In this document: piece by piece, positions 1-64,000 of the stretch | Layout of the letters: each line of letters begins with the position of its first letter | Position numbering within the stretch: position 1 is the first letter of the stretch | Notes under the pieces: generated by a model | What the model saw: only the letters and a program-made list of their open reading frames with translations | The model's database searches: none | What the model was told of the DNA's origin: nothing | Assembly: GCA_030247885.1 (NCBI GenBank) | Contig: JAPDRO010000001.1 | Location: forward strand, 496,001-560,000 | Direction of reading: 5' to 3' | DNA length: 64,000 nt | Source: Taxawa tesnikishii (nom. ined.) | Lineage: Eukaryota; Ascomycota; Dothideomycetes; Dothideales | Position numbers and translations under genes: made by a program

Positions 1-1011
1 GGCCGTGGCGAGGAACTCAGTGAAGAAGGCTGTAGCGGGGAAATCCAGGCTTTAGGTTGCGTATAGATTGCGATTCCTGTAGATTGCGGCAGCAGGCCAC
101 CGTCCAAGTGGAGGATGTCGTCCCGGTATACTGCGAACGCCAGCAGCGCGCCACAGAACGCACCCAGGATCTGGAAGAAGACGTAGCTCGGTACCCTTCG
201 CAGCGGAAATCCGCGATAGAAGCAAAGCATAAGGGACAATGCGGGGTTCAGGTGTCCTCCGGATGACCCGCCAGAGATGTAGATCCCCAGCATGGCCGCG
301 AAACCCCACGACCAGTACATGGATTGGTACGTCCCGGCTTGCTGCTGTGAGGTTGTGACGGCTAAGTTAGAGGATATACCGACGAAGCAGAGCACAAGCG
401 TGCCGAGCCATTCACCAAGCGGATTTTGGAAGCGCCGACGGATGCATGACCATGTGTTGAAGGACCAATCTTCAGGAGCTTGCTCGTCCCCCCTTATCTT
501 GCCACTGCTGTTCATGTTGTGGTTGGGGTATGCGTGATGACGAGGCGGGTGAGCCAACTTCGGTTTCCTCATCCCGCCACTCCTCCGCGTTCTCCAGCTG
601 AGGTGGGATTTCGGTTTCGCCCTTCTCTTCCGTCTCGGTTGCCTCAGGCCCTTCAGTTTCGCCTACGGCTTCTTGCACAGGTTGGCGCCATTCCTTCCCA
701 TTTCGATCTTTACGAGCCATGAATCCGCGCACGGTGTGCGGGAGGTTGCCGCCTAGGCTGAATGTTGGGTCGTGGACTTGTCGTTCGTACTCTGGGTTCA
801 GTTGCCGGTAGCCTTCAGCGACAAACGTAGGCCGTGCGCCCGGATGCGTTGCATGTTGCGACTGTGGATGTCCGGCTAGCGAGTAGCTCTGCTGCGGTGG
901 CAGGGAATTCGTTGTCCTGCTCTGTTGCGCCTGCCTCGATGCGGCGGTAAATGCCGAGGCATGGGATTGAAAGGGTTGGGCCCTTGGCCTTGATCGAGAG
1001 GAACTTTGCAT
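1..1011 (-). CDS. Aquaglyceroporin (MIP family), 3' part beyond window edge
   Basis: Membrane channel for water or glycerol, of the filamentous-fungal type with a long hydrophilic N-terminus. The chosen start is MQSSSRSRP at 1011. Around residues 70-80 the protein reads DPTFSLGG then LPHTVR, a pre-membrane motif I associate with fungal Fps1-like aquaglyceroporins. The first membrane block follows (GEWLGTLVLCFVG), then the first half-helix GGHLNPALSL carrying the NPA box. The second NPA half lies outside the window. The long N-terminal segment and the membrane block are in different frames. The switch falls near a run of six C at 488-493, where one base too many or two too few would join them. 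A missed intron is possible but I see no good splice pair. Family assignment is secure; substrate is not. Confidence 0.8.
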
Positions 1012-2004
1012 CTGTACCCGTTGCGAGAAAACTGAAATTGAAAATGGCAGGAGACACTCGAAATACGAGACGTAAGAAAAGAACAGCAATGAGCAGGGTG
1101 TTCCTACATATACGTTCCTCTAATACAAGCGCGAAAGCACACTCGAGAGACAATTTCACAAAACGGACGTCAAGTTGACAGACAGATCCACGGTTCCACC
1201 GAAGGAAGAGGCTTGCCACTACTACGGGCCGATGAATGGTCAGTGTATAGTAACCGGCTGGTGATTTGTGGCGCTTGGCAGGATGTGAACCTGTGATCTT
1301 TGCCATGCTATCGTGAATTTTGGTTTTGAATGTCGATGGTTGGGGGTGCAAGATCTGACTTGGACCCATCGCAGACCCAATTTTATAATCCCTGACGTTA
1401 CTGTATCCGCGGCCGGGATCCACTCGGGATGCCGAACAGGGTCGATGCGGTTATGCTAGTCAGCATATTTCCGTGTCATGTCCGTGATTATTCACTGTCG
1501 TTGTATGCGGTTGGTCCACTTACGGCATGACGATGAGCAGCAAACGTGAGATAGGGAGTTGACTTTGCAGGGGTGTCAGAGAGAAAATGGAGTTGCGCCA
1601 AGGTGAAGACGAAGGGAAATCCTCGGTTGCTTCCGCGCTTCCATCACATCACTCTAACCACTAGCAACGCACTCCTATGGACCTCACAAACAGAACTCCG
1701 ATGCATCGCATTCGATCCCCGTGTACCCACCGTCTTCATGGCGGATGAAGTCGGCGTATATTAACAACGGCCACCACAACAGAAGTTTCGAGTGTTGAAG
1801 TTCCCTTGAATTTGTAGGCAACGACAACAGTGTGTGCGGGCTGCTGATACTGCATGCTGTGCCGCAACAAAAACACATATCTGTCTTGCTCTTCCGCCCG
1901 ATCGTGAGTATCTGCAAAATTGCCTTCCATGAAAACACACCGCTTCACCGCGCAGTATTGGTAAGGCTATCCAGTTTCGAACGCGCTTGCGGGTTGTCAA
2001 GGTG
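1012..2004. other. Intergenic, aquaglyceroporin 5' flank and qutR 3' flank
   Basis: About 1 kb between the start of the aquaglyceroporin and the stop of qutR, both on the minus strand. Open frames here are short, overlap on both strands and show no recognisable domain. I see no RNA gene. It probably contains the channel's promoter and the qutR 3' UTR. Confidence 0.5.
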
Positions 2005-4777
2005 TCAAGAGTTGCGGTAATTCTTGGTCGCCTCCTCACGCATGAGGCGTCTCGGTGCTCTGCGGCCGGTGAAAAGCTCGAACTGAGCAAATGCCTGTTC
2101 CGGAACCATATCCAGACCGTCCATGATGACCCACCCTCTGTGTGCTTCGGCGCGGATCTGGAGAACAAGCGGCGTAACCAATGGCTTGTATGCAAGCTGT
2201 GCAGGTGTTAGTAGTGTCTACAGAAAACCAAGTTAAACATCGTACCTCAATCACAACCCCGCCAGATGGACTTCTCAGCCATTCTGGTGGAAGGGTAAAA
2301 TTTGCGGCGGTAGCCTCGTTGATTCTTTTCTGAGGGATGCTGCAAACAATGATAGTGGGCAAGCGGAAACCTTCTGGCCAAGGGTCACCTATCGAGCGTA
2401 TAACACGTACGATAGACCTAGTGTGAGAAGACCCAGAGCCGTCATTTCCACTCTCAACGGGCAATCTCTCGACACTGTTGTAATAATTGGCAAGTTCCTT
2501 TGCATTCTCGAAAGTGCGGTTGTAAATGAATATATTGCGAACACCCAAAGAGCGGAAAGCATAAATTGATGCTCTGGCCATACCGCCGGCCCCGACAACA
2601 AGTGCAGAAGAATTTGGTCTTACGGTGTTGATCGGTGAAAGACCGCGACGGATTCCTGCTCGAATGCCGATCCAGTCGGTGTTATCACCATGAAGTGCTG
2701 TCACGGTACCAGATCGGTTGCTACCGAATACGGCACCTGATTTGCCTGTCCGTAAGATCTCTGCGTCTGCGCGGATCGGGATAATCGAATTGATGGCACC
2801 AATAGCCTTTGCGTGGGGACTGAGAGATTGCAGAATATTAATAGCCTCAACTTTCCATGGTTGTGCTATTGCGGTCCCCCGAAATCCGGCTGTCGGAGTA
2901 TATCCTGAAGATCATCCAAAGAGGTTGCTGACCAGGCTTTGATATTGTGTGGCAAGCCAAGGGCTCTGTATGCGGCGCTATGCATTGCTGGCGACAAGGA
3001 ATAACTAACGTTTGCGCCAAAGATATAATATCGCATCGGTTCAAGCACGAAGGAGCCGAAGAGCGCCTGAGTTGCCTGCTGAGCGGAGACGTTCGCCAGC
3101 GTTTGATCTACTTTCGACGCTGCGGAAGCAAATACCGGGGTCAAGACCGGGTTGAAACACTGAGATGCGCGCCCAAGAGCGCCGACGTTGTACGCGATGA
3201 GGGGCGCCTGATCTGCATGCGCAGTTGCGATACGGTGGCGGAAACTCTGTGCCGCACGATTGTCTACCACAGCTCGCGCTCGCGAAGTGAGCTGGACGAT
3301 ATCACAGCCCAGCCTGTTCGCCCTGCTGTATATCCGAAAGCATTCCGGATCATCCCAACCTGCTGGAAGCCGTTCTACGACCGACGACCAGCCGATGATT
3401 TTGGTGTTGCCTTTGAGACTCACAATGCCGGCCAGTGTGAAGTCGTCCAAATCAAGGCTGAGAACCATGTACTCCGGGGCGAACCGCAAGGCTTGATGCA
3501 GCATTTGAACATAGTTGTCCGACGATGCTGAATTCACTCCGTCGACAATTGTGTTGATTTGAAGGATCACTGGGAGGATAGTGGCCCGGCGGACAATTGA
3601 GAAGGCTTCGCCCATCATGTAGGCAATATCCACTGACGGATCTCGTTTTCTTTGGTCGTACACGATCTGTACTGCGTCTGCACCAATTTGCAAGGCTTCC
3701 AGGTCAGTGTTTCCGGCGAGGACGTCTGCAGCTGCTACTGTGGCGGCGTATGTGAACATTCGTTCCTCAACAGACACTTGAGAAAGTGGGTAAGCTGACT
3801 GGTGATGAGGCAGCCGTGTGTGATCCATGACCAGACGGAGAAACTTTAGGAAGTCACGCTCAGCCCTTTTTAGCGTGAGAAAGGGTGCTCGTGGAGTATT
3901 CTCGTCGTGGCTATGGTCCGAGTCCTCATCGTTCTGGTCGAGTGTTAGCAACACTGTCGGCTTAATCGACCCCAAAAGAGCGGCAAGAGAGCGTACCCTT
4001 TCTCCACCATCAGTCGCACCGGGCTGCACATCATACACCCCTTCGCTCTGGTTGAAGAATTCGAAGTTGGAGCATGCGCGAAGCAGACGTCCGCTAACAG
4101 CCAGGACAAGGGCCGTCTTTTCTTCGGTCCAGACTCGCACGTGACGCTGCACCCCTTGACATCTCGGACGATGTGGATCACAGGGTGCGTCTCTGCGAAT
4201 TTGCGGAGCATTGCATGTCCACCATGTTCCAGATCCGCAAAATTGCACACAATCACACATCTGCTGGTGTGATCTTGCAGCACATCCTGTAGGACCTGTC
4301 TGTGCCGCCTGTGGTGCTCGGATATGCCAACGGCTTTGCGATGAGACGCTATCGAGTAGCCAGTGCGCTCAAGAAATGCTCTCTCGAGGTCGACCAAGCG
4401 CCTGCTGTTCGCTGTAGCAGCCAAGATGGCGAGGCTAGATTTCCCTGACCCCCGAATGCCGATTAGCACGATGGAAGCATCCCGTTCAAACCGAGGACGA
4501 GGTACGGGTGCAGTCTGCCTCTGTCCTTGTCTAGTATGGTTTGGTGGAGCTTTTGGGTTATCAGTTGACGATCTTGCAGGATTGGAAGACGCATGGTCGA
4601 TGCGGCTGTCACTTGCTACGTACTGCTGATCCTTTGCTCCCCCAGTAAGGTCTGGGACGGCGTTACAGACGTTTCGGGTTCAGGCGAAGTAGGCGTCGAC
4701 GTGTTTGTAGAGTTATAGGGGATATCGTGTTGCCCGTGGCTCATTTGCGTCCAAGTTCTCTTGATACCGGCAGACAT
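2005..4777 (-). CDS. qutR: Quinate pathway repressor QutR/QA-1S (shikimate kinase-, dehydroquinase- and shikimate dehydrogenase-like domains)
   Basis: Multidomain repressor that evolved from the C-terminal three domains of the AROM protein and blocks the activator QutA when quinate is absent. Domain order: a low-complexity N-terminus from MSAGIKRTW (4777), a shikimate-kinase-like domain with Walker [10 protein letters not shown], a type I dehydroquinase-like domain, and a shikimate-dehydrogenase-like domain ([24 protein letters not shown], ending [14 protein letters not shown]). The dehydroquinase domain has lost its catalytic residues: DIVQ stands where enzymes have DIVK, and GWSSV where they have GSYHD. 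The last intron is 2197-2245 (49 bp). Three frame breaks (C runs at 4639-4643, 4152-4155 and 2876-2880) each vanish if the run has one more base. The gene is divergent from qutA. Length is about 905 residues, normal for the family. Confidence 0.93.
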
Positions 4778-5260
4778 GGTGCTGGGAGTGTTTATCCACC
4801 TAGTTGTCTGACCAAAGCAATCATCCTATCCGGCAGCACAGGACGTTTTGCACAAGTGTGTGCGTGGGCTGAATCTTCGGGTCAGGATTCAAAGGGAGCA
4901 TGAGCAGTTTGTGAGGCAACGTACAGACGTGCAGCAGCAGCCGTGAGCGCAGGTACCTTCTAGTTCTGGGGAAGAAAGCTCATCCGTGCATCCCTGCGTC
5001 CTGCGTCCTGCGGGGCCGATCTCATGCACGGATCCTCACGCGATGCCAGCTTCTTCTCCGCACCGCATTCCAGAACAGAACAATCAGCGCGCCGCTCGTT
5101 GGTCATCAAGCAATGTCTTGCGAGGCCAATTGAACGATAGACGCCACTCCATCGACTGGACACGAGAGGAAACACCCGGATATCTATCCGACTACAGGCT
5201 CTTGTTCATCTTGTTAGGCCCAAAGGATGGCTGTAGGGCAGGGACATCGGATGCGTTAGT
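4778..5260. promoter_or_regulatory. Divergent qutR-qutA promoter region
   Basis: This 483 bp gap separates the start codons of the repressor (leftward) and the activator (rightward), so both regulators are driven from one shared region. Such pairing is known in fungal qa/qut clusters. A partial match to the activator's own binding site lies at its left edge. No convincing coding sequence is present. Confidence 0.6.
4782..4797 (+). promoter_or_regulatory. Possible QutA/QA-1F half-site
   Basis: The 16-mer CTGGGAGTGTTTATCC matches the QA-1F consensus GGRTAARYRYTTATCC, as I recall it, at 12 of 16 positions. The right half (RYRYTTATCC) is perfect and the left half is poor. It sits just upstream of qutR and about 460 bp upstream of qutA. 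Chance occurrence cannot be excluded. Confidence 0.3.
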
Positions 5261-7917
5261 ATGGAGCTGCCTGCGAACCTGCCTGAGAAGAATGCGGGCA
5301 CACGATCCAAACGGAGCAAGCAGCAACCTCCAGAAGAAGGTCAGTTGCGCGTCAAGCGGCAAAGAGTCTCCAGAGCATGCGACCAGTGTCGGACGGGCCG
5401 TGAGAAGTGCGATGGTGTTAGACCAACGTGTGCCACATGCGTTACCGCTAAGAGGGAATGCACCTATGCCACCAACCCAAAGAAACGCGGCATACAGCCT
5501 GGATATATTCGCACTCTTGAACTTTGTCTGTCATGGCTATTCTCTTCCAACATAGGGGCGGAAGAGCTCCTCAAGAAAGGATTAGCCGTCGACGATGGTC
5601 TAGTGCAGCGCCTCTTATCTGGAAGGGACATCACTGAGGCAGACAACCTGCATACCCGATGGTCCAAGAGCATTGTTTGCAAACAGATCGAGCAGTTGCT
5701 GTCTGGTGCAGAGATCGACTCTCCGGACGCTGCACCGGACGTTGCACCGGACGTCCATGCAGCTTCACCATCTCATCCACCACCGGAAAGCAGCACATCA
5801 TACGGAAGTGCAGCTCCCTCAGGCTTGCTTAAGAGTGCAGCTCAGCATACATCTCCTATTGGGCCAGTTCATACTGGAGTGCCTCGTGTAAGCAGCGAGA
5901 TTCACACCTCACAGTCGGGACCGACTCTTGCATCTACGCCTGGCCGGACCGGCATCGGTTGCGATGGGAAAGCAGACCAGTTACTTGTACTCCCACGAGA
6001 TCACTGGAAGCTTCTTGACTTCTACTATGCCTTTACCCATTCTTGGCTGCCGATCTCCGAAAAGCATGATATCTTGAAGACTGCTTATTCATATCCTCCG
6101 GAGGGAAAGACAGTCGAGGTGGATACACCTGGCTCAGGAATCCATGCGGAGCTATGGAGCATCCTCGCCCTTTCCACATATCAAGCGCAGTCCGAACACT
6201 ACCACAAAGACCAGATCTTAGTTCAAGCCCAGGGATTATTCCCTAGTGACCACGGACCTTTTGAGCTGGGACACGTCAAAGGCTTATTGTTGCTGACGTT
6301 GATCTACATCGGAAAGCAAGCTTGGACTCCTGCATGGATCACAGTCGGTCGCGCCATTCGGATAGCAATGGACTTGAACATTGGGACGAGAAAACATTCC
6401 GAGTATGTATACTCCTTTTCTATATGCGCAGGAGGCGGCCCGTGTTTTGTCTGCAGGCTCGCTTCGGCTTTGCCCGTAGTAGTGCTCCTAACTCAGCCGA
6501 GTGTAAGAGAATGAGCTCCCCTAGGTCCTGCCATTACGCTCTGTGTAGCTTCCATACGCCAGCATGGAGGTATCTGTGCGTTGTTAGAACAGTCGTTCGC
6601 GCCCATATCCTCTCAAATCGGCTACGTTGGTGTCTAAAATGCAGATTTAGCATCCCCTTTCGTGTCATTTGCCAGCTGGCTAACGCTTCTGCTAGAATGA
6701 ATCACGGCGGCGGAAGTCCTCGTCAAAAGCACGTTGTACTGGCGTGTTTTGTGATCGAGGCCACCATAAGCATATGTCTTACCAGACCGACGCACCTCTC
6801 AGCCCAGTTCATTGCCGGTATGGGTGAACTTGACGAGGATGGCCTGGACGAATGGAGTCCTTGGGAACTACCTGGCACGATGCTTCAGGGACGGCCTATG
6901 GACCAGCATCTACCGTCAAGAATCCCGACACGTGCGCTGAGTACCTTCAACCAACTGGTACGGGTCGCTATGGACTCCACACATGATCGATTCAGCAGAA
7001 GTGTTGGTATATCTACGCTGTCCAGCAAGGACTCGGATACGCCGCAGAGCGTGCATCTTCGAATCATGACTATCTTCATGACCAGCTCGACCGAGAACAC
7101 GGCAGAACCAAGTGTGATAGATTCAGTGACAGGCGCTCTGGACCAATACTCTAGAGCTTATGGGCTCTCTACGCTGCCTCCGACACTAGTACCTTTCCTC
7201 GCCAGGCTCACACACACTAGCGATAAGACCCACCCTGCGTTTCAGCGATTCTTTACCCTCAATCGGACGCTGAGTAAGGTCTGGTCCAAGTCGGAAACAG
7301 AACCTCCAGCACTTGGCGAAAACGGAATACCCTCCTTTGGCTGGCAAGCTTCTCCGATTTCCCTTGACAGAGATCATGGAGTAAATCCTTTCCCTTTCAC
7401 AGGCCGAGCGACAAACAATCCGCCCACTGGCAGCGCCTTGGACACATATTCAGGAGCCTCTCCTCGACATGTCCTAAAGCAGATACCCCCTCAAACGTCT
7501 ATGGGTTTGGGTTTCACAGCGCAACATGGGGATGGTGTCTATACCAACAACACATTCGGAAACATGAGCGCGTCAGGTCCGCTTTCCGTGGGCAGCATGC
7601 AGTCATTGCACCGTGAAACAAGTCAACAGCTGAATCCGACAATCAGCCAATCACTCTCCTACCAGGATGATCCCAACCAAGGGGACAACGCTGTAGATCT
7701 TGAGGCCATCTTCGAAGAGATTGCGATGTTAGATGCATCTCGACAAGCGAATGAACGGCCTCAGTTCATGCGCAACTTGGGCGTGGCCCCTGACCTCGAT
7801 CTCAGCGCATTTTTTGGACCGGATTACCAACAGTCCGACCCATTGCTTGCCTATCTACAACCGGACGCATTAGACCCATCGATGAATGCCCGGAACAATA
7901 ATCATTCAGGGAGCTGA
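5261..7917 (+). CDS. qutA: Quinate pathway Zn2Cys6 transcription activator QutA/QA-1F
   Basis: Nuclear activator of the quinate genes. The DNA-binding cluster is complete: Cys40, 43, 50, 57, 60 and 67 (CDQC..C......C..C......C), preceded by a basic KRQRVSRA and followed by the QutA-type linker KKRG.Q.GYIRTLEL. The fungal-specific transcription-factor middle domain follows (LLDFYYAFTHSWLPI, then RIAMDLNIGTRKHSE). Coding then breaks and resumes at RQKHVVLACFVIEA. The best splice pair is donor GTATGT at about 6403 and acceptor CTAG at about 6695, which keeps frame but gives an unusually long intron (about 290 bp) that may be several introns with a small exon between. The C-terminus is acidic and Asn/Ser-rich, ending NNNHSGS. 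It is the divergent partner of qutR. Confidence 0.9.
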
Positions 7918-8560
7918 GCAGCAAGATGGTATGGATTGGGAGCAATTCTTTCGCGTTGCTGTTCGGACCGAGAAGAGGTTCGCCTTTCACTGTTGACTGC
8001 GCATGCGAGAACCACAACAACGCTTCTATCGCCAGCCAGCCACTGGACCCTTGCTCCGCGGGGATAGCGGTGGTTCACAGCAGACCATTGCGGAGAGACT
8101 GACACTAACAACTTACGTAACGACGCCAAAGTCGAATGCCGAGATACTCGGCCTGGAATTGACGCGTCTCGTGTGATTTCCTGTCTTCAAACCAGCCAGC
8201 AAAAGGAGGAATGGATGCGAGATTTCTCTCCTTACGGCCGTGTTTGGTTGCAGATTGGCCTTCGAAAACAAACTCGGTTACAGTTTGAAGGATCTAGGTA
8301 GATCTACTGTGCATGTCCGGGTTACGATTGGTGCCAAGCCAAGATACCTCGGCGCTCGTGCAAAGCCGCTGTGGCGAGTGTCCGAGCCGTCAACACCTCA
8401 TATCTGTTAATGCGTGTTGGCTATTGAGGGGAAACAAAACCTTCCCATTGCGTCTCCCTTTTGTTACTACCATCACGGCGGCTCAGGGTATTGGTATTGT
8501 CTGACAGATTCCCCAATCCCAAACTTGTCAGTCCATATCAACTCTCAGTCCTTGGCCACT
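7918..8560. other. Intergenic, qutA 3' flank and monooxygenase promoter
   Basis: About 640 bp between two rightward genes. Only short overlapping open frames are present. I looked for the QutA consensus and found no good match here, so co-regulation of the downstream monooxygenase with the quinate genes is not supported by an obvious site. Confidence 0.45.
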
Positions 8561-10092
8561 ATGGACACTCCCAATGATCAATCGAACAACTACTATGACG
8601 TACTCATTGTAGGAGCTGGTATTTCAGGTATTTGTCCACAGAAGTGTCGTGTCCCGTCTCATGCTGACATAGGAATACAGGCATCAATGCGGCATACAGA
8701 CTGCAAGAGCAAACGCCGGATCACACATATGCTATATTAGAAGCCCGCGACAGCATTGGAGGAACGTGGGACTTGTTTCGGTATCCAGGCATCCGTTCCG
8801 ATTCCGATTTGCACACGTTCGGATTCCCGTTCAGGCCATGGACAGAGCCCAGAGCCATCGCCGATGGGCCCTCCATCAAGAAATATATGCAGGAAACTGC
8901 ATCGATCTACGGCATCGACAAGCACATCAAGTACCATCATAAGCTCATCACGGCAAACTGGTCCTCCGACGCGCAGTCTTGGTCACTTACCGTAGAAACG
9001 GCAGGAGAGACTCGGTATTTCCACTCAAAGTTCCTTCTGCTCGCTACTGGATACTACAACTACGACGAAGCTCTGCCTGCAAAGATTCCGGGCATAGAGA
9101 ACTTCCAAGGCACCACGATTCACCCCCAGTTTTGGCCAGAAGATCTGGATTATGCCGGCAAAAATGTCGTCATTATCGGCAGTGGCGCGACAGCGGTCAC
9201 CTTGTTGCCGAACCTAGCCAAAGAGGCCGCGCACGTGACGATGCTTCAACGTAGTCCGAGCTACATTCTTTCCCTTCCACAGCAGGACTCGATTTCCTAT
9301 TGGGCACGACGCCTTCTCCCGAAGACCTGGGCCTACAAACTCATCCGAACGCGGTTCTTGGTCCTCCCGTTCCTCTTCTTCAAATTCTGCCGCAGTTTTC
9401 CGAACGCAGCGCGCACCCTTCTGCAGAAAGGCGCCGCCAAACAACTCCCCATCGACTACTCGATCAAGCCAAACTTTGATCCAAAGTACGATCCCTGGGA
9501 GCAGCGACTGTGCATCAGTCCGAACGGCGATTTCTACAAGGCCATCGCGGACGGAAACGCCGAGGTGGTGACCGCGCATATCAAGCAGGTGACCGAGAAG
9601 AGCATACACCTCGAAGAAACGGATCGGGTTATCACGCCGGATATCATCATTACGGCAACAGGCCTGAAGCTTCAGATCGCAGGCGGCGCCAAGATCTCCG
9701 TTGACAACGAGCAGATCAAGATCCCCGAAAAGCACCTGTGGAAAGGATGCATGCTGCAAGACGTCCCCAACGCCGCTGTTGTCATCGGGTACACCAACGC
9801 CAGCTGGACTCTGGGTTCTGATGCGACGGCGCAATTCATTACCAGGTTGCTCAACTACAACAAGAAACACGGTTTCACGTCTGCGGTTCCCCGACTCGAG
9901 GATCCAGACTCCGTCAAGGAGGTGCAGGTTCTCAATTTGAACTCGACCTACGTCGTGCGTGCCAAAGGAGATCTTCCAAAGGCGGGTGACAAGGCTCCCT
10001 GGCTCCCGCGATCTACTTACTTCACGGATCTGTTCGAAGCGAAGTTCGGTAGTATCACAAGCGGCATGCAGTTTTCGCGGGTCTCCACTTAG
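8561..10092 (+). CDS. Flavin-dependent Baeyer-Villiger-type monooxygenase
   Basis: Class B flavoprotein monooxygenase of about 492 residues using FAD and NADPH. The N-terminal FAD Rossmann motif GAGISG lies across the only intron (8628-8680, 53 bp; exon join ISG|INAAY). GGTWDLFRYPGIRSDS is the conserved flavin-side segment. FQGTTIHPQFWP matches the type I Baeyer-Villiger fingerprint FxGxxxHxxxW(P/D) exactly. The second, NADPH-binding Rossmann motif is GSGATA. The family turns ketones into esters or lactones, or oxidises heteroatoms; the substrate cannot be read from sequence. It lies inside the quinate cluster between qutA and qutC, where the known qa/qut clusters have no such gene. Reading frame is clean. 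Whether it works on quinate-derived products or was simply inserted here is open. Confidence 0.88.
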
Positions 10093-10336
10093 CTGGCTTC
10101 TCGAGGTTCCGAGAATATTGAGTCATGAAGATTGTGCGTTAGTTGTCTAGATCGTACTGGATGTGTTGCATAATTATCTGCCAGCCCTTCTGGGGTACCC
10201 CTCTTGCAGTCCAAGTCCACATGTGAAGTTCTGTGAAGCCAAGCGGGGTATTCCATGCCATGCTAACGCCAATGTCAAAGCCCGGATTTGTACAAGAAAA
10301 TGATTGCTGTCGAAACACGAACTCGCAAAAAGGGAA

Positions 10337-11453
10337 TCAACCCCGACCGACAACTCCAGCCTGCATGGCCAGAGAAGGAAAGCTGTTGAGGCACGCTCCA
10401 GCGTCCGTGACTGTTCTTCTCGTTTGCTGCGTCGTTGTCGGCGTCTGTAGACCGCAGTCCTCCACGATCTTCCCCAAGCCACCATTCCCCTCCTGGCGTG
10501 TTCCTGTGGAGTCTCGGAACTCGGATCAGCCATCGACCGGTTGAACAGTTCCATGCTAACCCAGCCATCGTAGCCCAAGCCGAGTATGAAGGCCTTCGTA
10601 ATCTCCTTCACTGGCAGATAGCCACCTCGATCCATTTCCCCGTAGAACAAGCGGCAGTTTCTGCTCCAGCTCATCCGCGCGGGCTGCGAAGCGGAGTAGA
10701 ACTCATGTCCCTCGACCAGTGGCTCCGCGAGGCGTTCGGCGTCGACGACTTGCACAAAGAACACTTTGGCAACGTCGACCGTGTTGACTAACCGCTCGAC
10801 TGAGGCCCGCGTGTCCGCTTCCGCGTTAGCCGTCATTCCGCTCGGCGAGGCAGGATCGGCAAAGATGCGGCCGGCGATGTTAAAGGTGTCGAGGCAGGCG
10901 CCGAAATTCGGTCTGTCGACTCGCGTGACGATGTCCCAGCACTGCTCCCACGTGTCGACATGGGTGCCCCAAGCGAGACTTTCGTAGGCGAACTTGATCG
11001 GTGGGGTCTGCCGCGCGCCCATGTCGGCCACTTCCCTCAGGTCTGCCACGATGACATCCACGTCGTCCGTGATCTCGTCGTGCGGAAGGAAGGATGAGGG
11101 TATTTGAATGACGTCGGTCTTCAGTGCTGTCGCCAACTGGAACCACAGCTGCAACTTTTCGAGCCGCTGGGCGTGGGCCTCGCGATCTTTGAGACCTTCG
11201 TAATGCAGAAAAGGCTGCAGGCAGATGATTGCAAGGCCGCGTTCCGAGCACATGGAGCGGATGGCGTGTGCGGCAAGCACTTGGTTCTCGGGGTCGCACC
11301 GCCTGGATATGTTTTGGCTAGGTACTCGAGGTCTTCATGGAAAAGCTCAATGCCCTGGAAGCCGTAGCGGGCCGCCTGGGAGAGCTTGGCCGGGAACTCG
11401 TGGACCCAGGCTCGACCCAGGGACATGGAGGAGATTGCTGGACGGCACGGCAT
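10337..11453 (-). CDS. qutC: 3-dehydroshikimate dehydratase QutC/QA-4
   Basis: Converts 3-dehydroshikimate to protocatechuate, the step that commits quinate carbon to the aromatic catabolic route. It is a TIM-barrel protein of the xylose-isomerase-like fold. The start MPCRPAISSMSLGRAW is the family N-terminus. Typical blocks follow: YGFQGIELFHEDLEYLA, then ICLQPFLHYEG, FAYESLAWGTHVDTWEQCWDIV, GACLDTFNIAGRIFADP, KVFFVQVVDAE, and GYDGWVSMELFNRSM. There are two frame breaks. G/C runs at 11290-11293 and 10472-10475 (plus-strand coordinates) each need one more base, which then gives GGATPENQVLAAHAIR and a C-terminus ending VVGRG. There are no introns. The gene is transcribed leftward, in the same direction as qutD. 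Confidence 0.93.
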
Positions 11454-12450
11454 TGTGACGGACAGGTGGATGTGCGTCAGAGGCTTCGGGATGCTGCAAG
11501 AAGATGTGATGATACAGCGCGAGAAGGGTCTTTTGTTACTGCCAGACAGATAGAGAGCGAAAAGGGGAAGGAAGAGCAGAAGAGAGAGGGTATTTGAACA
11601 TGAGCTTAATAGGCGCGGCTGCCATTATCGTTGGCGGCAAGGGCAATGCTACACCCCACATCACATCACATCACATCAGGAAGCTACGCGTATAATGTGC
11701 CTGGTGGCTGGCTGCTAAATGTGCGTGCTTGCGACGTTGGACGAAGTCTTGGAACAAGGCTTGGTACATGTTCGGTCGCGCTGCAACAACTTTCTTCCAC
11801 GCCACACCAGCCGGGAATGACTTTTCCCCTCAACGACGTCTTCCCAAACAAACCGGAAGTATCCGTGTCTATGAAAGCCTGGCGTGTCCAGCTCGCGACC
11901 GAGATCGAGATGCGAAGAAGGTGAAGATCATTGGGCTCTGTATGCAGAGACTGAAACCGCTTTTCATTCACCAGACCGTAAATGGAGGGTTCCTACCCGA
12001 CTGACCCGTTCGTTGCAAAGAGGGCTGTGAGACAACACTGCGAACGTGTCCATTGTATCATCATAGCACGTTCTCAGCCATCATGTCTTCTCCTTCAGTA
12101 GCGGGTGACTCAAATCTTCTGCAAGTGGCCTCTGTGCGTCTAATGGCTACTAAGATACTGTTCGCAAGCACTATGTATCCTCAGAGGCGCTAGAAGAATG
12201 CGCGAGATGCTCACAAGCTGTCCCAGTAGCATGCCTTTACCCTAAGCGTGACCGCCGATCACTCATGAGCTCATGAGCTGTTTGAGCGCATGCAAAAACT
12301 TTGTGGTGGCTCCACATTCATATCAAAATCAAAACCATTCATGGAGGAGAGAATTGGAACCGGCAAGTAGAGCGCCTTCTAACCCGGTGGCCTTGTCGTC
12401 AATAAATCCATATATACATGTGCATCTGTAAATGCAAGTCTTCGATCCAT
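11454..12450. other. Intergenic, qutC 5' flank and qutD 3' flank
   Basis: About 1 kb with no supported gene. It must contain the qutC promoter, since qutC starts at 11453 and is transcribed leftward. A short pentamer repeat (CACAT units) lies at about 11657-11678, and a direct repeat of ATGAGCTC at about 12264-12279. I found no clear QutA site. Confidence 0.45.
11657..11678. repeat. Short CACAT pentamer microsatellite
   Basis: About four tandem copies of a CACAT/ATCAC unit, roughly 200 bp upstream of the qutC start. It is too short to mean more than a simple repeat. Confidence 0.7.
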
Positions 12451-14258
12451 CTAAGCCTCTTCAACGCTTTCGTAGTGTCCAATCTTCTCCTTTGCCACGT
12501 CCAAACCCGCCGTCTCCGCATTGTGTCTGAACTCTTCCTCGCGCTCGTGCACCTCGCGCATGACGATCGTGTGCGCCGTGCGCGTGGGCTTGATCTCGAA
12601 CAGACGGTCCATTGATTCGAGTGGGACACCCTTGGTCTCCGGAACGAGGAACCAGACGAAGATGATGCTCAGAATCATCATGCTGGCGAAGAAGAAGTAC
12701 ACACCGCAGCCGGACGGACCCATGGTCTCGAACATCTGCGAAGCTGTCAGTTGGAGGAATCAGACGAGGGCGCGAATGACTCTGCACGTACCTGAGGGGT
12801 GAAGCGAGAGATGATGAAGTTCCAAAACCAGTTGTTCGCTGCCGCAGATGCCTGACCCAGTGCTCTGGTGTTGTTGTCAAACATCTCAGAGTTCAACACC
12901 CAGGGTGTGCCATTCCACGATGGGGTGTAAAAGGCGGTCCAGAGGTAGAAGAAGAAGATGGCCGCGATGCCACCAGAAGACAGCTCGGTGTGGGTTGCAG
13001 ATGCTTTTACAGGGTTCTTCAGAATGTATGCGCCAATGATCCACATGCAGATCGATCCGCCAGCTGCTCCACCGAGGAGCAGCCACCTTCTGCCCAACCG
13101 ATCAATGAGGAAGAAAAGCCAGACGAAGGTAAGAACCGTCTTCACGACACCGAAAATGCCCGTCTGATAAAGGCTTCGTGTCAGTAAGACGAACGACTAA
13201 CATTCTGGGGTTGCAAGGACTCACTGTGAGGAACGATGTGTTGGTACCCTGGATGCCGATAGATTTGAACACGGTAGGAGAGTAGTAGTTGATGGCGTTG
13301 ATTCCAGAGCCGTTCTGCCATAGAAAGAGCATGCCACCCAAGAAGAAGCGCCACTGTACGCGACGGTTGCCGCCTACAGCCTTGAACGGCTGCCAGAACC
13401 CAAGGCCGACGGTTGCGGACTGCTCCTCGAGGGCGGCATCGATGAACGCAACCTCCTCGACAATGTACAGGTCGTCGGTGTTGAGGTTGCGGATCCAGCA
13501 GAGGTTGCGCAGTGCCTCCTCGCGCCTACCCTTGAGGAAGAGCCAACGGGGGCTTTCGTGGATCCAGAAGGCACCGATGAGTAACAGACCGCCAGGGATG
13601 AGCTGGACAGCGAACGGAATGAGCCATTGTGCGTGGTTGGACGGAAGGGTCTCGGAGATTCCGTAGTTGATCCAGAATCCTACCAGACCGCCTATTTGCC
13701 AGCCAGCTTCGTAGATACCGACCAAACGACCGCGGACTGCGGGAGGAGCGATTTCAGATATGTAGATGGGTACCTGCAGTATGGTTAGCTACAGGCCGAC
13801 TTTACAGATCCCGATGCCGTTGAACCTACGATCATAGAAGTTCCGCCCACGGCGATACCGGCGAGAACTCTTCCAGCATAGATGGGTCCGAGTCCACGCT
13901 CTCCACTGGCGGCCAACATGATGCCAGCACCGATCATGAAGACGACGGAGAAGATCCACAAGCTCTTCTTGCGGCCGAGGTAGAAGGCGGATGCATAGGC
14001 GAAGAACGATCCAAAGAAGGCGCCGGCTTGGTAAACAGATACGATGTTGGCCTTGACGAGGGCGAGGTGAGTGGCCGACATCTTGGCGAAGCCAAATTCC
14101 TTGGTGAAAGAGGGAAGCGCCAGGGTTGTTCCGATGAAGGCGGAGTCGTATCCAATCATACAGGAAGCGAACGAAGCAACGGCAGCGCAAGCATAGACAC
14201 GCCAGTTGTAGACGGCCGAAGGCGTCGGCCTGTCCTCGACAAGAGTGAGGAAACCCAT
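12451..14258 (-). CDS. qutD: Quinate permease QutD/QA-Y (MFS sugar-transporter family)
   Basis: Plasma-membrane proton-coupled quinate transporter with 12 expected membrane helices. The start MGFLTLVEDRPTPSAVYNW is the typical QutD N-terminus, followed by GYDSAFIGTTLALPSF. Sugar-transporter signatures are present: YLGRKKSLW, GRVLAGIAVGG, PPAVRGRLVGIYEAGWQIGG, ESPRWLFLKGR, QNGSGINAINYYSP, the LIDRLGRRW loop and PETKGVPLESMDRLFE near the C-terminus. Three short introns (near 13.8, 13.2 and 12.75 kb) separate exons that join in frame, with no frame break. The family has about 530-545 residues, and this copy is full length. It faces away from qutB across a shared promoter. Confidence 0.93.
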
Positions 14259-15010
14259 GACGGTGTCGTTTCCTGAACGGATGGACGAAGGAGAGGGTAC
14301 TGTCGAGTATAGAAATGTTGGTCCTCAGGTCGCTAGGCGAGGAAGACTTCAAGACACGCTGAGGGCAAGAAGACAACTATACCAGACTCCCGGGGAGAAC
14401 GGAGGACGATGATAGAGGTTAAGTAGTCAGTTGAAACCTTCTCCATGGGGCCCCAGTTCTGCGCATGCAAGCCACGACAATGGTTATTGGGTGTGGTGAG
14501 ATTGGATGCCCAGACGAACCTGGAACACCCGTGACGCTGTTCATCAGGGCTGGAAGAGTTTTCAAGCACGCTCAACACCCTGGCACGCCCCAGCTCCGTT
14601 ACACCCTCCATGGTCCGAAAGGGTAAGGTTGGAGGTGGGCATCTGCGGAGACGAAGATCTGGCTGCTCTCAACTTCTCACTTCTCACCCGTGCCCCGCGA
14701 TGGCGCCGAGTCCGGAAAAAGACTCTTCCCTGCCTCCACCGCGGAAGTCTGGAGGCCGAGCATGAAGCATGACCCGGCCTGTACTAGAACCGAAGATGGA
14801 TCGGCTTCTATCCTTAAGTTGGTAAGTGTTCGATCCGAAAACCTCAGCTGGAGTCCGTCCCGTTGATGTTATTACCTTTGCTACCGGACAGCTGAGAGTG
14901 TTCCTCTTTTTCTTTTCTTCTTGTTTCTATCTCACTCTGCTATAGTTAAGGAGAACAATTCCCATCCCTCGACCGTCTGTCCGTATAGTAAACACGTTAT
15001 CAGATCAAGC
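14259..15010. promoter_or_regulatory. Divergent qutD-qutB promoter region
   Basis: This 752 bp gap separates the start codons of permease and dehydrogenase, the first two steps of the pathway. A near-match to the QutA site lies at 14820-14836 and a pyrimidine-rich tract at about 14901-14938 precedes the qutB start, as is common before fungal transcription starts. No coding sequence is supported. Confidence 0.6.
14820..14836 (+). promoter_or_regulatory. Possible QutA/QA-1F binding site
   Basis: TGGTAAGTGTTCGATCC compares with consensus GGRTAARYRYTTATCC: positions 2-11 match without a gap, and the right end GATCC would match with one extra base between halves. It is about 175 bp upstream of qutB and 560 bp upstream of qutD. 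It is the best candidate in the cluster but imperfect. Confidence 0.35.
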
Positions 15011-16072
15011 ATGCAATACCAGACCGAAGTCAACATGCCGACTGACCCTGCACCGTCGTCGGAGCATTTGGAAGGCGTGGGCTACCTGTTCGGCTATCCA
15101 ATCGCTCATTCCATGTCCCCCTTGATGCATCAAACAATCTTCAACAGCAGAGGCTGGAACTGGTCTCAGCTATTCCTCGAATCGAGAGACCTGTCTCTTT
15201 TCATCAGATTGATGGACGATCCCAGATTCTTCGGTAGGTCTACCTTCACAAAACACACATGACCGAATGCGGCAATTGACAGGCGCTAGGTGCTTCCGTC
15301 ACTATGCCACACAAACTGGCGATACTCCCACATCTGGACCAGCTGACACCAGAAGCCGAAGCAGTCGGCGCGTGCAACACTATCTTCGTTCGCAAGGATG
15401 GATCGAAGCGCATGCGCATAGGTACGAACACGGACGTAATAGGAATCCGCGAGGCCTTTTATCAGAATGTTTCCAATCCCGACGAGGTATTCCACGGACG
15501 GCCTGGCTTGGTAGTAGGTGGCGGTGGCGCCGCTCGGTCTGGCGTCTATGCACTCAAAAATTCATGAAGTGCGACAAGGTGTATCTCGTCAACCGTGACA
15601 AGGCTGAAGTCGATGCTGTCATCTCGTGGTGTGCGGCCCACGGCTACGGCGACGGCCTCGTACACGTCGAAACTGCTGAGCAAGCGGAGAGTCTGGAAGG
15701 CCCGGGTGCTATTGTGAGCTGCATCCCAGATTTCGCACCAGTGACAGAGGTCGAAAAGGAGGCACGGAGGGCGCTCAAGGCTTTCCTGACCAAAGCACAC
15801 AAAGGTGCTATTCTGGAGGTGAGTGATGACCATCCCTAGCGCAGCTATGCAGTGCTAACAATACCGTTCTAGATGGCCTATCATCCGGCCCCTGGACAAC
15901 AATTGCAGAGATCTCCCAACAGGCAGGCTGGAAGGTGATACTAGGAACCGAAGCTATGATCTACCAAGGTCTCGAGCAGTCCAGGCACTGGACGCAGCAG
16001 GATGTTTCAAATGACGAGGTAAAGAAGGTGAAAGAAGCTATTGCGCAGCAACTGAGTAAATCGCATCTGTGA
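15011..16072 (+). CDS. qutB: Quinate/shikimate dehydrogenase QutB/QA-3
   Basis: NAD-dependent oxidation of quinate to 3-dehydroquinate and of shikimate to 3-dehydroshikimate. The N-terminal substrate domain has [17 protein letters not shown] and VTMPHK; the latter Lys is the catalytic lysine of the family. GTNTDVIGI follows, then the nucleotide-binding [25 protein letters not shown] and the C-terminal [12 protein letters not shown]. Intron 1 starts at about 15232 with acceptor CTAG at about 15289; intron 2 is at about 15819-15872. Two frame breaks lie at an A run (15556-15560) and a C run (15889-15892). One added base in each restores [13 protein letters not shown] and [13 protein letters not shown]. 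Start [10 protein letters not shown] is chosen; MPTDPAPSS downstream is an alternative. Confidence 0.93.
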
Positions 16073-16269
16073 AGGAGTATGCAAAGGTGATCACGGAATA
16101 CTCCGCTTGGGTTTCTAGCCATCGGTTGTACGTTAAGGGCAAAGGCGTCGCATGGACATGGCTGAGCTGTGGGGGTTATGGATAGATTGCTCATTGACCA
16201 AGAACAAATCAGACGATAGGACAACGAAAGTTGTCTGCCTCGCACTGAGAGTATAAACCAGCCTCGAGC

Positions 16270-17654
16270 CTAGACTCCGGGCCTCGAATAGTCAAGGTGA
16301 CGCACTCTGTGCCAGACTTCCCTTATTGTCCTCTCCTGTCCCTGGCGAGCAGTCTCATGCGGGGATGGACCAGCTGGTCTGATGGCCAGGTACAAACGAC
16401 TCCCCAGCTTAGCGTCTTCAATGGCTGCCGTTCCCGGATCAGGCGGTGGGTTGGCCGTTGTGACGAGGCCGCCAGCCTCTTCCAGAAGGCATATTCCTGC
16501 GGCCACGTCCCTGGAAGGTTTAGTCAAGTGCAAGTGCTCGTCATGCGATGATCCCACTCACCATTCCCAGCAACCGCCCTCCCACCAGATATCAAATGCA
16601 CCCATGGCGCAGTAGGCCAGATCCATCGTCGCGCTGAGGCTAATCGTGAGAGCTTGCATAGTACGGAAAAGAACATTACCACTGACCTGCCAAGGGACCG
16701 TACGCCGTGGACCATGCCTCCTTTTCCGTTCCTCCCACCAATCTCCGCCGCCATGTTGACGAAGCTCTCCACTTTGCGGTGGAGATTGCCATCCGGCCGA
16801 TCTCTCCGGTCTTTGCCCCATTCACAAGAGAACACGCAGCCCTTGGGCGCATTTTCCGGCATGGGTGGAATCGGGTTTCTCACTAGGGGCAGTTGCTGGC
16901 CTTCGTTCAGAAAAGCACCTTTACCTTTGCATGCGGAGAACAACTGGCGAAGGAAAGGGGCGTTGATGACGCCGATCACTGCCTTCCCCCACGACGAATG
17001 CAATGGACACGCAAAACATGGGAAAGAGGTGCGTGTAGTTGACCGTTCCTAGACGTAGTCAGATTTTGTAGGCGTACGGCATCTTGAGGAGCTGTACCAT
17101 CGAGTGGATCAACACACCATGTAGGCTCGCCGCCAATCAGATAGTCTTTAGAAGCTCCTTTGGAGTATGTTTCCTCGCCAACGAATCTGCGTGGGCGTAC
17201 AGTACTCAGCCGACCGAGTTCCCAGGATTTACGAGGGGTTATCGTACGGGTCCTACGTACTTGTGGAAGGGGTAGCGCTCCAAGATTGACTGTTTGATGA
17301 ATGCTTCGACGTCTGTGCAACGGTCAGCCTGCAGCCACTTTCATCGCTTGCCTTTCTTCGGTATCTCGTCTCTCTAACGAGGTGAGAACACACCATAAGG
17401 TGAACATGGATAAACAAGCAACCAAGGTATGGGATGAACTAATCGGAGAGCGGGCAGACCGGATGCAGAAGAGAACACTTACCCTCGTCCGTTTGTGTGA
17501 CAATATCTACAGCGCTCTCTTTTTCTTGATGATCCTGTGTGCCACCTCCGTACCGAGACTCGGCAGCTTCGAGGAGCATACGGCCTGCATCTTTGCCAAG
17601 CTGCACGGCAAAGGCGTAGATGTCTGAGAGCTCTTGAGCGCTGATGTCCGCCAT
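16270..17654 (-). CDS. qutG: QutG/QA-X, inositol-monophosphatase-like quinate cluster protein
   Basis: Member of the metal-dependent inositol monophosphatase superfamily found in fungal quinate clusters; its role in quinate use is not settled. The start MADISAQELSDIYAFAVQLG is typical. The metal-binding motifs are present: VDIVTQTD (with EE in FVGEETYS), then CVDPLDGT across an intron to VNYTH, and WEWDVAAG near the C-terminus. VHGVRSLG joins across an intron to SATMDLAYCAMGAFDIWWEGG. Four to five short introns, all in frame, and no frame break seen. It is divergent from qutE over a 388 bp promoter. The family is clear and the motifs needed for phosphatase chemistry look intact. Confidence 0.9.
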
Positions 17655-18042
17655 GATCTTGCTTTGACGAGGCTTCCGGTCTAACTGTTCACGCTCTGGA
17701 GCACGACAGAACCGCAGGAGGCGCAGAAGGCCGCCGGTTGCCGTTTAGATAATCCAACATGTTTCCATGCGCCATCATTGCACAACTCGTCGCCCACAAA
17801 AGGTATTGCAACAACACGGGAAAGACTTCAGCCGGACGGCGCGCGCACGCTGAACTTTCCGCGGGCACGAACAACCAGAAGCCGAAGAACCGGCCACGTG
17901 ATATAACGGGCCTCACAGCGACGGTAAGGTGCATGTGCAGTATGTATGGCCATGCTCACTGATAGGCTTGTCTGAGGAAGCAACATTCTTCACGTTGAGA
18001 AACCTCACCAACTAGACCGACCAGTCACATCACCGTCTCAAA
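17655..18042. promoter_or_regulatory. Divergent qutG-qutE promoter region
   Basis: A 388 bp spacer between the start codons of qutG (leftward) and qutE (rightward). The arrangement implies shared control. I found no good match to the QutA consensus, and no coding sequence. Confidence 0.5.
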
Positions 18043-18575
18043 ATGGCACCCAAATCCATCCTTTTGATCAACGGACCCAACCTCAACCTCCTCGGAACAC
18101 GAGAGCCAAACATTTACGGCCATGAGACACTCTCCGATGTCGAGAACGCCGCGGTCGAGCAGGCAAAAGCGCTCTCGATCGAACTCGCGACATTCCAGTC
18201 CAACCACGAAGGCGCAATCATCGACCGCATTCATGCCGCGCGAGGAGACTGCGACTTCATCATCATCAATCCGGGCGGACTCACACACACGAGCGTAGCG
18301 CTGCGCGATGCGCTGGCCGGGGTGGCTATCCCTTTCATCGAGTGAGTGCGCTCCCCTTCAGCATCGAGCAGCTGTCTGTTCTTGGAAGGAGAAGATCTCT
18401 GATCTGTCCAAGGTGTCACATCTCGAACGTCCACGCGAGGGAGGAGTTCCGCCACAAGTCGTTTCTGAGCGACAAGGCGGTGGCTGTCATTGCGGGCTTG
18501 GGGACTTTTGGGTACAGGGCAGCGATCGACTTTGTCCACAGAAGGTTCGAAGCGGAGGAAAAGGCCAGATTGTAG
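18043..18575 (+). CDS. qutE: Catabolic type II 3-dehydroquinase QutE/QA-2
   Basis: Dodecameric enzyme converting 3-dehydroquinate to 3-dehydroshikimate, 153 residues, the usual size. Family motifs are complete: [18 protein letters not shown] with the catalytic Tyr, [32 protein letters not shown], and [15 protein letters not shown] with the catalytic His in the preceding segment region. One intron (18342-18412, 71 bp) splits the codon before CHISNVH. The reading frame is clean. It is a different fold from the dehydroquinase-like domain of QutR. Within the cluster it supplies the middle step between qutB and qutC. Confidence 0.95.
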
Positions 18576-18974
18576 ACCGTCGTCTGAGACAGGTGCAACA
18601 CCGTGACACGAACAAACAGCCACCGGTTTGCATTCCGCCAGCACCGTCGCCTGGTTCATCCCTCAGAGGTACGTATACAGCTGAGACGGACAGTGTTTGC
18701 AATCGTATACAGAGAATAATGAAGCCCCTTGCCCTTCCGCTCGCTGCCGACATCAGTCTCCGTGGTACCCGATGTGGGGAGGGGCAAGCGGGGAGTTCGA
18801 GACTGTTTGTCTCGGCCTAGACAACGTGTGCGGTATTCGTTCCATCTCCTTTACTAATTCATATCTTTCAATTCCTCTCAGTTTTCCTATATATAGGTTG
18901 CGAAGCTGTACCAGCGTTCCCAAAATCCTCCTTACAGATCGAACACTTCTTTCCATACCTACCGTACATTCACC
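18576..18974. other. Intergenic, qutE 3' flank and dioxygenase promoter
   Basis: About 400 bp. A TATA-like CTATATATAGG lies at about 18888-18898, some 80 bp upstream of the dioxygenase start. No gene is supported, and no QutA-site match was seen. Confidence 0.5.
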
Positions 18975-20111
18975 ATGGATCCCTCCGAAGTAGACATCCC
19001 GCTATTGAAGGACCTTACAATTGACAACATCACCGAGAATGTCCACAGGATCAACTCGAGATGTCCGGATCCTCGTCTGAAGTATCTGCTGGAACGATTG
19101 GTCACCCATGTCCACGATTTCGCACGGGAAACCAGATTGAGCACGAAGGAATGGATGGCAGCCATCCAATTCCTGACCCAAGTCGGGCAGATCTGCACCG
19201 ACGTGCGGCAGGTGTGTTAAGCCCCCTCCATCCACCCTGGCGAGCAAGTCCAGACGACTGACCGGGCAAAACGTTTCGATCAGGAATTCATCCTCCTGTC
19301 CGACGTGATCGGCCTCTCCCTCCTCGTGGACAGCATCGACCACCCCAAGCCCCCGCCAGCACCGAGGGCACCGTCCTGGGCCCCTTCCACACCCACGAAG
19401 CCGAGGACGAACCCAATGGTGGCACCATCTCACACGACCCCGACGGCGAGGCATGCCTCGTCCTTTGCACGGTCAAGGACACGGCCGGCAAGCCGATCCA
19501 GGGCGTCAAGATTGACATTTGGGAGACGGACAGCAAGGGCTTCTACGACGTCCAGTACGCCGACCGAAAGGGACCCGACGGCCGGGCGGTCATGAAGAGC
19601 GACGCCGAGGGCGCCTTCTGGTTCAAGGCGATCGTGCCGGTGCCGTACCCGATCCCGCACGACGGGCCGGTCGGGAAATTGCTCAAGAAGCTCAAGAGAC
19701 ATCCCTACAGACCCAGTCACATGCACTTCATGTTCGAGAAGGAAGGCTACGATCACCTCATCACGTACGTACATGGCCCCGGCCCCCAGCGGGCTGAGCT
19801 GAGAAAGGAAGCGCACAGTGTGAACTGACGATGATGGCAGCGCACTGTATCTGCGGAACGACCCTTACGAGACATCGGACGCCGTCTTCGGAGTCAAGGA
19901 GTCGTTGCTTATTGACTTGGGCACCGTGAGCGCGGAGCAAGCGAAGGAGTACGGCGTCAAAGAGGGAGGAAAGCTCATCACTTACGATTTCGTCCTCGTG
20001 ACGGATGACGAGTCCAAGAAGCTGAGGGAAGACGAGGCCATGGCTGCGATGGAGAAATTGGGCAGGAGGATGAAGCTTTACGACGGATTGCCCGTGCCAG
20101 ATGTCGATTAG
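18975..20111 (+). CDS. Intradiol ring-cleavage dioxygenase (catechol/hydroxyquinol 1,2-dioxygenase type)
   Basis: Non-haem Fe(III) enzyme that opens ortho-dihydroxylated aromatic rings, about 330 residues. The N-terminal dioxygenase_N domain (ITENVHRINSRCPDPRLKYLLERLV, shown here in part) is followed by the catalytic beta domain. Iron ligands can be placed: Tyr in GFYDVQY, Tyr in PVPYPIPHDGPVG, and the two His of SHMHFMF. Introns: about 19210-19284 and near 19766-19840. One frame break at a C run (19350-19354); one more C gives PKPPASTEGTVLGPFHTH. The motifs fit fungal hydroxyquinol or catechol 1,2-dioxygenases best. Protocatechuate, the product of QutC, is tempting from context but not proven. 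It sits next to qutE at the end of the cluster. Confidence 0.9.
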
Positions 20112-20423
20112 CGACCAATCTGGTGGAGCTGCCGAGTTTGGCCCGCGACGATTGTGCATGTCTGGCATCCTTCAAACTCGTCGTTGTACGCGTTCATAAG
20201 CCATTGGATTCCACAAGATGAAGCGAGTCGATATTGGTACAGCAAGGGCCAAAAGTCTCATGGACCGTATGATACATGAAAGGCCGAGATTGGGGTATCA
20301 CTGCTCAAAGCATCCGACATCTTCTTGAAAACCCTCATAATACCATTCCATCCATAGAGAACCGTCTCGATCGTACAGCGTCACGGAGAGAAATCTGTCG
20401 CATGCTTGATTCCCGACTGCCCG
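20112..20423. other. Short convergent spacer
   Basis: About 310 bp between the stops of the dioxygenase and the Cid1-like gene, which converge. Nothing beyond probable 3' UTRs is visible. Confidence 0.5.
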
Positions 20424-22797
20424 TCACTGAGGCGTTGCTCCGCCGGCGGCAGCAGCAGCTTCTTTCTTCCGCCTCAAGTCTTCGAGATACGCTTTGGCGG
20501 CCTCGCCGCTGATCTCACCGCCAGCAGGCCTTTTCTCCTTGACTGGCCGTTTCTGGGGCGTTGCCTGCGCTCTCGACTGTTGAGAAGCAGGTTTAGGGAG
20601 GGCAGGGAATGCTTCTTCCTTCTTCAGTTCGTTGGAAAGCGTGTCGGATCTGGGCCCGCTGACACCACCGTCCTGCCGAGCTTCGCCAACCTTCACCTCT
20701 CTTTGGTCGTTTGGTTTCGGCTGGGGAGGTTGCGACTTGAATTCCTTGAAAATCATCTCGTTTTCGTTGGGTTCCGCGAAGAGTGAGCCTTCGTTGGGGA
20801 CCAATCCTCTACCGACAGCGAGAATGATGCGCCAAGCGCGACGGAACTCATCTCTGATGGCAACGATGCCGGGATGCGTTACGGTCCGTGCGACGTTGTG
20901 CGAGAGCTCGAAGGGATCTTCAATGGCGAAAAGATAGCGATGAGTTATCGTTTTCTGCGGTACGAGATCAACGGGAGGCACGGAAGGCCGCGGCTGTGTC
21001 ACTTACCTCTTCTGATCTCTCCTGCTTGGCGCCAGTCCAACCCTTCTCTTGCTTGGACAAGATACCTCCTTGAGTGCGGAGACTCAAGACCTCCTTTTGC
21101 CACATGAAACCGGTTCCGTGGAAGTTGGAAGCAAAGTATTCGAAGAACCCTCTAAGGAGCACGCCGATGGGTTGCTTGTTCTGGCTGATCACGCCTTGTC
21201 TGGCACTCTGCATTATCTCTTCTTCGTTCCGCCAGAAACGGACCTTCCAGCCATCGACCATCTCGGGTGGCAAACCTGCCTTCTCAGCCTGTAGCTGCAA
21301 GTTCATAAGAACCGGAGGACGGGCAACGTTGACCAAGTAGTGAAGAACCATCAGAACGTAACCGTAAGAGGAGAGCGTGCCCGAGTACGATGAATTGATC
21401 TTGCGACGCTTGGCCCATGCTTTGACAAAGAGTGCCATCGGTCTTACACGCGGGTCGCTCAAGGAATAGCAACGCAAAAGCTGTGTGTTGTGAAGACCAA
21501 GAGGATTGAAGAAGTTGATGTCGCATTGAATACCGATCCCTTGTTTAGGGAAATCGAGAGGCCCCTTTGCCTTTTCCCGGGTCCACGTCTTCTCGGCGTG
21601 TGGCTTTGCCTCGCTGTCGCCGTTGGCTTGCGCGGAAGAAGCATGGGCTTTCCTAGCTTCAGGTGATTGCTTCACAGTTTCGGTCGAACTTGCTGCGTCA
21701 GCAGACGGATGCGGCACGATAGGTGCGGTCGGTTGCTCTGAAGCGGAGGTAGGTGCATCATCTGTTTCCTCTCCATTTGCCTGCCCTGCCAGTTGTGCGT
21801 CTTGTCCAACCTCTTCGGTAGGAGGTTTTGGAGACTTGGGCTTTGGATGCTTTTCCTCTTCCGGAAGTGCGTCCCACTTTTCACGCTCCTTCCTCAGAGC
21901 ATCGAGCAGCTCTGGGGTAGGCTTCTCACATATCTTGATGATTGGCACACGTGTGCGACTGAGGAGACGCGCACCATAGCCCAGGTCCAGGAGTTGCTTT
22001 TCGAGCAATCTTGGAAGACTGTCAGCTTCTAATGAGAAGTGCTGGCGTATCTCTTCGGCAGAATCTGTGACGATGGCTAGGTCCATATCGGAACCCGCAG
22101 TGGCAAAGCCAGAGCTCAAGCTGCCAAAACTTCTGAGCGTCACTTTTGGTAGCGGCTTAGAAGAGTCGATGGAGGTTAGGTCGTGGCAGAGTTGTTCCAG
22201 CGTCAATCTAAAGGCGTCCTTTTCCTCCATCTCAGTCTTGGTGATTTCAAGAGGCGGAACCTCTTGCTCGGCTACCTGTGCGAGATAGTGCCATTGCGCG
22301 TCAAAAGCTTGTCCGTGTGGCTGCATTGGACGCGACTGTTGAGGCTGATACAACTGCTGGGATGAATGCGGATGGGGGTAGGCCGGATTGGGCGGTCCTC
22401 GATGGAAAGCATTGGGATCAAAAGGGGCTTGTTGACGGGGTCCGTAGTGATGCGGCCGGCCTGCTGGAGGAGGCTGCGGATGTGGTGCCGGAGTGCTCCC
22501 GTGCTGAGAGAGAAACTGGTTGAAGCCCTGGACGCGCTCTGGTGGGATACGTTGGTACTGTCCTTGGTGTTGTTGCGGGAAAGGACGAGGTTGATTCTGC
22601 GGGTAATGCTGACGATGGCCATACACGTGATTAGAGTGCTGGTGCTGCTGGTGCTGCTGGTGCTGCTGTTGGCCTCGTGCTGTGTTCTGTTGTCGGTTCT
22701 GATGGGTCTGGTGGTGAGGAGCATCCGCAACACGCACATTGCCGAGAATCATGTTGCGTAGCTGATCCTCCAGGTTCGCTGGACTTTGTTGCTCCAT
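20424..22797 (-). CDS. Cid1-family noncanonical poly(A)/poly(U) RNA polymerase
   Basis: Terminal nucleotidyltransferase acting on RNA 3' ends. The start MEQQSPANLEDQLRN (22797) precedes about 190 residues rich in Gln, His and Pro, with a QQHQQH tract encoded by a CTG-like repeat. The catalytic domain has RSFGSLSSGFATAGSDMDLAIV, the GS plus DxD motif with the first two catalytic Asp. The domain is interrupted by an insertion of about 130 low-complexity residues, after which IQCDINFFNPLGLHNT carries the third Asp. The PAP-associated region follows (LFVKAWAKRRKINSSYSGTLSSYGYVLMVLHYL). One intron (20955-21006, 52 bp) precedes the C-terminal KTITHRYLFAIEDPFELSHNV. The frame is clean. The size of the insertion is unusual. 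Confidence 0.88.
22618..22680. repeat. Coding triplet repeat (Gln/His tract)
   Basis: Imperfect TGCTGG/TGCTGC repeat on the plus strand. On the coding minus strand it encodes the QQHQQHQQH stretch of the Cid1-like protein. Such tracts expand and contract by slippage. Confidence 0.75.
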
Positions 22798-23556
22798 GAC
22801 GATGGCAGCAGAAACCGAAGAGGTCAGGCAGTGGCGTGTGTTGTATCGAGAACCACTGGGGCAGAAGTAGGCGTTGGGCGATTGTGAAAGCGTGTGGAGC
22901 GAGGATACTAGCCAGTACACTTTCTCTCACGACGTCTCGTTTATGATATGTTGCAAGCCCAAGTCGACGGAGGGTTTCCCCGATCCCCACACACGACTGT
23001 CACAAGACACTGGCTTGTCTGCATCGGTTCATGTACACGCATGCGGGCAATATAGACATGTATCTGCACGTACCAACGCGAATGGAAGAAATGTCTAGTC
23101 TAGACGAGTTCATGTACGCACACATCTACATTGACGTGGTCTTCCCGTTCGCGTCCGCGTTCGGGTTCGCGTTCGCCTCCAGCTGAGTCAGCAGCTCGGC
23201 CGGGCACCGGGTGCTTTCCTTTCTTACACGCACATGGTAAATTACATGACAGAGAACCAACGATAGCCGCGGCGTGTGGGGAAGCGCGAATGAGCCCAGA
23301 TGCGCATGGGTGGGTGAAGCGTGAATGAACCTGAACCTTTGTCTCCCTCTCACAATACCGATAACCCATACCGCTCGTCTGGTATAACACAGTCCACCCT
23401 CACTTTCATCCATTTGGTACACAACAAAAATAACCCCCAAACCCCGCGCAACTGCACAGGTACACCCGACGCACCAGGCCACGCCTAGCGCCTTCGTCAG
23501 CCCTGCCCGTCTTGAGCGACACTTCTCATTACCATCACCTCTCCGTCGCTGGCAAG
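22798..23556. promoter_or_regulatory. Divergent promoter, Cid1-like gene and TFIIF alpha
   Basis: About 760 bp between two divergent start codons. It includes an imperfect GTTCGCGTTC-type repeat at about 23147-23178. Small open frames on both strands lack any recognisable domain. Confidence 0.5.
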
Positions 23557-25606
23557 ATGAGTGCGTCTCCAGCTGGTGGCCCGCCTTCTGGACCCCCGTC
23601 CACCACCCCAAATGGCGGGCCTATGCCAGCTGCGCGCAGAAGGAAGCCTGCAGGTATCTTTCACGCCAAAAGCCCGTTCGAAAGCCCGCACCTGCACCAC
23701 CGCGGCAAGGTACACCAGGAGCTGCACCAAATGGCGCTGCCAACAACCAAGCCACCCGAGCCCCTCTCCCAGAAAACCCAAGCAACGTCTACGCCAAACC
23801 TGTAGTGGAGACCCAAGATGCTCCAGGCACCTATACCGACTTTCCCCTGATGGCCTCAAAGAAGTCTGTGCTGGAAGGATTGCGCTTCCACGCCATGCGC
23901 TTCCAGTCCGACAGCGACGTCAACCCCTGGAACGAAGCCGTCTTCACTCGTCCGCTGCGACTTCACCGACGCTTCCCGCGGGACCAGATGATCGTGCCCG
24001 AACCGATTGTCGATTCGGTCGTGGATGACAAAGAGCGGGAGAAGGAAGCTGTTCGAAAGGCTGAGCGTCAGGCTGAACGCGAAGCAAATCAGGCTCAGAT
24101 TGCTCCTACAGACAAGAGTCAGGCGGCAGCGGCCCGGAAAAAGAACCCGTTCAAGAAGAAGACCGAGGACGTGTTGTACCCTACAGACACACCAGAGGCC
24201 CAGAAGCGTGCAAAGCTGCGTTATGAAGAAGGACGACCGTGGCACTTGGAGGATTTTGAGGGCAAAAACACCTGGGTTGGCTCGTACGAGGAGCCGCTGT
24301 CGGAGACACATTCCATCTTGCGAATCGGCCCAGAGGGCTTCACCATGATACCTCTGGAGAAGTGGTACAAGTTCATACCCACAGGTCGCTACAAGACAAT
24401 GGATTTGGATGAAGCTGAGAAGCGCATGGCCATGAAGGTCAAAGAGGGGCGCTGGTTCATGGACAGGGGCGAAAACTCTAAGATCAAGCAGTTGCACGAG
24501 GAAGCGAGACTGCGCAGACTGGAATACGGTAGAGTGGGCATGCGCGGCGAGAGGCGCGTCAAGAGTGAAGACGATGATGATGCGAGACCGGATTTCGCCA
24601 ACGACGTGGACGAGATTGATTTCGATATGGGAGAGGACTTCCAAGACGACGACGAAGGCAAACTTATATTGGGAGATGAGGAGGACGTGAAGGACGCTGA
24701 GCGAAGAATTAAGGAGGAGCATCTTAGCGCAAACATCTTCGCCGGCACTGGCGTCAAGGAAGAGAAGGACTGGTACGAGGAGGAAGAAAAAGAGAAGCGG
24801 CAAGCGGAAGAGGAGAGGAAGAAGGCAAGGAAAATGCAAAAGAGACTCATTAAGCGCGAGAGAAGAAATGAATATGACGACGAGAGCGACTCAAACCCCT
24901 ACTCCGACTCGGTGAGTCTTTCCGCCGTCCTTGTTGACGGTGTGTCAAGCTAACACGCGCACAGAGCGACACTGAAGACTCAGATGTCGAACGCCAACGC
25001 GAAGAAGAAGAGCGCAAAAGGGTCGAAGAAAACTCCGCCGCCGAAAAAGCGAACAGCGAAACGGGAGTTCACTCGGGAGCGTCTTCACGCGGGACGAACA
25101 CCCCGTCCGGCCGTGCAGAGAAGCGCGCCGATCCGCTCCGCAAAGCTACCTCCAACGCCAACCTCAAGCGTCCTGGCTCTCCCAATCTCTCGGAAGCTAG
25201 CGGTTCAGAGTCCACCCACAAGCGCCTCAAGAAGAAGCACGACGCAAACGGACGGCCCATGTCGCCTGCCGCTGCAACCTCTGACGCCGAGGCCTCGGGC
25301 ACCGAAGCTCTCCGCCCGAGGCCCAAGATGGCGAACAGCCTCCCGACCTCTCCGCCGCACGCCACGCCGAACGGCTCTCGCGCCGCCAGCCCCGCGCCCG
25401 CCGCCGGCGGCGGTTCCGACCTGAACTCGCTCCCCTCGGCCGACGAGGTCAGAGCGGCTATTCCCAAGGAGGGAATCACGATCCCAGCGCTGCTGGCGCA
25501 GTTCCGATCCAGGCTTCCCAAGGGCGCCGAGGTCAACAAGGCGTTCATCAGAATCGTCAAGACCGTCGGAAAGAGCGGCGACAAGAACACGATTGTGCCA
25601 AAGTAG
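23557..25606 (+). CDS. Transcription initiation factor IIF alpha subunit (Tfg1/RAP74)
   Basis: Large subunit of TFIIF, which binds RNA polymerase II and loads it onto promoters in the nucleus. Start MSASPAGGPPSGPP fits the fungal N-terminus. The TFIIF dimerisation domain starts around YTDFPLMASKKSVLEGLRFH and runs through WHLEDFEGKNTWVGSYEE and FTMIPLEKWYKFIP. An acidic/charged linker follows, and the C-terminal winged helix reads ADEVRAAIPKEGITIPALLAQF through AFIRIVKTV. One intron (24912-24964, 53 bp) joins YSDS to SDTEDSDVE. One frame break falls at an A run (23668-23671), where a fifth A gives HAKKPVRKPAPAPPRQG. TFIIF is essential, so the break is almost surely technical. Confidence 0.93.
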
Positions 25607-26142
25607 GACGAGGGGCTACGAGCATGCCCACTTGCCTCCGGCATGTAATCACTTCCCCCACCCCAAACATACGAGGTCAAGGCGGTAATCTCAAGGGGAA
25701 AGCATCGAGATCGACGTACTGCTGCAGCAAAGGGGTGGCGAGGTTGCGCACGAACAGAATGAAAAGGTTGACAACAAACCGTTGCGATCGCTAGGCGTGT
25801 AAAGTTATCTGATGTTGTCAAATCGAGGGAGCAACCTGTTGCTTCTACCACGGGGAGAAATTGAAAAACTGCCACAGTTTTACTAGAACTCGGCGTGTGC
25901 TTGCAACCGTTCGGAAAGTGGAAGGTGGAATATTTCTCCTAGTTCGTCTCACCGAGCGTGGACCGTTCCGCTTGCCGGGACCGGTTGTTATTGTCTCTCC
26001 TATAACACTCAAGTATCCAATCAGAATGCAAAGGCTCGACGATGCTCGCAGGTGAACACGAATGCGGGATTCTGGTCACATAGTCTTTTCAATATATATA
26101 TATATATATATATATGGATCTGATTTGTAGTTTTTGCGTTGA
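25607..26142. other. Convergent spacer with a TA microsatellite
   Basis: About 535 bp between the stops of TFIIF alpha and an MFS transporter. It holds the TA repeat listed separately and probable 3' UTRs. No gene is supported. Confidence 0.5.
26092..26115. repeat. (TA)n microsatellite
   Basis: About twelve perfect TA dinucleotides just downstream of the transporter's stop codon. It is a plain slippage-prone repeat in a 3' flank. Confidence 0.95.
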
Positions 26143-28405
26143 TCATACACTCGAATCTCCTCGTAGCCACTGAGTATATCTGGCATCGCCAAAAACGAGC
26201 CGTGTGAGCTCGATGAGATCCGCTGCCAAACTACTGCTTTCACCCTTTTGCTCTCGTCTCCTCGCCCTCTTCCTCTTCCCCTCCAACCAAATCTCATGCC
26301 CATTTCCCTCCCTCACCCACGCACTCGCAAAAGCGCCTACGACGCTCAGTCCCGCCATGCACCACCACGCAAGGCCGACAACCCCCTTGCTCAGCCCAAA
26401 TCCATACAAAGCAGAGAACAAGACAGGTCCCAGTGTCCTGGTGGCACTGCTCACGCTCTGGCCCATGCCATGGATGGTGCCCAGTACGCTAGGATGCGGC
26501 GATGCGTTGTTGACCAGAATCGCGGTCGCCGGCAAAGCGAACGTGCGCGCCAGGACTTGTATGCTTAGGACCAACGTTATCGCCGTCCACAGCCAGATGC
26601 CTGAAGCAGGGGCGGGAGGCGAGGAGGAAGAGGGCACGAGCGCGAGGAAGGGCGCGAGGAGGTACGCGACCGGGAACAGGCAGAGCGAGAGCCGAAAGGA
26701 GAGGGTTGTGCCGAGTCGGAAGGAGAGGGCGGGATAGAGGAGCAACTGTAGAGATATTCCGATCACCCCGAGGATCGCGAGCGCTGTTCCGATGCTGGGT
26801 GGCGGGAGCGCAAGACCACCGGTGAAAACCAGCGGGGATGCGGTTCGTAGTCCGGTGAAAGGTGTAGACTGGCGTTGGGATCGGTCCCGTTGGTAGCGGA
26901 GGCTGGGATGGGGTTGTACCGCGGCGTGGAGAGAAACACAAACCAGATGCTATTGAACGTTCCGACATGGCAGGCTAGGAGACCGTGCGCGAGAAAGGTG
27001 AAGAGGACGTTGGTTGTCCATATTCGCCTGAAAGGAAGTTTGCGCTGGGGAAGAGGTGTCCCTGGTGAACGCTGCTGCAGCTCGATATCACCTGCGTTCG
27101 CAGACTCCATGACGTTGTCGTTGTCAGAAACTGTAGTATATCCAAAATCCGACCTTCGCCGGAATACTGACCGCGAGATCCATTGTCGAAGTCGGATACC
27201 GTAGTCTGGACTGCCTCGTAACATCTCTAGAGACTGTCCTATATTTAGCAGGTTTGTTCGCACTGTTAAGGTACTGACACATACCTCCTCTAGGCCCAAG
27301 AAGATTGCGATGGCTGAAAACAGCAGAAACAAGGCGCTCACAAGGTTCGGCAAGGCGTACGGCCACTTCTGCATCCACCACACTCCGTCTTTGCCCCCAA
27401 AGACAGAATTCTGCCCGAACAAGCCAGGGTAACTACCTGCTGGGTTTGCTAGCAACCCACCTAGTATAGGACCAATGATCACACCAATGTTGAAGGTCAT
27501 TGGCATTAGCAAGAAGGCACGCGACTGGAATTTCTTCTCACGTACAATCTCCGATATCATCTGAACGTCGTTAGCATATTGTCTCAGGGGTAACACGGTC
27601 AGCGAAGCACTCACAGTTCGCATCACACCGATATTCCCATTCAACGCTGCTCTAGTCAGCCTTTGCCAACCTTCAATCCGCCATACACCCTTGCGAATTC
27701 CTACTCACCACCACCAAGTGCCCTCCAAAGGAGCGCAACGGCGAAACTCCCGCTGAAGCCGAACCCGACCGCACCTATCGCGGTTCCCAGCAATCCGACT
27801 AGGATGACCTTCTTCCGACCTTTGGAATCCGCTACTCGGCCCCACAAGACAGCCGTGCAGAACTGCGCGCCGGTAAATGCGGCCTGTAGCAGACCAGCCT
27901 GATAGGAGATGGTGCTATCGGGCGCTGAAGGCGAGAATGAGCGCAGCTGGTAGAACATGTAGGATTGCAGCGACGTCTGCGTCAACGGCTCAGAGAGACG
28001 TGCCAGGGTCAGGATGGCGAGCTGATCCTTTCGTGGAAGCGAGGACCATGATACAGGTCCTGCTTTTTCTTTGGGCGCATCGGGCTCTGCAGAATGCTGC
28101 GCGTTCGAAGGCCTTTCGTCTTCGTCAGTCGGCAAAGCGTCCAGACCGGCCGATGACTTTGGCGCCGCTGGCGCGTCTGGAGAGAGCAAACGCACGTCTT
28201 CTCCGTCGCTGCTGTCGCTTTCGTTGAAGGCGTGTTTCTGGCCGTGGCGTGGCTCGAATTGGTCGTTGGCGTCTTCTGCGGACCCGCGCTGTGTAGTCTG
28301 CGGAGAAGCACTACCGCTAGCAAGCAGGGTGCTGCTCGAGCTCACTACATCGGACGGATCAGATGGTACTGAAGAGGTATTCCTGCCCTGGTGAGGGCGG
28401 CTCAT
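26143..28405 (-). CDS. Major facilitator superfamily transporter (YCR023C/ZIFL-like)
   Basis: Membrane transporter with an acidic, Ser-rich cytosolic N-terminus of about 130 residues from MSRPHQGRNTSS (a start at 28486 is also possible). The first helices follow RKDQLAILTLARLSEPL. Motif A of the family is clear: GRVADSKGRKKVILVG. Later blocks include AFLLMPMTFNIGVIIGPILGGLLANP, a central cytosolic loop with LGLEE joined across an intron to SLEMLRG, and TGGLALPPPSIGTALAILG. Introns lie near 27.7, 27.57 and 27.26 kb. One frame break lies at 26834-26837 (plus-strand G run), and one more base gives HPPLVFTGG. Similar fungal proteins are annotated as tetracycline-resistance or zinc-induced-facilitator-like. 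Substrate unknown. Confidence 0.85.
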
Positions 28406-28978
28406 CCCACTGCGTGCAACGGTTCCTCTGCTGCTCGTGCCAATGTTTCGGGGCGGGGTATGGGATAACGCCGATAGCGGGATCAAAGATCAACTGGAGC
28501 GATGCAGATGCAGATGCGATAAAGAGACCGGTTAATCCGACACGGTGCGTATCAAGCTATCAGACAGTTCTGCATCATCGACTAAATGTAATCGCGCGAG
28601 AAGGTCAGTAGAGACAAGCACGAAAGGTATTATTAGCGAAAAGCAACAGGTAGACATGGGATACTACTGAGTAAACTTCACCGATGTCCGCCTCTTAGTG
28701 CCGTTTTTGCCGAACCGTAGGGTGTCAAGGCACGTGATGCTCTGTTCACTCAAGTAGCTTAGAATACATGCTGCTGCGATTTGAACCCGAATCACTCCCC
28801 ACTGTCACCGAACGCCCTTGCTGAATTGAATGCATGGAGGCCATAGATTCAAGCCTGCCCCTGCCACCCCATTTCATCGCCCGACCGTCTTGCCCTTGGC
28901 TTGACTGCTCATCGTTGCGGATACTGAGAGAGGAGACCGGTTTTTACCCTTTTTCATAACAGGCCTGCGCTTGCTGGT
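28406..28978. other. Intergenic, MFS 5' flank and HP1 3' flank
   Basis: About 570 bp with no supported gene. A TTTGAACCCGAAT motif at about 28780 resembles the TPsiC arm of a tRNA on the minus strand but no cloverleaf forms around it. Confidence 0.45.
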
Positions 28979-30106
28979 TCACTCCTCCACACCTTCTCTT
29001 GAAGGATCCTCAGTGGGACCTGTTTCGTCAACTCCAATGGATTTGAATACACTGGGAGAATCAGTACCCGGATCATCCGACACCTTTTTGCCTTGAACAT
29101 ACAGATGTTGCTCGTAGTAGTCGATGAGCTGTCATGGTTAAATGTTAGCAACCTGCGCTCGGCTCTGCACGTCCATCACTTTGGTTACCTTCTGCGGACA
29201 CTTTGTCCTGATAAGGCTCATGGGATGTCTAGTCTTGGTGTCATCGTTCCAAAGAACGAACACCGCAAGCTGGCTCGTTATCTTGCCCTTTTTGTCTTTG
29301 ATGGGCAGCTCCTCGATCGTGTCGACAGCTTGGATGTACCCTTCCCAACTGCCCTCTGGGAGGTCTCTCTTCTTCGTTGCCGAAGAGTCATTGTTTTGCT
29401 GCAGCTCTGCAAGGCCGTTCAACTTGGCTTTCTTGTTGGCTTGCGCCTTCGCCTTCGCTGATGATTGGGGGTGGATGCTGGAGTTTCGTCCAACGCAGCA
29501 GACTTCCGTTTGCCCTTCTTCGGGGCTGGCTTCTCGAACACTGGCTTACCACCAATTTTCTTGATGTATGCATTGAAGATATCCAGTGCACCAGATAGGT
29601 TTGACTCTGGCTCCCACGTGCGATCGGATTTCTTTTCGTAACCTGCCCATTTGACTTCGTACAGTGGCGTGCCCTGGTGGCCCGTCAGCATCTTTTCCGC
29701 ATTCGGACTGTGACAGCTCCAATGGTGCTGCTTGTGTTTGAAAGTAGTCGAACAGATTAGATGCTTACATCTGGAGAGAAGTCGTGGCTGAGGATCTTCT
29801 CGACTACGTACCTGTCGCGTATCAGAGAGGCTGTCTGTGCAAAATCGCCGCACTGCTGGGCTTACTCGTCTTCATCCTCTTCCTCATCTCCGTCTTCTAC
29901 AGGTTCCGGCTCTTCGACCGACTTCGCCTTTCCTTTGCCTTTGCCCTTGCCCTTGCCCTTGGGTTGTGTCTGCTTGGCAGGAATAGTGTCGAGCTCCTCC
30001 GATGCGGAGCCGCCATCGCTTTCGTTGTCAGGAACCATCGCTGTTAGAGAAGGTTGGTATTAGCGACGCGTCTACGCGCTGAACGGCTTTGAAACTTACG
30101 CGGCAT
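28979..30106 (-). CDS. Heterochromatin protein 1 homologue (chromodomain plus chromoshadow domain)
   Basis: Nuclear reader of methylated H3K9 that builds heterochromatin. A seven-base first exon (ATGCCGC) is followed by a 59 bp intron (30041-30099). The N-terminal tail is acidic and has a KGKGKGKGKGK tract. The chromodomain reads EYVVEKILSHDFSPD, intron, GTPLYEVKWAGY and TWEPESNL, including the aromatic cage positions Tyr, Trp and the second aromatic. The chromoshadow domain spans WEGYIQAVDTIEEL to KCPQK and continues after an intron (29129-29188) with LIDYYEQHLYV. One frame break at a G run (29467-29471 on the plus strand) lies in the linker; one more base gives STPQSSAKAKAQANKK. Five exons. 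The function call is firm. Confidence 0.92.
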
Positions 30107-30619
30107 GATGAGCTGTCGCGTCGGCGCAAATGAAGGAACTGAGGGAATGAAGTCGGAGAGGGGTGACTGTAATATGTGCGCGACCAGCTGTATGAGCAAT
30201 GGCAATTGCGCACTGGTAGTGAGAGATATCGCGGTGACTGAACTGAAGGTCAAGAGACTAAGAGCGAGAGTGTTTGGCGCGAACCGCGTTGCTTGACTTT
30301 CTGTGGAGAAGCGGGCATGTGTTTGTCCCGTGTTTGCTCAAAGCTGCTAAGAAATCTTTGGTTTAGGCACGTCTACTGAGCCAATACAGGACAAACAGAC
30401 GTCGTGATCAATCAGCGAAACAAAAGAAGGCGTGTCAAAGCACACTGTTGACTCTGTTATCATTGCAAGAGGAGGAAGATTGCTCGGAAGCAGGACGAAC
30501 TTAAAGAGAAGCGTGCAACAAGCTCCTGCTGGAGCAGAGCAATTAAGATGGCGATGCGTAGGTCGAGCAGAACACTTCTTCCTATGACAGTTAACTAACG
30601 GGTATTTGCAGAGCTCGAT
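30107..30619. promoter_or_regulatory. Divergent promoter, HP1 and CCT5
   Basis: About 510 bp between divergent start codons. Nothing coding is supported. Confidence 0.45.
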
Positions 30620-32626
30620 ATGTCGAACGGTAATGCGCTCGGGGTCTCAGTCCGTTGAAACGCAAGAGTGAAGGACAACTGACATCTCGAAGCCCAGGTG
30701 ACCAGGGATGAGTCGGGCCGTCCCTTCATTATCGTTAGAGAGTACGTTGGCAAATTTAAGAGCAGAAACAGGGACGAGGAGGAGCTGATCAGGGCTACAG
30801 TCAAGGGAAAAAGAAGAGGCAGCACGGTAATGAGGCGGTCAAGTCTCACATTTTGGCCGCGAGGACGGTAGCGAACATTGTCAGAACATCTCTGGTATGG
30901 TTCTCTATGGAAAAGCAGTGGGAAGAAAAGAGCTCGAACTGAGATGCTGAAACAGGGACCTCGAGGCTTGGACAAGATCCTCATTTCTCCTGATGGAGAC
31001 ATCACCGTGACAAACGACGGAGCGACCATTCTTTCGCAGGTAATTCCTCCCATTGCATGCCGCCCCCAAAAATCGTCCCGAGAACCACACTGGATCCCAC
31101 CAGAAAACCCAAAAACAACCCTCAAAGAACCCCTGAAACTCCAAAGACTTCCTTTTACTGAAAGACCTCAATAGATGGAAATCTCCAACCACGTTGCGAA
31201 ACTTTTGGTCGCACTGTCGCAGTCGCAAGACTCTGAGATTGGTGACGGCACAACCGGGGTCGTGGTGCTTGCTGGTGCTTTGCTGGAACAAGCCGCGGAC
31301 TTGATAGACAAGGGCATCCACCCGATCCGGATTGCTGATGGATACGATGCTGCGTGCGAGGTCGCAGTGAAGAGGCTGGATGAAATCTGCGACACCATTC
31401 CGTTCTCGCGTGATGAGACATCAAACTTGTTCAAAGTGGCGAAGACGTCGCTGGGTAGCAAGATCGTGTCGAAAGCGCACGACCAGTTTGCTCAGATTGC
31501 CGTGGATGCCGTGCTCTCAGTCGCTGACCTCGACCGGCGAGATGTAGACTTTGAGCTGATCAAGGTAGACGGCAAGGTCGGCGGAGGTTTGGAGGATACG
31601 CTACTCGTGAAGGGTGTGATTGTCGACAAGGACTTCTCGCATCCGCAGATGCCGTCGGAGGTACGGGATGCGAAGCTCGCTATTCTGACCTGCGCATTTG
31701 AGCCGCCAAAGCCAAAGACGAAGCACAAGTTGGACATTACATCCGTGGAGGAGTTCAGGCGCTTGCAGAAGTATGAGAGCACCAAGTTCGAGGAGATGAT
31801 CAAGCAGATCAAGGACACTGGTGCCAACGTTGTTATCTGCCAGTGGGGATTTGACGATGAGGCAAACCACCTGCTACTGACGAACAAGCTGCCTGCTGTG
31901 AGATGGGTTGGTGGACCGGAGATTGAGCTAATCGCCATTGCCACCAATGGAAGGATAGTGCCACGGTTCGAGGATCTGAGCGCAGAGAAGCTCGGAACGG
32001 CCGGCATCGTGAGAGAAATGAGCTTTGGCACGACAAGAGAAAAGATGCTGGTGATCGAGGAGTGCGCCAACAGTCGCGCTGTGACCGTGTTTGTGCGTGG
32101 AAGCAACAAGATGGTAAGTGAAGGGTGGTTTCGGTGATGAAACATTTTGGTCAGTGGGCTGATTTGCGCCGCAGATCATCGACGAGGCTAAGCGCTCTCT
32201 GCACGATGCGCTTTGTGTGGTTCGCAATCTCGTCCGGGACAACCGTATTGTGTATGGAGGGGCGCAGCCGAAATCGCCTGCTCGCTTGCTGTGGAGGACG
32301 CTGCTGTCAAGTCACCTGGTCTGGAGCAGTACGCCATGCGTGCTTTTGCGGACGCGCTCGACAGCGTGCCGATGGCGCTCGCCGAGAACAGTGGTCTGAG
32401 CCCAATTGAGACGCTTGCGCAGATCAAGAGCAGACAGGTGAAGGAAGGAAACTCCCGGTTGGGTGTCGACTGCATGCAGACCGGAAGCAACGATATGAGG
32501 GACCACTTCGTCATCGATCCGCTGATTTCGAAGAGACAGCAGCTGCTGTTGGCGACGCAGTTATGTCGGATGGTGCTGAAGGTCAACAATGTGATCATTG
32601 CCGGAAGCGACGAGAATGAATTCTGA
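30620..32626 (+). CDS. cct5: T-complex protein 1 epsilon subunit (CCT5)
   Basis: Subunit of the cytosolic CCT/TRiC chaperonin that folds actin, tubulin and other clients with ATP. The first exon MSN joins across an intron to [17 protein letters not shown], then [19 protein letters not shown], the epsilon-specific start. ATP-site motifs are present: [28 protein letters not shown] and [19 protein letters not shown]. The intermediate and apical domains follow. After the last intron, [20 protein letters not shown] and the C-terminal [18 protein letters not shown] are seen. Five introns. One frame break at a G run (32259-32262): one more G gives [16 protein letters not shown], the universally conserved GGGA.E motif. 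The gene is essential in yeast, so the break is technical. Confidence 0.94.
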
Positions 32627-32706
32627 TGAACGATGAATGGCGGGTTTGCATTGCAATGGCGTGTTCTGTCTGTAGAGTAAATATACCCGTTGAGAATGAA
32701 TCATCA

Positions 32707-33851
32707 TCAAAACTCCCTCTCTTCCGTGTCCATGGCGGCCAGCGCAGCGTTCAGCGCAGCAGTGAGCACCGGATCATCATCTCCCTCCTCATCTCCATTT
32801 AGATCAATCCTGACCACTTCATATGTGGGTGAGGGGTGCTGGTGTTTCTCGCCCGCAGCGGGTGTGGACAGCGGAGCGGGGATTGGAGCGGAGGCGAACG
32901 AACCACCTCCTAGTGAGGTAGACACACCGCTACCTTGTGACAACGCACGGAACGGACCAAAACAGCTCTCCGGGAGCGGCTGCGCATGCGTCTCAACCTG
33001 CGGGCCACAGGTAGGGACAGGCAGTGGAAAATGTGGACGGAGGGAGGGAAAAGGACCACCTCTTTCCGCCACCTTCTCAGCGCTGCCTTGCAATGGACCC
33101 ATACCAAGGCCGAACGCAGGCCCCGAGACCTCCGTTGCAGGACCGGGGGCCTGCTGGCCGGCAGCCGGCACGGACAGTGAAGCGGAGGCTCGGACAGGGG
33201 GATGGTGGCGGCACCTCTCCTTCTCTTACGACCGCTTTCACGGTGGGAGAGGGGCCCGTCGTCCTCGCTCGCGCGCCCGGCGCGGTCACCGAACCAGCAA
33301 GCAACAGTCTCGCGAGGACCGCTGAGGGGGTGCGGCTGGCCGAGTGCGCGGCTGGCAGAGATAGGAGACCACCGGCGGCCGAGAGGAACGGATCGGAGCT
33401 GCCGCACGAAGCCTGGGCTCGTACTTTGACTTGAGTGGCCTCGAGTGAGGGAACGCCGAGGGGCCGGAACGGATGGGGGCAGCGGCGGCGGGGCGGACAT
33501 GCGCAGCGGTCTCGATACGTGGCAGCGGAAAGAATCTTGGGCCGCTGCGATGCGGGACCGGAGGCCAGACGGGAGGCTCCTCAGCCGGGGAGGAGAGACT
33601 GGGGACGGAAGGGGGCGGAGAGAGAGGAGGATCATCAACAGCACGACCGAAAACGCTGCTCCCGATGCCAGCAGCAGGAGCAGGAAGATACCTTGTGCCA
33701 AGGCAGAGAGGAGGTCAGGAAAGGTGGCAACGAAGGCTAAGGAGAAGAGATCCACTCCATTGGCTGACGCCCACCAGGAGAGGACGGCGGAGAAGAGAGG
33801 AATGGTGAAGCAGACCTGCTTCACCGCGGCAAGGCAGGTGAAATCGTGCAT
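32707..33851 (-). CDS. Unknown protein with two N-terminal membrane helices and a conserved-looking C-terminus
   Basis: Not recognised. The start MHDFTCLAAVKQVCFTIPLFSAVLSWW contains a hydrophobic segment at about residues 7-28, and a second at about 52-78 (GIFLLLLLASGAAFSVVLLMILL). A long Pro/Ser/Arg-rich stretch follows. Near a run of five G (33197-33201, plus strand) the frame must change to reach an ordered C-terminus: TYEVVRIDLNGDEEGDDDPVLTAALNAALAAMD. One more base there joins the two, as in neighbouring genes. It converges with CCT5 with only 80 bp between stops. The C-terminus and the membrane segments suggest a real gene; the middle is low complexity, and a second break cannot be excluded. 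Confidence 0.5.
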
Positions 33852-34178
33852 TGTGACAGTGTGTTATGTGAGCTTTCTGGTAAGTGTTGAAATGTGAGCT
33901 GAGGTATATGGTCTGACGGAGAGGAAGGATGGAGGAAGTTCGACGAGGGCAAGAGATCCTAATAAACCCTCAGGTTCTCAAACGACAATGCAGACAATTT
34001 ACAATGCACTACCAACAGGCGAAGGTGGATCAGAAAAGTGAATAGACCGTGAGTGAAGTAAAGAAACGATTGTGGTATTCACGGCCCCGCTTATTGTGCG
34101 GACGATCAAGTTTGCTAATTCACAAGGCGAGAAACGGGGTATAGGAGAGAGAATAGCAAACGCCTGACTTCACCTGGT
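33852..34178. other. Intergenic spacer
   Basis: About 330 bp between the unknown membrane protein and the K+ transporter, both leftward. Nothing recognised. Confidence 0.4.
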
Positions 34179-36334
34179 TCAACTCCATCCTTGGTAACGC
34201 ATATCATGGAAAGTGGCGCTTCTTGCTGGCATTTGCGGGGCCCCGTCATCACCATAATCGTCAAGTAAATCGTCATATGCGCCCTGTTCTGGTGGCGCAG
34301 TGGCACTACGCTGCGGTACACTCCTTCCAAAATAGTCGTTTGGCGGCGGTCGAGCCTCCATCGGACTGGTGAAGTGCCTACGAGGAGGCATGGCTGCTTG
34401 TAGAGGCGGACTTGGGCCGCTTCGAAGTGAGGGCTTGAAGGCTACGTAACCCGACGCCGAAGCAGTCACCACAGGCTGCTCCATCATTTCGTAAGACTGT
34501 ACCTCAGGCGCAGGTGTCCGACAGTTTGCAACACTGAGCGCTGTGCCTGTGCGTACTGGAGGGGAGAAGGGCCGATGAAAGCTTGACTGTGTGAGCTGCC
34601 TCTGAGGAGTCGGCATTACCTGGTCTATGGAGGACTGAGTCCCTTGTCTAGAGGGTCCGTTCGGGGGCCGAGTGAACGACTCTTGGGTGTTCTGACGCCG
34701 CGGCGGGCCGTACGGCTGTTGATAACCACCATTGCTTGGAGCCGGGCTGATGGATGGCACTAGTGGGACGCGACCCTGCTCAAAGCTGAAAGCAGTATTC
34801 GAGCGGATGGGGAGCCGAGGACCAAGACCAGGTTGCGCTGTTCCCGGCCTTGACATGGGCGGGTAATGCCGCTGTAAGACTTGTGGAATTTGGGTCATGG
34901 TGCGATCAAGTGGTGGCCGAGAGGCGTAAGATTCATTCGACACCTGTCTGTCGAAGGACGGCATCGGTGACGCAGAACGCTGCGCGTGCGGATCACTGTA
35001 ACCCATCTCCGTGGCGTTCCCCAAAAGCGGAGCGTTGGAAGAATAACTCGTGTTCGAATATCCTGAAGCCTGGGTCCCAGAGCGGGAGGGCATGCCTGGA
35101 CGAGGACGAGGCCCCTGAGGGTCAACGTTGGCAAGGGTTGGCGCTCTCTGCAGTGCCGGGTTCTCGTTCCTCGTCGGAGGTCTGGAATAGTAAACAGGCA
35201 ATGTTGCTTGTGTGTCCTGTCTAGCCAGGGTGAATTCGGGCAGTTTGTCATCTGCAAGCGGCGGCGTGGTGAGTTGCGGTAGGGTGGGCTGCCTCGCCAG
35301 GTTGGGTGGCAAGTCGCTCTTCTTAGCCGCCTTTGCCTCCTCTTTCCGGCGCTTCTTCTCCGATTCTTCGAGGGCTGCCTTCACCTTGACCTCAACGATT
35401 TTCTCAAGTCTCCTATCAATCTTCCTTCTGCAGTAGATGCTGAGGCGACCGTCACTCTGCGGTATGTAGTGCCACAAGAAGACGAGGTACATTACAAGTG
35501 CTGCAATGAGCGACAACGCCGCAATTACCCAGATAACAAGCGTGAACAGCATGGAGCAAAGGATCACGGCTTGCTCGCGGTTCGAGGCGGCGAGGGTTTC
35601 GATGTTGATGAAGAACTGCCCGACGGGTGATGAGCCTTCCTTGGCCGCGTGAGATCCAACAGGAACAATGTCTGCTTGCATGACAGACCACAGCGTGAGG
35701 GCATTCACAACCTGACGAGGTCCTTCTGCCAGTATGATCCTAATAGCGCCTGGAACGGTCGTCAGAAAGAAAGTCCCTTCGACTGACTGTAGTGAGTCTT
35801 ACCTTGGAGTTGGAAGTAGACAAACAGGGCCACATAGTCCACGCCCTTCTTGCTCTTGGTCAGTTCGGCGAAGACAAGGAATCGCTTCCAGCCCAGTGAC
35901 CGCATGCTCTGTAATGACACGGCCAGAGGATTCATGTAGCTCTCGGCGACTCCGCCTCTTCTGATGATCCTAATAGCTTGCAGCCAGGCGAAGATCCAAA
36001 GAACCGTCGAGATGATGATACATATAGCAAAGATCCACTTGGAATACTTTAGGGGGATCGCAGGTTGTATCTGAGAGGACCACTTGTCGAAGGCGAGAAG
36101 ATTGACTGCGGTGAAGGTATCTGCGGCAAAGGATGCAACCGCAATGATGGCCAGGATCCAGAGCCAGAGGTATGACAACCATGTCCACGAGGAAGTCGCA
36201 TGGAAATCAGAGAGAGTCTACAAGCCTGTTAGCGAGTGTTGCTGCCAGAGATATGCAGCTCCTTCACTGACTAGGTAATCCCATTTCTGCGCCTCATCCA
36301 CGTCGCCTCTCTCTCTTTCGCCAAAACAGCCCAT
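34179..36334 (-). CDS. Kch1/Prm6-family low-affinity potassium transporter
   Basis: Fungal plasma-membrane protein that lets K+ in and supports calcium signalling in yeast. The start MGCFGERERGDVDEAQKWDYL (36334) is joined by an intron to TLSDFHATSSWTW, then LSYLWLWILAIIAVASFAADTFTAVNLLAFDKW. Further conserved segments are WIFAICIIISTVLWIFAWLQAIR, SYMNPLAVSLQSMR, GWKRFLVFAELTKSKKGVDYVALFVYF, and after an intron GAIRIILAEGPRQVVNALTLWSVMQADIVP. Two more helices follow (about residues 185-225 and beyond: ILCSMLFTLVIWVIAALSL). The last 350 residues are low-complexity Pro/Ser/Gln-rich, with repeated TPQRQ/TRPP-like stretches, typical of Pezizomycotina members. No frame break. The role is taken from yeast Kch1; direct evidence here is the family match. 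Confidence 0.82.
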
Positions 36335-37483
36335 ATTGACGGTTCCTTGTCGCGCAGTAAAGCCCAGCAGTACAATTTAGAGTGGGCGTATGTCCGCTCA
36401 CGCCAGCTGATGCGTTGAGTAGGGTCGGTGTATGTATTGTGTCTTCACCGCTTGCGCAGGCGGCCGAAGTACCAGAACGTGCGTGCAGCGCTCGCGTGAA
36501 GTGGGCGGGTTGCGCAGTCGTAGTGAAGCTGTATGGAGGCAATCTGCCAGCAGATGTCGCGACCAAAACCAACAACTCTGTCTCAAACAAATCGGGGTAT
36601 CTCGAAGAAAGGTAGAAGAAAGTAGCAAATGAGCGTCGGTGCCGCCTGGTCCGCGACGGGTCTAGAGTGGCTGGTGGTTGGCAGGAATGTAAGAGAAGAC
36701 GATGTAGCCGTTGAGAGCAGTGAGCGGTCAGATGGCGCACGCGCGTTGGAAGACGGTGTCAGAGGACAAAGAGCCGCACAAATGAGTGAATCGTCAGCGG
36801 CGATGTATCTGCTACGCTGCAGAGGAACAATGGCGCTATTTCAGAGAGAGGCGCCTTTGTTGTCGCGCAAACGAGCGGTTCTGGGTGGGGTGGAGCTCAC
36901 AAAGACAGTGAACTGAGTGGTGTGTTAAGGAGCGTGAGTGTAACAGTGCTGCAGTGGGCGCCGTCACCCGTCACCAGTCGCCAGTCGTCGCAGGCGCTGG
37001 ACAGGGAGGTGAGCGCTGTGCTCTCGCTGGGTGAGGGGAGGAGAGCGACAGTGTATCAGGCGCGCGCAATTCAGTTCAGCGCGTTTCAGACAAACCCCAA
37101 AGTCTCATCCAGCGCGGCATGAGTGCGTTCCAATCAGCCGCACACCACCACCGTCACCACCACCACCACGACGCACGGTGCCCCCGTCCGTGCCCCTGTT
37201 TCTGGTCCTGCACGCTGGTCTGGTCCCGTTCTTTTGCGGAGACTTCTGGAGCGCTGAACTGCTCTGAACCGAACCATTGGCACGTGCAGTTACTCAGCAA
37301 ACAACTATTGCTCTCACCTTCCACCTGCACATCACGAACCTATCCATCGTTGCACACAAACAGCCATCGGAAACTGTTCTTGACTGTATATGTAACTTAG
37401 AGATTCCCCGTTCCCTTTTTTTTGTTTCTTTTGCAAGATCTATCAAAACGCCTAAAGCCCATTGTTATGAACATGCTGCTAGT
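36335..37483. other. Intergenic, 1.1 kb
   Basis: Lies between the KCH start and the BiP stop, both on the minus strand, so it holds the KCH promoter and the BiP 3' UTR. Open frames are short and of biased composition. A CAC-rich stretch at about 37139-37172 is simple sequence. Confidence 0.45.
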
Positions 37484-39724
37484 TTACAACTCGTCGTGGC
37501 CTGGCTCGTCATCGTAATCCGGCATGCCTCCTGCGCCGCCGCTGTAGAGCTTGCTGGTGATGGGGTATGCCACGTTGCTGAGCTTCTCCTTCTCCTCGTT
37601 GAAGTCGTCCGCGGTTGCAGTCGCTCCGTTCTCATCGAGCCAGTCCTGTGCTTCCTTGACAGCCTCGAGGATCTAGATTCTATGTTAGCAAGCTGCTTCC
37701 GTCGGTTGGGATTATGGTGACTTACAGTTTCCTTGTCTTCCTCATCGATCTTACCACCGAGACCCTCCTCATCGTTGACCTGGTTCTTCAGGCTGAAGGC
37801 ATAGTTCTCGAAACCGTTACGGGCCTCAATACGCTCGCGGGTGGCCTTGTCCTCCTCGGCGTACTTCTCGGCCTCTTCAACCATTCTCTCGATCTCCTCA
37901 GCGCTCAAGCGACCCTTGTCGTTTGTAATGGTGATGGACTCGGCCTTGCCGGTACCCTTGTCGCTGGCGCTAACCTTCAGGATACCGTTGGCATCCAGGT
38001 CGAAGGAGACCTCAATCTGAGGCACGCCACGAGGAGCGGGAGGGATACCCGTCAACTCGAACTTTCCGAGGAGATTGTTGTCCTTGGTCATACTTCTCTC
38101 TCCTTCGAAGACCTGGATCAGGACAACGGGCTGGTTGTCAGCCGCAGTGGAGAAGATCTGGGTCTTCTTCGTGGGGACGGTGGTGCCACGCTTGATCAAG
38201 TGGGTCATGACACCACCGGTGGTCTCAATACCCAGGGTAAGAGGGTTGACGTCCATGAGAACGACATCGCCGGTACCTTCCTCACCAGAGAGGACACCAC
38301 CCTGAACGGCAGCACCGAAAGCGACAGCCTCATCGGGGTTGATACCCTTGGAGGCCTTCTTGCCGCCAAAGAACTCTTCGAGGAGAGCCTGGACCTTGGG
38401 AATACGAGTGGAACCACCGACCAGAACAATGTCGTTGACATCAGACTTCTTGACCTTGGCGTCCTTGAGCACCTGCTCGACCGGCTTCAGAGTCTTCTTG
38501 AACAGATCCATGTTGAGTTCTTCGAACTTGGCGCGAGTGAGAGTCTCCGAGAAGTCCTCGCCGTTGTGGAAGGATTCGATTTCAATGCGAGTGGACATCT
38601 GGGAAGACAGAGTACGCTTGGCCTTCTCGACTTCGCGCTTGAGCTTACCCATGGCCTTGAGGTCCTTGGAGACATCAACGTTGTGCTTCTTGTTGTACTG
38701 CTTGACGAAGTAGTCCATAACGCGGTGGTCAAAGTCCTCACCACCAAGGTGGGTGTCACCGGCAGTAGCCAAGACCTCGAAAACACCCTCGTCCACGGTC
38801 AGGATACTGACATCGAAGGTACCACCGCCCAAGTCGTAGACGATGATTTGACGCTCCTTGTCAGTCTTGTCGAGGCCGTAGGCCAGAGCTGCCGCGGTAG
38901 GCTCGTTGATGACACGGAGAACGTTCAGGCCAGCAATGGTGCCAGCATCCTTGGTAGCCTGTCTCTGGGCGTCGTTGAAGTAGGCTGGGACAGTAACGAC
39001 GGCGTTGACGACCTTCTCACCGAGGTACGATTCGGCAACCTCTTTCATCTGTTGGATTGTGAGCAACTATAGTCTTGCACTACATCTGTTTGCAGAAGCT
39101 TACCTTGCCGAGAACCATGGCGGAAACCTCCTCGGGGGTGAAGGTCTTCTGGGAGCCCTGAACATCGACGGAGACACGAGGTTGACCGTCCTTGTTCACG
39201 ATCTTGAAGGGGAAGTGCTTGATGTCGCGCTGAACGTCCCTGTCGCTGAACTTCCTGCCAATGAGACGCTTGATGTCAAAAACAGTCCTCTCAGGGTTTG
39301 AGGCATATTGGTTCTTAGCTGCCGAAGGGGTTAGCTTGTGTCTTGCCAGCCAGCTCTTTCTGTGTGCATACCTGCGTCTCCAACAAGGCGCTCTTCGTCG
39401 TTCCAGGCGACCCAAGACGGGGTGATACGGTTTCCTTGGTCGTTGGTGCTTGCAGCCGTCAGCAGAGAGCTTTTTGCACAGGGAGTGTGACCGGGTAGCT
39501 TACAGAATCTCGACCTTGCCACCCTTCATGATACCGACACAGGAGTAAGTGGTGCCCAAATCAATACCGATCACAGGACCCTGAACGCCCTGGCTGCCAG
39601 CGCCAGCATCCTCTGCTGCGCGGGCTGGGGTTCCAAGGAAAGCCATGGGGGCAACGAAGAGGAAGAGGAGGTAGAAGACGGTCGACCACGCAAAGCGCGA
39701 GTCGGTGCTCGTCCGTCGAGCCAT
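37484..39724 (-). CDS. kar2: Endoplasmic reticulum Hsp70 chaperone BiP/Kar2
   Basis: ER-lumen ATP-dependent chaperone for secretory folding, translocation and unfolded-protein sensing. An N-terminal signal anchor/peptide is visible ([18 protein letters not shown], about residues 14-31). The nucleotide-binding domain starts [15 protein letters not shown] and has [15 protein letters not shown] and [14 protein letters not shown]. The substrate domain follows ([26 protein letters not shown]). The C-terminus ends [10 protein letters not shown], with the HDEL retrieval signal. Five exons: 39504-39724, 39372-39448, 39104-39318, 37736-39048 and 37484-37672. All join in frame with no homopolymer break. 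Length of about 670 residues is normal. A candidate UPR element lies upstream. Confidence 0.97.
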
Positions 39725-40549
39725 CTTGATCGAGGCTGATGTCGAGGTTATATCAAGTAGGTGTCGTGTGTATGTATGTATGTGCAGAAGTCCGGCTTCG
39801 ATACGTAGGTGAGGTTGGCAGTGGCGTGAGTGCGAAGCTGGACGCAGGGAGTACTCAGCTTTGGTTATGGGAGGAGAAGAAGAAGAAGAACAAAGTTCGT
39901 TGCGAGGAGGGACAATTCTTTAATAGACTATAGCCGGCATTTTTGCAACGTAGCCATTAGAGTAGCCATGGGAAGAGCGCCAAGCCATCATAAAGCTGCC
40001 CCACGCCCAGGGCAGGCCCAGCGTGCCAGGGCACTTTCGAGAAACATCGGAGAATCTCAACAATGAACACGTTTGCTGCTTTTGTATACTAATTCTAGTT
40101 CTCAGTGCTAAACACATTGGGCATTTTCATATCCACACATGTCTCTTCCATCTTTGGTCACATAACCGAATGCAATCTGTTCATCCAAGAGAGATCAGAA
40201 CAGACTGGCCTCTATACGCTCCGCCACGGTTGCTGCAGGCTTCTGACATGCTGGCTGGCTGGCTGTTTGTCTGCAGGGCAGTGAGGCGCGAACAAAGCAC
40301 GTGTTCTTTCTATTCATAGATTACACACCATATCCATGCGAACCAACGTACATATCCAAATTCAGCACGTAGTCGTTCCTTGCCGCGCATATCAAAACCA
40401 CAGCGAATAATAGGGAACAGTATTGGAGGTCATGAGTATATGGCATAATGCGGTGCTTGTCTGGTTGAGCCAGGTGCATCTTCCGCCAATTCACCCCGAT
40501 GCCGTGAAGAAGCCAGCTTCGTTCAAGTCGACGTTGACACAACGCAGTC
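39725..40549. promoter_or_regulatory. BiP promoter region and F-box gene 3' flank
   Basis: About 825 bp upstream of BiP. A GTAT microsatellite lies at about 39766-39782 and a candidate HacA/UPR site at 40014-40025. No gene is supported. Confidence 0.55.
40014..40025 (-). promoter_or_regulatory. Candidate unfolded-protein-response element upstream of BiP
   Basis: On the BiP strand the sequence is CACGCTGGGCCT, about 290 bp upstream of the start codon. Its reverse contains CAGCGTG, the core of the yeast KAR2 UPRE. It also resembles the fungal HacA consensus CANRNTGKCCT (from memory) with one extra G. The location upstream of the classical UPR target makes it plausible. Confidence 0.4.
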
Positions 40550-41400
40550 TTACGGCTCCGCTCTCGTCACGGCATTTCCACCGCCGCCCATTGCCTCCCA
40601 GAACTGCCTCAGTCCCATGACTCTCCCACTCTCCGTCCTGAGCTCCCTCCCTCCTCTCGCATCGGTCTCCCCGTCATGCGCTCCTCCTTCGCCCTCTTCG
40701 AGAAGCGCCAGACCAGTACACCTACACCCACACCACTCTTCAACCTCTTCGCTCTGATCTCGCCCGCCTTCCTCTCCAACCAAACTCTCAGTCCCTCTTT
40801 CACCTTTTCCCTTTCGAGTCTCCTCTTCCTCTCTACCAGCCCTCCGCCTGCGGATGGGATGATGTCACCACTTGCCCGGTCTCGTCGACAGCACTCGCGC
40901 GGAAAGATGTTTGCTCCTACCAGGGCCGACACAGGTGGGCGCCGGGCCAGGTTTCGGTTGAGCCGAATACAGACCAGCGACCAATGGAGACGGCGTGCGG
41001 CTAGATGCGTGCGAGTGAGATAGATGGTGCTGGACGGTGGCTGGAGAGACTGCAGGGTGGGGCGATGGGGGAGAAGGTGCGAGAGGGAGAGCGAAGAGTG
41101 GTGGATGCGGCGCAGATGTAGCAGCGGGTCGAGGGCCAGAGAGCGGAGATGGTGTGACGTCTGTAGGCACGAGATGGGTTAGCCGGCGCAATGTCTTACC
41201 TAGCAGGGATCCCAACGCGTGGGAACGATATAGAGACGCGCGTAGAAAGACCCGACACTATGTTCTGTACGTGCGGGAGCCGAGAAGAGACGCACACGTG
41301 ATGTCGCCAGCAGTTCTGGCACGTCTAGGAAGCAGAGGACATGGAGGAGGATCTCGTCGGGCAGGGCAGAGAGCGCGCACGGCTCGTTTCTGGCTAGCAT
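40550..41400 (-). CDS. F-box protein
   Basis: Probable substrate adaptor of an SCF ubiquitin ligase. Exon 1 starts MLARNEPCALSALPDEILLHVLCFLDVPELLATS, a clear F-box. After an intron (donor near 41295; acceptor uncertain, near 41165) the frame with SHHLRSLALDPLLHLRRIH continues to YLTRTHLAARRLHWSLVCIRLNRNLARRP, then LVGANIFPRECC and VERKRRLEREKVKEGLRVWL. This pattern of Arg-rich repeats is one I know from filamentous-fungal F-box proteins. The end RQFWEAMGGGG needs a frame change around 40645, where a GGG run would be one base longer. Target unknown. Exact exon borders are inferred. Confidence 0.72.
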
Positions 41401-44400
41401 GGCGCCGGGAGAGACGCGACAAGGTCTTCAGGGACGCCAGACACGCGACACCGGCAGCATACGTGCCGTGCCGGCGGAGAGTGTTGCAGGGTGGTTGAGA
41501 AGCGTGTTCACTGGGCGAACGTGGATGTGGACGTGAATGTGGATGTGGACGTGGATGCGTTAGGCGGGAGGCGGGGAGGGGAAGGGACTAAGGGATCAAG
41601 GGGGAAAGGGAGGAAGCAAACACGAAGGTTGCAGCCGTGTATTAGTGACGTCTCCCTACCGATCTATCATTTCCTTACCGACCCAACTATAACGATCGTT
41701 TTGCGGGGATGCACACATGGAAACGAACCGCTGCCTCGCATCATCATCTTTCACCCACGCCGCCTCGACACCTGCAGCCTGCTAGCCAGTCTATCATCTA
41801 TCGCACAGTTGGCCAGAGTGACAGTGCGCTCCACTAATGTATGCCATCGCCAACAGCTGCGCTAGAAGGCGCGCCAGCTCTTCCAGAAGTAAATGACATC
41901 CAACTCTAATGAATAGAGGCATCCAGAATTGTGCATATCTTGCAGGTTGTGCGTGAACTAAACGCAACCATGTAAGTGGGCCACCAATTCTTTCCATTGT
42001 CGCTTCCCAAAAAAAGTATCCTGCTGTTGAGCCTCTGGAAAGACGGTCAGCGTCCGCGCACACGATGCATACGTACGGAACGGCACAAATAAGCCCTTCG
42101 TGCTCAAGGACGCCGTCACGCTGTCGGAAACGAAGATCGTCTCAGCGACCTGCACCTTTCACAGGACGACCCTTCTGTAGTCTGCATTAGGCTCCGCACT
42201 CGGATTAACCCAAAGCGAACCCACGAAGGAAGAGAGCGTGCGGCGCGCTCGGCGCTCGTTGGTCCCCTCTCCCAAAGAGTCTCCAGTGCTACCAATTGTA
42301 GCTAGTCATGCAGCGCGTGCAGCACAAGCCCAGCTTGCTCCCAAGCAGCTTGCGCAATATATGCTCATTGGTTCCGGTAACCGTGTATCCACTACAGGCC
42401 TGCGTGCCAGCGCACCAATGGCCGCCCCGCTGACAGCATCCGTCAGAAACCCAGCCCTCCCCCATCAAACATCAGAGATCTCCCATTTGCTGCGGGCAAC
42501 CGGTGTGGAATTCTGGAAACGCACACGAACGCGGGACCGCTCCCCCTGCCACCGAGCGCGAGCACGCAGACAAGGCAGGCAAGCAGCAGCGCCAGCAGCG
42601 AGCACCAGCGGCGGCTGCCATTCACATGACTTTCGAGCGCCGGGACTTAACGTGCCTGCATGAAAGTGAATTTCGACGTCAGCCCTGGGCTGCGTGCGCA
42701 GTCTTCCAGGAAACTCTTTCAATTGTAGGCACAACCGCGCCCACAGCCTGACCCCTTGTCGGCATTGGGCGGCACCATCGCTTTCGGTACGCGACCACAA
42801 CGAGAACAAAGCCGAGGGAAGCTAATCGGCTGCTCTCCGTTCCTTTCATGTCGTTCCATTCTCAATTGCTGGGCAGACGCTGGCTGCGGCGCGAGTCACT
42901 CTATGTTTGCATTTGCCGAAGTCAATGCTTAAGCTGCCTCCCAACCACCAGTCTGAGCACCACACAGGTTTTTCTCCCCGGTACTGGGAGCTAACCGTGC
43001 GCGGTTCCCTCACCCTCTTCCGTAAGAAGTGGCTGCAAGAACGCGGGCAACATGACTGCCGTGGCCGGAGAGGAAAGATGATTCGGCCCAAGGAGTTTCG
43101 TGTATCACCATACCTGAACGTCGCTTCATCTCAATATGGGTTGCAATGGGACATTGCTCTGGCTTTCCCCAGCAACTCACTGTCCATGAAGAGTGTGAAG
43201 CACTGTAGACGGAGCTCGGAATTGCTCGGGAGTGGTGCATTGAACGTATTGCTGCACGCTACACGGCCAAGCCCAGTCAACGTAAGGGCTCCAACGTGCA
43301 TCCTCACCACTTTGCTGCCGCTAACGAACGTGAAATTGACCTAGGGAATAACCTTTTCTGGTCCACCATACCCAGTCCGCCACGTCACAAGAAGCGGAGA
43401 TGATGGATTGTCTTCGTCGAACCTAGCGTCTGCTCGCCATGATATGATTGCTCGAGGGACCGACAAGACAGGCAAGCCTGCGCATAGACCGTCAGCCGTT
43501 TCGTAATCGGACGCAGAATGCCTGCTAGACCTTCACAACCAGTGGTCCGAACGCTCCGGGCCTAAGGCAGAGAAGGGAACTAAGAGACGGGAAACGATCA
43601 GCTGAGCGACAGTGAACGGATACTCCCACGCTTCCTGCATGAAGAAAGACGCACGAACCTTGTCTTTGGAGGCCAGCCCAATCATTACCAATAGTCTGAC
43701 AGTGTCGGTACATTGTCAGACGATAAGGTGACTGGACACCAATGCTCCTGGACCCATGAATAGTGTGCCGGTGATAGACTGGTCAGAGCAGCCGACGGCA
43801 GACCATGCAGAACACTTGCAATATATGCACAAGGACAGAGGCCTCGATGTGCAGGATCGAGCCGATGAGCGTCATCATCGCTCACAACCGGATAGACGAT
43901 CCGCAGCTGGTTGGGATATCTTTGGTAAACAAGCATCCCTGGTGCAGAACCGATAGACAAATGGATTGACGTACCCCAAGGGAAGGAAGAACCGAGCCCG
44001 TTCGTCGTCCGCGGCAAGAGATGAAAGATTGCTTGAAAGGAAAAGGCAAACCTCTGAGTGAGGCATTGGGTGTTGAAGAACCGCGAGCCAATCGCTAGAA
44101 CGTCCGTTTCAGCAAATCAAAGGGGTTGTCGTCTGGTTAAGCCCTCGCAAAACACGTGATTGAGAGAAACGTCCAACGTCGTTTCGAAGCTTCACTTTAC
44201 CAAAACGTATGCATCGATGGACGAGCATAGCACAACAACCAGTCACGCCGAGACGGTGACACTTCGAAACAAAGAAATGAGGGACTTATTTTCGTCAAAG
44301 AAAGAATAGGCGGACGAAGGGGCCACACGTCGGTGATCCCGGGCAGGTGTGGTACCTCACCACATGCCTGGAGCAACCGGCAAGACCTAGGGTATCATTG

Positions 44401-44970
44401 CAGCTGCTCGCTGTGGATCGGCTAGCTCGATGAAGGTTCAGACCGTGTGCTGGCGCGGAAATGAGTGGTCCAGAGCGGGTGAATCGATGGAGAGCATGTC
44501 TGATGGTGGGTCGGGTGCAGCAAAAGCTGGGAAGCAATGTCAGAACGACGAGACAACTCATCAGGAGGTGACTAGGGTTGGGAAGGCATAAATAGCCCGG
44601 TCGTCGTCCTAAAGATCCTAGAGGGTTCGATCACCAACAGCCAGTCTCTTCGCCGCTATCCATACCTTATCAAAACCAGGCCAACGCAAAGTAAGCTGGT
44701 ATCCCTCTTTTCCTTGATAGAGGCGTGCCTCTGCGTCACTGAAAGACTTCACGGTTCTCTCCAACACACACTGCCTTCCCATCCAATGATCGAGCCGCCC
44801 CGCTGTATCAAGAGTATACTGACGCGAATGTCGTATCAGGCTCTACTGCGCAACAAGCTCAGGGCTTCTTGGCACTTCACATTACCTCATCCAACTTCAG
44901 GTTCGTTGATGCACAACAACCCCTGAGGTCATGGCACTAGCTGACAATGGCCTAGTCGAGCATCCCCAAC
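41401..44970. other. Gene-poor stretch of 3.6 kb
   Basis: No open frame on either strand shows a recognisable domain, a consistent set of splice sites or composition like neighbouring genes. Contents seen: a GTGGAY hexamer repeat at its left edge, no transposon termini, no tRNA, no AT-rich RIP-like block. It may hold long promoters, UTRs or a non-coding RNA. Confidence 0.4.
41521..41557. repeat. GTGGAT/GTGGAC hexamer repeat
   Basis: Imperfect tandem array of about six GTGGAY or GTGAAT units. A close relative of the same hexamer recurs at 63437-63462. Confidence 0.8.
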
Positions 44971-45315
44971 ATGTGCTTCTTCGAGCAACACATGTATGCC
45001 TGTGGTGACTGGAAGTGGGGACATTTCCGCCAGCACTGCAACCGCGAGTACCGCACCGGTGAAACATGCGGTATGAAGCTTGTCTACGCCGTCCATCAAC
45101 TCAGCGACAAGTGCAAGATTTGCCAGAGGATTGACGTCAAGCAACGCCGCCGGGCGGCAGAGGTCGAACGTGTGTGCCGCTGGAAGCCCGAGGGTAGGAA
45201 ATTCGCCGCTTCCATTGAGAAGTCGGAAATGATGATCAAGGAGCTTGATGAAGAAATCCGCCAGTTGACCATGGACAAGTACAGGAAGGCGCAAGCGATT
45301 GGAAGCGGTCATTGA
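44971..45315 (+). CDS. Small Cys-rich conserved fungal protein of unknown function
   Basis: Protein of 114 residues. It starts MCFFEQHMYACGDWKWGHFRQHCN, then GETCGMKLVYAVHQLSDKCKICQRIDVKQRR, followed by a basic and coiled-coil-like helix (SIEKSEMMIKELDEEIRQL). The pattern of six to seven Cys with a CxxC (KCKICQ) looks like a small zinc-binding or disulfide module. I recall closely similar short proteins across Pezizomycotina with no known function. No signal peptide, so probably intracellular. A 5' non-coding exon is possible because a splice-like CCTAG lies just upstream of the start. Confidence 0.75.
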   Translation: MCFFEQHMYACGDWKWGHFRQHCNREYRTGETCGMKLVYAVHQLSDKCKICQRIDVKQRRRAAEVERVCRWKPEGRKFAASIEKSEMMIKELDEEIRQLTMDKYRKAQAIGSGH

Positions 45316-46089
45316 TGGCGATGATGCAGGCGCCGGGTAGCGCAATCTCTCTTCCTCCATTTTTCGCTTTTTTCGTCGGTCCCTTCGCACACGCAGTCTG
45401 GTGGTTTCTGTGTTAGCTCCAAATCGGCAGAACGGAACGTACATGTCAGGACGGAAGCGATGTATGATCGACGGTTTTGGGACTAAGTTTGGAAGGGTGG
45501 GCTGTCCTAGGATACCTCCTACACGAATGAACGAATTTCCTTAGAATTTGATTGGCAACCCTATTCCGAGGACGCAGGAAGCTCTCCCAAGCCTGCGAAA
45601 ACGTCTTTGACTGACCAATGCACAATGTGCCAGCGTACTGCGTTTCTGCGTGTCTGCGTGCCGAAGCGCCCAAGCCCAGGATTCGGCCGCGCCTAGGTAC
45701 CAACTGCACCTCGGGATCAAGCAACACATCGCTGTCTGACCAAGCGCTGCGCTTTTAGTTGCAGAAAACCCGTTCTTCGTGATGGCGGTGATGATATTGC
45801 TGGGAGAAGAAGTTGCCGAAGAATGTTTCAGAAATCGCTCCTGAGCCGTTCGGTCACCGGACTTGCCCGGTCACGTGCTTTGGTGAGAAACGATGATGGT
45901 CTATCATAACTCTGTATACGCTACTTCATGCTACCGCGCCAGTTTTACCCGAAACAACCACCAACATCAAGCACGCGCATTGCCTTCGTGAACCTTGCAT
46001 TTCCCTGCCGACGCATTGCCATTACCGAAACTTTGCTGGGAAAACACCCTCCTCCTAATTCCTCATCGTCTCCATTGTCGTTTCGAAAT
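45316..46089. other. Convergent spacer
   Basis: About 770 bp between the stops of the Cys-rich gene and the large secreted protein. Nothing recognised. Confidence 0.4.
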
Positions 46090-49000
46090 CTATCGTGCCG
46101 GATTAGTGTTGGTGGCTGTTGGAGCTCCGAAGAACGGAGGTGGTGCGCCGAACCCGCCATAGTATCCAGCTCCGTAGTTGACTGGAGGACAGCTTGGCCC
46201 GCACACGGAAACAGTCACTGTCTCCCACATGGTGGTTGTACCCAATGCGTTGATTATGCAGGTACTGCTCGATAACGGGAACGGCGTGGTCGTCGATGCG
46301 GTACCAGATCGAAGCTCGCTGGTGCTGGAGCTTGATACGGGAGACGTGGATCCTCCTGTTGGATAACTCGTGACATTGGCTGGCGGAGATGTGGGGCCTC
46401 CGGTTGGATAGCTAGGGAACGTGGTATTTGGCGTAGGCGAAGGGTACGAACTGAAACCTGTACCTGAAGATGGGGTGAAAGACGGATAACTGGGGAAGGT
46501 AGGGCTGGTAGGGCCCGGAGTGGAGCTAGTGTTTGATGAAGGGATGGGAAGCCCGCTCGTCCCAGCACCAGTGGTTGATGGAAGACCAGGATAACTAGGA
46601 GCAGTGCTTGGGTAGACAGGAACTGACAGTGTAGATGGGCCGTAAGGGTTAGGAGTGCGGTCGCGTTGAGAGTTTGTGAATGTTTGTGTCGTAGTCGATG
46701 AGCTAGAGGGGCTACTCTGAGGAACGTAGCCACCAGAGGTGCTGGGGAAACCCGGAATCGAGGACGGAATCGAACCAGTGCCAGTTGGCCCGGATGGATA
46801 GGTGCCGTTGGTGGGCAGGGTTGGAATTCCGCTGGGAGCCGTACCGATGCTCAATGAGATAGTGGGAGTGATGAAAGAGTAGACGGGGCCAGTGCTGGGA
46901 TAGACAGGAATTGAGGTATTGCTAATCCCGGTAGGCCCGATTGGAACGCTGGTGTTGTCGGACGGAGTGGGCATACCGCTTGTCGGAGAGCTTGGCGGGC
47001 CTCCGTACACACTAGAAGTGGTGGGAAGTTCAGGAATGGTGGTAGTGGTATCTGGCGGGACTGTCCCAGAGCGGTTACCTTCAGTACCAGGGCCAACGGT
47101 AGTCGTCGACGATGGAGCGGTGATATTTCCTGAAGGGGTGATAGCGCCCGACGCAGCAGTATTGTATACTCCGCCAGATCCGCCCCCGGATATTACACCT
47201 CCAGTGCTGCCGGCAGTGTACGTATTGACAATAACAGTAGAGAGGAGAGTAGAGGTCGTGCTGTTGCTGGCACCTGATCCAATGTTTCCGCCAGTTTCAG
47301 AGCCGTTGCCGCCGCTCATATTGCCGCTCGTGCTGTTCGTGATGATTGTAGTGTTGGTTACCGTAACAGTAGTGGTAGAATTACCATTGCCAGACGCTCC
47401 ACCATTCTGGGATCCATTGCTGCCGTTAGCGGTTCCGTAGCTGTAGTCGTAAGTGGTGACGTTCTGGGAAGTGCTTCCATTCGGGTAGCTGTAGGTAGTG
47501 GTGATGATCTCGGTCACGTTGGAGATACCTCCGTATTCAGTAACGGTTGTCGAGTTCTGAACAGTTTCATAAATCGCACCGTTGTTGGTGGTCGTGGTGG
47601 TCGTGATCGTGTTGGTACCCGACTCTCCTCCAGCGCCGTTGCCGTCGTTGGCCCCAGAACCTGCAGAACCACTCCCCTCAGCAGACCCGACAATCGCAGA
47701 GCTGGAAGACCAAGCACTAGTCCAGGAAATATAGTAACTTTCATACCAGGATCCGTTGGCCGAATAGTAAGTGGAGTATACGGTCTGGTAATAGATGCTT
47801 CCACCGGATGTGTAAGTGACCGTGCTGGCAGCACCGACGTTGGGTGCTCTGCCGCTCATGACAGGAGCAGGAGTGATCATGGGCATATCAGAAGTGCTGT
47901 TAGCCATAATAGATGAGAGCATGGAAGCGGTGTCAACGGCACCTGCAGTGCTGGAGGCGGGGGCAAATGGAGTCGCAGTGTCCGATGCGTTGTTGCTGAC
48001 TGCAACAGCAACGCGCTGCAGGATTGCTGCATGGACGCCTGTTGCAGAGACATTCGAGTGCGCTGATTGCTTCAGGAAGCAGCCTGACGGTTCGCTAGTA
48101 GTGGTAGGGTAGAAGACTGCAGCTTGGCAAGTGACGTTGTCGAAGCCATAGTCTGTCAATGCGCAAGCCGCAACACACTGGGCGAACGAAGGATAGCTGT
48201 ACATGGCAGGAAGGTCGGGATCCGTAAGGTCCGTGTTGCACTGCACGAGAAAGTCGAAACGCTCGTTATTGATCATTTGGCTGACAATCTGGCCGTCATC
48301 ATCTGGACAGGTGAAGGCCGGGGAAGTCGGGGTCGGTGCCGTGCCAGCTACTGTGGTCGAAGGGGCCTCCGTGGAATTAACCGACGGCTGTGGTGCAGCA
48401 GAAACTCCAGAGCCGTAGACCAAAGGTGTAGGCTCTGCTGGCACCGCAGCGAGAACGGTTGTGGTCGTGGTCTGCGTCGCAGCAGTTCTGGTGGTGGTCA
48501 CGGTCGTCACAACATCAACGCGCGCTGACAGGGTCGCAGTCTGATCTCTGTTAGTGGACGGGACCCGGAATGGAGCCGTTCAAGACTCACTGTGGCTTCG
48601 TTGGTGTAAGTGACTGTAGTGTTCGTCTGAGGGATATCCATGCAGGAGCAGGCGCTGGACAGACTTGCCGCCATGGTCGCATTCTGGGTCGCCGAGCCGA
48701 TGTCCAAGACGTCTCTGACGAAGAGCGCAATTGCATCCGCGTCCCTGGGAATCAGCCTAGCAGCAGCAGTGGTCTGGGCATCGCGCTTGACTCCAGCAGG
48801 GATGGTGGTCGTTGACGTCGTAGTAGCAGTCTCGACAGGTGTGACGCGAGTAAGAATAGTTGTTGTGCTAATGCTGGTGGAGAAGGTGTCGGTAGCGGTA
48901 CTGTACATGTTAGTAGTCAAGCTTCTAGGGAAGTGCAATGCAACCACTTACACCGTAGGAGTGTAGTCTTCTGTGACGGTGGCAGCCTCAACTGAAATCC

Positions 49001-49265
49001 ATTGACTGCAGAATGCGGTACCAAGACTGGATAGACTCGACAGGCCATTAAGGTAATCATCGTAGACACAGACTTCCTGGTCTTGTCTTTGTGCCAGCTG
49101 CACCGGCTCTCTGTGGAATATGTTCCTGATGCGATCCAGGATCCCATGCTGTGGGTTGTCGCTCATGTCGCGCTTTGCCTGGCGGACATTGTGATCCGCG
49201 ACTCTAGCGTCAGCGACTTGAAGGAGCGAGCCAGCCAAAGCCGACACCAAAGCGAATGAGCGCAT
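46090..49265 (-). CDS. Large secreted Ser/Thr/Gly-rich protein with an apple-like domain
   Basis: Probable cell-wall or extracellular protein, about 1,020 residues. A signal peptide is evident: MRSFALVSALAGSLLQVADA. Short domain 1 has Cys in EVCVYDDYL and FCSQWISV. Two small introns (near 48.9 and 48.57 kb) precede a single long exon. An apple/PAN-like module starts FTCPDDDGQIVSQ, with VQCNTDL, SYPSFAQCVAACAL, CQAAVFYP and GCFLKQSA, fitting the Cys spacing of fungal PAN-like domains. Then about 550 residues of Thr/Ser/Gly/Pro/Asn repeats with many N-x-S/T sites, ending GAPTATNTNPAR. No clear C-terminal hydrophobic GPI signal. Carbohydrate binding or wall attachment is inference. Confidence 0.78.
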
Positions 49266-50311
49266 GATTGAGCACTTCTCAGCGAATGGACTGTGCTCTG
49301 GTCTGCTTGCTGTGGGAACCAGCGTCAATGATGCTGATGATGAGGAGGAGCTTCTTCCTGTTGTTGGCTCAGAGCCTTTATAGATTATGTTTCTTCCAAG
49401 ACATTGCAGGCCTGCCTCCTTCTTGCCGTATGGCAGCCACCGCAAAGGGCGTTCGTGCCTTGCAGTGTTTGGCCAGACGATCCCTCGCCACTAGTGGGTA
49501 ATTGGAATTGGGAGATACGAAAGGTGCGACGCGTCAACCAACCTTGCGCTTCCCAACCTGTGGTACCTGCATGTACTTCTTTCTTTCCCCAACTTACCTG
49601 AATATCTGAGTGGTCGTGTGTTCCATTCCCAAGGGCTCAGAGGAACGCAGCTTCGCGCATCCCCCTTGCTTGACGAGCAACCACGACGCGAAACGTCGTC
49701 TTTCGTCAGGCCTAATCTGGCAATCTTTGGCCAGGAGGCAAGAGTGTGGTGCAGGAATTCAGGTAGCCTGTCATACATTCATGCCGTGCCGTGCCGTTCT
49801 GCCTTTACCAAGCATCCCGATCCAGAATGGATTCCGTTTCAGCACATAGTTACTGTCTCCATATTCGATTTTATGCCTTGTTTCTGAATCAGGTTCAAGA
49901 CAAAACAGGTAGTCGGGGGAAGCCGGATAAGGAGATTGGAGGACGTCCTTTTGGAATGCTCGTGTTGAGCTACGGCCTTTTTGACCGCGATGTAACGTCG
50001 TTGTGGGCCGTATACGAGGCCTTTCGATTCTCATACGATAGAACATGCCATTCTGCCTGTTTGGTGTGTGATCTCGAGCACTGTTTAGGTCTGGAATGTT
50101 CAAGTTGCAGATAGGTGTTGGGTGGTGCAGCTATCCTATGGAACACCGGGCTTGGGCTTGGCATGACGTTCAGTTCAGTTCAGCCTCAAGATGTGAGTAG
50201 ATGGGAGGAGCAAACGAGCGCATTCCTTAGCCCGCACTCCTTGACGCCTCCAACTCGCACAGAAGCTGTAGTTACATAGAGAGTGATGGTAAACCTGCAA
50301 GCCACACTCTC
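49266..50311. promoter_or_regulatory. Divergent intergenic region
   Basis: About 1 kb between the start codons of the secreted protein (leftward) and the LAMTOR1-like gene (rightward). No supported gene. Open frames here are antisense pairs without domains. Confidence 0.4.
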
Positions 50312-50925
50312 ATGGGAATCTGCGCGTCCTGTCTTGGGCTGAACCGGCGTGCCTCGCAGGATGTGAGTGCAAAAAGGCTCCAGGGCGATCGGTGCGGACG
50401 ACCCTTACTGAACGTTCTCCTAGCAGTCTGAGACCGAAGGCCTTCTATACGATGACTCACTGCAGCCGCAATACGGGACCAATGGACCTGGCGGCAGCGT
50501 CCCTCAGCCGGACCCGGAAGAGCTGAGAAGAGAGCGCGAGATTCTGGAGCGCATCTGCGCTGAGACATCAAGGTCAGCTACCTTTCTACCCCGAGGAATG
50601 TGTTATTCGGTGTCCCATGCTGATACAGATCTCTTTTAGCGAGCTCATCGATGTTCTGCATCACAATGCGACCGTTCCGGGATCTAAGATGACCAACGAC
50701 TACCCCTATTTGCTCAACAAGCACTTTCCTTCACGGAGCGGAGACTCTACGCCAGACACCGTGGAAGCGGACGAAGATGCATGGCTCAGCAGCACACAAG
50801 GAGGAGACAGGGAACTTTGGGACGAAGTCAAAGGATTAAGACCGGGCGCCCTCGTCTTCAACCTCGATGAGCCTGGAGAGCTCGACAGAAATTCGAGAAA
50901 GACCCACAAAGGCTCCGTCAGATAA
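50312..50925 (+). CDS. LAMTOR1/Meh1(Ego1)-like vacuolar membrane scaffold
   Basis: Membrane anchor of the Ragulator/EGO complex, which holds Rag GTPases on the vacuole for TORC1 amino-acid signalling. Three exons: 50312-50362, 50427-50572 and 50640-50925, joined in frame (ASQD|SETEGLLYDD and ETS|SELIDVL). The N-terminus MGICASCLGL has Gly2 for myristoylation and Cys4/Cys7 for palmitoylation, the defining lipid-anchor pattern. Next comes the LLYDD segment and the amphipathic helix PEELRREREILERICAETS. The C-terminal half is polar. Length of about 160 residues is right. The neighbour at 51314-52074 is a roadblock protein that could be its partner. Confidence 0.8.
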
Positions 50926-51313
50926 GCGCTGCCTTTACTGTTGTCCTTGTCTCCTTTTGGTCGGATGTTTTGGAAGCGCGGATACCCATGTGCAATGCGT
51001 TATTAAGCCTGCTCCACTGTACATAATTTTACCTTTTGTTTTCTTTTGTTCGGTTTGATTTTACTCGAATACATGGTATGCTGGTCAAACCCGCACGACG
51101 TTTCGAAAAACATGCAAAGACAATCCCAGTCCCGGACTTTGTCTTGAAGGACGCCTTGTCCAATATGGCACCTTCCCGTCCGGTCCTTTCGCCAGGTAAA
51201 AACGACACGAATGCATGCAGCAGGGGTATCATGCATATCAGAGCTGTCTCTCGTACAAAGTCATCAACAAAAAGACTTTCTCCTCCTTCCCCTTGGTCGG
51301 ACGATAGCTGTTA
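50926..51313. other. Convergent spacer
   Basis: About 390 bp between the stops of the LAMTOR1-like and roadblock genes. Probable overlapping 3' UTRs; nothing else seen. Confidence 0.45.
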
Positions 51314-52074
51314 TCAGAAGAACTTATTGCTAGGATCGTCCGGCATAACGAACCCGGACCTCTCGAATTCGTCCTTGATAGTCCTGGCCAGAATATCCAT
51401 CTTCCGGCGATGAACCGCAAGCACGCTGAGTTTCCTGCCCGTGTTACTGCTGATGGCTGTGGAGGCCTTGGAGCCTGTCGAACTACTAAGCGCAGCGGCC
51501 TTCGGTGGTGAACCCCGAGCCGAGCGTCCTCCGTTCTCCGACTCGGTGACGGACGGCGGCGGCGGTGGCGACTCAGGCCGCTCGGCAGACGGATACGGCG
51601 CTTCTCCAGGCGCTTCAGCGGTCACCTTGAGCGGTCGTCTGCGTCCTGGCGGTACACCGCCTTCGAGGACAAGGAGCAGTCTCGGTTGCAGGTAGCGCAC
51701 GATTAGGTTGCCTTTGTCGAATTCGATGGTCAGCGTCTCTAATGCATCGGGCGTGACGGTGCGTTGTGAGGGTTCATGGTTGTTGCCGTGATCCTGGGTC
51801 TGTTGCGGTGAGTTGTCGACGTTGGACCTCGCTTCGAGGTGTTCTTTCCATGAAATAGAGACAAGCGCAACTTGGTCCCGTAATTCTTTGATGTTCGCTG
51901 GCAGCGTGTAGGCTATCAACGATCCGTTGGGTGTTGTTATGCTGGGAAGATGTGAGTTGCTCTGCTGGAAATTCGGCATTGCGAGTCGGAACTGTCTACT
52001 CACAACCAACGTGGAAAGAGCTTCTTATCAGCGTTATCGGTGAGAAGCTGATTCAGAGCCCGCACGTTGAGCAT
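51314..52074 (-). CDS. Roadblock/LC7 protein, LAMTOR2/Ego3-like
   Basis: Probable Ragulator/EGO subunit. Exon 1 (52004-52074) encodes MLNVRALNQLLTDNADKKLFPRW; after a 62 bp intron (51942-52003) comes FITTPNGSLIAYTLP, the strand-turn-strand of a roadblock fold, then VALVSISWKEHLEA. A spacer is followed by LETLTIEFDKGNLIVRYLQPRLLLVLEGGVPPGRR, the second half of the fold. The C-terminal extension of about 100 residues is Pro/Ser-rich, ending in a helix (VHRRKMDILARTIKDEFERSGF). Total about 232 residues, longer than animal LAMTOR2 (about 125). The frame is clean. It could be LAMTOR2-type or another roadblock paralogue; family call is firm, subtype is not. Confidence 0.7.
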
Positions 52075-52914
52075 TCTTATGTCAAGTTGTGGACCGGGTT
52101 GCTGTTTCGACAATTCTGTGGCACTGTCAACACGTGTACAGTTTTTTCTGAAAGCACGCGCTCTCTCGGCGGCTCCGTAAACAGGAGGGGTGGCATTGCA
52201 GGCGTCCATGGGATATCGGAGCAGTTGATGCGGAGCGGATAAGGCAGAATTGGGGGAGCAACACAGCAGGTGACAGGCAGCCGGATGCACCTCACGCTAA
52301 TCTCGTGCTCTCTTCAAACTAGGTGAAGCTCGCCGGATAGTGATCCCCGACGGCTGTGACGTGAAAGGGGTACTCACACTAGTGAGGTATAGACAGTGAA
52401 TCCTGCTCGGCGATTCTGAATAGCGGTCGAAGGTTTCAGACGGGCTTGAATGGGTGCTGGCACTTAGGAAGCGATATCTTGGCCGAGAGCAACAAGTTCA
52501 TCAGGGTGGTAACTCTCATGGCAAGGATCCGAGAACGAGGCGGCAGATCAACAGAGGCTCGTTGTGCGTGAACATGGGCAAAAATCCAGAACGCAACGAT
52601 GGCAATGGCAGCAGGCGATCAGGATCAGCGTATCGTGCTGGCGGGTTGGCTAAAGATGCAGGTCCGTCGTTATCTGCGATAAGAGACCGCGCTTAAACCT
52701 TCCATTTCCTTCCGCCGGCGGAGCTGTTTCCACAACGACACACCGTGCTGTTCCATAGCGACGCCTTGTCGCGGCCTACTGCTCGACGATAGCAAAGCTG
52801 ACATACGACCAGGTCGATCATCCTTGATCTCGGGAATCTGACCATCCTGACCGGCCTAAACCCTGGGCTCGTCCTGCGGCAGGTCAAACACCGTGCAGCG
52901 ATAACCCTGGCAGC
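52075..52914. promoter_or_regulatory. Divergent intergenic region, roadblock gene and FMP52
   Basis: About 840 bp. A minus-strand frame at 52693-52887 has a CxxC..CRC arrangement but no start context or homologue I recognise. Otherwise nothing seen. Confidence 0.4.
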
Positions 52915-53699
52915 ATGACTTCAGTGGTCCTGGCCGGCAGTACAGGGCTGGTGGTATGCCCTATCCCTATCCCTATATCCCTATCCGATCGATCAAGCAC
53001 CCTCCAGGATCGTAATTCCTTTACCGTGTCGTCTGCTCACTCCTCGCAGGGGAGCAACATCCTTGCGACCCTCGTCGACCATCCTTCCTTCTCCTCCATC
53101 CAAGCCTTCTCGCGCCGCGAGCTTCCCGTCTCCTCTTCGAAGCTCCAGCCTTTGATCTCTACCGATTCCTCAAAATGGCCTTCTTTGTGGCCACACTTCA
53201 CCAACCTCTTCATATCCGCCCTTGGAACTACTCGTGGCCAGGCCGGAAGCTTCCAAAATCAGTACAAGATCGATCATGACCTGAATCTGGAACTTGCAAA
53301 AGCTGCGAAAGCCGCCGGTGCGACGACCTATGTTCTCATCTCGACCGGCGCGGCGAACCCAAAAGCTTTTTCCCATACCTACGCATGAAAGGCGAGCTTG
53401 AGGAGGATGTCAAGGCCCTGGGCTTCGAGCATACTGTCATTCTCCGTCCGGGCGTAATCCTTGGAGAGAGGACAGACAGTCGGCCTCCCGAATGGGTGGT
53501 CAGGAAGATCTTCGGCGCCGCTGGCAGCGTCAGTACCTCGCTCATGGATTTCTTCGCGCAGGACGCTCTCGTCATTGCAAGGGCTGCGGTCGCTGCGGGC
53601 TTAAAGTGTCAAGAGGGGAAGGTGGAAGAGCGGGTGTGGCAACTGGCCTCGAGCGATATTGTGCGCCTTGGTAGAACGGAGTGGAGCGGCCAGTCATGA
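52915..53699 (+). CDS. fmp52: Fmp52-like NAD(P)-binding protein, mitochondrial outer membrane
   Basis: Atypical short-chain dehydrogenase-like protein of unknown substrate, known as Fmp52 in fungi. Exon 1 (52915-52953) encodes [13 protein letters not shown]; after a 96 bp intron comes [26 protein letters not shown], so the Rossmann GxTGxxGxxI spans the junction. Next are [13 protein letters not shown], the catalytic-type [15 protein letters not shown] and YLRMKGELE, and [14 protein letters not shown]. One frame break at a T run (53367-53371): a sixth T gives [17 protein letters not shown]. Length of about 228 residues is standard. Confidence 0.9.
52958..52986. repeat. CCCTAT repeat within the first Fmp52 intron
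   Basis: Four to five tandem copies of a CCCTAT-like hexamer. It resembles, but differs from, the CCCTAA telomere unit of filamentous fungi. It lies in the intron that splits the Rossmann motif and lengthens it to 96 bp. Confidence 0.8.
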
Positions 53700-54761
53700 G
53701 CCACAGGAAACCTTTCTTATAGATACCCCGATTGTTGTAGTGCGGAAGACAACGCGTCTTATGGTGCAGTATCTTGTGACTTCGACGTACAAAAGCAAAT
53801 GCCAGTCAATGACTCCGACACTTGAATGATTGAACTGGCTGACTGCTATACCAAGACTCAAATGTCATGTTTTTGGCGCAGTATTCCCGATGCGCCTGAG
53901 CCACAAGGCTGGGGTGCACATGTGCGTCTCTCAGGGCCAGTGGACGGCTATGGGTCAGTGACGACGCAATCGTTAAGCCTCTCGAAAAGCATAAGATAAC
54001 GCTTTTACGTTTCCTCTGGAAATCTACGTCCATAGCTCAGCGTTCGAACAATGCTGTGCTGTGTTAGCATGACAAACGTTTGGACCTTCGGTTCCATGGT
54101 CCTCAGATGGTGAGGTGTGTTGATCTACCAAATTCATCACTACTCTAAGGGTTCTTCATTGCTACTTAATGTTTCTGCCTGTTACACTGTATTACAAGCA
54201 GCTGGGCATTGACTGCAAGGCGCTAATGCAATCTACGGTATCGGAGGGTCTGATGCGCAGCATCTTGGCCAGCCGGGTGTTGTTCACAACACGGGCATGT
54301 CTATGGGCTCTGGTCATGCATGTGGATATGGAGGCATCACAATGGATATGGGGGCTCATGTTCACGTTCGAGCTGCGCTGGCAACGCCAATGATGTTAAA
54401 TGATGGGCCCGTTGTTGCTGGGAGCCCGCCAACACCCACACATCCTTGGTCTTCGGACCGCCGTGAGGGATCTCGCGCCTCGAGTTAACGATCGAGCGTC
54501 GATCGCCTAGCACCTCCGCGCCGCAACAGTATAACGGACGAAGGCTTCGACGTAGCGCTCCGGGGAAGGGACTTTGAGGGAGACGACCTTTGGGAGGCAT
54601 TTGACACTCAGGAGAGATCAGAACAGACTTCGTGTTTCAGACGGAGCAAACCCTTGGCATGACTAAATTCTCATGATGGAATTGCGGTTGTCATGTACGA
54701 TCAACGTGTCCCTCTTGACAGAAAATCGGACTGACTCCGAGACCTCCGCTCTAAGAGCATA
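53700..54761. other. Convergent spacer, about 1 kb
   Basis: Between the stops of Fmp52 and the aldolase. Open frames are short and unsupported. It is long for a tail-to-tail spacer in this window, so a non-coding RNA or lost gene is possible but not visible. Confidence 0.4.
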
Positions 54762-55850
54762 TTACAGCCCGGCCTCAATGTCTGCAACCTCCTGCATGAC
54801 CTGTTGGATGTTCTTCTTCACCGCATCACCAACGGGTTCGTATGGCCTCCTCGGCCTCAACTTCTCCTCCGCACCTTCGATCCCCGCCGCCTTCGCGCTC
54901 CACAGAGCAGCGGCATACTTAGTGCTCGCGATTCCCGCCTTGCAGGGACTTTCCGCCAGCGCCGCTTTTTGGTGCAGCTTCAGCGCTTCTTCATGCTTGC
55001 CCTCTTTCCACAGAGAGTAAATGCGAGACAAGGTCTTTGGGAAAACGTTTCCGAAGGCAGCGATGCAGCCGGCGCTGCCGACGGACAACCCAGCGAGCAG
55101 GAAGTCGGACTGGCCCCCATAGACGGCGAAGCGTGTAGAGGGGAAGACAGCAGCGAGACGGGTGATTTTACCCACGGACGCACATGTTAGTTTCACACCG
55201 ACGATGTTCGAGTGCTTTTTCGCCAGTGCAGTCATGATGTCCGAGTCGAGATCAACGCCATTGCAAACCTGTGGCACACGTCAACAATCAAACTTTGCAG
55301 CTAACCGCAGTTCCGAAAGCTGGACGCACACCTGGAAAGTTGTAGATCACAATAGGCAGGGGACTCTTCTCCGCCACCTCGTCGTAGAAATTCTCAATCA
55401 CCTTTATTGAAACAACGTCAGCGCTCACAGAATTCCCGAAAATGTCTACTTTAGCAACCTAGACGGCCTCACCTTCGTCGTCGTGGCTTTCCCAAAATAC
55501 GCCGGTGGAAGCACAAGCACGTAATCCATCTTGGCCTCCACAGCATCATTGATAAACTGCAATACCTGCTTCGTCGAGTGCCCGCCCACGCCCGCCATCA
55601 GCGGATAATCAGGACCAACGGTCTCGCGTGCAACCTTCAGGAGTGAGGCGCGCTCTTCGCGCGTGAGCAAGAAGGTCTCCGCGTTGGTGCCGAGGATCAC
55701 TAGACCGGTGAGGCCGGATGTCGAGAGGTATTTGTACCACTGCTTCTGGGCAGAGAGGTCCAACTCGTCGGTAGACGGGTCGAACATGGTCACGGCGGGA
55801 GCCCACACGCCCGGAGGAGGCACGAGGGTGCTGTGACCGTTTGCTTGCAT
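54762..55850 (-). CDS. Dihydrodipicolinate synthase-family aldolase
   Basis: Class I aldolase or lyase of the DapA/NAL family. In fungi, members with this pattern cleave 4-hydroxy-2-oxoglutarate or 2-keto-3-deoxy sugar acids. Start MQANGHSTLVPPPGVWAPAVTMFD, then GLVILGTNAETFLLTREER, PLMAGVGGHSTKQVLQFI and VLVLPPAYFGK. After an intron, NFYDEVAEKSPLPIVIYNFPG carries the conserved Tyr, then VCNGVDLDSD. The Schiff-base Lys lies in NIVGVKLTCASVGK. AVYGGQSDFLLAGLSVGSAGCIAAFGNVFP is the typical distal block. Two introns, frame clean, about 315 residues. Substrate cannot be fixed; no pathway neighbour helps. Confidence 0.85.
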
Positions 55851-57736
55851 GGTGGTTTTGCTTTACAGTCTTGCTCTGCCGTGGGAATTCTTTTGAGCCG
55901 AAAATGTTTTTATATTGTTGTGACAGCAGAGATTAGCGGGTAGAAGAAGGGGTTAACTTAATGGGGAGCTTGGTATTCTTGGAAAGGTTGTGTAGAACAG
56001 TGACTCTTGATCGAAAATGGAGCCGGTTGAGGAGGATGGCCCGAAGTCGGGTATTGAAGGCAGTACAGAGTAGGATGTATACAGATTGTGGGTTATACCC
56101 GCCAATGAGATTACCGTCCTTGGCCGTGATCGGCATTATAATTGTTCTTCTGTACTATACGTCCAGAGCAACAACTCGAAGCCGACAGACGTTCTTTGCA
56201 GCTGGTACTCGAGGGAAACTTCTTGCAATGCGGCGTTGGAGACGGACAGCGTGGAGACTTTGGCAAGGATGCTCGGCGGCGTGGCGCACTTTTTTGCGAC
56301 AGCCATGGACTCACTCCATTGGTCTGTTGTTATATATAGCAAGCCATCGGGTTGGTTCTGTGAGCAAGGTGATGCAGGTCGGAGGTTGTTCTTATATGTA
56401 TATCGGGATACTGAAGTGTTACACAAAAGTATTTTCATAGTCACTGTACTGCTGCTTACAAGACGCGTGCGCAACAGGGCTTCTATCGGGATGTGCTAGA
56501 CGCATACGGGCACTCGTACTGTGGGTTGTTTGTACCAAGACATTACAGGTGCCCTTCCCAAGCGTACCGGCAGACTACAGCTCTTGTGCGTGGAACAAGG
56601 CCGTGTGTCAACGGTCAATCGTAGTCCGGCTGACTGGTCAGACACATGGAAGCGAATGCATCCGACCAGGCAAATTGCTCTGCTTCCATCTTGTTTCGCC
56701 CCGGTCGCGAAGCCGGACTTACGTGGAGTGGTCTGAGAGCCGCCAGATGGTGGAAAAGTTGGTGTTCCACAACTGCCGCGCGAAACCTTATCTCCAACCA
56801 TCATTTGTTAGATTGTTGCTGCGCCGAGCTGGCGACATGTCATGGGTTGAGCACAACGTCGGTCGCCTTACGCAAGCCCACTTCACCGAATGTGTTGACA
56901 CTGAAGGCGGCACGGAGCCCCCAGTGCGGAAGCAATGACGGGATGGAGAGCGCAATGTGTGTCTTCTTCTGACGTGTGGTCCATCTGCCGTGCATGAGAG
57001 CCGAGTTGACACAGGGACGCCACCACTCCGCAACAAACAACGAAAGGCAGGCATCGTGGGGTTGGCAAAGGCGAAGGACGGCGCGGCGGGTTCGATTGTC
57101 GTTCCCTTCGTCGATCATGGGTGCTAGTACCGGTAAACCCCCATGGTTCACAACGACTCTACGCCAAGTCTCTAGTCAGTGCTTACCTTACAGGACTTGC
57201 AACGATGGCGGAGACCCCAGGGGTTCATCTATGGAGCAATTGGTCTGGCTCCAGTGCTCCAGTAGTCAGTGCTCAACACACCGGACCCGTTAAAACCGCC
57301 ACGCTAGACCTGGTCTTTCGCGTACGAAAAGGTGCCCAGAACGTCCCTCGTTGGATATTGCGCTGTCCGTGAGCCACCACTAGTCGCTACCATGACTCTT
57401 CGGTACTCCAGCATCACGCTGTTTGCCGTGTCCGTCGATCTGCATGCAGGTGATAAAAGGTCTCCGTCATCCCAGTCTCCCGGGCTCAGAAGACGGGGAT
57501 ACGACGAAACCAGCAGCAGCATTTCCTTTCTGAAGCAGAGGATTGCTCACGTACTACTTGCACGAGCAAGAACCTCTCGTTACTGTTACACTCTCCTTCC
57601 CTCATCCCTGGCAGCACGTCTTCTGCTCACCTCCTCGTCATTCACTGTCCTATTTCTCTTCGTCTACTGGAAGTCTTGATCTACACCTCCCTTCCCTTGC
57701 GCCCCCAAGGCCGCACCACAGAAAACACCCTTCAAG
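55851..57736. promoter_or_regulatory. Divergent gene-poor region, 1.9 kb
   Basis: Upstream of both the aldolase (leftward) and an MFS transporter (rightward). Many antisense-overlapping short frames with no domain. No transposon or RNA gene seen. A pyrimidine-rich tract at about 57640-57700 precedes the transporter start. Confidence 0.4.
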
Positions 57737-59656
57737 ATGGAGATGAACTACGATGATGCGGTACGTAAGACGTTCCCTTGTACTTCCCTGCGCATGCTGA
57801 CCAGATATAGGAGCTCCACCAGATTGAAGAGGAGCTCCATACTGAGATCTTGCCCGGTACCGAGATCATGACAGATGTTGGAACCCACCACTTCGTCAAA
57901 GGCGGCAGCGGTGTGCTCGTTCCCCAGCCCTCGGACGATCCTCATGATCCACTCAACTGGTCAACTAAGTGGAAAACGTTTGCCATTGCCGCTGCGTGCT
58001 CCGTCTCTTTCACCCAGGGTTTCGGCCCCTTGGCGCTTGCTCCAGCGTTTCCACTGTACATGGACGCTTTCGATTGCACACTGGCGGACGCTGTTCAGTT
58101 TACAGGTGTTGCTATCCTTGTGCTCGGCTTCAGCAACTTCCTGTGGGTACCACTCAGCACGTCCTTCGGCCGCAGAGTCGTCTACATTGCAAGTCAGATC
58201 ATCTGCCTTGTTTCATGTATCTGGAGAGCCAAAGCAAACAGTTACGGCAGCTTCATGGGTGCCTGTGTGCTCAACGGCCTCGGCGCTGGTCCAGCTGAGA
58301 GTATCCAGCCCGCAGTCATTGCGGACATCTTCTTCCTTCACGATCGTGGATTTCACAACACCGTGTACTGGACGTTCTACATGGGCTCCCTTATGGTGGG
58401 ACCAATTATATGCGGCCCTATGAGTGTGGCCGTCGGCTGGAGGAACTTCTGGTGGTTCAACGTGGGAATCATTGGTCTCTCGCTATTAATGGTCATTTTC
58501 ATGTTCCCCGAAACCAAGGTACGTTGCGGCATTGCTCGGTTGAAAAAATGCAAGCGTTAACACAAAACCAAGTGGCATCGCATGCATCCCGAAGAGATCA
58601 TCCACAATGTTGTCGCGTCCGAGAAGAAGGTCTCCCCAGCGAGTCCCAGGAAAAGGTCGGCAACCACACCGAGACGACCGAGAAGGCAGACCCCGAAAGC
58701 CTTATGCCAGTCCCTACTCATGGCACTATGCCTGACCTCTCACTCTCTGCGACCGCCGCACGCGACCCTTATCTCGGCAAAGGCACGCCATCGAAAGCGC
58801 AATGGGCGCCGTTTCAAAAGAACGCCCACCCGTTCAAATCAATCCTGCTTGACCTCTGGATCCCATGGAAGCTTTTCGCGTTCCCGATTGTCGAATTCGC
58901 TGCCTTCGTCGTGTCATGGTCGTGCAGTTCCTTCTTGACGCTCAACCTGACACAGAGTCAGAACTTCGCAGCACCTCCATACAACTTCAGCGAGCAGACG
59001 ATTGGCTTCTTCAACTTTGCGATCTTGGTTGGTGCCATCATCGGCCTGGCGACAGCGGGCAAACTGAGTGACTGGGTTTCTGCCTACTTCACCAAGCGGA
59101 ACGGAGGTATTAGAGAGGTTAGTGCACTTGGACACCTGTGAGAGAGGAAGGCAAAGAACTGACATGGGTCTGCTAGCCCGAGATGCGTCTCCCAGCCATG
59201 ATTCCTTACGTGATCATCATGCTGCTCGGCAACATCATCGTCTCTGTTGGTTACGAACGAAAGTGGTGAGTTTTCACATCCTCCGAGCCAAACGGTTGAC
59301 GAATATTCCCGCTGACCATGTCCATCTCCAGGTCCTGGGAAGTCATCGTCATCATCGGCTTCACGTGTGCGGGTATCCAAGTGGCCGCGCTGCCCGCCAT
59401 GGTCTCCACCTACGCAGTCGATAGCTACAAGCCTGTTGCTGGCTCCCTCTTCGTCGCCATCACCGTCAACAAGAACGTCTGGGGCTACGGCTTCTCGAAG
59501 TTCATCACGCCGTGGATTGAGGAGGACGGCTTCATCGCCCCCATCATGACCAACGCCGCCCTCATTACTTTCTTCTGCTCTTGCGGTATCATCTTCTACT
59601 TCTTCGGAAAGAAGTTCAGGAGATGGAGCAAGAACAGCTCTGTACACAGGATGTAA
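57737..59656 (+). CDS. Major facilitator superfamily transporter (DHA1-type)
   Basis: Multi-pass membrane transporter of the drug/proton antiporter type. Exon 1 (57737-57760) encodes MEMNYDDA; exon 2 from 57811 starts ELHQIEEELHTEILPG. DPHDPLNWSTKWKTF is the classic DPxNPxNW-like pre-helix motif. Further blocks: FWVPLSTSFGRRVVY-like LWVPLSTSFGRRV (motif A), GLGAGPAESIQPAVIADIFFLHDRG, and ALPAMVSTYAVDSYKPVAGSLFVAITVNKNVWGYGFSKFITPW near the end. Introns near 58520-58571, 59118-59177 and 59265-59331. One frame break at a C run (58634-58637); one more C gives VSPSESQEKVGNHTETTEK in the central loop. Substrate unknown. Confidence 0.88.
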
Positions 59657-60120
59657 GAGAATTGAGTCGACGAGGAACAAGCGGTGGGATATGGGACATT
59701 ACACGAATACAGGGATATGGATATGAATGATACCAAATATCGCGTTTGTACTTTTCGCGTCGGAAGGATTGCGGACTCGCAATGCTTGGAACATCCAATT
59801 TCATTGTTGACAAGATGAGAGACTTGATTCCAGCGCAGACCTCGAAGAGTGACATTGCTGTTCCATGTCAAAACAGATTCGATTTCGATTGATGGTATAC
59901 GATTCCGCACGCCCTGCTCATATGGAGCCTTTCCCAACGCCAGCGCTCACGGAACATGCTACTGGTACACCCATAGCAACCCACTAATGCATTCAATCAA
60001 CACCGACCGGCACAGTAGAAGAAAGAGCAAAGAGACGAAGTTTGTGAAGCCCATCCTTTCACACATGCTCATGCTGACCGTCCGCCCTTCCCTTACGCCA
60101 TGCAAACAGATTGCAATGCT
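59657..60120. other. Convergent spacer
   Basis: About 460 bp between the stops of the MFS transporter and Rsc9. Nothing recognised. Confidence 0.45.
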
Positions 60121-63100
60121 TCATCCACCACCTTGCGCCACGTACTTAACGAGGACGCCTAGGTACTCCTTAAGGATGAGGTTGTGCGCTAATGCGAAAA
60201 ACAGTCTTTCCTTAACAGGGCCGAAGACGCGTTTCATCAGTTTCTTGTTCGCGCTCTGCGCGTCTTCGGCATCTTCGTCGTCTTTCCCGTCAACGCCTTC
60301 CGCAGTCTTGATCTTGGGGATCCCCGCGCAATGTTTCGCAGTACGAGCACGGCACCCAATGGCAAACCCGCGGCATCGTTCCGCTCGTCCACCATCGTGT
60401 TGAGTGAGACTCGGGTACGTGATTGTTCCCGCTTCTGCGATGGCGCCGTGGCGCCGTTGTGTTTGCGGCGCCAGGCACTGCTGCCGCTACCATCGGGAAG
60501 GTGTGTTTCGATGTGGCGGGCCAGGAGGGCGCGGTGGACCGCTGCATTGGGAGTGCTGGCTTGTACATGGTGTCGGTTGCAGTTGCCCCAGCGGCACGAG
60601 TACTGCACGTTTGGATCTACACCGGCGAAGTCGAAGTTGTTGAGAGACGATGCTGTAGTGGAAGATGGACGGGACAGAGGGTTTACCGGGCCAGTCGATG
60701 TTTCGCCGTTGGCGGCTGAAGTGGGCTGTTTCCGAGGGATCTTGAGGTGCGTGGAGAGGATGTGGTAGAGCAAGCGGCTGCCGTCAGCAAACCACTCTCC
60801 GCACTCGCTGCCCTCGGAGTTAGCGAAGACGGGTGGGAACTCGGGGCCGCTGGATTTGTGGTCCATATGCCAGTTGCATTGAGCGAGCTCCTTGCCGCGG
60901 TAGTCGACTGGTATGCGGCGAGGTTTGATGCCGCGTATGACGTACTTGTTAGTGCCTGCCACCTGAGCAGCAGCACCTTGAAAAGTACTGGAAACGTTTT
61001 TGATGAAGTCGCCGGCAATCAAATGCGGATGGGACTGACTGTAAGGGACGAACGTGCTCTGGTATGACTGCCACAAGTGGATTTGTGTCATCTCAGCGTT
61101 GGGATCGTCTTTGAAGCACATACGAAGCCTGCGGAATGAATGTCAGCAGTCAGTTCCTTTTGGTTGCAACTGCAAAACAACGCTCACCAATGCGAGCTGC
61201 GCTCCGGCTCTTCATATCGGAGCAGTTGTCCAACCAGCTCGTTCGCGAGCTTCGGTATCAGTGTTGACTCAGGTTCTTCCTGATCGGAAGTCCGCGGTTT
61301 CTCGTAACGCACATCTTCCCTGGCGTTGAACAGCAGTAGCCGTGAGAGTTGACGGACAAGAGCATCTAAGTCGAAGTTATGCGCCAGTACCTCGACATTG
61401 TCGGCTATGGAGGTGAACTGGTAAAGGAAGTCCAGGCATGCGGACCGCAACTCTTCATCCTCCACCATCATCCACTCACAGATGTTCCGCAAAACCGAGA
61501 GCGGGACGTCCTCAAGGCGTTTGTTAGCCTCGAGGTTCATGCCAATACGAGCGATCGCTCGCAGAGATGTCACGATCTTGCCTCGATCGTTGCTGTCCAG
61601 TTGGTCCAGTAGGGCCCGGTAAACCAAATCTTGCGAGTCCAAATCGAAGTATCTGGTAAGCTGCTCAGCCGTCTCGAGGGCATACAGTTGCAGCTCGATG
61701 ACTGAGGGATGCGGCTTGATGTGTAATACAATTGCGAAATAGTCGCGAATAAGAGGGAGTTTTGCAATGTACTGAGCGTTCTCGTCGAGCATGACCATAT
61801 TTCGGAGGACAAGGCCAGCCTCAGTAATCCGGCCCAACGCTTGGGTGAATTCCGCGGCCTGCACATCGTCGTCCGTGTCCAGGGGAACGTGAGATCTCAA
61901 CTTTCCGACGACGTTACGTGTGCCGCGGACTCCATCTAATATGCGACTGCTGTCTGGGCGGGCATCGCCATCGTATGACACGACCCACTCAACGTCGTAG
62001 AACAGGTTGCTGACCTGCAACACCTTGTTGACAAGGGCTTCAGCTAGACCGGCGAACTGGTCGAATCGGTACTTGTCGCCACGTTCATGAGAAATCTTGA
62101 CTAAATGATGCAAAGCATACTGTTCTTCTTCTGGAAGGCCTGACTGAAGAGCGAGCTGTGCACGAACGTAGATGTTGGGCCCAATGAACCCAGTTCCAGG
62201 TAACATCAGCCCTCTTCCTTTCTTGGCGACTTGACTGATCCGGGCCTCCAGTAGCTGTTTCCTTTTCAATCGGTAGTGCTCTGGGTTATTGGCAGGCGTC
62301 GTAACGGGTTTGAGCGACAGGGGATACTGCTGTCTTGGCTCATAGTTGGCCAAAGTTGTGTTCAGGGAGCCATTTGTAAAGTATGATCCGTTTACTGCGC
62401 TGTTCATGCCCAAAGCACCGGGGCTGGGCGAAGTGACTTGGTTGTTGGCGTTTCGTGTTTGTCTCGTGGTGACCTCGGGTTGAAAGAGAACGCGCTGGGG
62501 AGGTGCTTGACGAAGTCCTGTAACGAGAGAATGAGTCTTGTACCACATGTTTGTTGAATATGTTGTCACGGCTAGCTGCGGCCGGCAGCTTGTGTGGGGG
62601 TCGAAGAACAGGTAGCAGCGCTTACCTCTGGTTGATCTTCCGTTTGCACTGTTCGGGTCGTCTACGTCCATTTTGTCTTGCTTTGGTGTCTGCTCCGGCT
62701 CGGGACTCTCGGTAGACCGTCCGTTTGTAAGCCTCTTCGCTTCCCGACTCTCCGGCTTTTCGAAGTTTTCCAAGGTCCTGTTCATGACCCCACCGCCTTT
62801 AGCTGTGATATCCTCCAGAATCTCTTTTGGCGGAGGGTCCTTCTTCCAGTGTGTTGAGATCTCATAAGCGCTGTCAATCATGAGCATGCGCGCTCGATAT
62901 GACAGGGACCGGACCTACACAAGATTCTTGTAGTATGCGCTCTTGACCTGGAATGCTTGTGCTGCAAGCTGCGCACTCTTGCCCAAAAACTCTTCAGCGA
63001 ACTTCCTCCACATCAATGGCTTCTCTTTGGTGTCCGAACACAGGTCGTATCCACCTTCCTCGACAACGCGCTTGTACAGACGAAGGAGGTCCAGATGTCG

Positions 63101-63279
63101 CGGGCCAACCTTAGGCTGAGGGTCGAGCGTGGTACTATTCGCGCGGTGTCAGCATTCGCTCTGCATAGCGCTGCAAGGCACACTGACCCTCTCGTTTCGT
63201 GGTACTCGCTCAACTTGGCGATAAAGTCTTCATACTCAGAGGTCCGATCAATGGAGGGCTCTCGTCTTCCTGGAGCCAT
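60121..63279 (-). CDS. rsc9: RSC chromatin-remodelling complex subunit Rsc9 (ARID plus RFX-type domain)
   Basis: Nuclear subunit of the SWI/SNF-type RSC remodeller. Start MAPGRREPSIDRTSEYEDF. The ARID-like DNA-binding domain spans about residues 10-105: FIAKLSEYHETRG, intron, TTLDPQPKVGPRHLDLLRLYKRV, GGYDLCSDTKEKPLMWRKFAEEFL. After another intron comes a linker, then an armadillo-like helical region (LRAIARIGMNLEANKRLEDVPLSVLRNICEWM). The RFX-type segment is EMTQIHLWQSYQSTFVPY through VSSTFQGAAA. A C2H2-like stretch CRWGNCNRHHVQ with HRALLARHIETH follows. One frame break at a C run (60322-60325): one more base gives ARGIPKIKTAEGVDGKDDED and the end LGVLVKYVAQGGG. Four introns or more. Confidence 0.88.
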
Positions 63280-64000
63280 AGCTGCGGTCTTGCACCGCGT
63301 GTGCGCGCCAAGCCTGGGATTATCTCAAAGATTTCGGCGTGCTGTGCGGTATTCGGCGTGTTCGCATTAGTCGGTTTTGAGTGGAGAGGGTAAATGGGTT
63401 GCGACGCTGCAAGCTGGGTTGCGTTGCGCGTCAGTGTGTGGACGTGGACGTGGACGTGGACATGTGAAGATAGTCGTGTAGAACCGCGTTGGAACTTTAG
63501 GTCCTCCACGCTCGTCGCTCTCGTACGCCTATTCCCCTTTCGGATAGCCTCCGCACCGTCCCTGTCGCCTGTCACCGTCAGTCCAATTCGGCCATGTACT
63601 CGCTTTCGCTTGTCTTCGCATTGTCCGATGTTCGACTTTACTTCGCGTCGTCTGTCTGCCGCAAGGACAACAATAACTACAGCCAACCACTCTACTTCTA
63701 TGCTTCGCTCTCTTCAACAAGACGAAAGCACGCTTAGACGCCTTCAACGGACAAAGCGTTCATCGATGCAGTGACAAAGTCCTTATTGCATGTGGCGTTG
63801 TCGCAACCCGTCTTATGTCTCAACTCAGCGCTGAGGGCCCGCCTGCGGCCTTCGCCAATGTTCTGTTATGTGTGCCACTGCTGAAGTATTCTTCTGCCAC
63901 GGGAGTTCGGGAAAACGGGACCACTACTGCCATACCATGGACCCACATCACAGATCAAGATCTTTTCGTCTTACTCGAGCATGCGCAAACCCCCATGCTC
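63280..64000. other. Rsc9 upstream region and possible truncated gene at the window edge
   Basis: Contains the Rsc9 promoter and a GTGGAC repeat. On the plus strand one frame is open from about 63690 to the window end (with ALFNKTKARLDAFNG and, from ATG at 63813, MSQLSAEGPPAAFANVLL). It may be the start of a gene continuing to the right, but I recognise nothing in it. Confidence 0.25.
63437..63462. repeat. GTGGAC hexamer repeat upstream of Rsc9
   Basis: About four tandem GTGGAC units, the same hexamer family as at 41521-41557. It lies about 170 bp upstream of the Rsc9 start codon. Confidence 0.8.

Follow-up and report, generated by a model that had tools for sequence, protein, structure and literature searches.

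Single-base loss in homopolymers is a well-known sequencing and assembly error, and the observation of broken genes in an assembly is ordinary. A close described case is the nanopore-only assembly of Drechmeria coniospora; there, homopolymer indels break the frames of conserved genes, BUSCO overlooks the breaks since gene models whose introns are improbably short pass as valid, and homopolymer lengths are corrected by short-read polishing (PMC7500977). The description of Kastor likewise deals with errors that fragment genes when small genomes are assembled from long reads (PMC12007338).

The assembly of Taxawa tesnikishii resembles the first case, as described there, in that conserved-gene frames are broken at homopolymers in both. 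In D. coniospora, long-read polishing left more insertions than deletions (PMC7500977), whereas missing bases dominate in the present assembly, which places it nearer to a little-polished draft; the platform was nanopore in the former and is probably so in the latter. The likeness to Kastor, drawn by description only, is that frameshifts and premature stops falsely pseudogenise genes in long-read drafts, and the difference is that Kastor deals with small genomes compared with a curated set (PMC12007338).

We consider it almost certain that the broken frames are assembly errors from a long-read consensus. The organism's DNA would have longer runs of identical bases than the assembly; long-read base-calling and consensus would have shortened some runs by one base, and a shortened run in a coding exon would shift the reading frame. 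From the assembly sequence, we infer both the platform, most likely Oxford Nanopore, and the absence of accurate short-read polishing.

Frame breaks at fifteen homopolymer runs

The window is the whole 64-kb stretch analysed. In it, the initial annotation had listed 15 homopolymer runs as sites of one-base loss, and all 15 are present at the coordinates claimed (8 C, 4 G, 2 A and 1 T; nine of 4 nt and six of 5 nt). A run alone is weak evidence because the window holds 539 runs of at least 4 nt, and the change of frame is the real test. The annotation gave the runs without naming frames; the upstream and downstream frames at each site were chosen by eye from six-frame translations with the claim known, so they are not independent of it. 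With the frames so chosen, all 15 shifts are in the one-base-missing direction.

An order-3 codon score was used to test the frames on either side of each site, the upstream one in the preceding 90 nt and the downstream one in the following 90 nt. A blind scan, to which the sites were undisclosed, could call a GT-AG intron of 42-160 nt instead of a one-base break. The sites are listed below, with codon scores given as upstream/downstream; the upstream 90 nt at qutB 15889 and MFS 58634 include intron.

2876..2880, minus strand: qutR-like, shikimate dehydrogenase-like part; Shikimate_dh_N 1-52, then 48-83 in the next frame with no gap; blind call at 2868
4152..4155, minus strand: qutR-like, between the shikimate-kinase-like and dehydroquinase-like parts; SKI, then DHquinase_I in the next frame; codon score +7.2/+3.9; missed by the blind scan
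4639..4643, minus strand: qutR-like, near the N-terminus; codon score +7.5/+2.4; outside any domain match; missed by the blind scan
10472..10475, minus strand: qutC-like, near the C-terminus, claimed break undemonstrated; codon score +5.8/-2.7; missed by the blind scan
11290..11293, minus strand: qutC-like (dehydroshikimate dehydratase); AP_endonuc_2 in the downstream piece only, from profile position 30; blind call at 11291
15556..15560, plus strand: qutB-like (quinate dehydrogenase); the upstream piece matches Shikimate_dh_N, the downstream piece no family; codon score +10.0/+15.0; blind call at 15557
15889..15892, plus strand: qutB-like, directly past an intron; SDH_C, below cut-off, in the downstream frame; codon score +4.0 (partly intron)/+8.6; missed by the blind scan
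19350..19354, plus strand: intradiol dioxygenase; Dioxygenase_N and Dioxygenase_C in separate frames; blind call at 19348
23668..23671, plus strand: TFIIF-alpha, claimed break undemonstrated; codon score -1.3/-0.1; TFIIF_alpha (below cut-off) further downstream; missed by the blind scan
26834..26837, minus strand: MFS transporter; codon score +7.4/+7.9; weak MFS_1 in the upstream piece, none downstream; blind call at 26834
29467..29471, minus strand: HP1-like, between the chromo and chromo-shadow domains; Chromo and Chromo_shadow in separate frames; blind call at 29485
32259..32262, plus strand: CCT5-like chaperonin; Cpn60_TCP1 344-376, then 376-488, in separate frames with no gap; blind call at 32256
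53367..53371, plus strand: Fmp52-like; HIM1 51-95, then 105-146, in separate frames 23 nt apart, both below cut-off; blind call at 53370
58634..58637, plus strand: second MFS transporter, directly past an intron; codon score +3.6 (partly intron)/+6.5; no Pfam match in either piece; missed by the blind scan
60322..60325, minus strand: Rsc9-like; codon score +8.5/+18.0; blind call at 60328
37468..39066, minus strand: counter-example, HSP70/BiP main exon, which looks intact

The codon score favours the expected frame on both sides at 13/15 sites, which supports the frame break at these; qutC 10472 and TFIIF-alpha 23668 are left unsupported. The scan placed a missing-base call within 25 nt of 9 of the 15 sites, although 1.1% of the window lies that close to a call of this kind. 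It is highly improbable that the breaks are instead unrecognised introns or misread gene models. Short introns do adjoin several sites (in qutB, in CCT5 and, at 58.5 kb, in an MFS gene), a break called by an earlier scan proved to be an intron, and introns could account for the two unsupported sites, but profile matches cross the break in qutR, CCT5 and, weakly and below the Pfam cut-off, Fmp52, leaving no space for an intron. Moreover, the nine blind calls were made although the scan model was free to choose an intron.

Very unlikely, too, is true mass pseudogenisation, in which the bases would be truly absent in the organism and many genes dead. In the assembled sequence the breaks do exist, and genes of the qut cluster, which serve quinate use, are likely dispensable, which counts for this reading. 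However, genes of essential type are broken as well, as had been claimed: CCT5 and the Rsc9-like gene in the window, and also an HSP70-family gene outside it, on contig C3, where the profile match switches frame without a gap. There is also no sign of old decay of the pseudogene type, because codon preference is kept on both flanks at those 13 sites.

The same intact codon preference, together with the common sign of all 15 shifts in the frames as chosen, would suit real short runs that are corrected at the RNA or ribosome level by programmed frameshifting or insertional editing, which we regard as extremely improbable. Slippery heptamers of the form XXXYYYZ (Y = A or T), sought about 8 nt to either side, occur at 0/15 sites on the coding strand and at 1/15 on the opposite strand (53367). 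That the short runs are real and that run-specific insertion into RNA, or slippage of the ribosome, restores the frames of many nuclear genes has a vanishingly small probability.

Frame breaks beyond the window

The main tally comprised the window and 13 of 20 other 10-kb stretches, with 94,053 coding bases; the seven contig-start stretches L030-L036, subtelomeric or mitochondrial, were excluded. The sequences scanned, window included, also served to train all codon models. The result reported is that of the refitted order-3 model, which called 44 breaks with a base missing and 15 with a base extra (binomial p = 2e-4); the refitted order-2 model ended with 44 and 18. An order-4 model was under-fitted, with 7 missing-base calls and 2 extra-base calls in the same 14 sequences, and was replaced. 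Some scan calls are wrong, such as 37671, the only window call of that earlier, poorly fitted version, which marks an intron in the BiP gene and not a break.

A run of at least 4 lay no more than 3 nt away from 16/44 missing-base breaks, compared with 6.9% for coding positions drawn at random (p = 1.7e-8), and from 1/15 extra-base breaks, so the homopolymer link is confined to the missing-base class. Introns would be expected to show neither a sign nor a homopolymer preference, yet the calls show both. The breaks are spread genome-wide and without regard to function: catabolic, transport, chaperonin and chromatin genes are broken in the window, and missing-base breaks are present in 11/13 of the other stretches tallied. 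The 44 missing-base calls in 94 kb of predicted coding sequence amount to one every 2.1 kb, and part of these calls may be noise. Because of this rate, claims on gene content from the present assembly need polished sequence first; its users risk false gene losses, split genes, tiny introns and pseudogenes.

The loss had been called systematic, and it is frequent but not universal, as some long runs survive and several conserved genes look intact. The HSP70/BiP gene at about 37.5-39.3 kb, for example, has its introns and its HDEL end. At other loci, 0/11 joins of neighbouring Cpn60_TCP1 pieces are gap-free (the pieces lie 28-114 nt apart, intron-like), which is fewer breaks than the above rate predicts. 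A separate scan of the chaperonin-gene loci L001-L016, with overlaps merged, gave 6 missing and 5 extra calls, and the main tally's 3 to 1 ratio is absent there. A proteasome search gave one overlapping join on C34, which is ambiguous and was left uncounted. The contig-start scan, which covered six of the seven stretches (all but L032), gave missing and extra calls, respectively, of 0 and 1 in L030, 1 and 1 in L031, 2 and 1 in L033, 0 and 0 in L034, 4 and 2 in L035, and 1 and 1 in L036.

Run lengths and near-identical repeat copies

Runs of at least 6 number 27, against 77.5 expected under an order-2 model; predicted coding sequence has 9, where synonymous codon shuffling gives 57.5. The shortage may be due in part to natural run avoidance, because runs of 5 are also scarce (88 observed versus 191 by synonymous shuffling) and G/C runs of 3-4 are likewise too few. 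No depletion of runs of at least 6 was found in six of the seven contig-start stretches (L030-L033, L035 and L036) or in L027. In predicted non-coding DNA, A/T runs of 4, 5 and 6 occur at 41.4, 10.3 and 1.1 per 10 kb; this sharp fall above 5 outside predicted coding sequence speaks against correction at the RNA or ribosome level.

The strongest control is the comparison of telomere-side helicase repeat copies. Beyond base 100, five copies have no substitution column over 6,227 and 26 gap columns, which include three adjacent pairs. Runs of at least 4 make up 5.3% of bases and hold 15/26 of the gap columns (p = 3e-13). Relative to the majority state, 18 are missing and 8 extra bases, and the odd state is common to two copies in 7/26. 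A first count, taken from the edge of the telomere tract, found no substitution, 35 missing cells and 12 extra ones; it included a telomere-junction block, and the start was therefore moved to base 100. Pairwise BLAST including the telomere tract gave 10 substitutions (0-4 per pair) and 114 one-base gaps over 10 pairs. An assembly search found at least 28 copies of 5.3 kb of the repeat; relative to the 5,301-base query, the 27 other copies listed measure 5,301 (4), 5,300 (15), 5,299 (7) and 5,297 bases (1).

This gap-only pattern fits long-read consensus error and should not arise from ordinary mutation, which argues against mass pseudogenisation; its occurrence between repeat copies also argues against correction at the RNA or ribosome level. 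Consensus error would be expected to leave a missing-base bias (44 to 15 in the main tally, 18 to 8 in the repeats) with a shortage of long runs (27 against 77.5), and gaps concentrated in homopolymers (15/26 gap columns, 16/44 breaks). The direction of the breaks, their homopolymer association, their spread through the genome, the depletion of long runs and the gap-only differences between near-identical repeats are established, and the annotation's preference for a technical cause over mass pseudogenisation is upheld by the agreement of direction, homopolymer link, run depletion and repeat differences. The gap-only comparison of telomere-side repeats is also a cheap internal check when reads are absent.

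The excess of single-base gaps over substitutions in copies that should be equal, seen in the helicase repeat, is not seen in the two COX1 copies of the mitochondrial contig, which differ by 8 substitutions and 2 gaps. A COX1 copy on contig C26 was rejected as an error control, being 88.6% identical with 177 substitutions and thus a different mitochondrial sequence. A 5.8S rRNA search gave no match, and the window holds no tRNA or Rfam matches. Telomere repeats stand at 6/7 contig starts examined and the assembly has 34 contigs for 29 Mb, which together point to long reads.

The fifteen sites and their genes

The window lies on contig C1 (496001-560000) of a 29.37 Mb assembly in 34 contigs, which is judged fungal from a cluster of qut-type genes, short introns of the GT-AG type, and contig starts that carry TTAGGG-type telomere repeats. 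The initial annotation assigned the names qutR, qutC, qutB, Fmp52 and Rsc9. Domain matches back the names of the qut genes, the dioxygenase, HP1 and CCT5; agreement falls below the Pfam cut-off for TFIIF-alpha, Fmp52 (HIM1) and the 26.8 kb transporter (MFS_1), and the identities of Rsc9 and the 58.6 kb transporter are based on translations read by eye.

Fifteen frame breaks had been claimed, each one base short at a run of 4-5 identical bases. The runs are in place at all 15 sites, and the sign of the shift is that of one missing base at every one, in flanking frames that were picked from six-frame translations with the claim known and are thus not independent. An order-3 codon model prefers the upstream frame before the run and the downstream frame after it at 13 of the 15; two sites fail this frame test:
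10472-10475, minus strand, qutC
23668-23671, plus strand, TFIIF-alpha

Profile matches span the break with no space for an intron in qutR and CCT5 and, weakly, in Fmp52. For Cpn60_TCP1, the CCT5 gene in the window gives the sole gap-free join of neighbouring pieces; the 11 joins at other loci have pieces 28-114 nt apart, as introns would give. Among HSP70 genes, one on C3 changes frame without a gap (pieces 29-265 and 265-420), and the BiP gene in the window looks intact. Breaks are therefore common, yet far from universal.

Missing bases and the shortage of long runs

A blind scan covered the window plus 13 of the 20 further 10-kb stretches retrieved; it used a Viterbi parse that modelled six coding frames and GT-AG introns and priced missing and extra bases equally. 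Over 94,053 predicted coding bases the parse placed 44 missing-base breaks against 15 extra-base ones (p = 2e-4, equal odds); 14 and 5 of these fall within the window, 11 of the 13 other stretches carry at least one missing-base call, and 9 of the 15 claimed sites have a missing-base call no more than 25 nt away. Runs of at least 4 bases occur within 3, 10 and 15 nt of 16, 23 and 28 of the 44 missing-base calls, against 6.9%, 16.2% and 21.8% of random coding positions. The extra-base calls (1, 2 and 3 of 15) are no closer to runs than background and hence look like model noise, and some missing-base calls may be noise too. A separate scan of chaperonin loci, overlaps merged, was less clear than the main tally (6 missing vs 5 extra).

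In the same 14 sequences, runs of at least 4 bases are at the expectation of an order-2 Markov model of that DNA (1,629 vs 1,638.7), while those of at least 5 (286 vs 356.0) and at least 6 (27 vs 77.5) fall short. Within predicted coding sequence, 9 runs of at least 6 were observed vs 57.5 under synonymous shuffling, and the roughly 48 absent runs are near the 44 breaks in number. Runs of 5 are also too few under shuffling (88 vs 191), as are G/C runs of 3 and 4, so that this match may be luck; natural avoidance of runs may account for some of the shortage. Six of seven contig-start stretches (subtelomeric or mitochondrial) are without a shortage of runs of at least 6, possibly owing to greater effective read depth. 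The seventh, AT-rich L034 (C32:1-10000), is depleted (2 vs 12.5). This telomere-side stretch has 24% G+C, no predicted coding sequence and nearly nothing in common with the helicase repeat described below; we take it to resemble an RIP-type AT-rich block.

A telomere-side repeat as internal control

The same helicase-type repeat adjoins the telomere at five contig starts (L030, L031, L033, L035 and L036). Over the 6,227 columns of their alignment, which begins at base 100 of L030, 26 contain a gap and none a substitution. Fifteen of the 26 lie inside runs of at least 4, although such runs make up 5.3% of bases; relative to the majority, a base is missing in 18 and extra in 8, the odd state occurs in two copies in 7, and 12 lie past base 1000. 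Odd cells number about 1.06 per copy-kb. The ten pairwise comparisons, telomere tract included, give 0-4 substitutions and 7-15 one-base gaps per pair. Searching the assembly with 5.3 kb of the repeat found at least 28 copies among the matches listed, a lower bound since the L035 copy, at the start of C33, is absent from them; 23 of the 27 other copies listed differ from the query in length, by 1, 2 or 4 bases. Copies with gaps and without substitutions are the expected outcome of consensus error on recently homogenised repeats.

The DEAD/Helicase_C and OrsD parts of the repeat lie in two overlapping ORFs. An extra-base call falls near their junction in all five copies (L030 4377-4411 and matching places), so the junction is either an intron or a frame break that the copies have in common. 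One copy (C2 866700-871999) sits about 290 kb inside a contig of 1,163,921 bases rather than at an end, a position suggestive of a misjoin or of chromosomes that fused long ago.

The missing-base excess at runs, the shortage of runs of at least 6 and the gap-only repeat copies bear out homopolymer under-calling, which had been proposed as the cause. The frame breaks are errors left over in a long-read assembly, most likely one built from nanopore data and not polished with short reads, the platform being inferred. A report on another fungus assembly (PMC7500977) describes the same error phenotype: most errors fall in homopolymers, conserved genes suffer frame changes, BUSCO is misled since models with improbably short introns stay in, and short reads corrected the errors. 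The earlier warning that annotation would invent introns fits that account.

Ribosomal and mitochondrial sequence

A search of the assembly for 5.8S rRNA, in which 39 of 883 first-look candidates were scored, gave no match; the rDNA array may therefore be absent or beneath the reach of the search. Mitochondrial sequence is of two kinds. C25 (L037; 80 kb) holds two inverted COX1 copies, 99.8% alike, with 8 substitutions and 2 gaps over 4.3 kb; COX1 on C26 (L038) has about 88.6% identity to them and is split over frames, and C28 (L039) has a cytochrome b match as well. The two kinds may stem from the presence of another organism in the sample or from mis-assembly of the mitochondrion.
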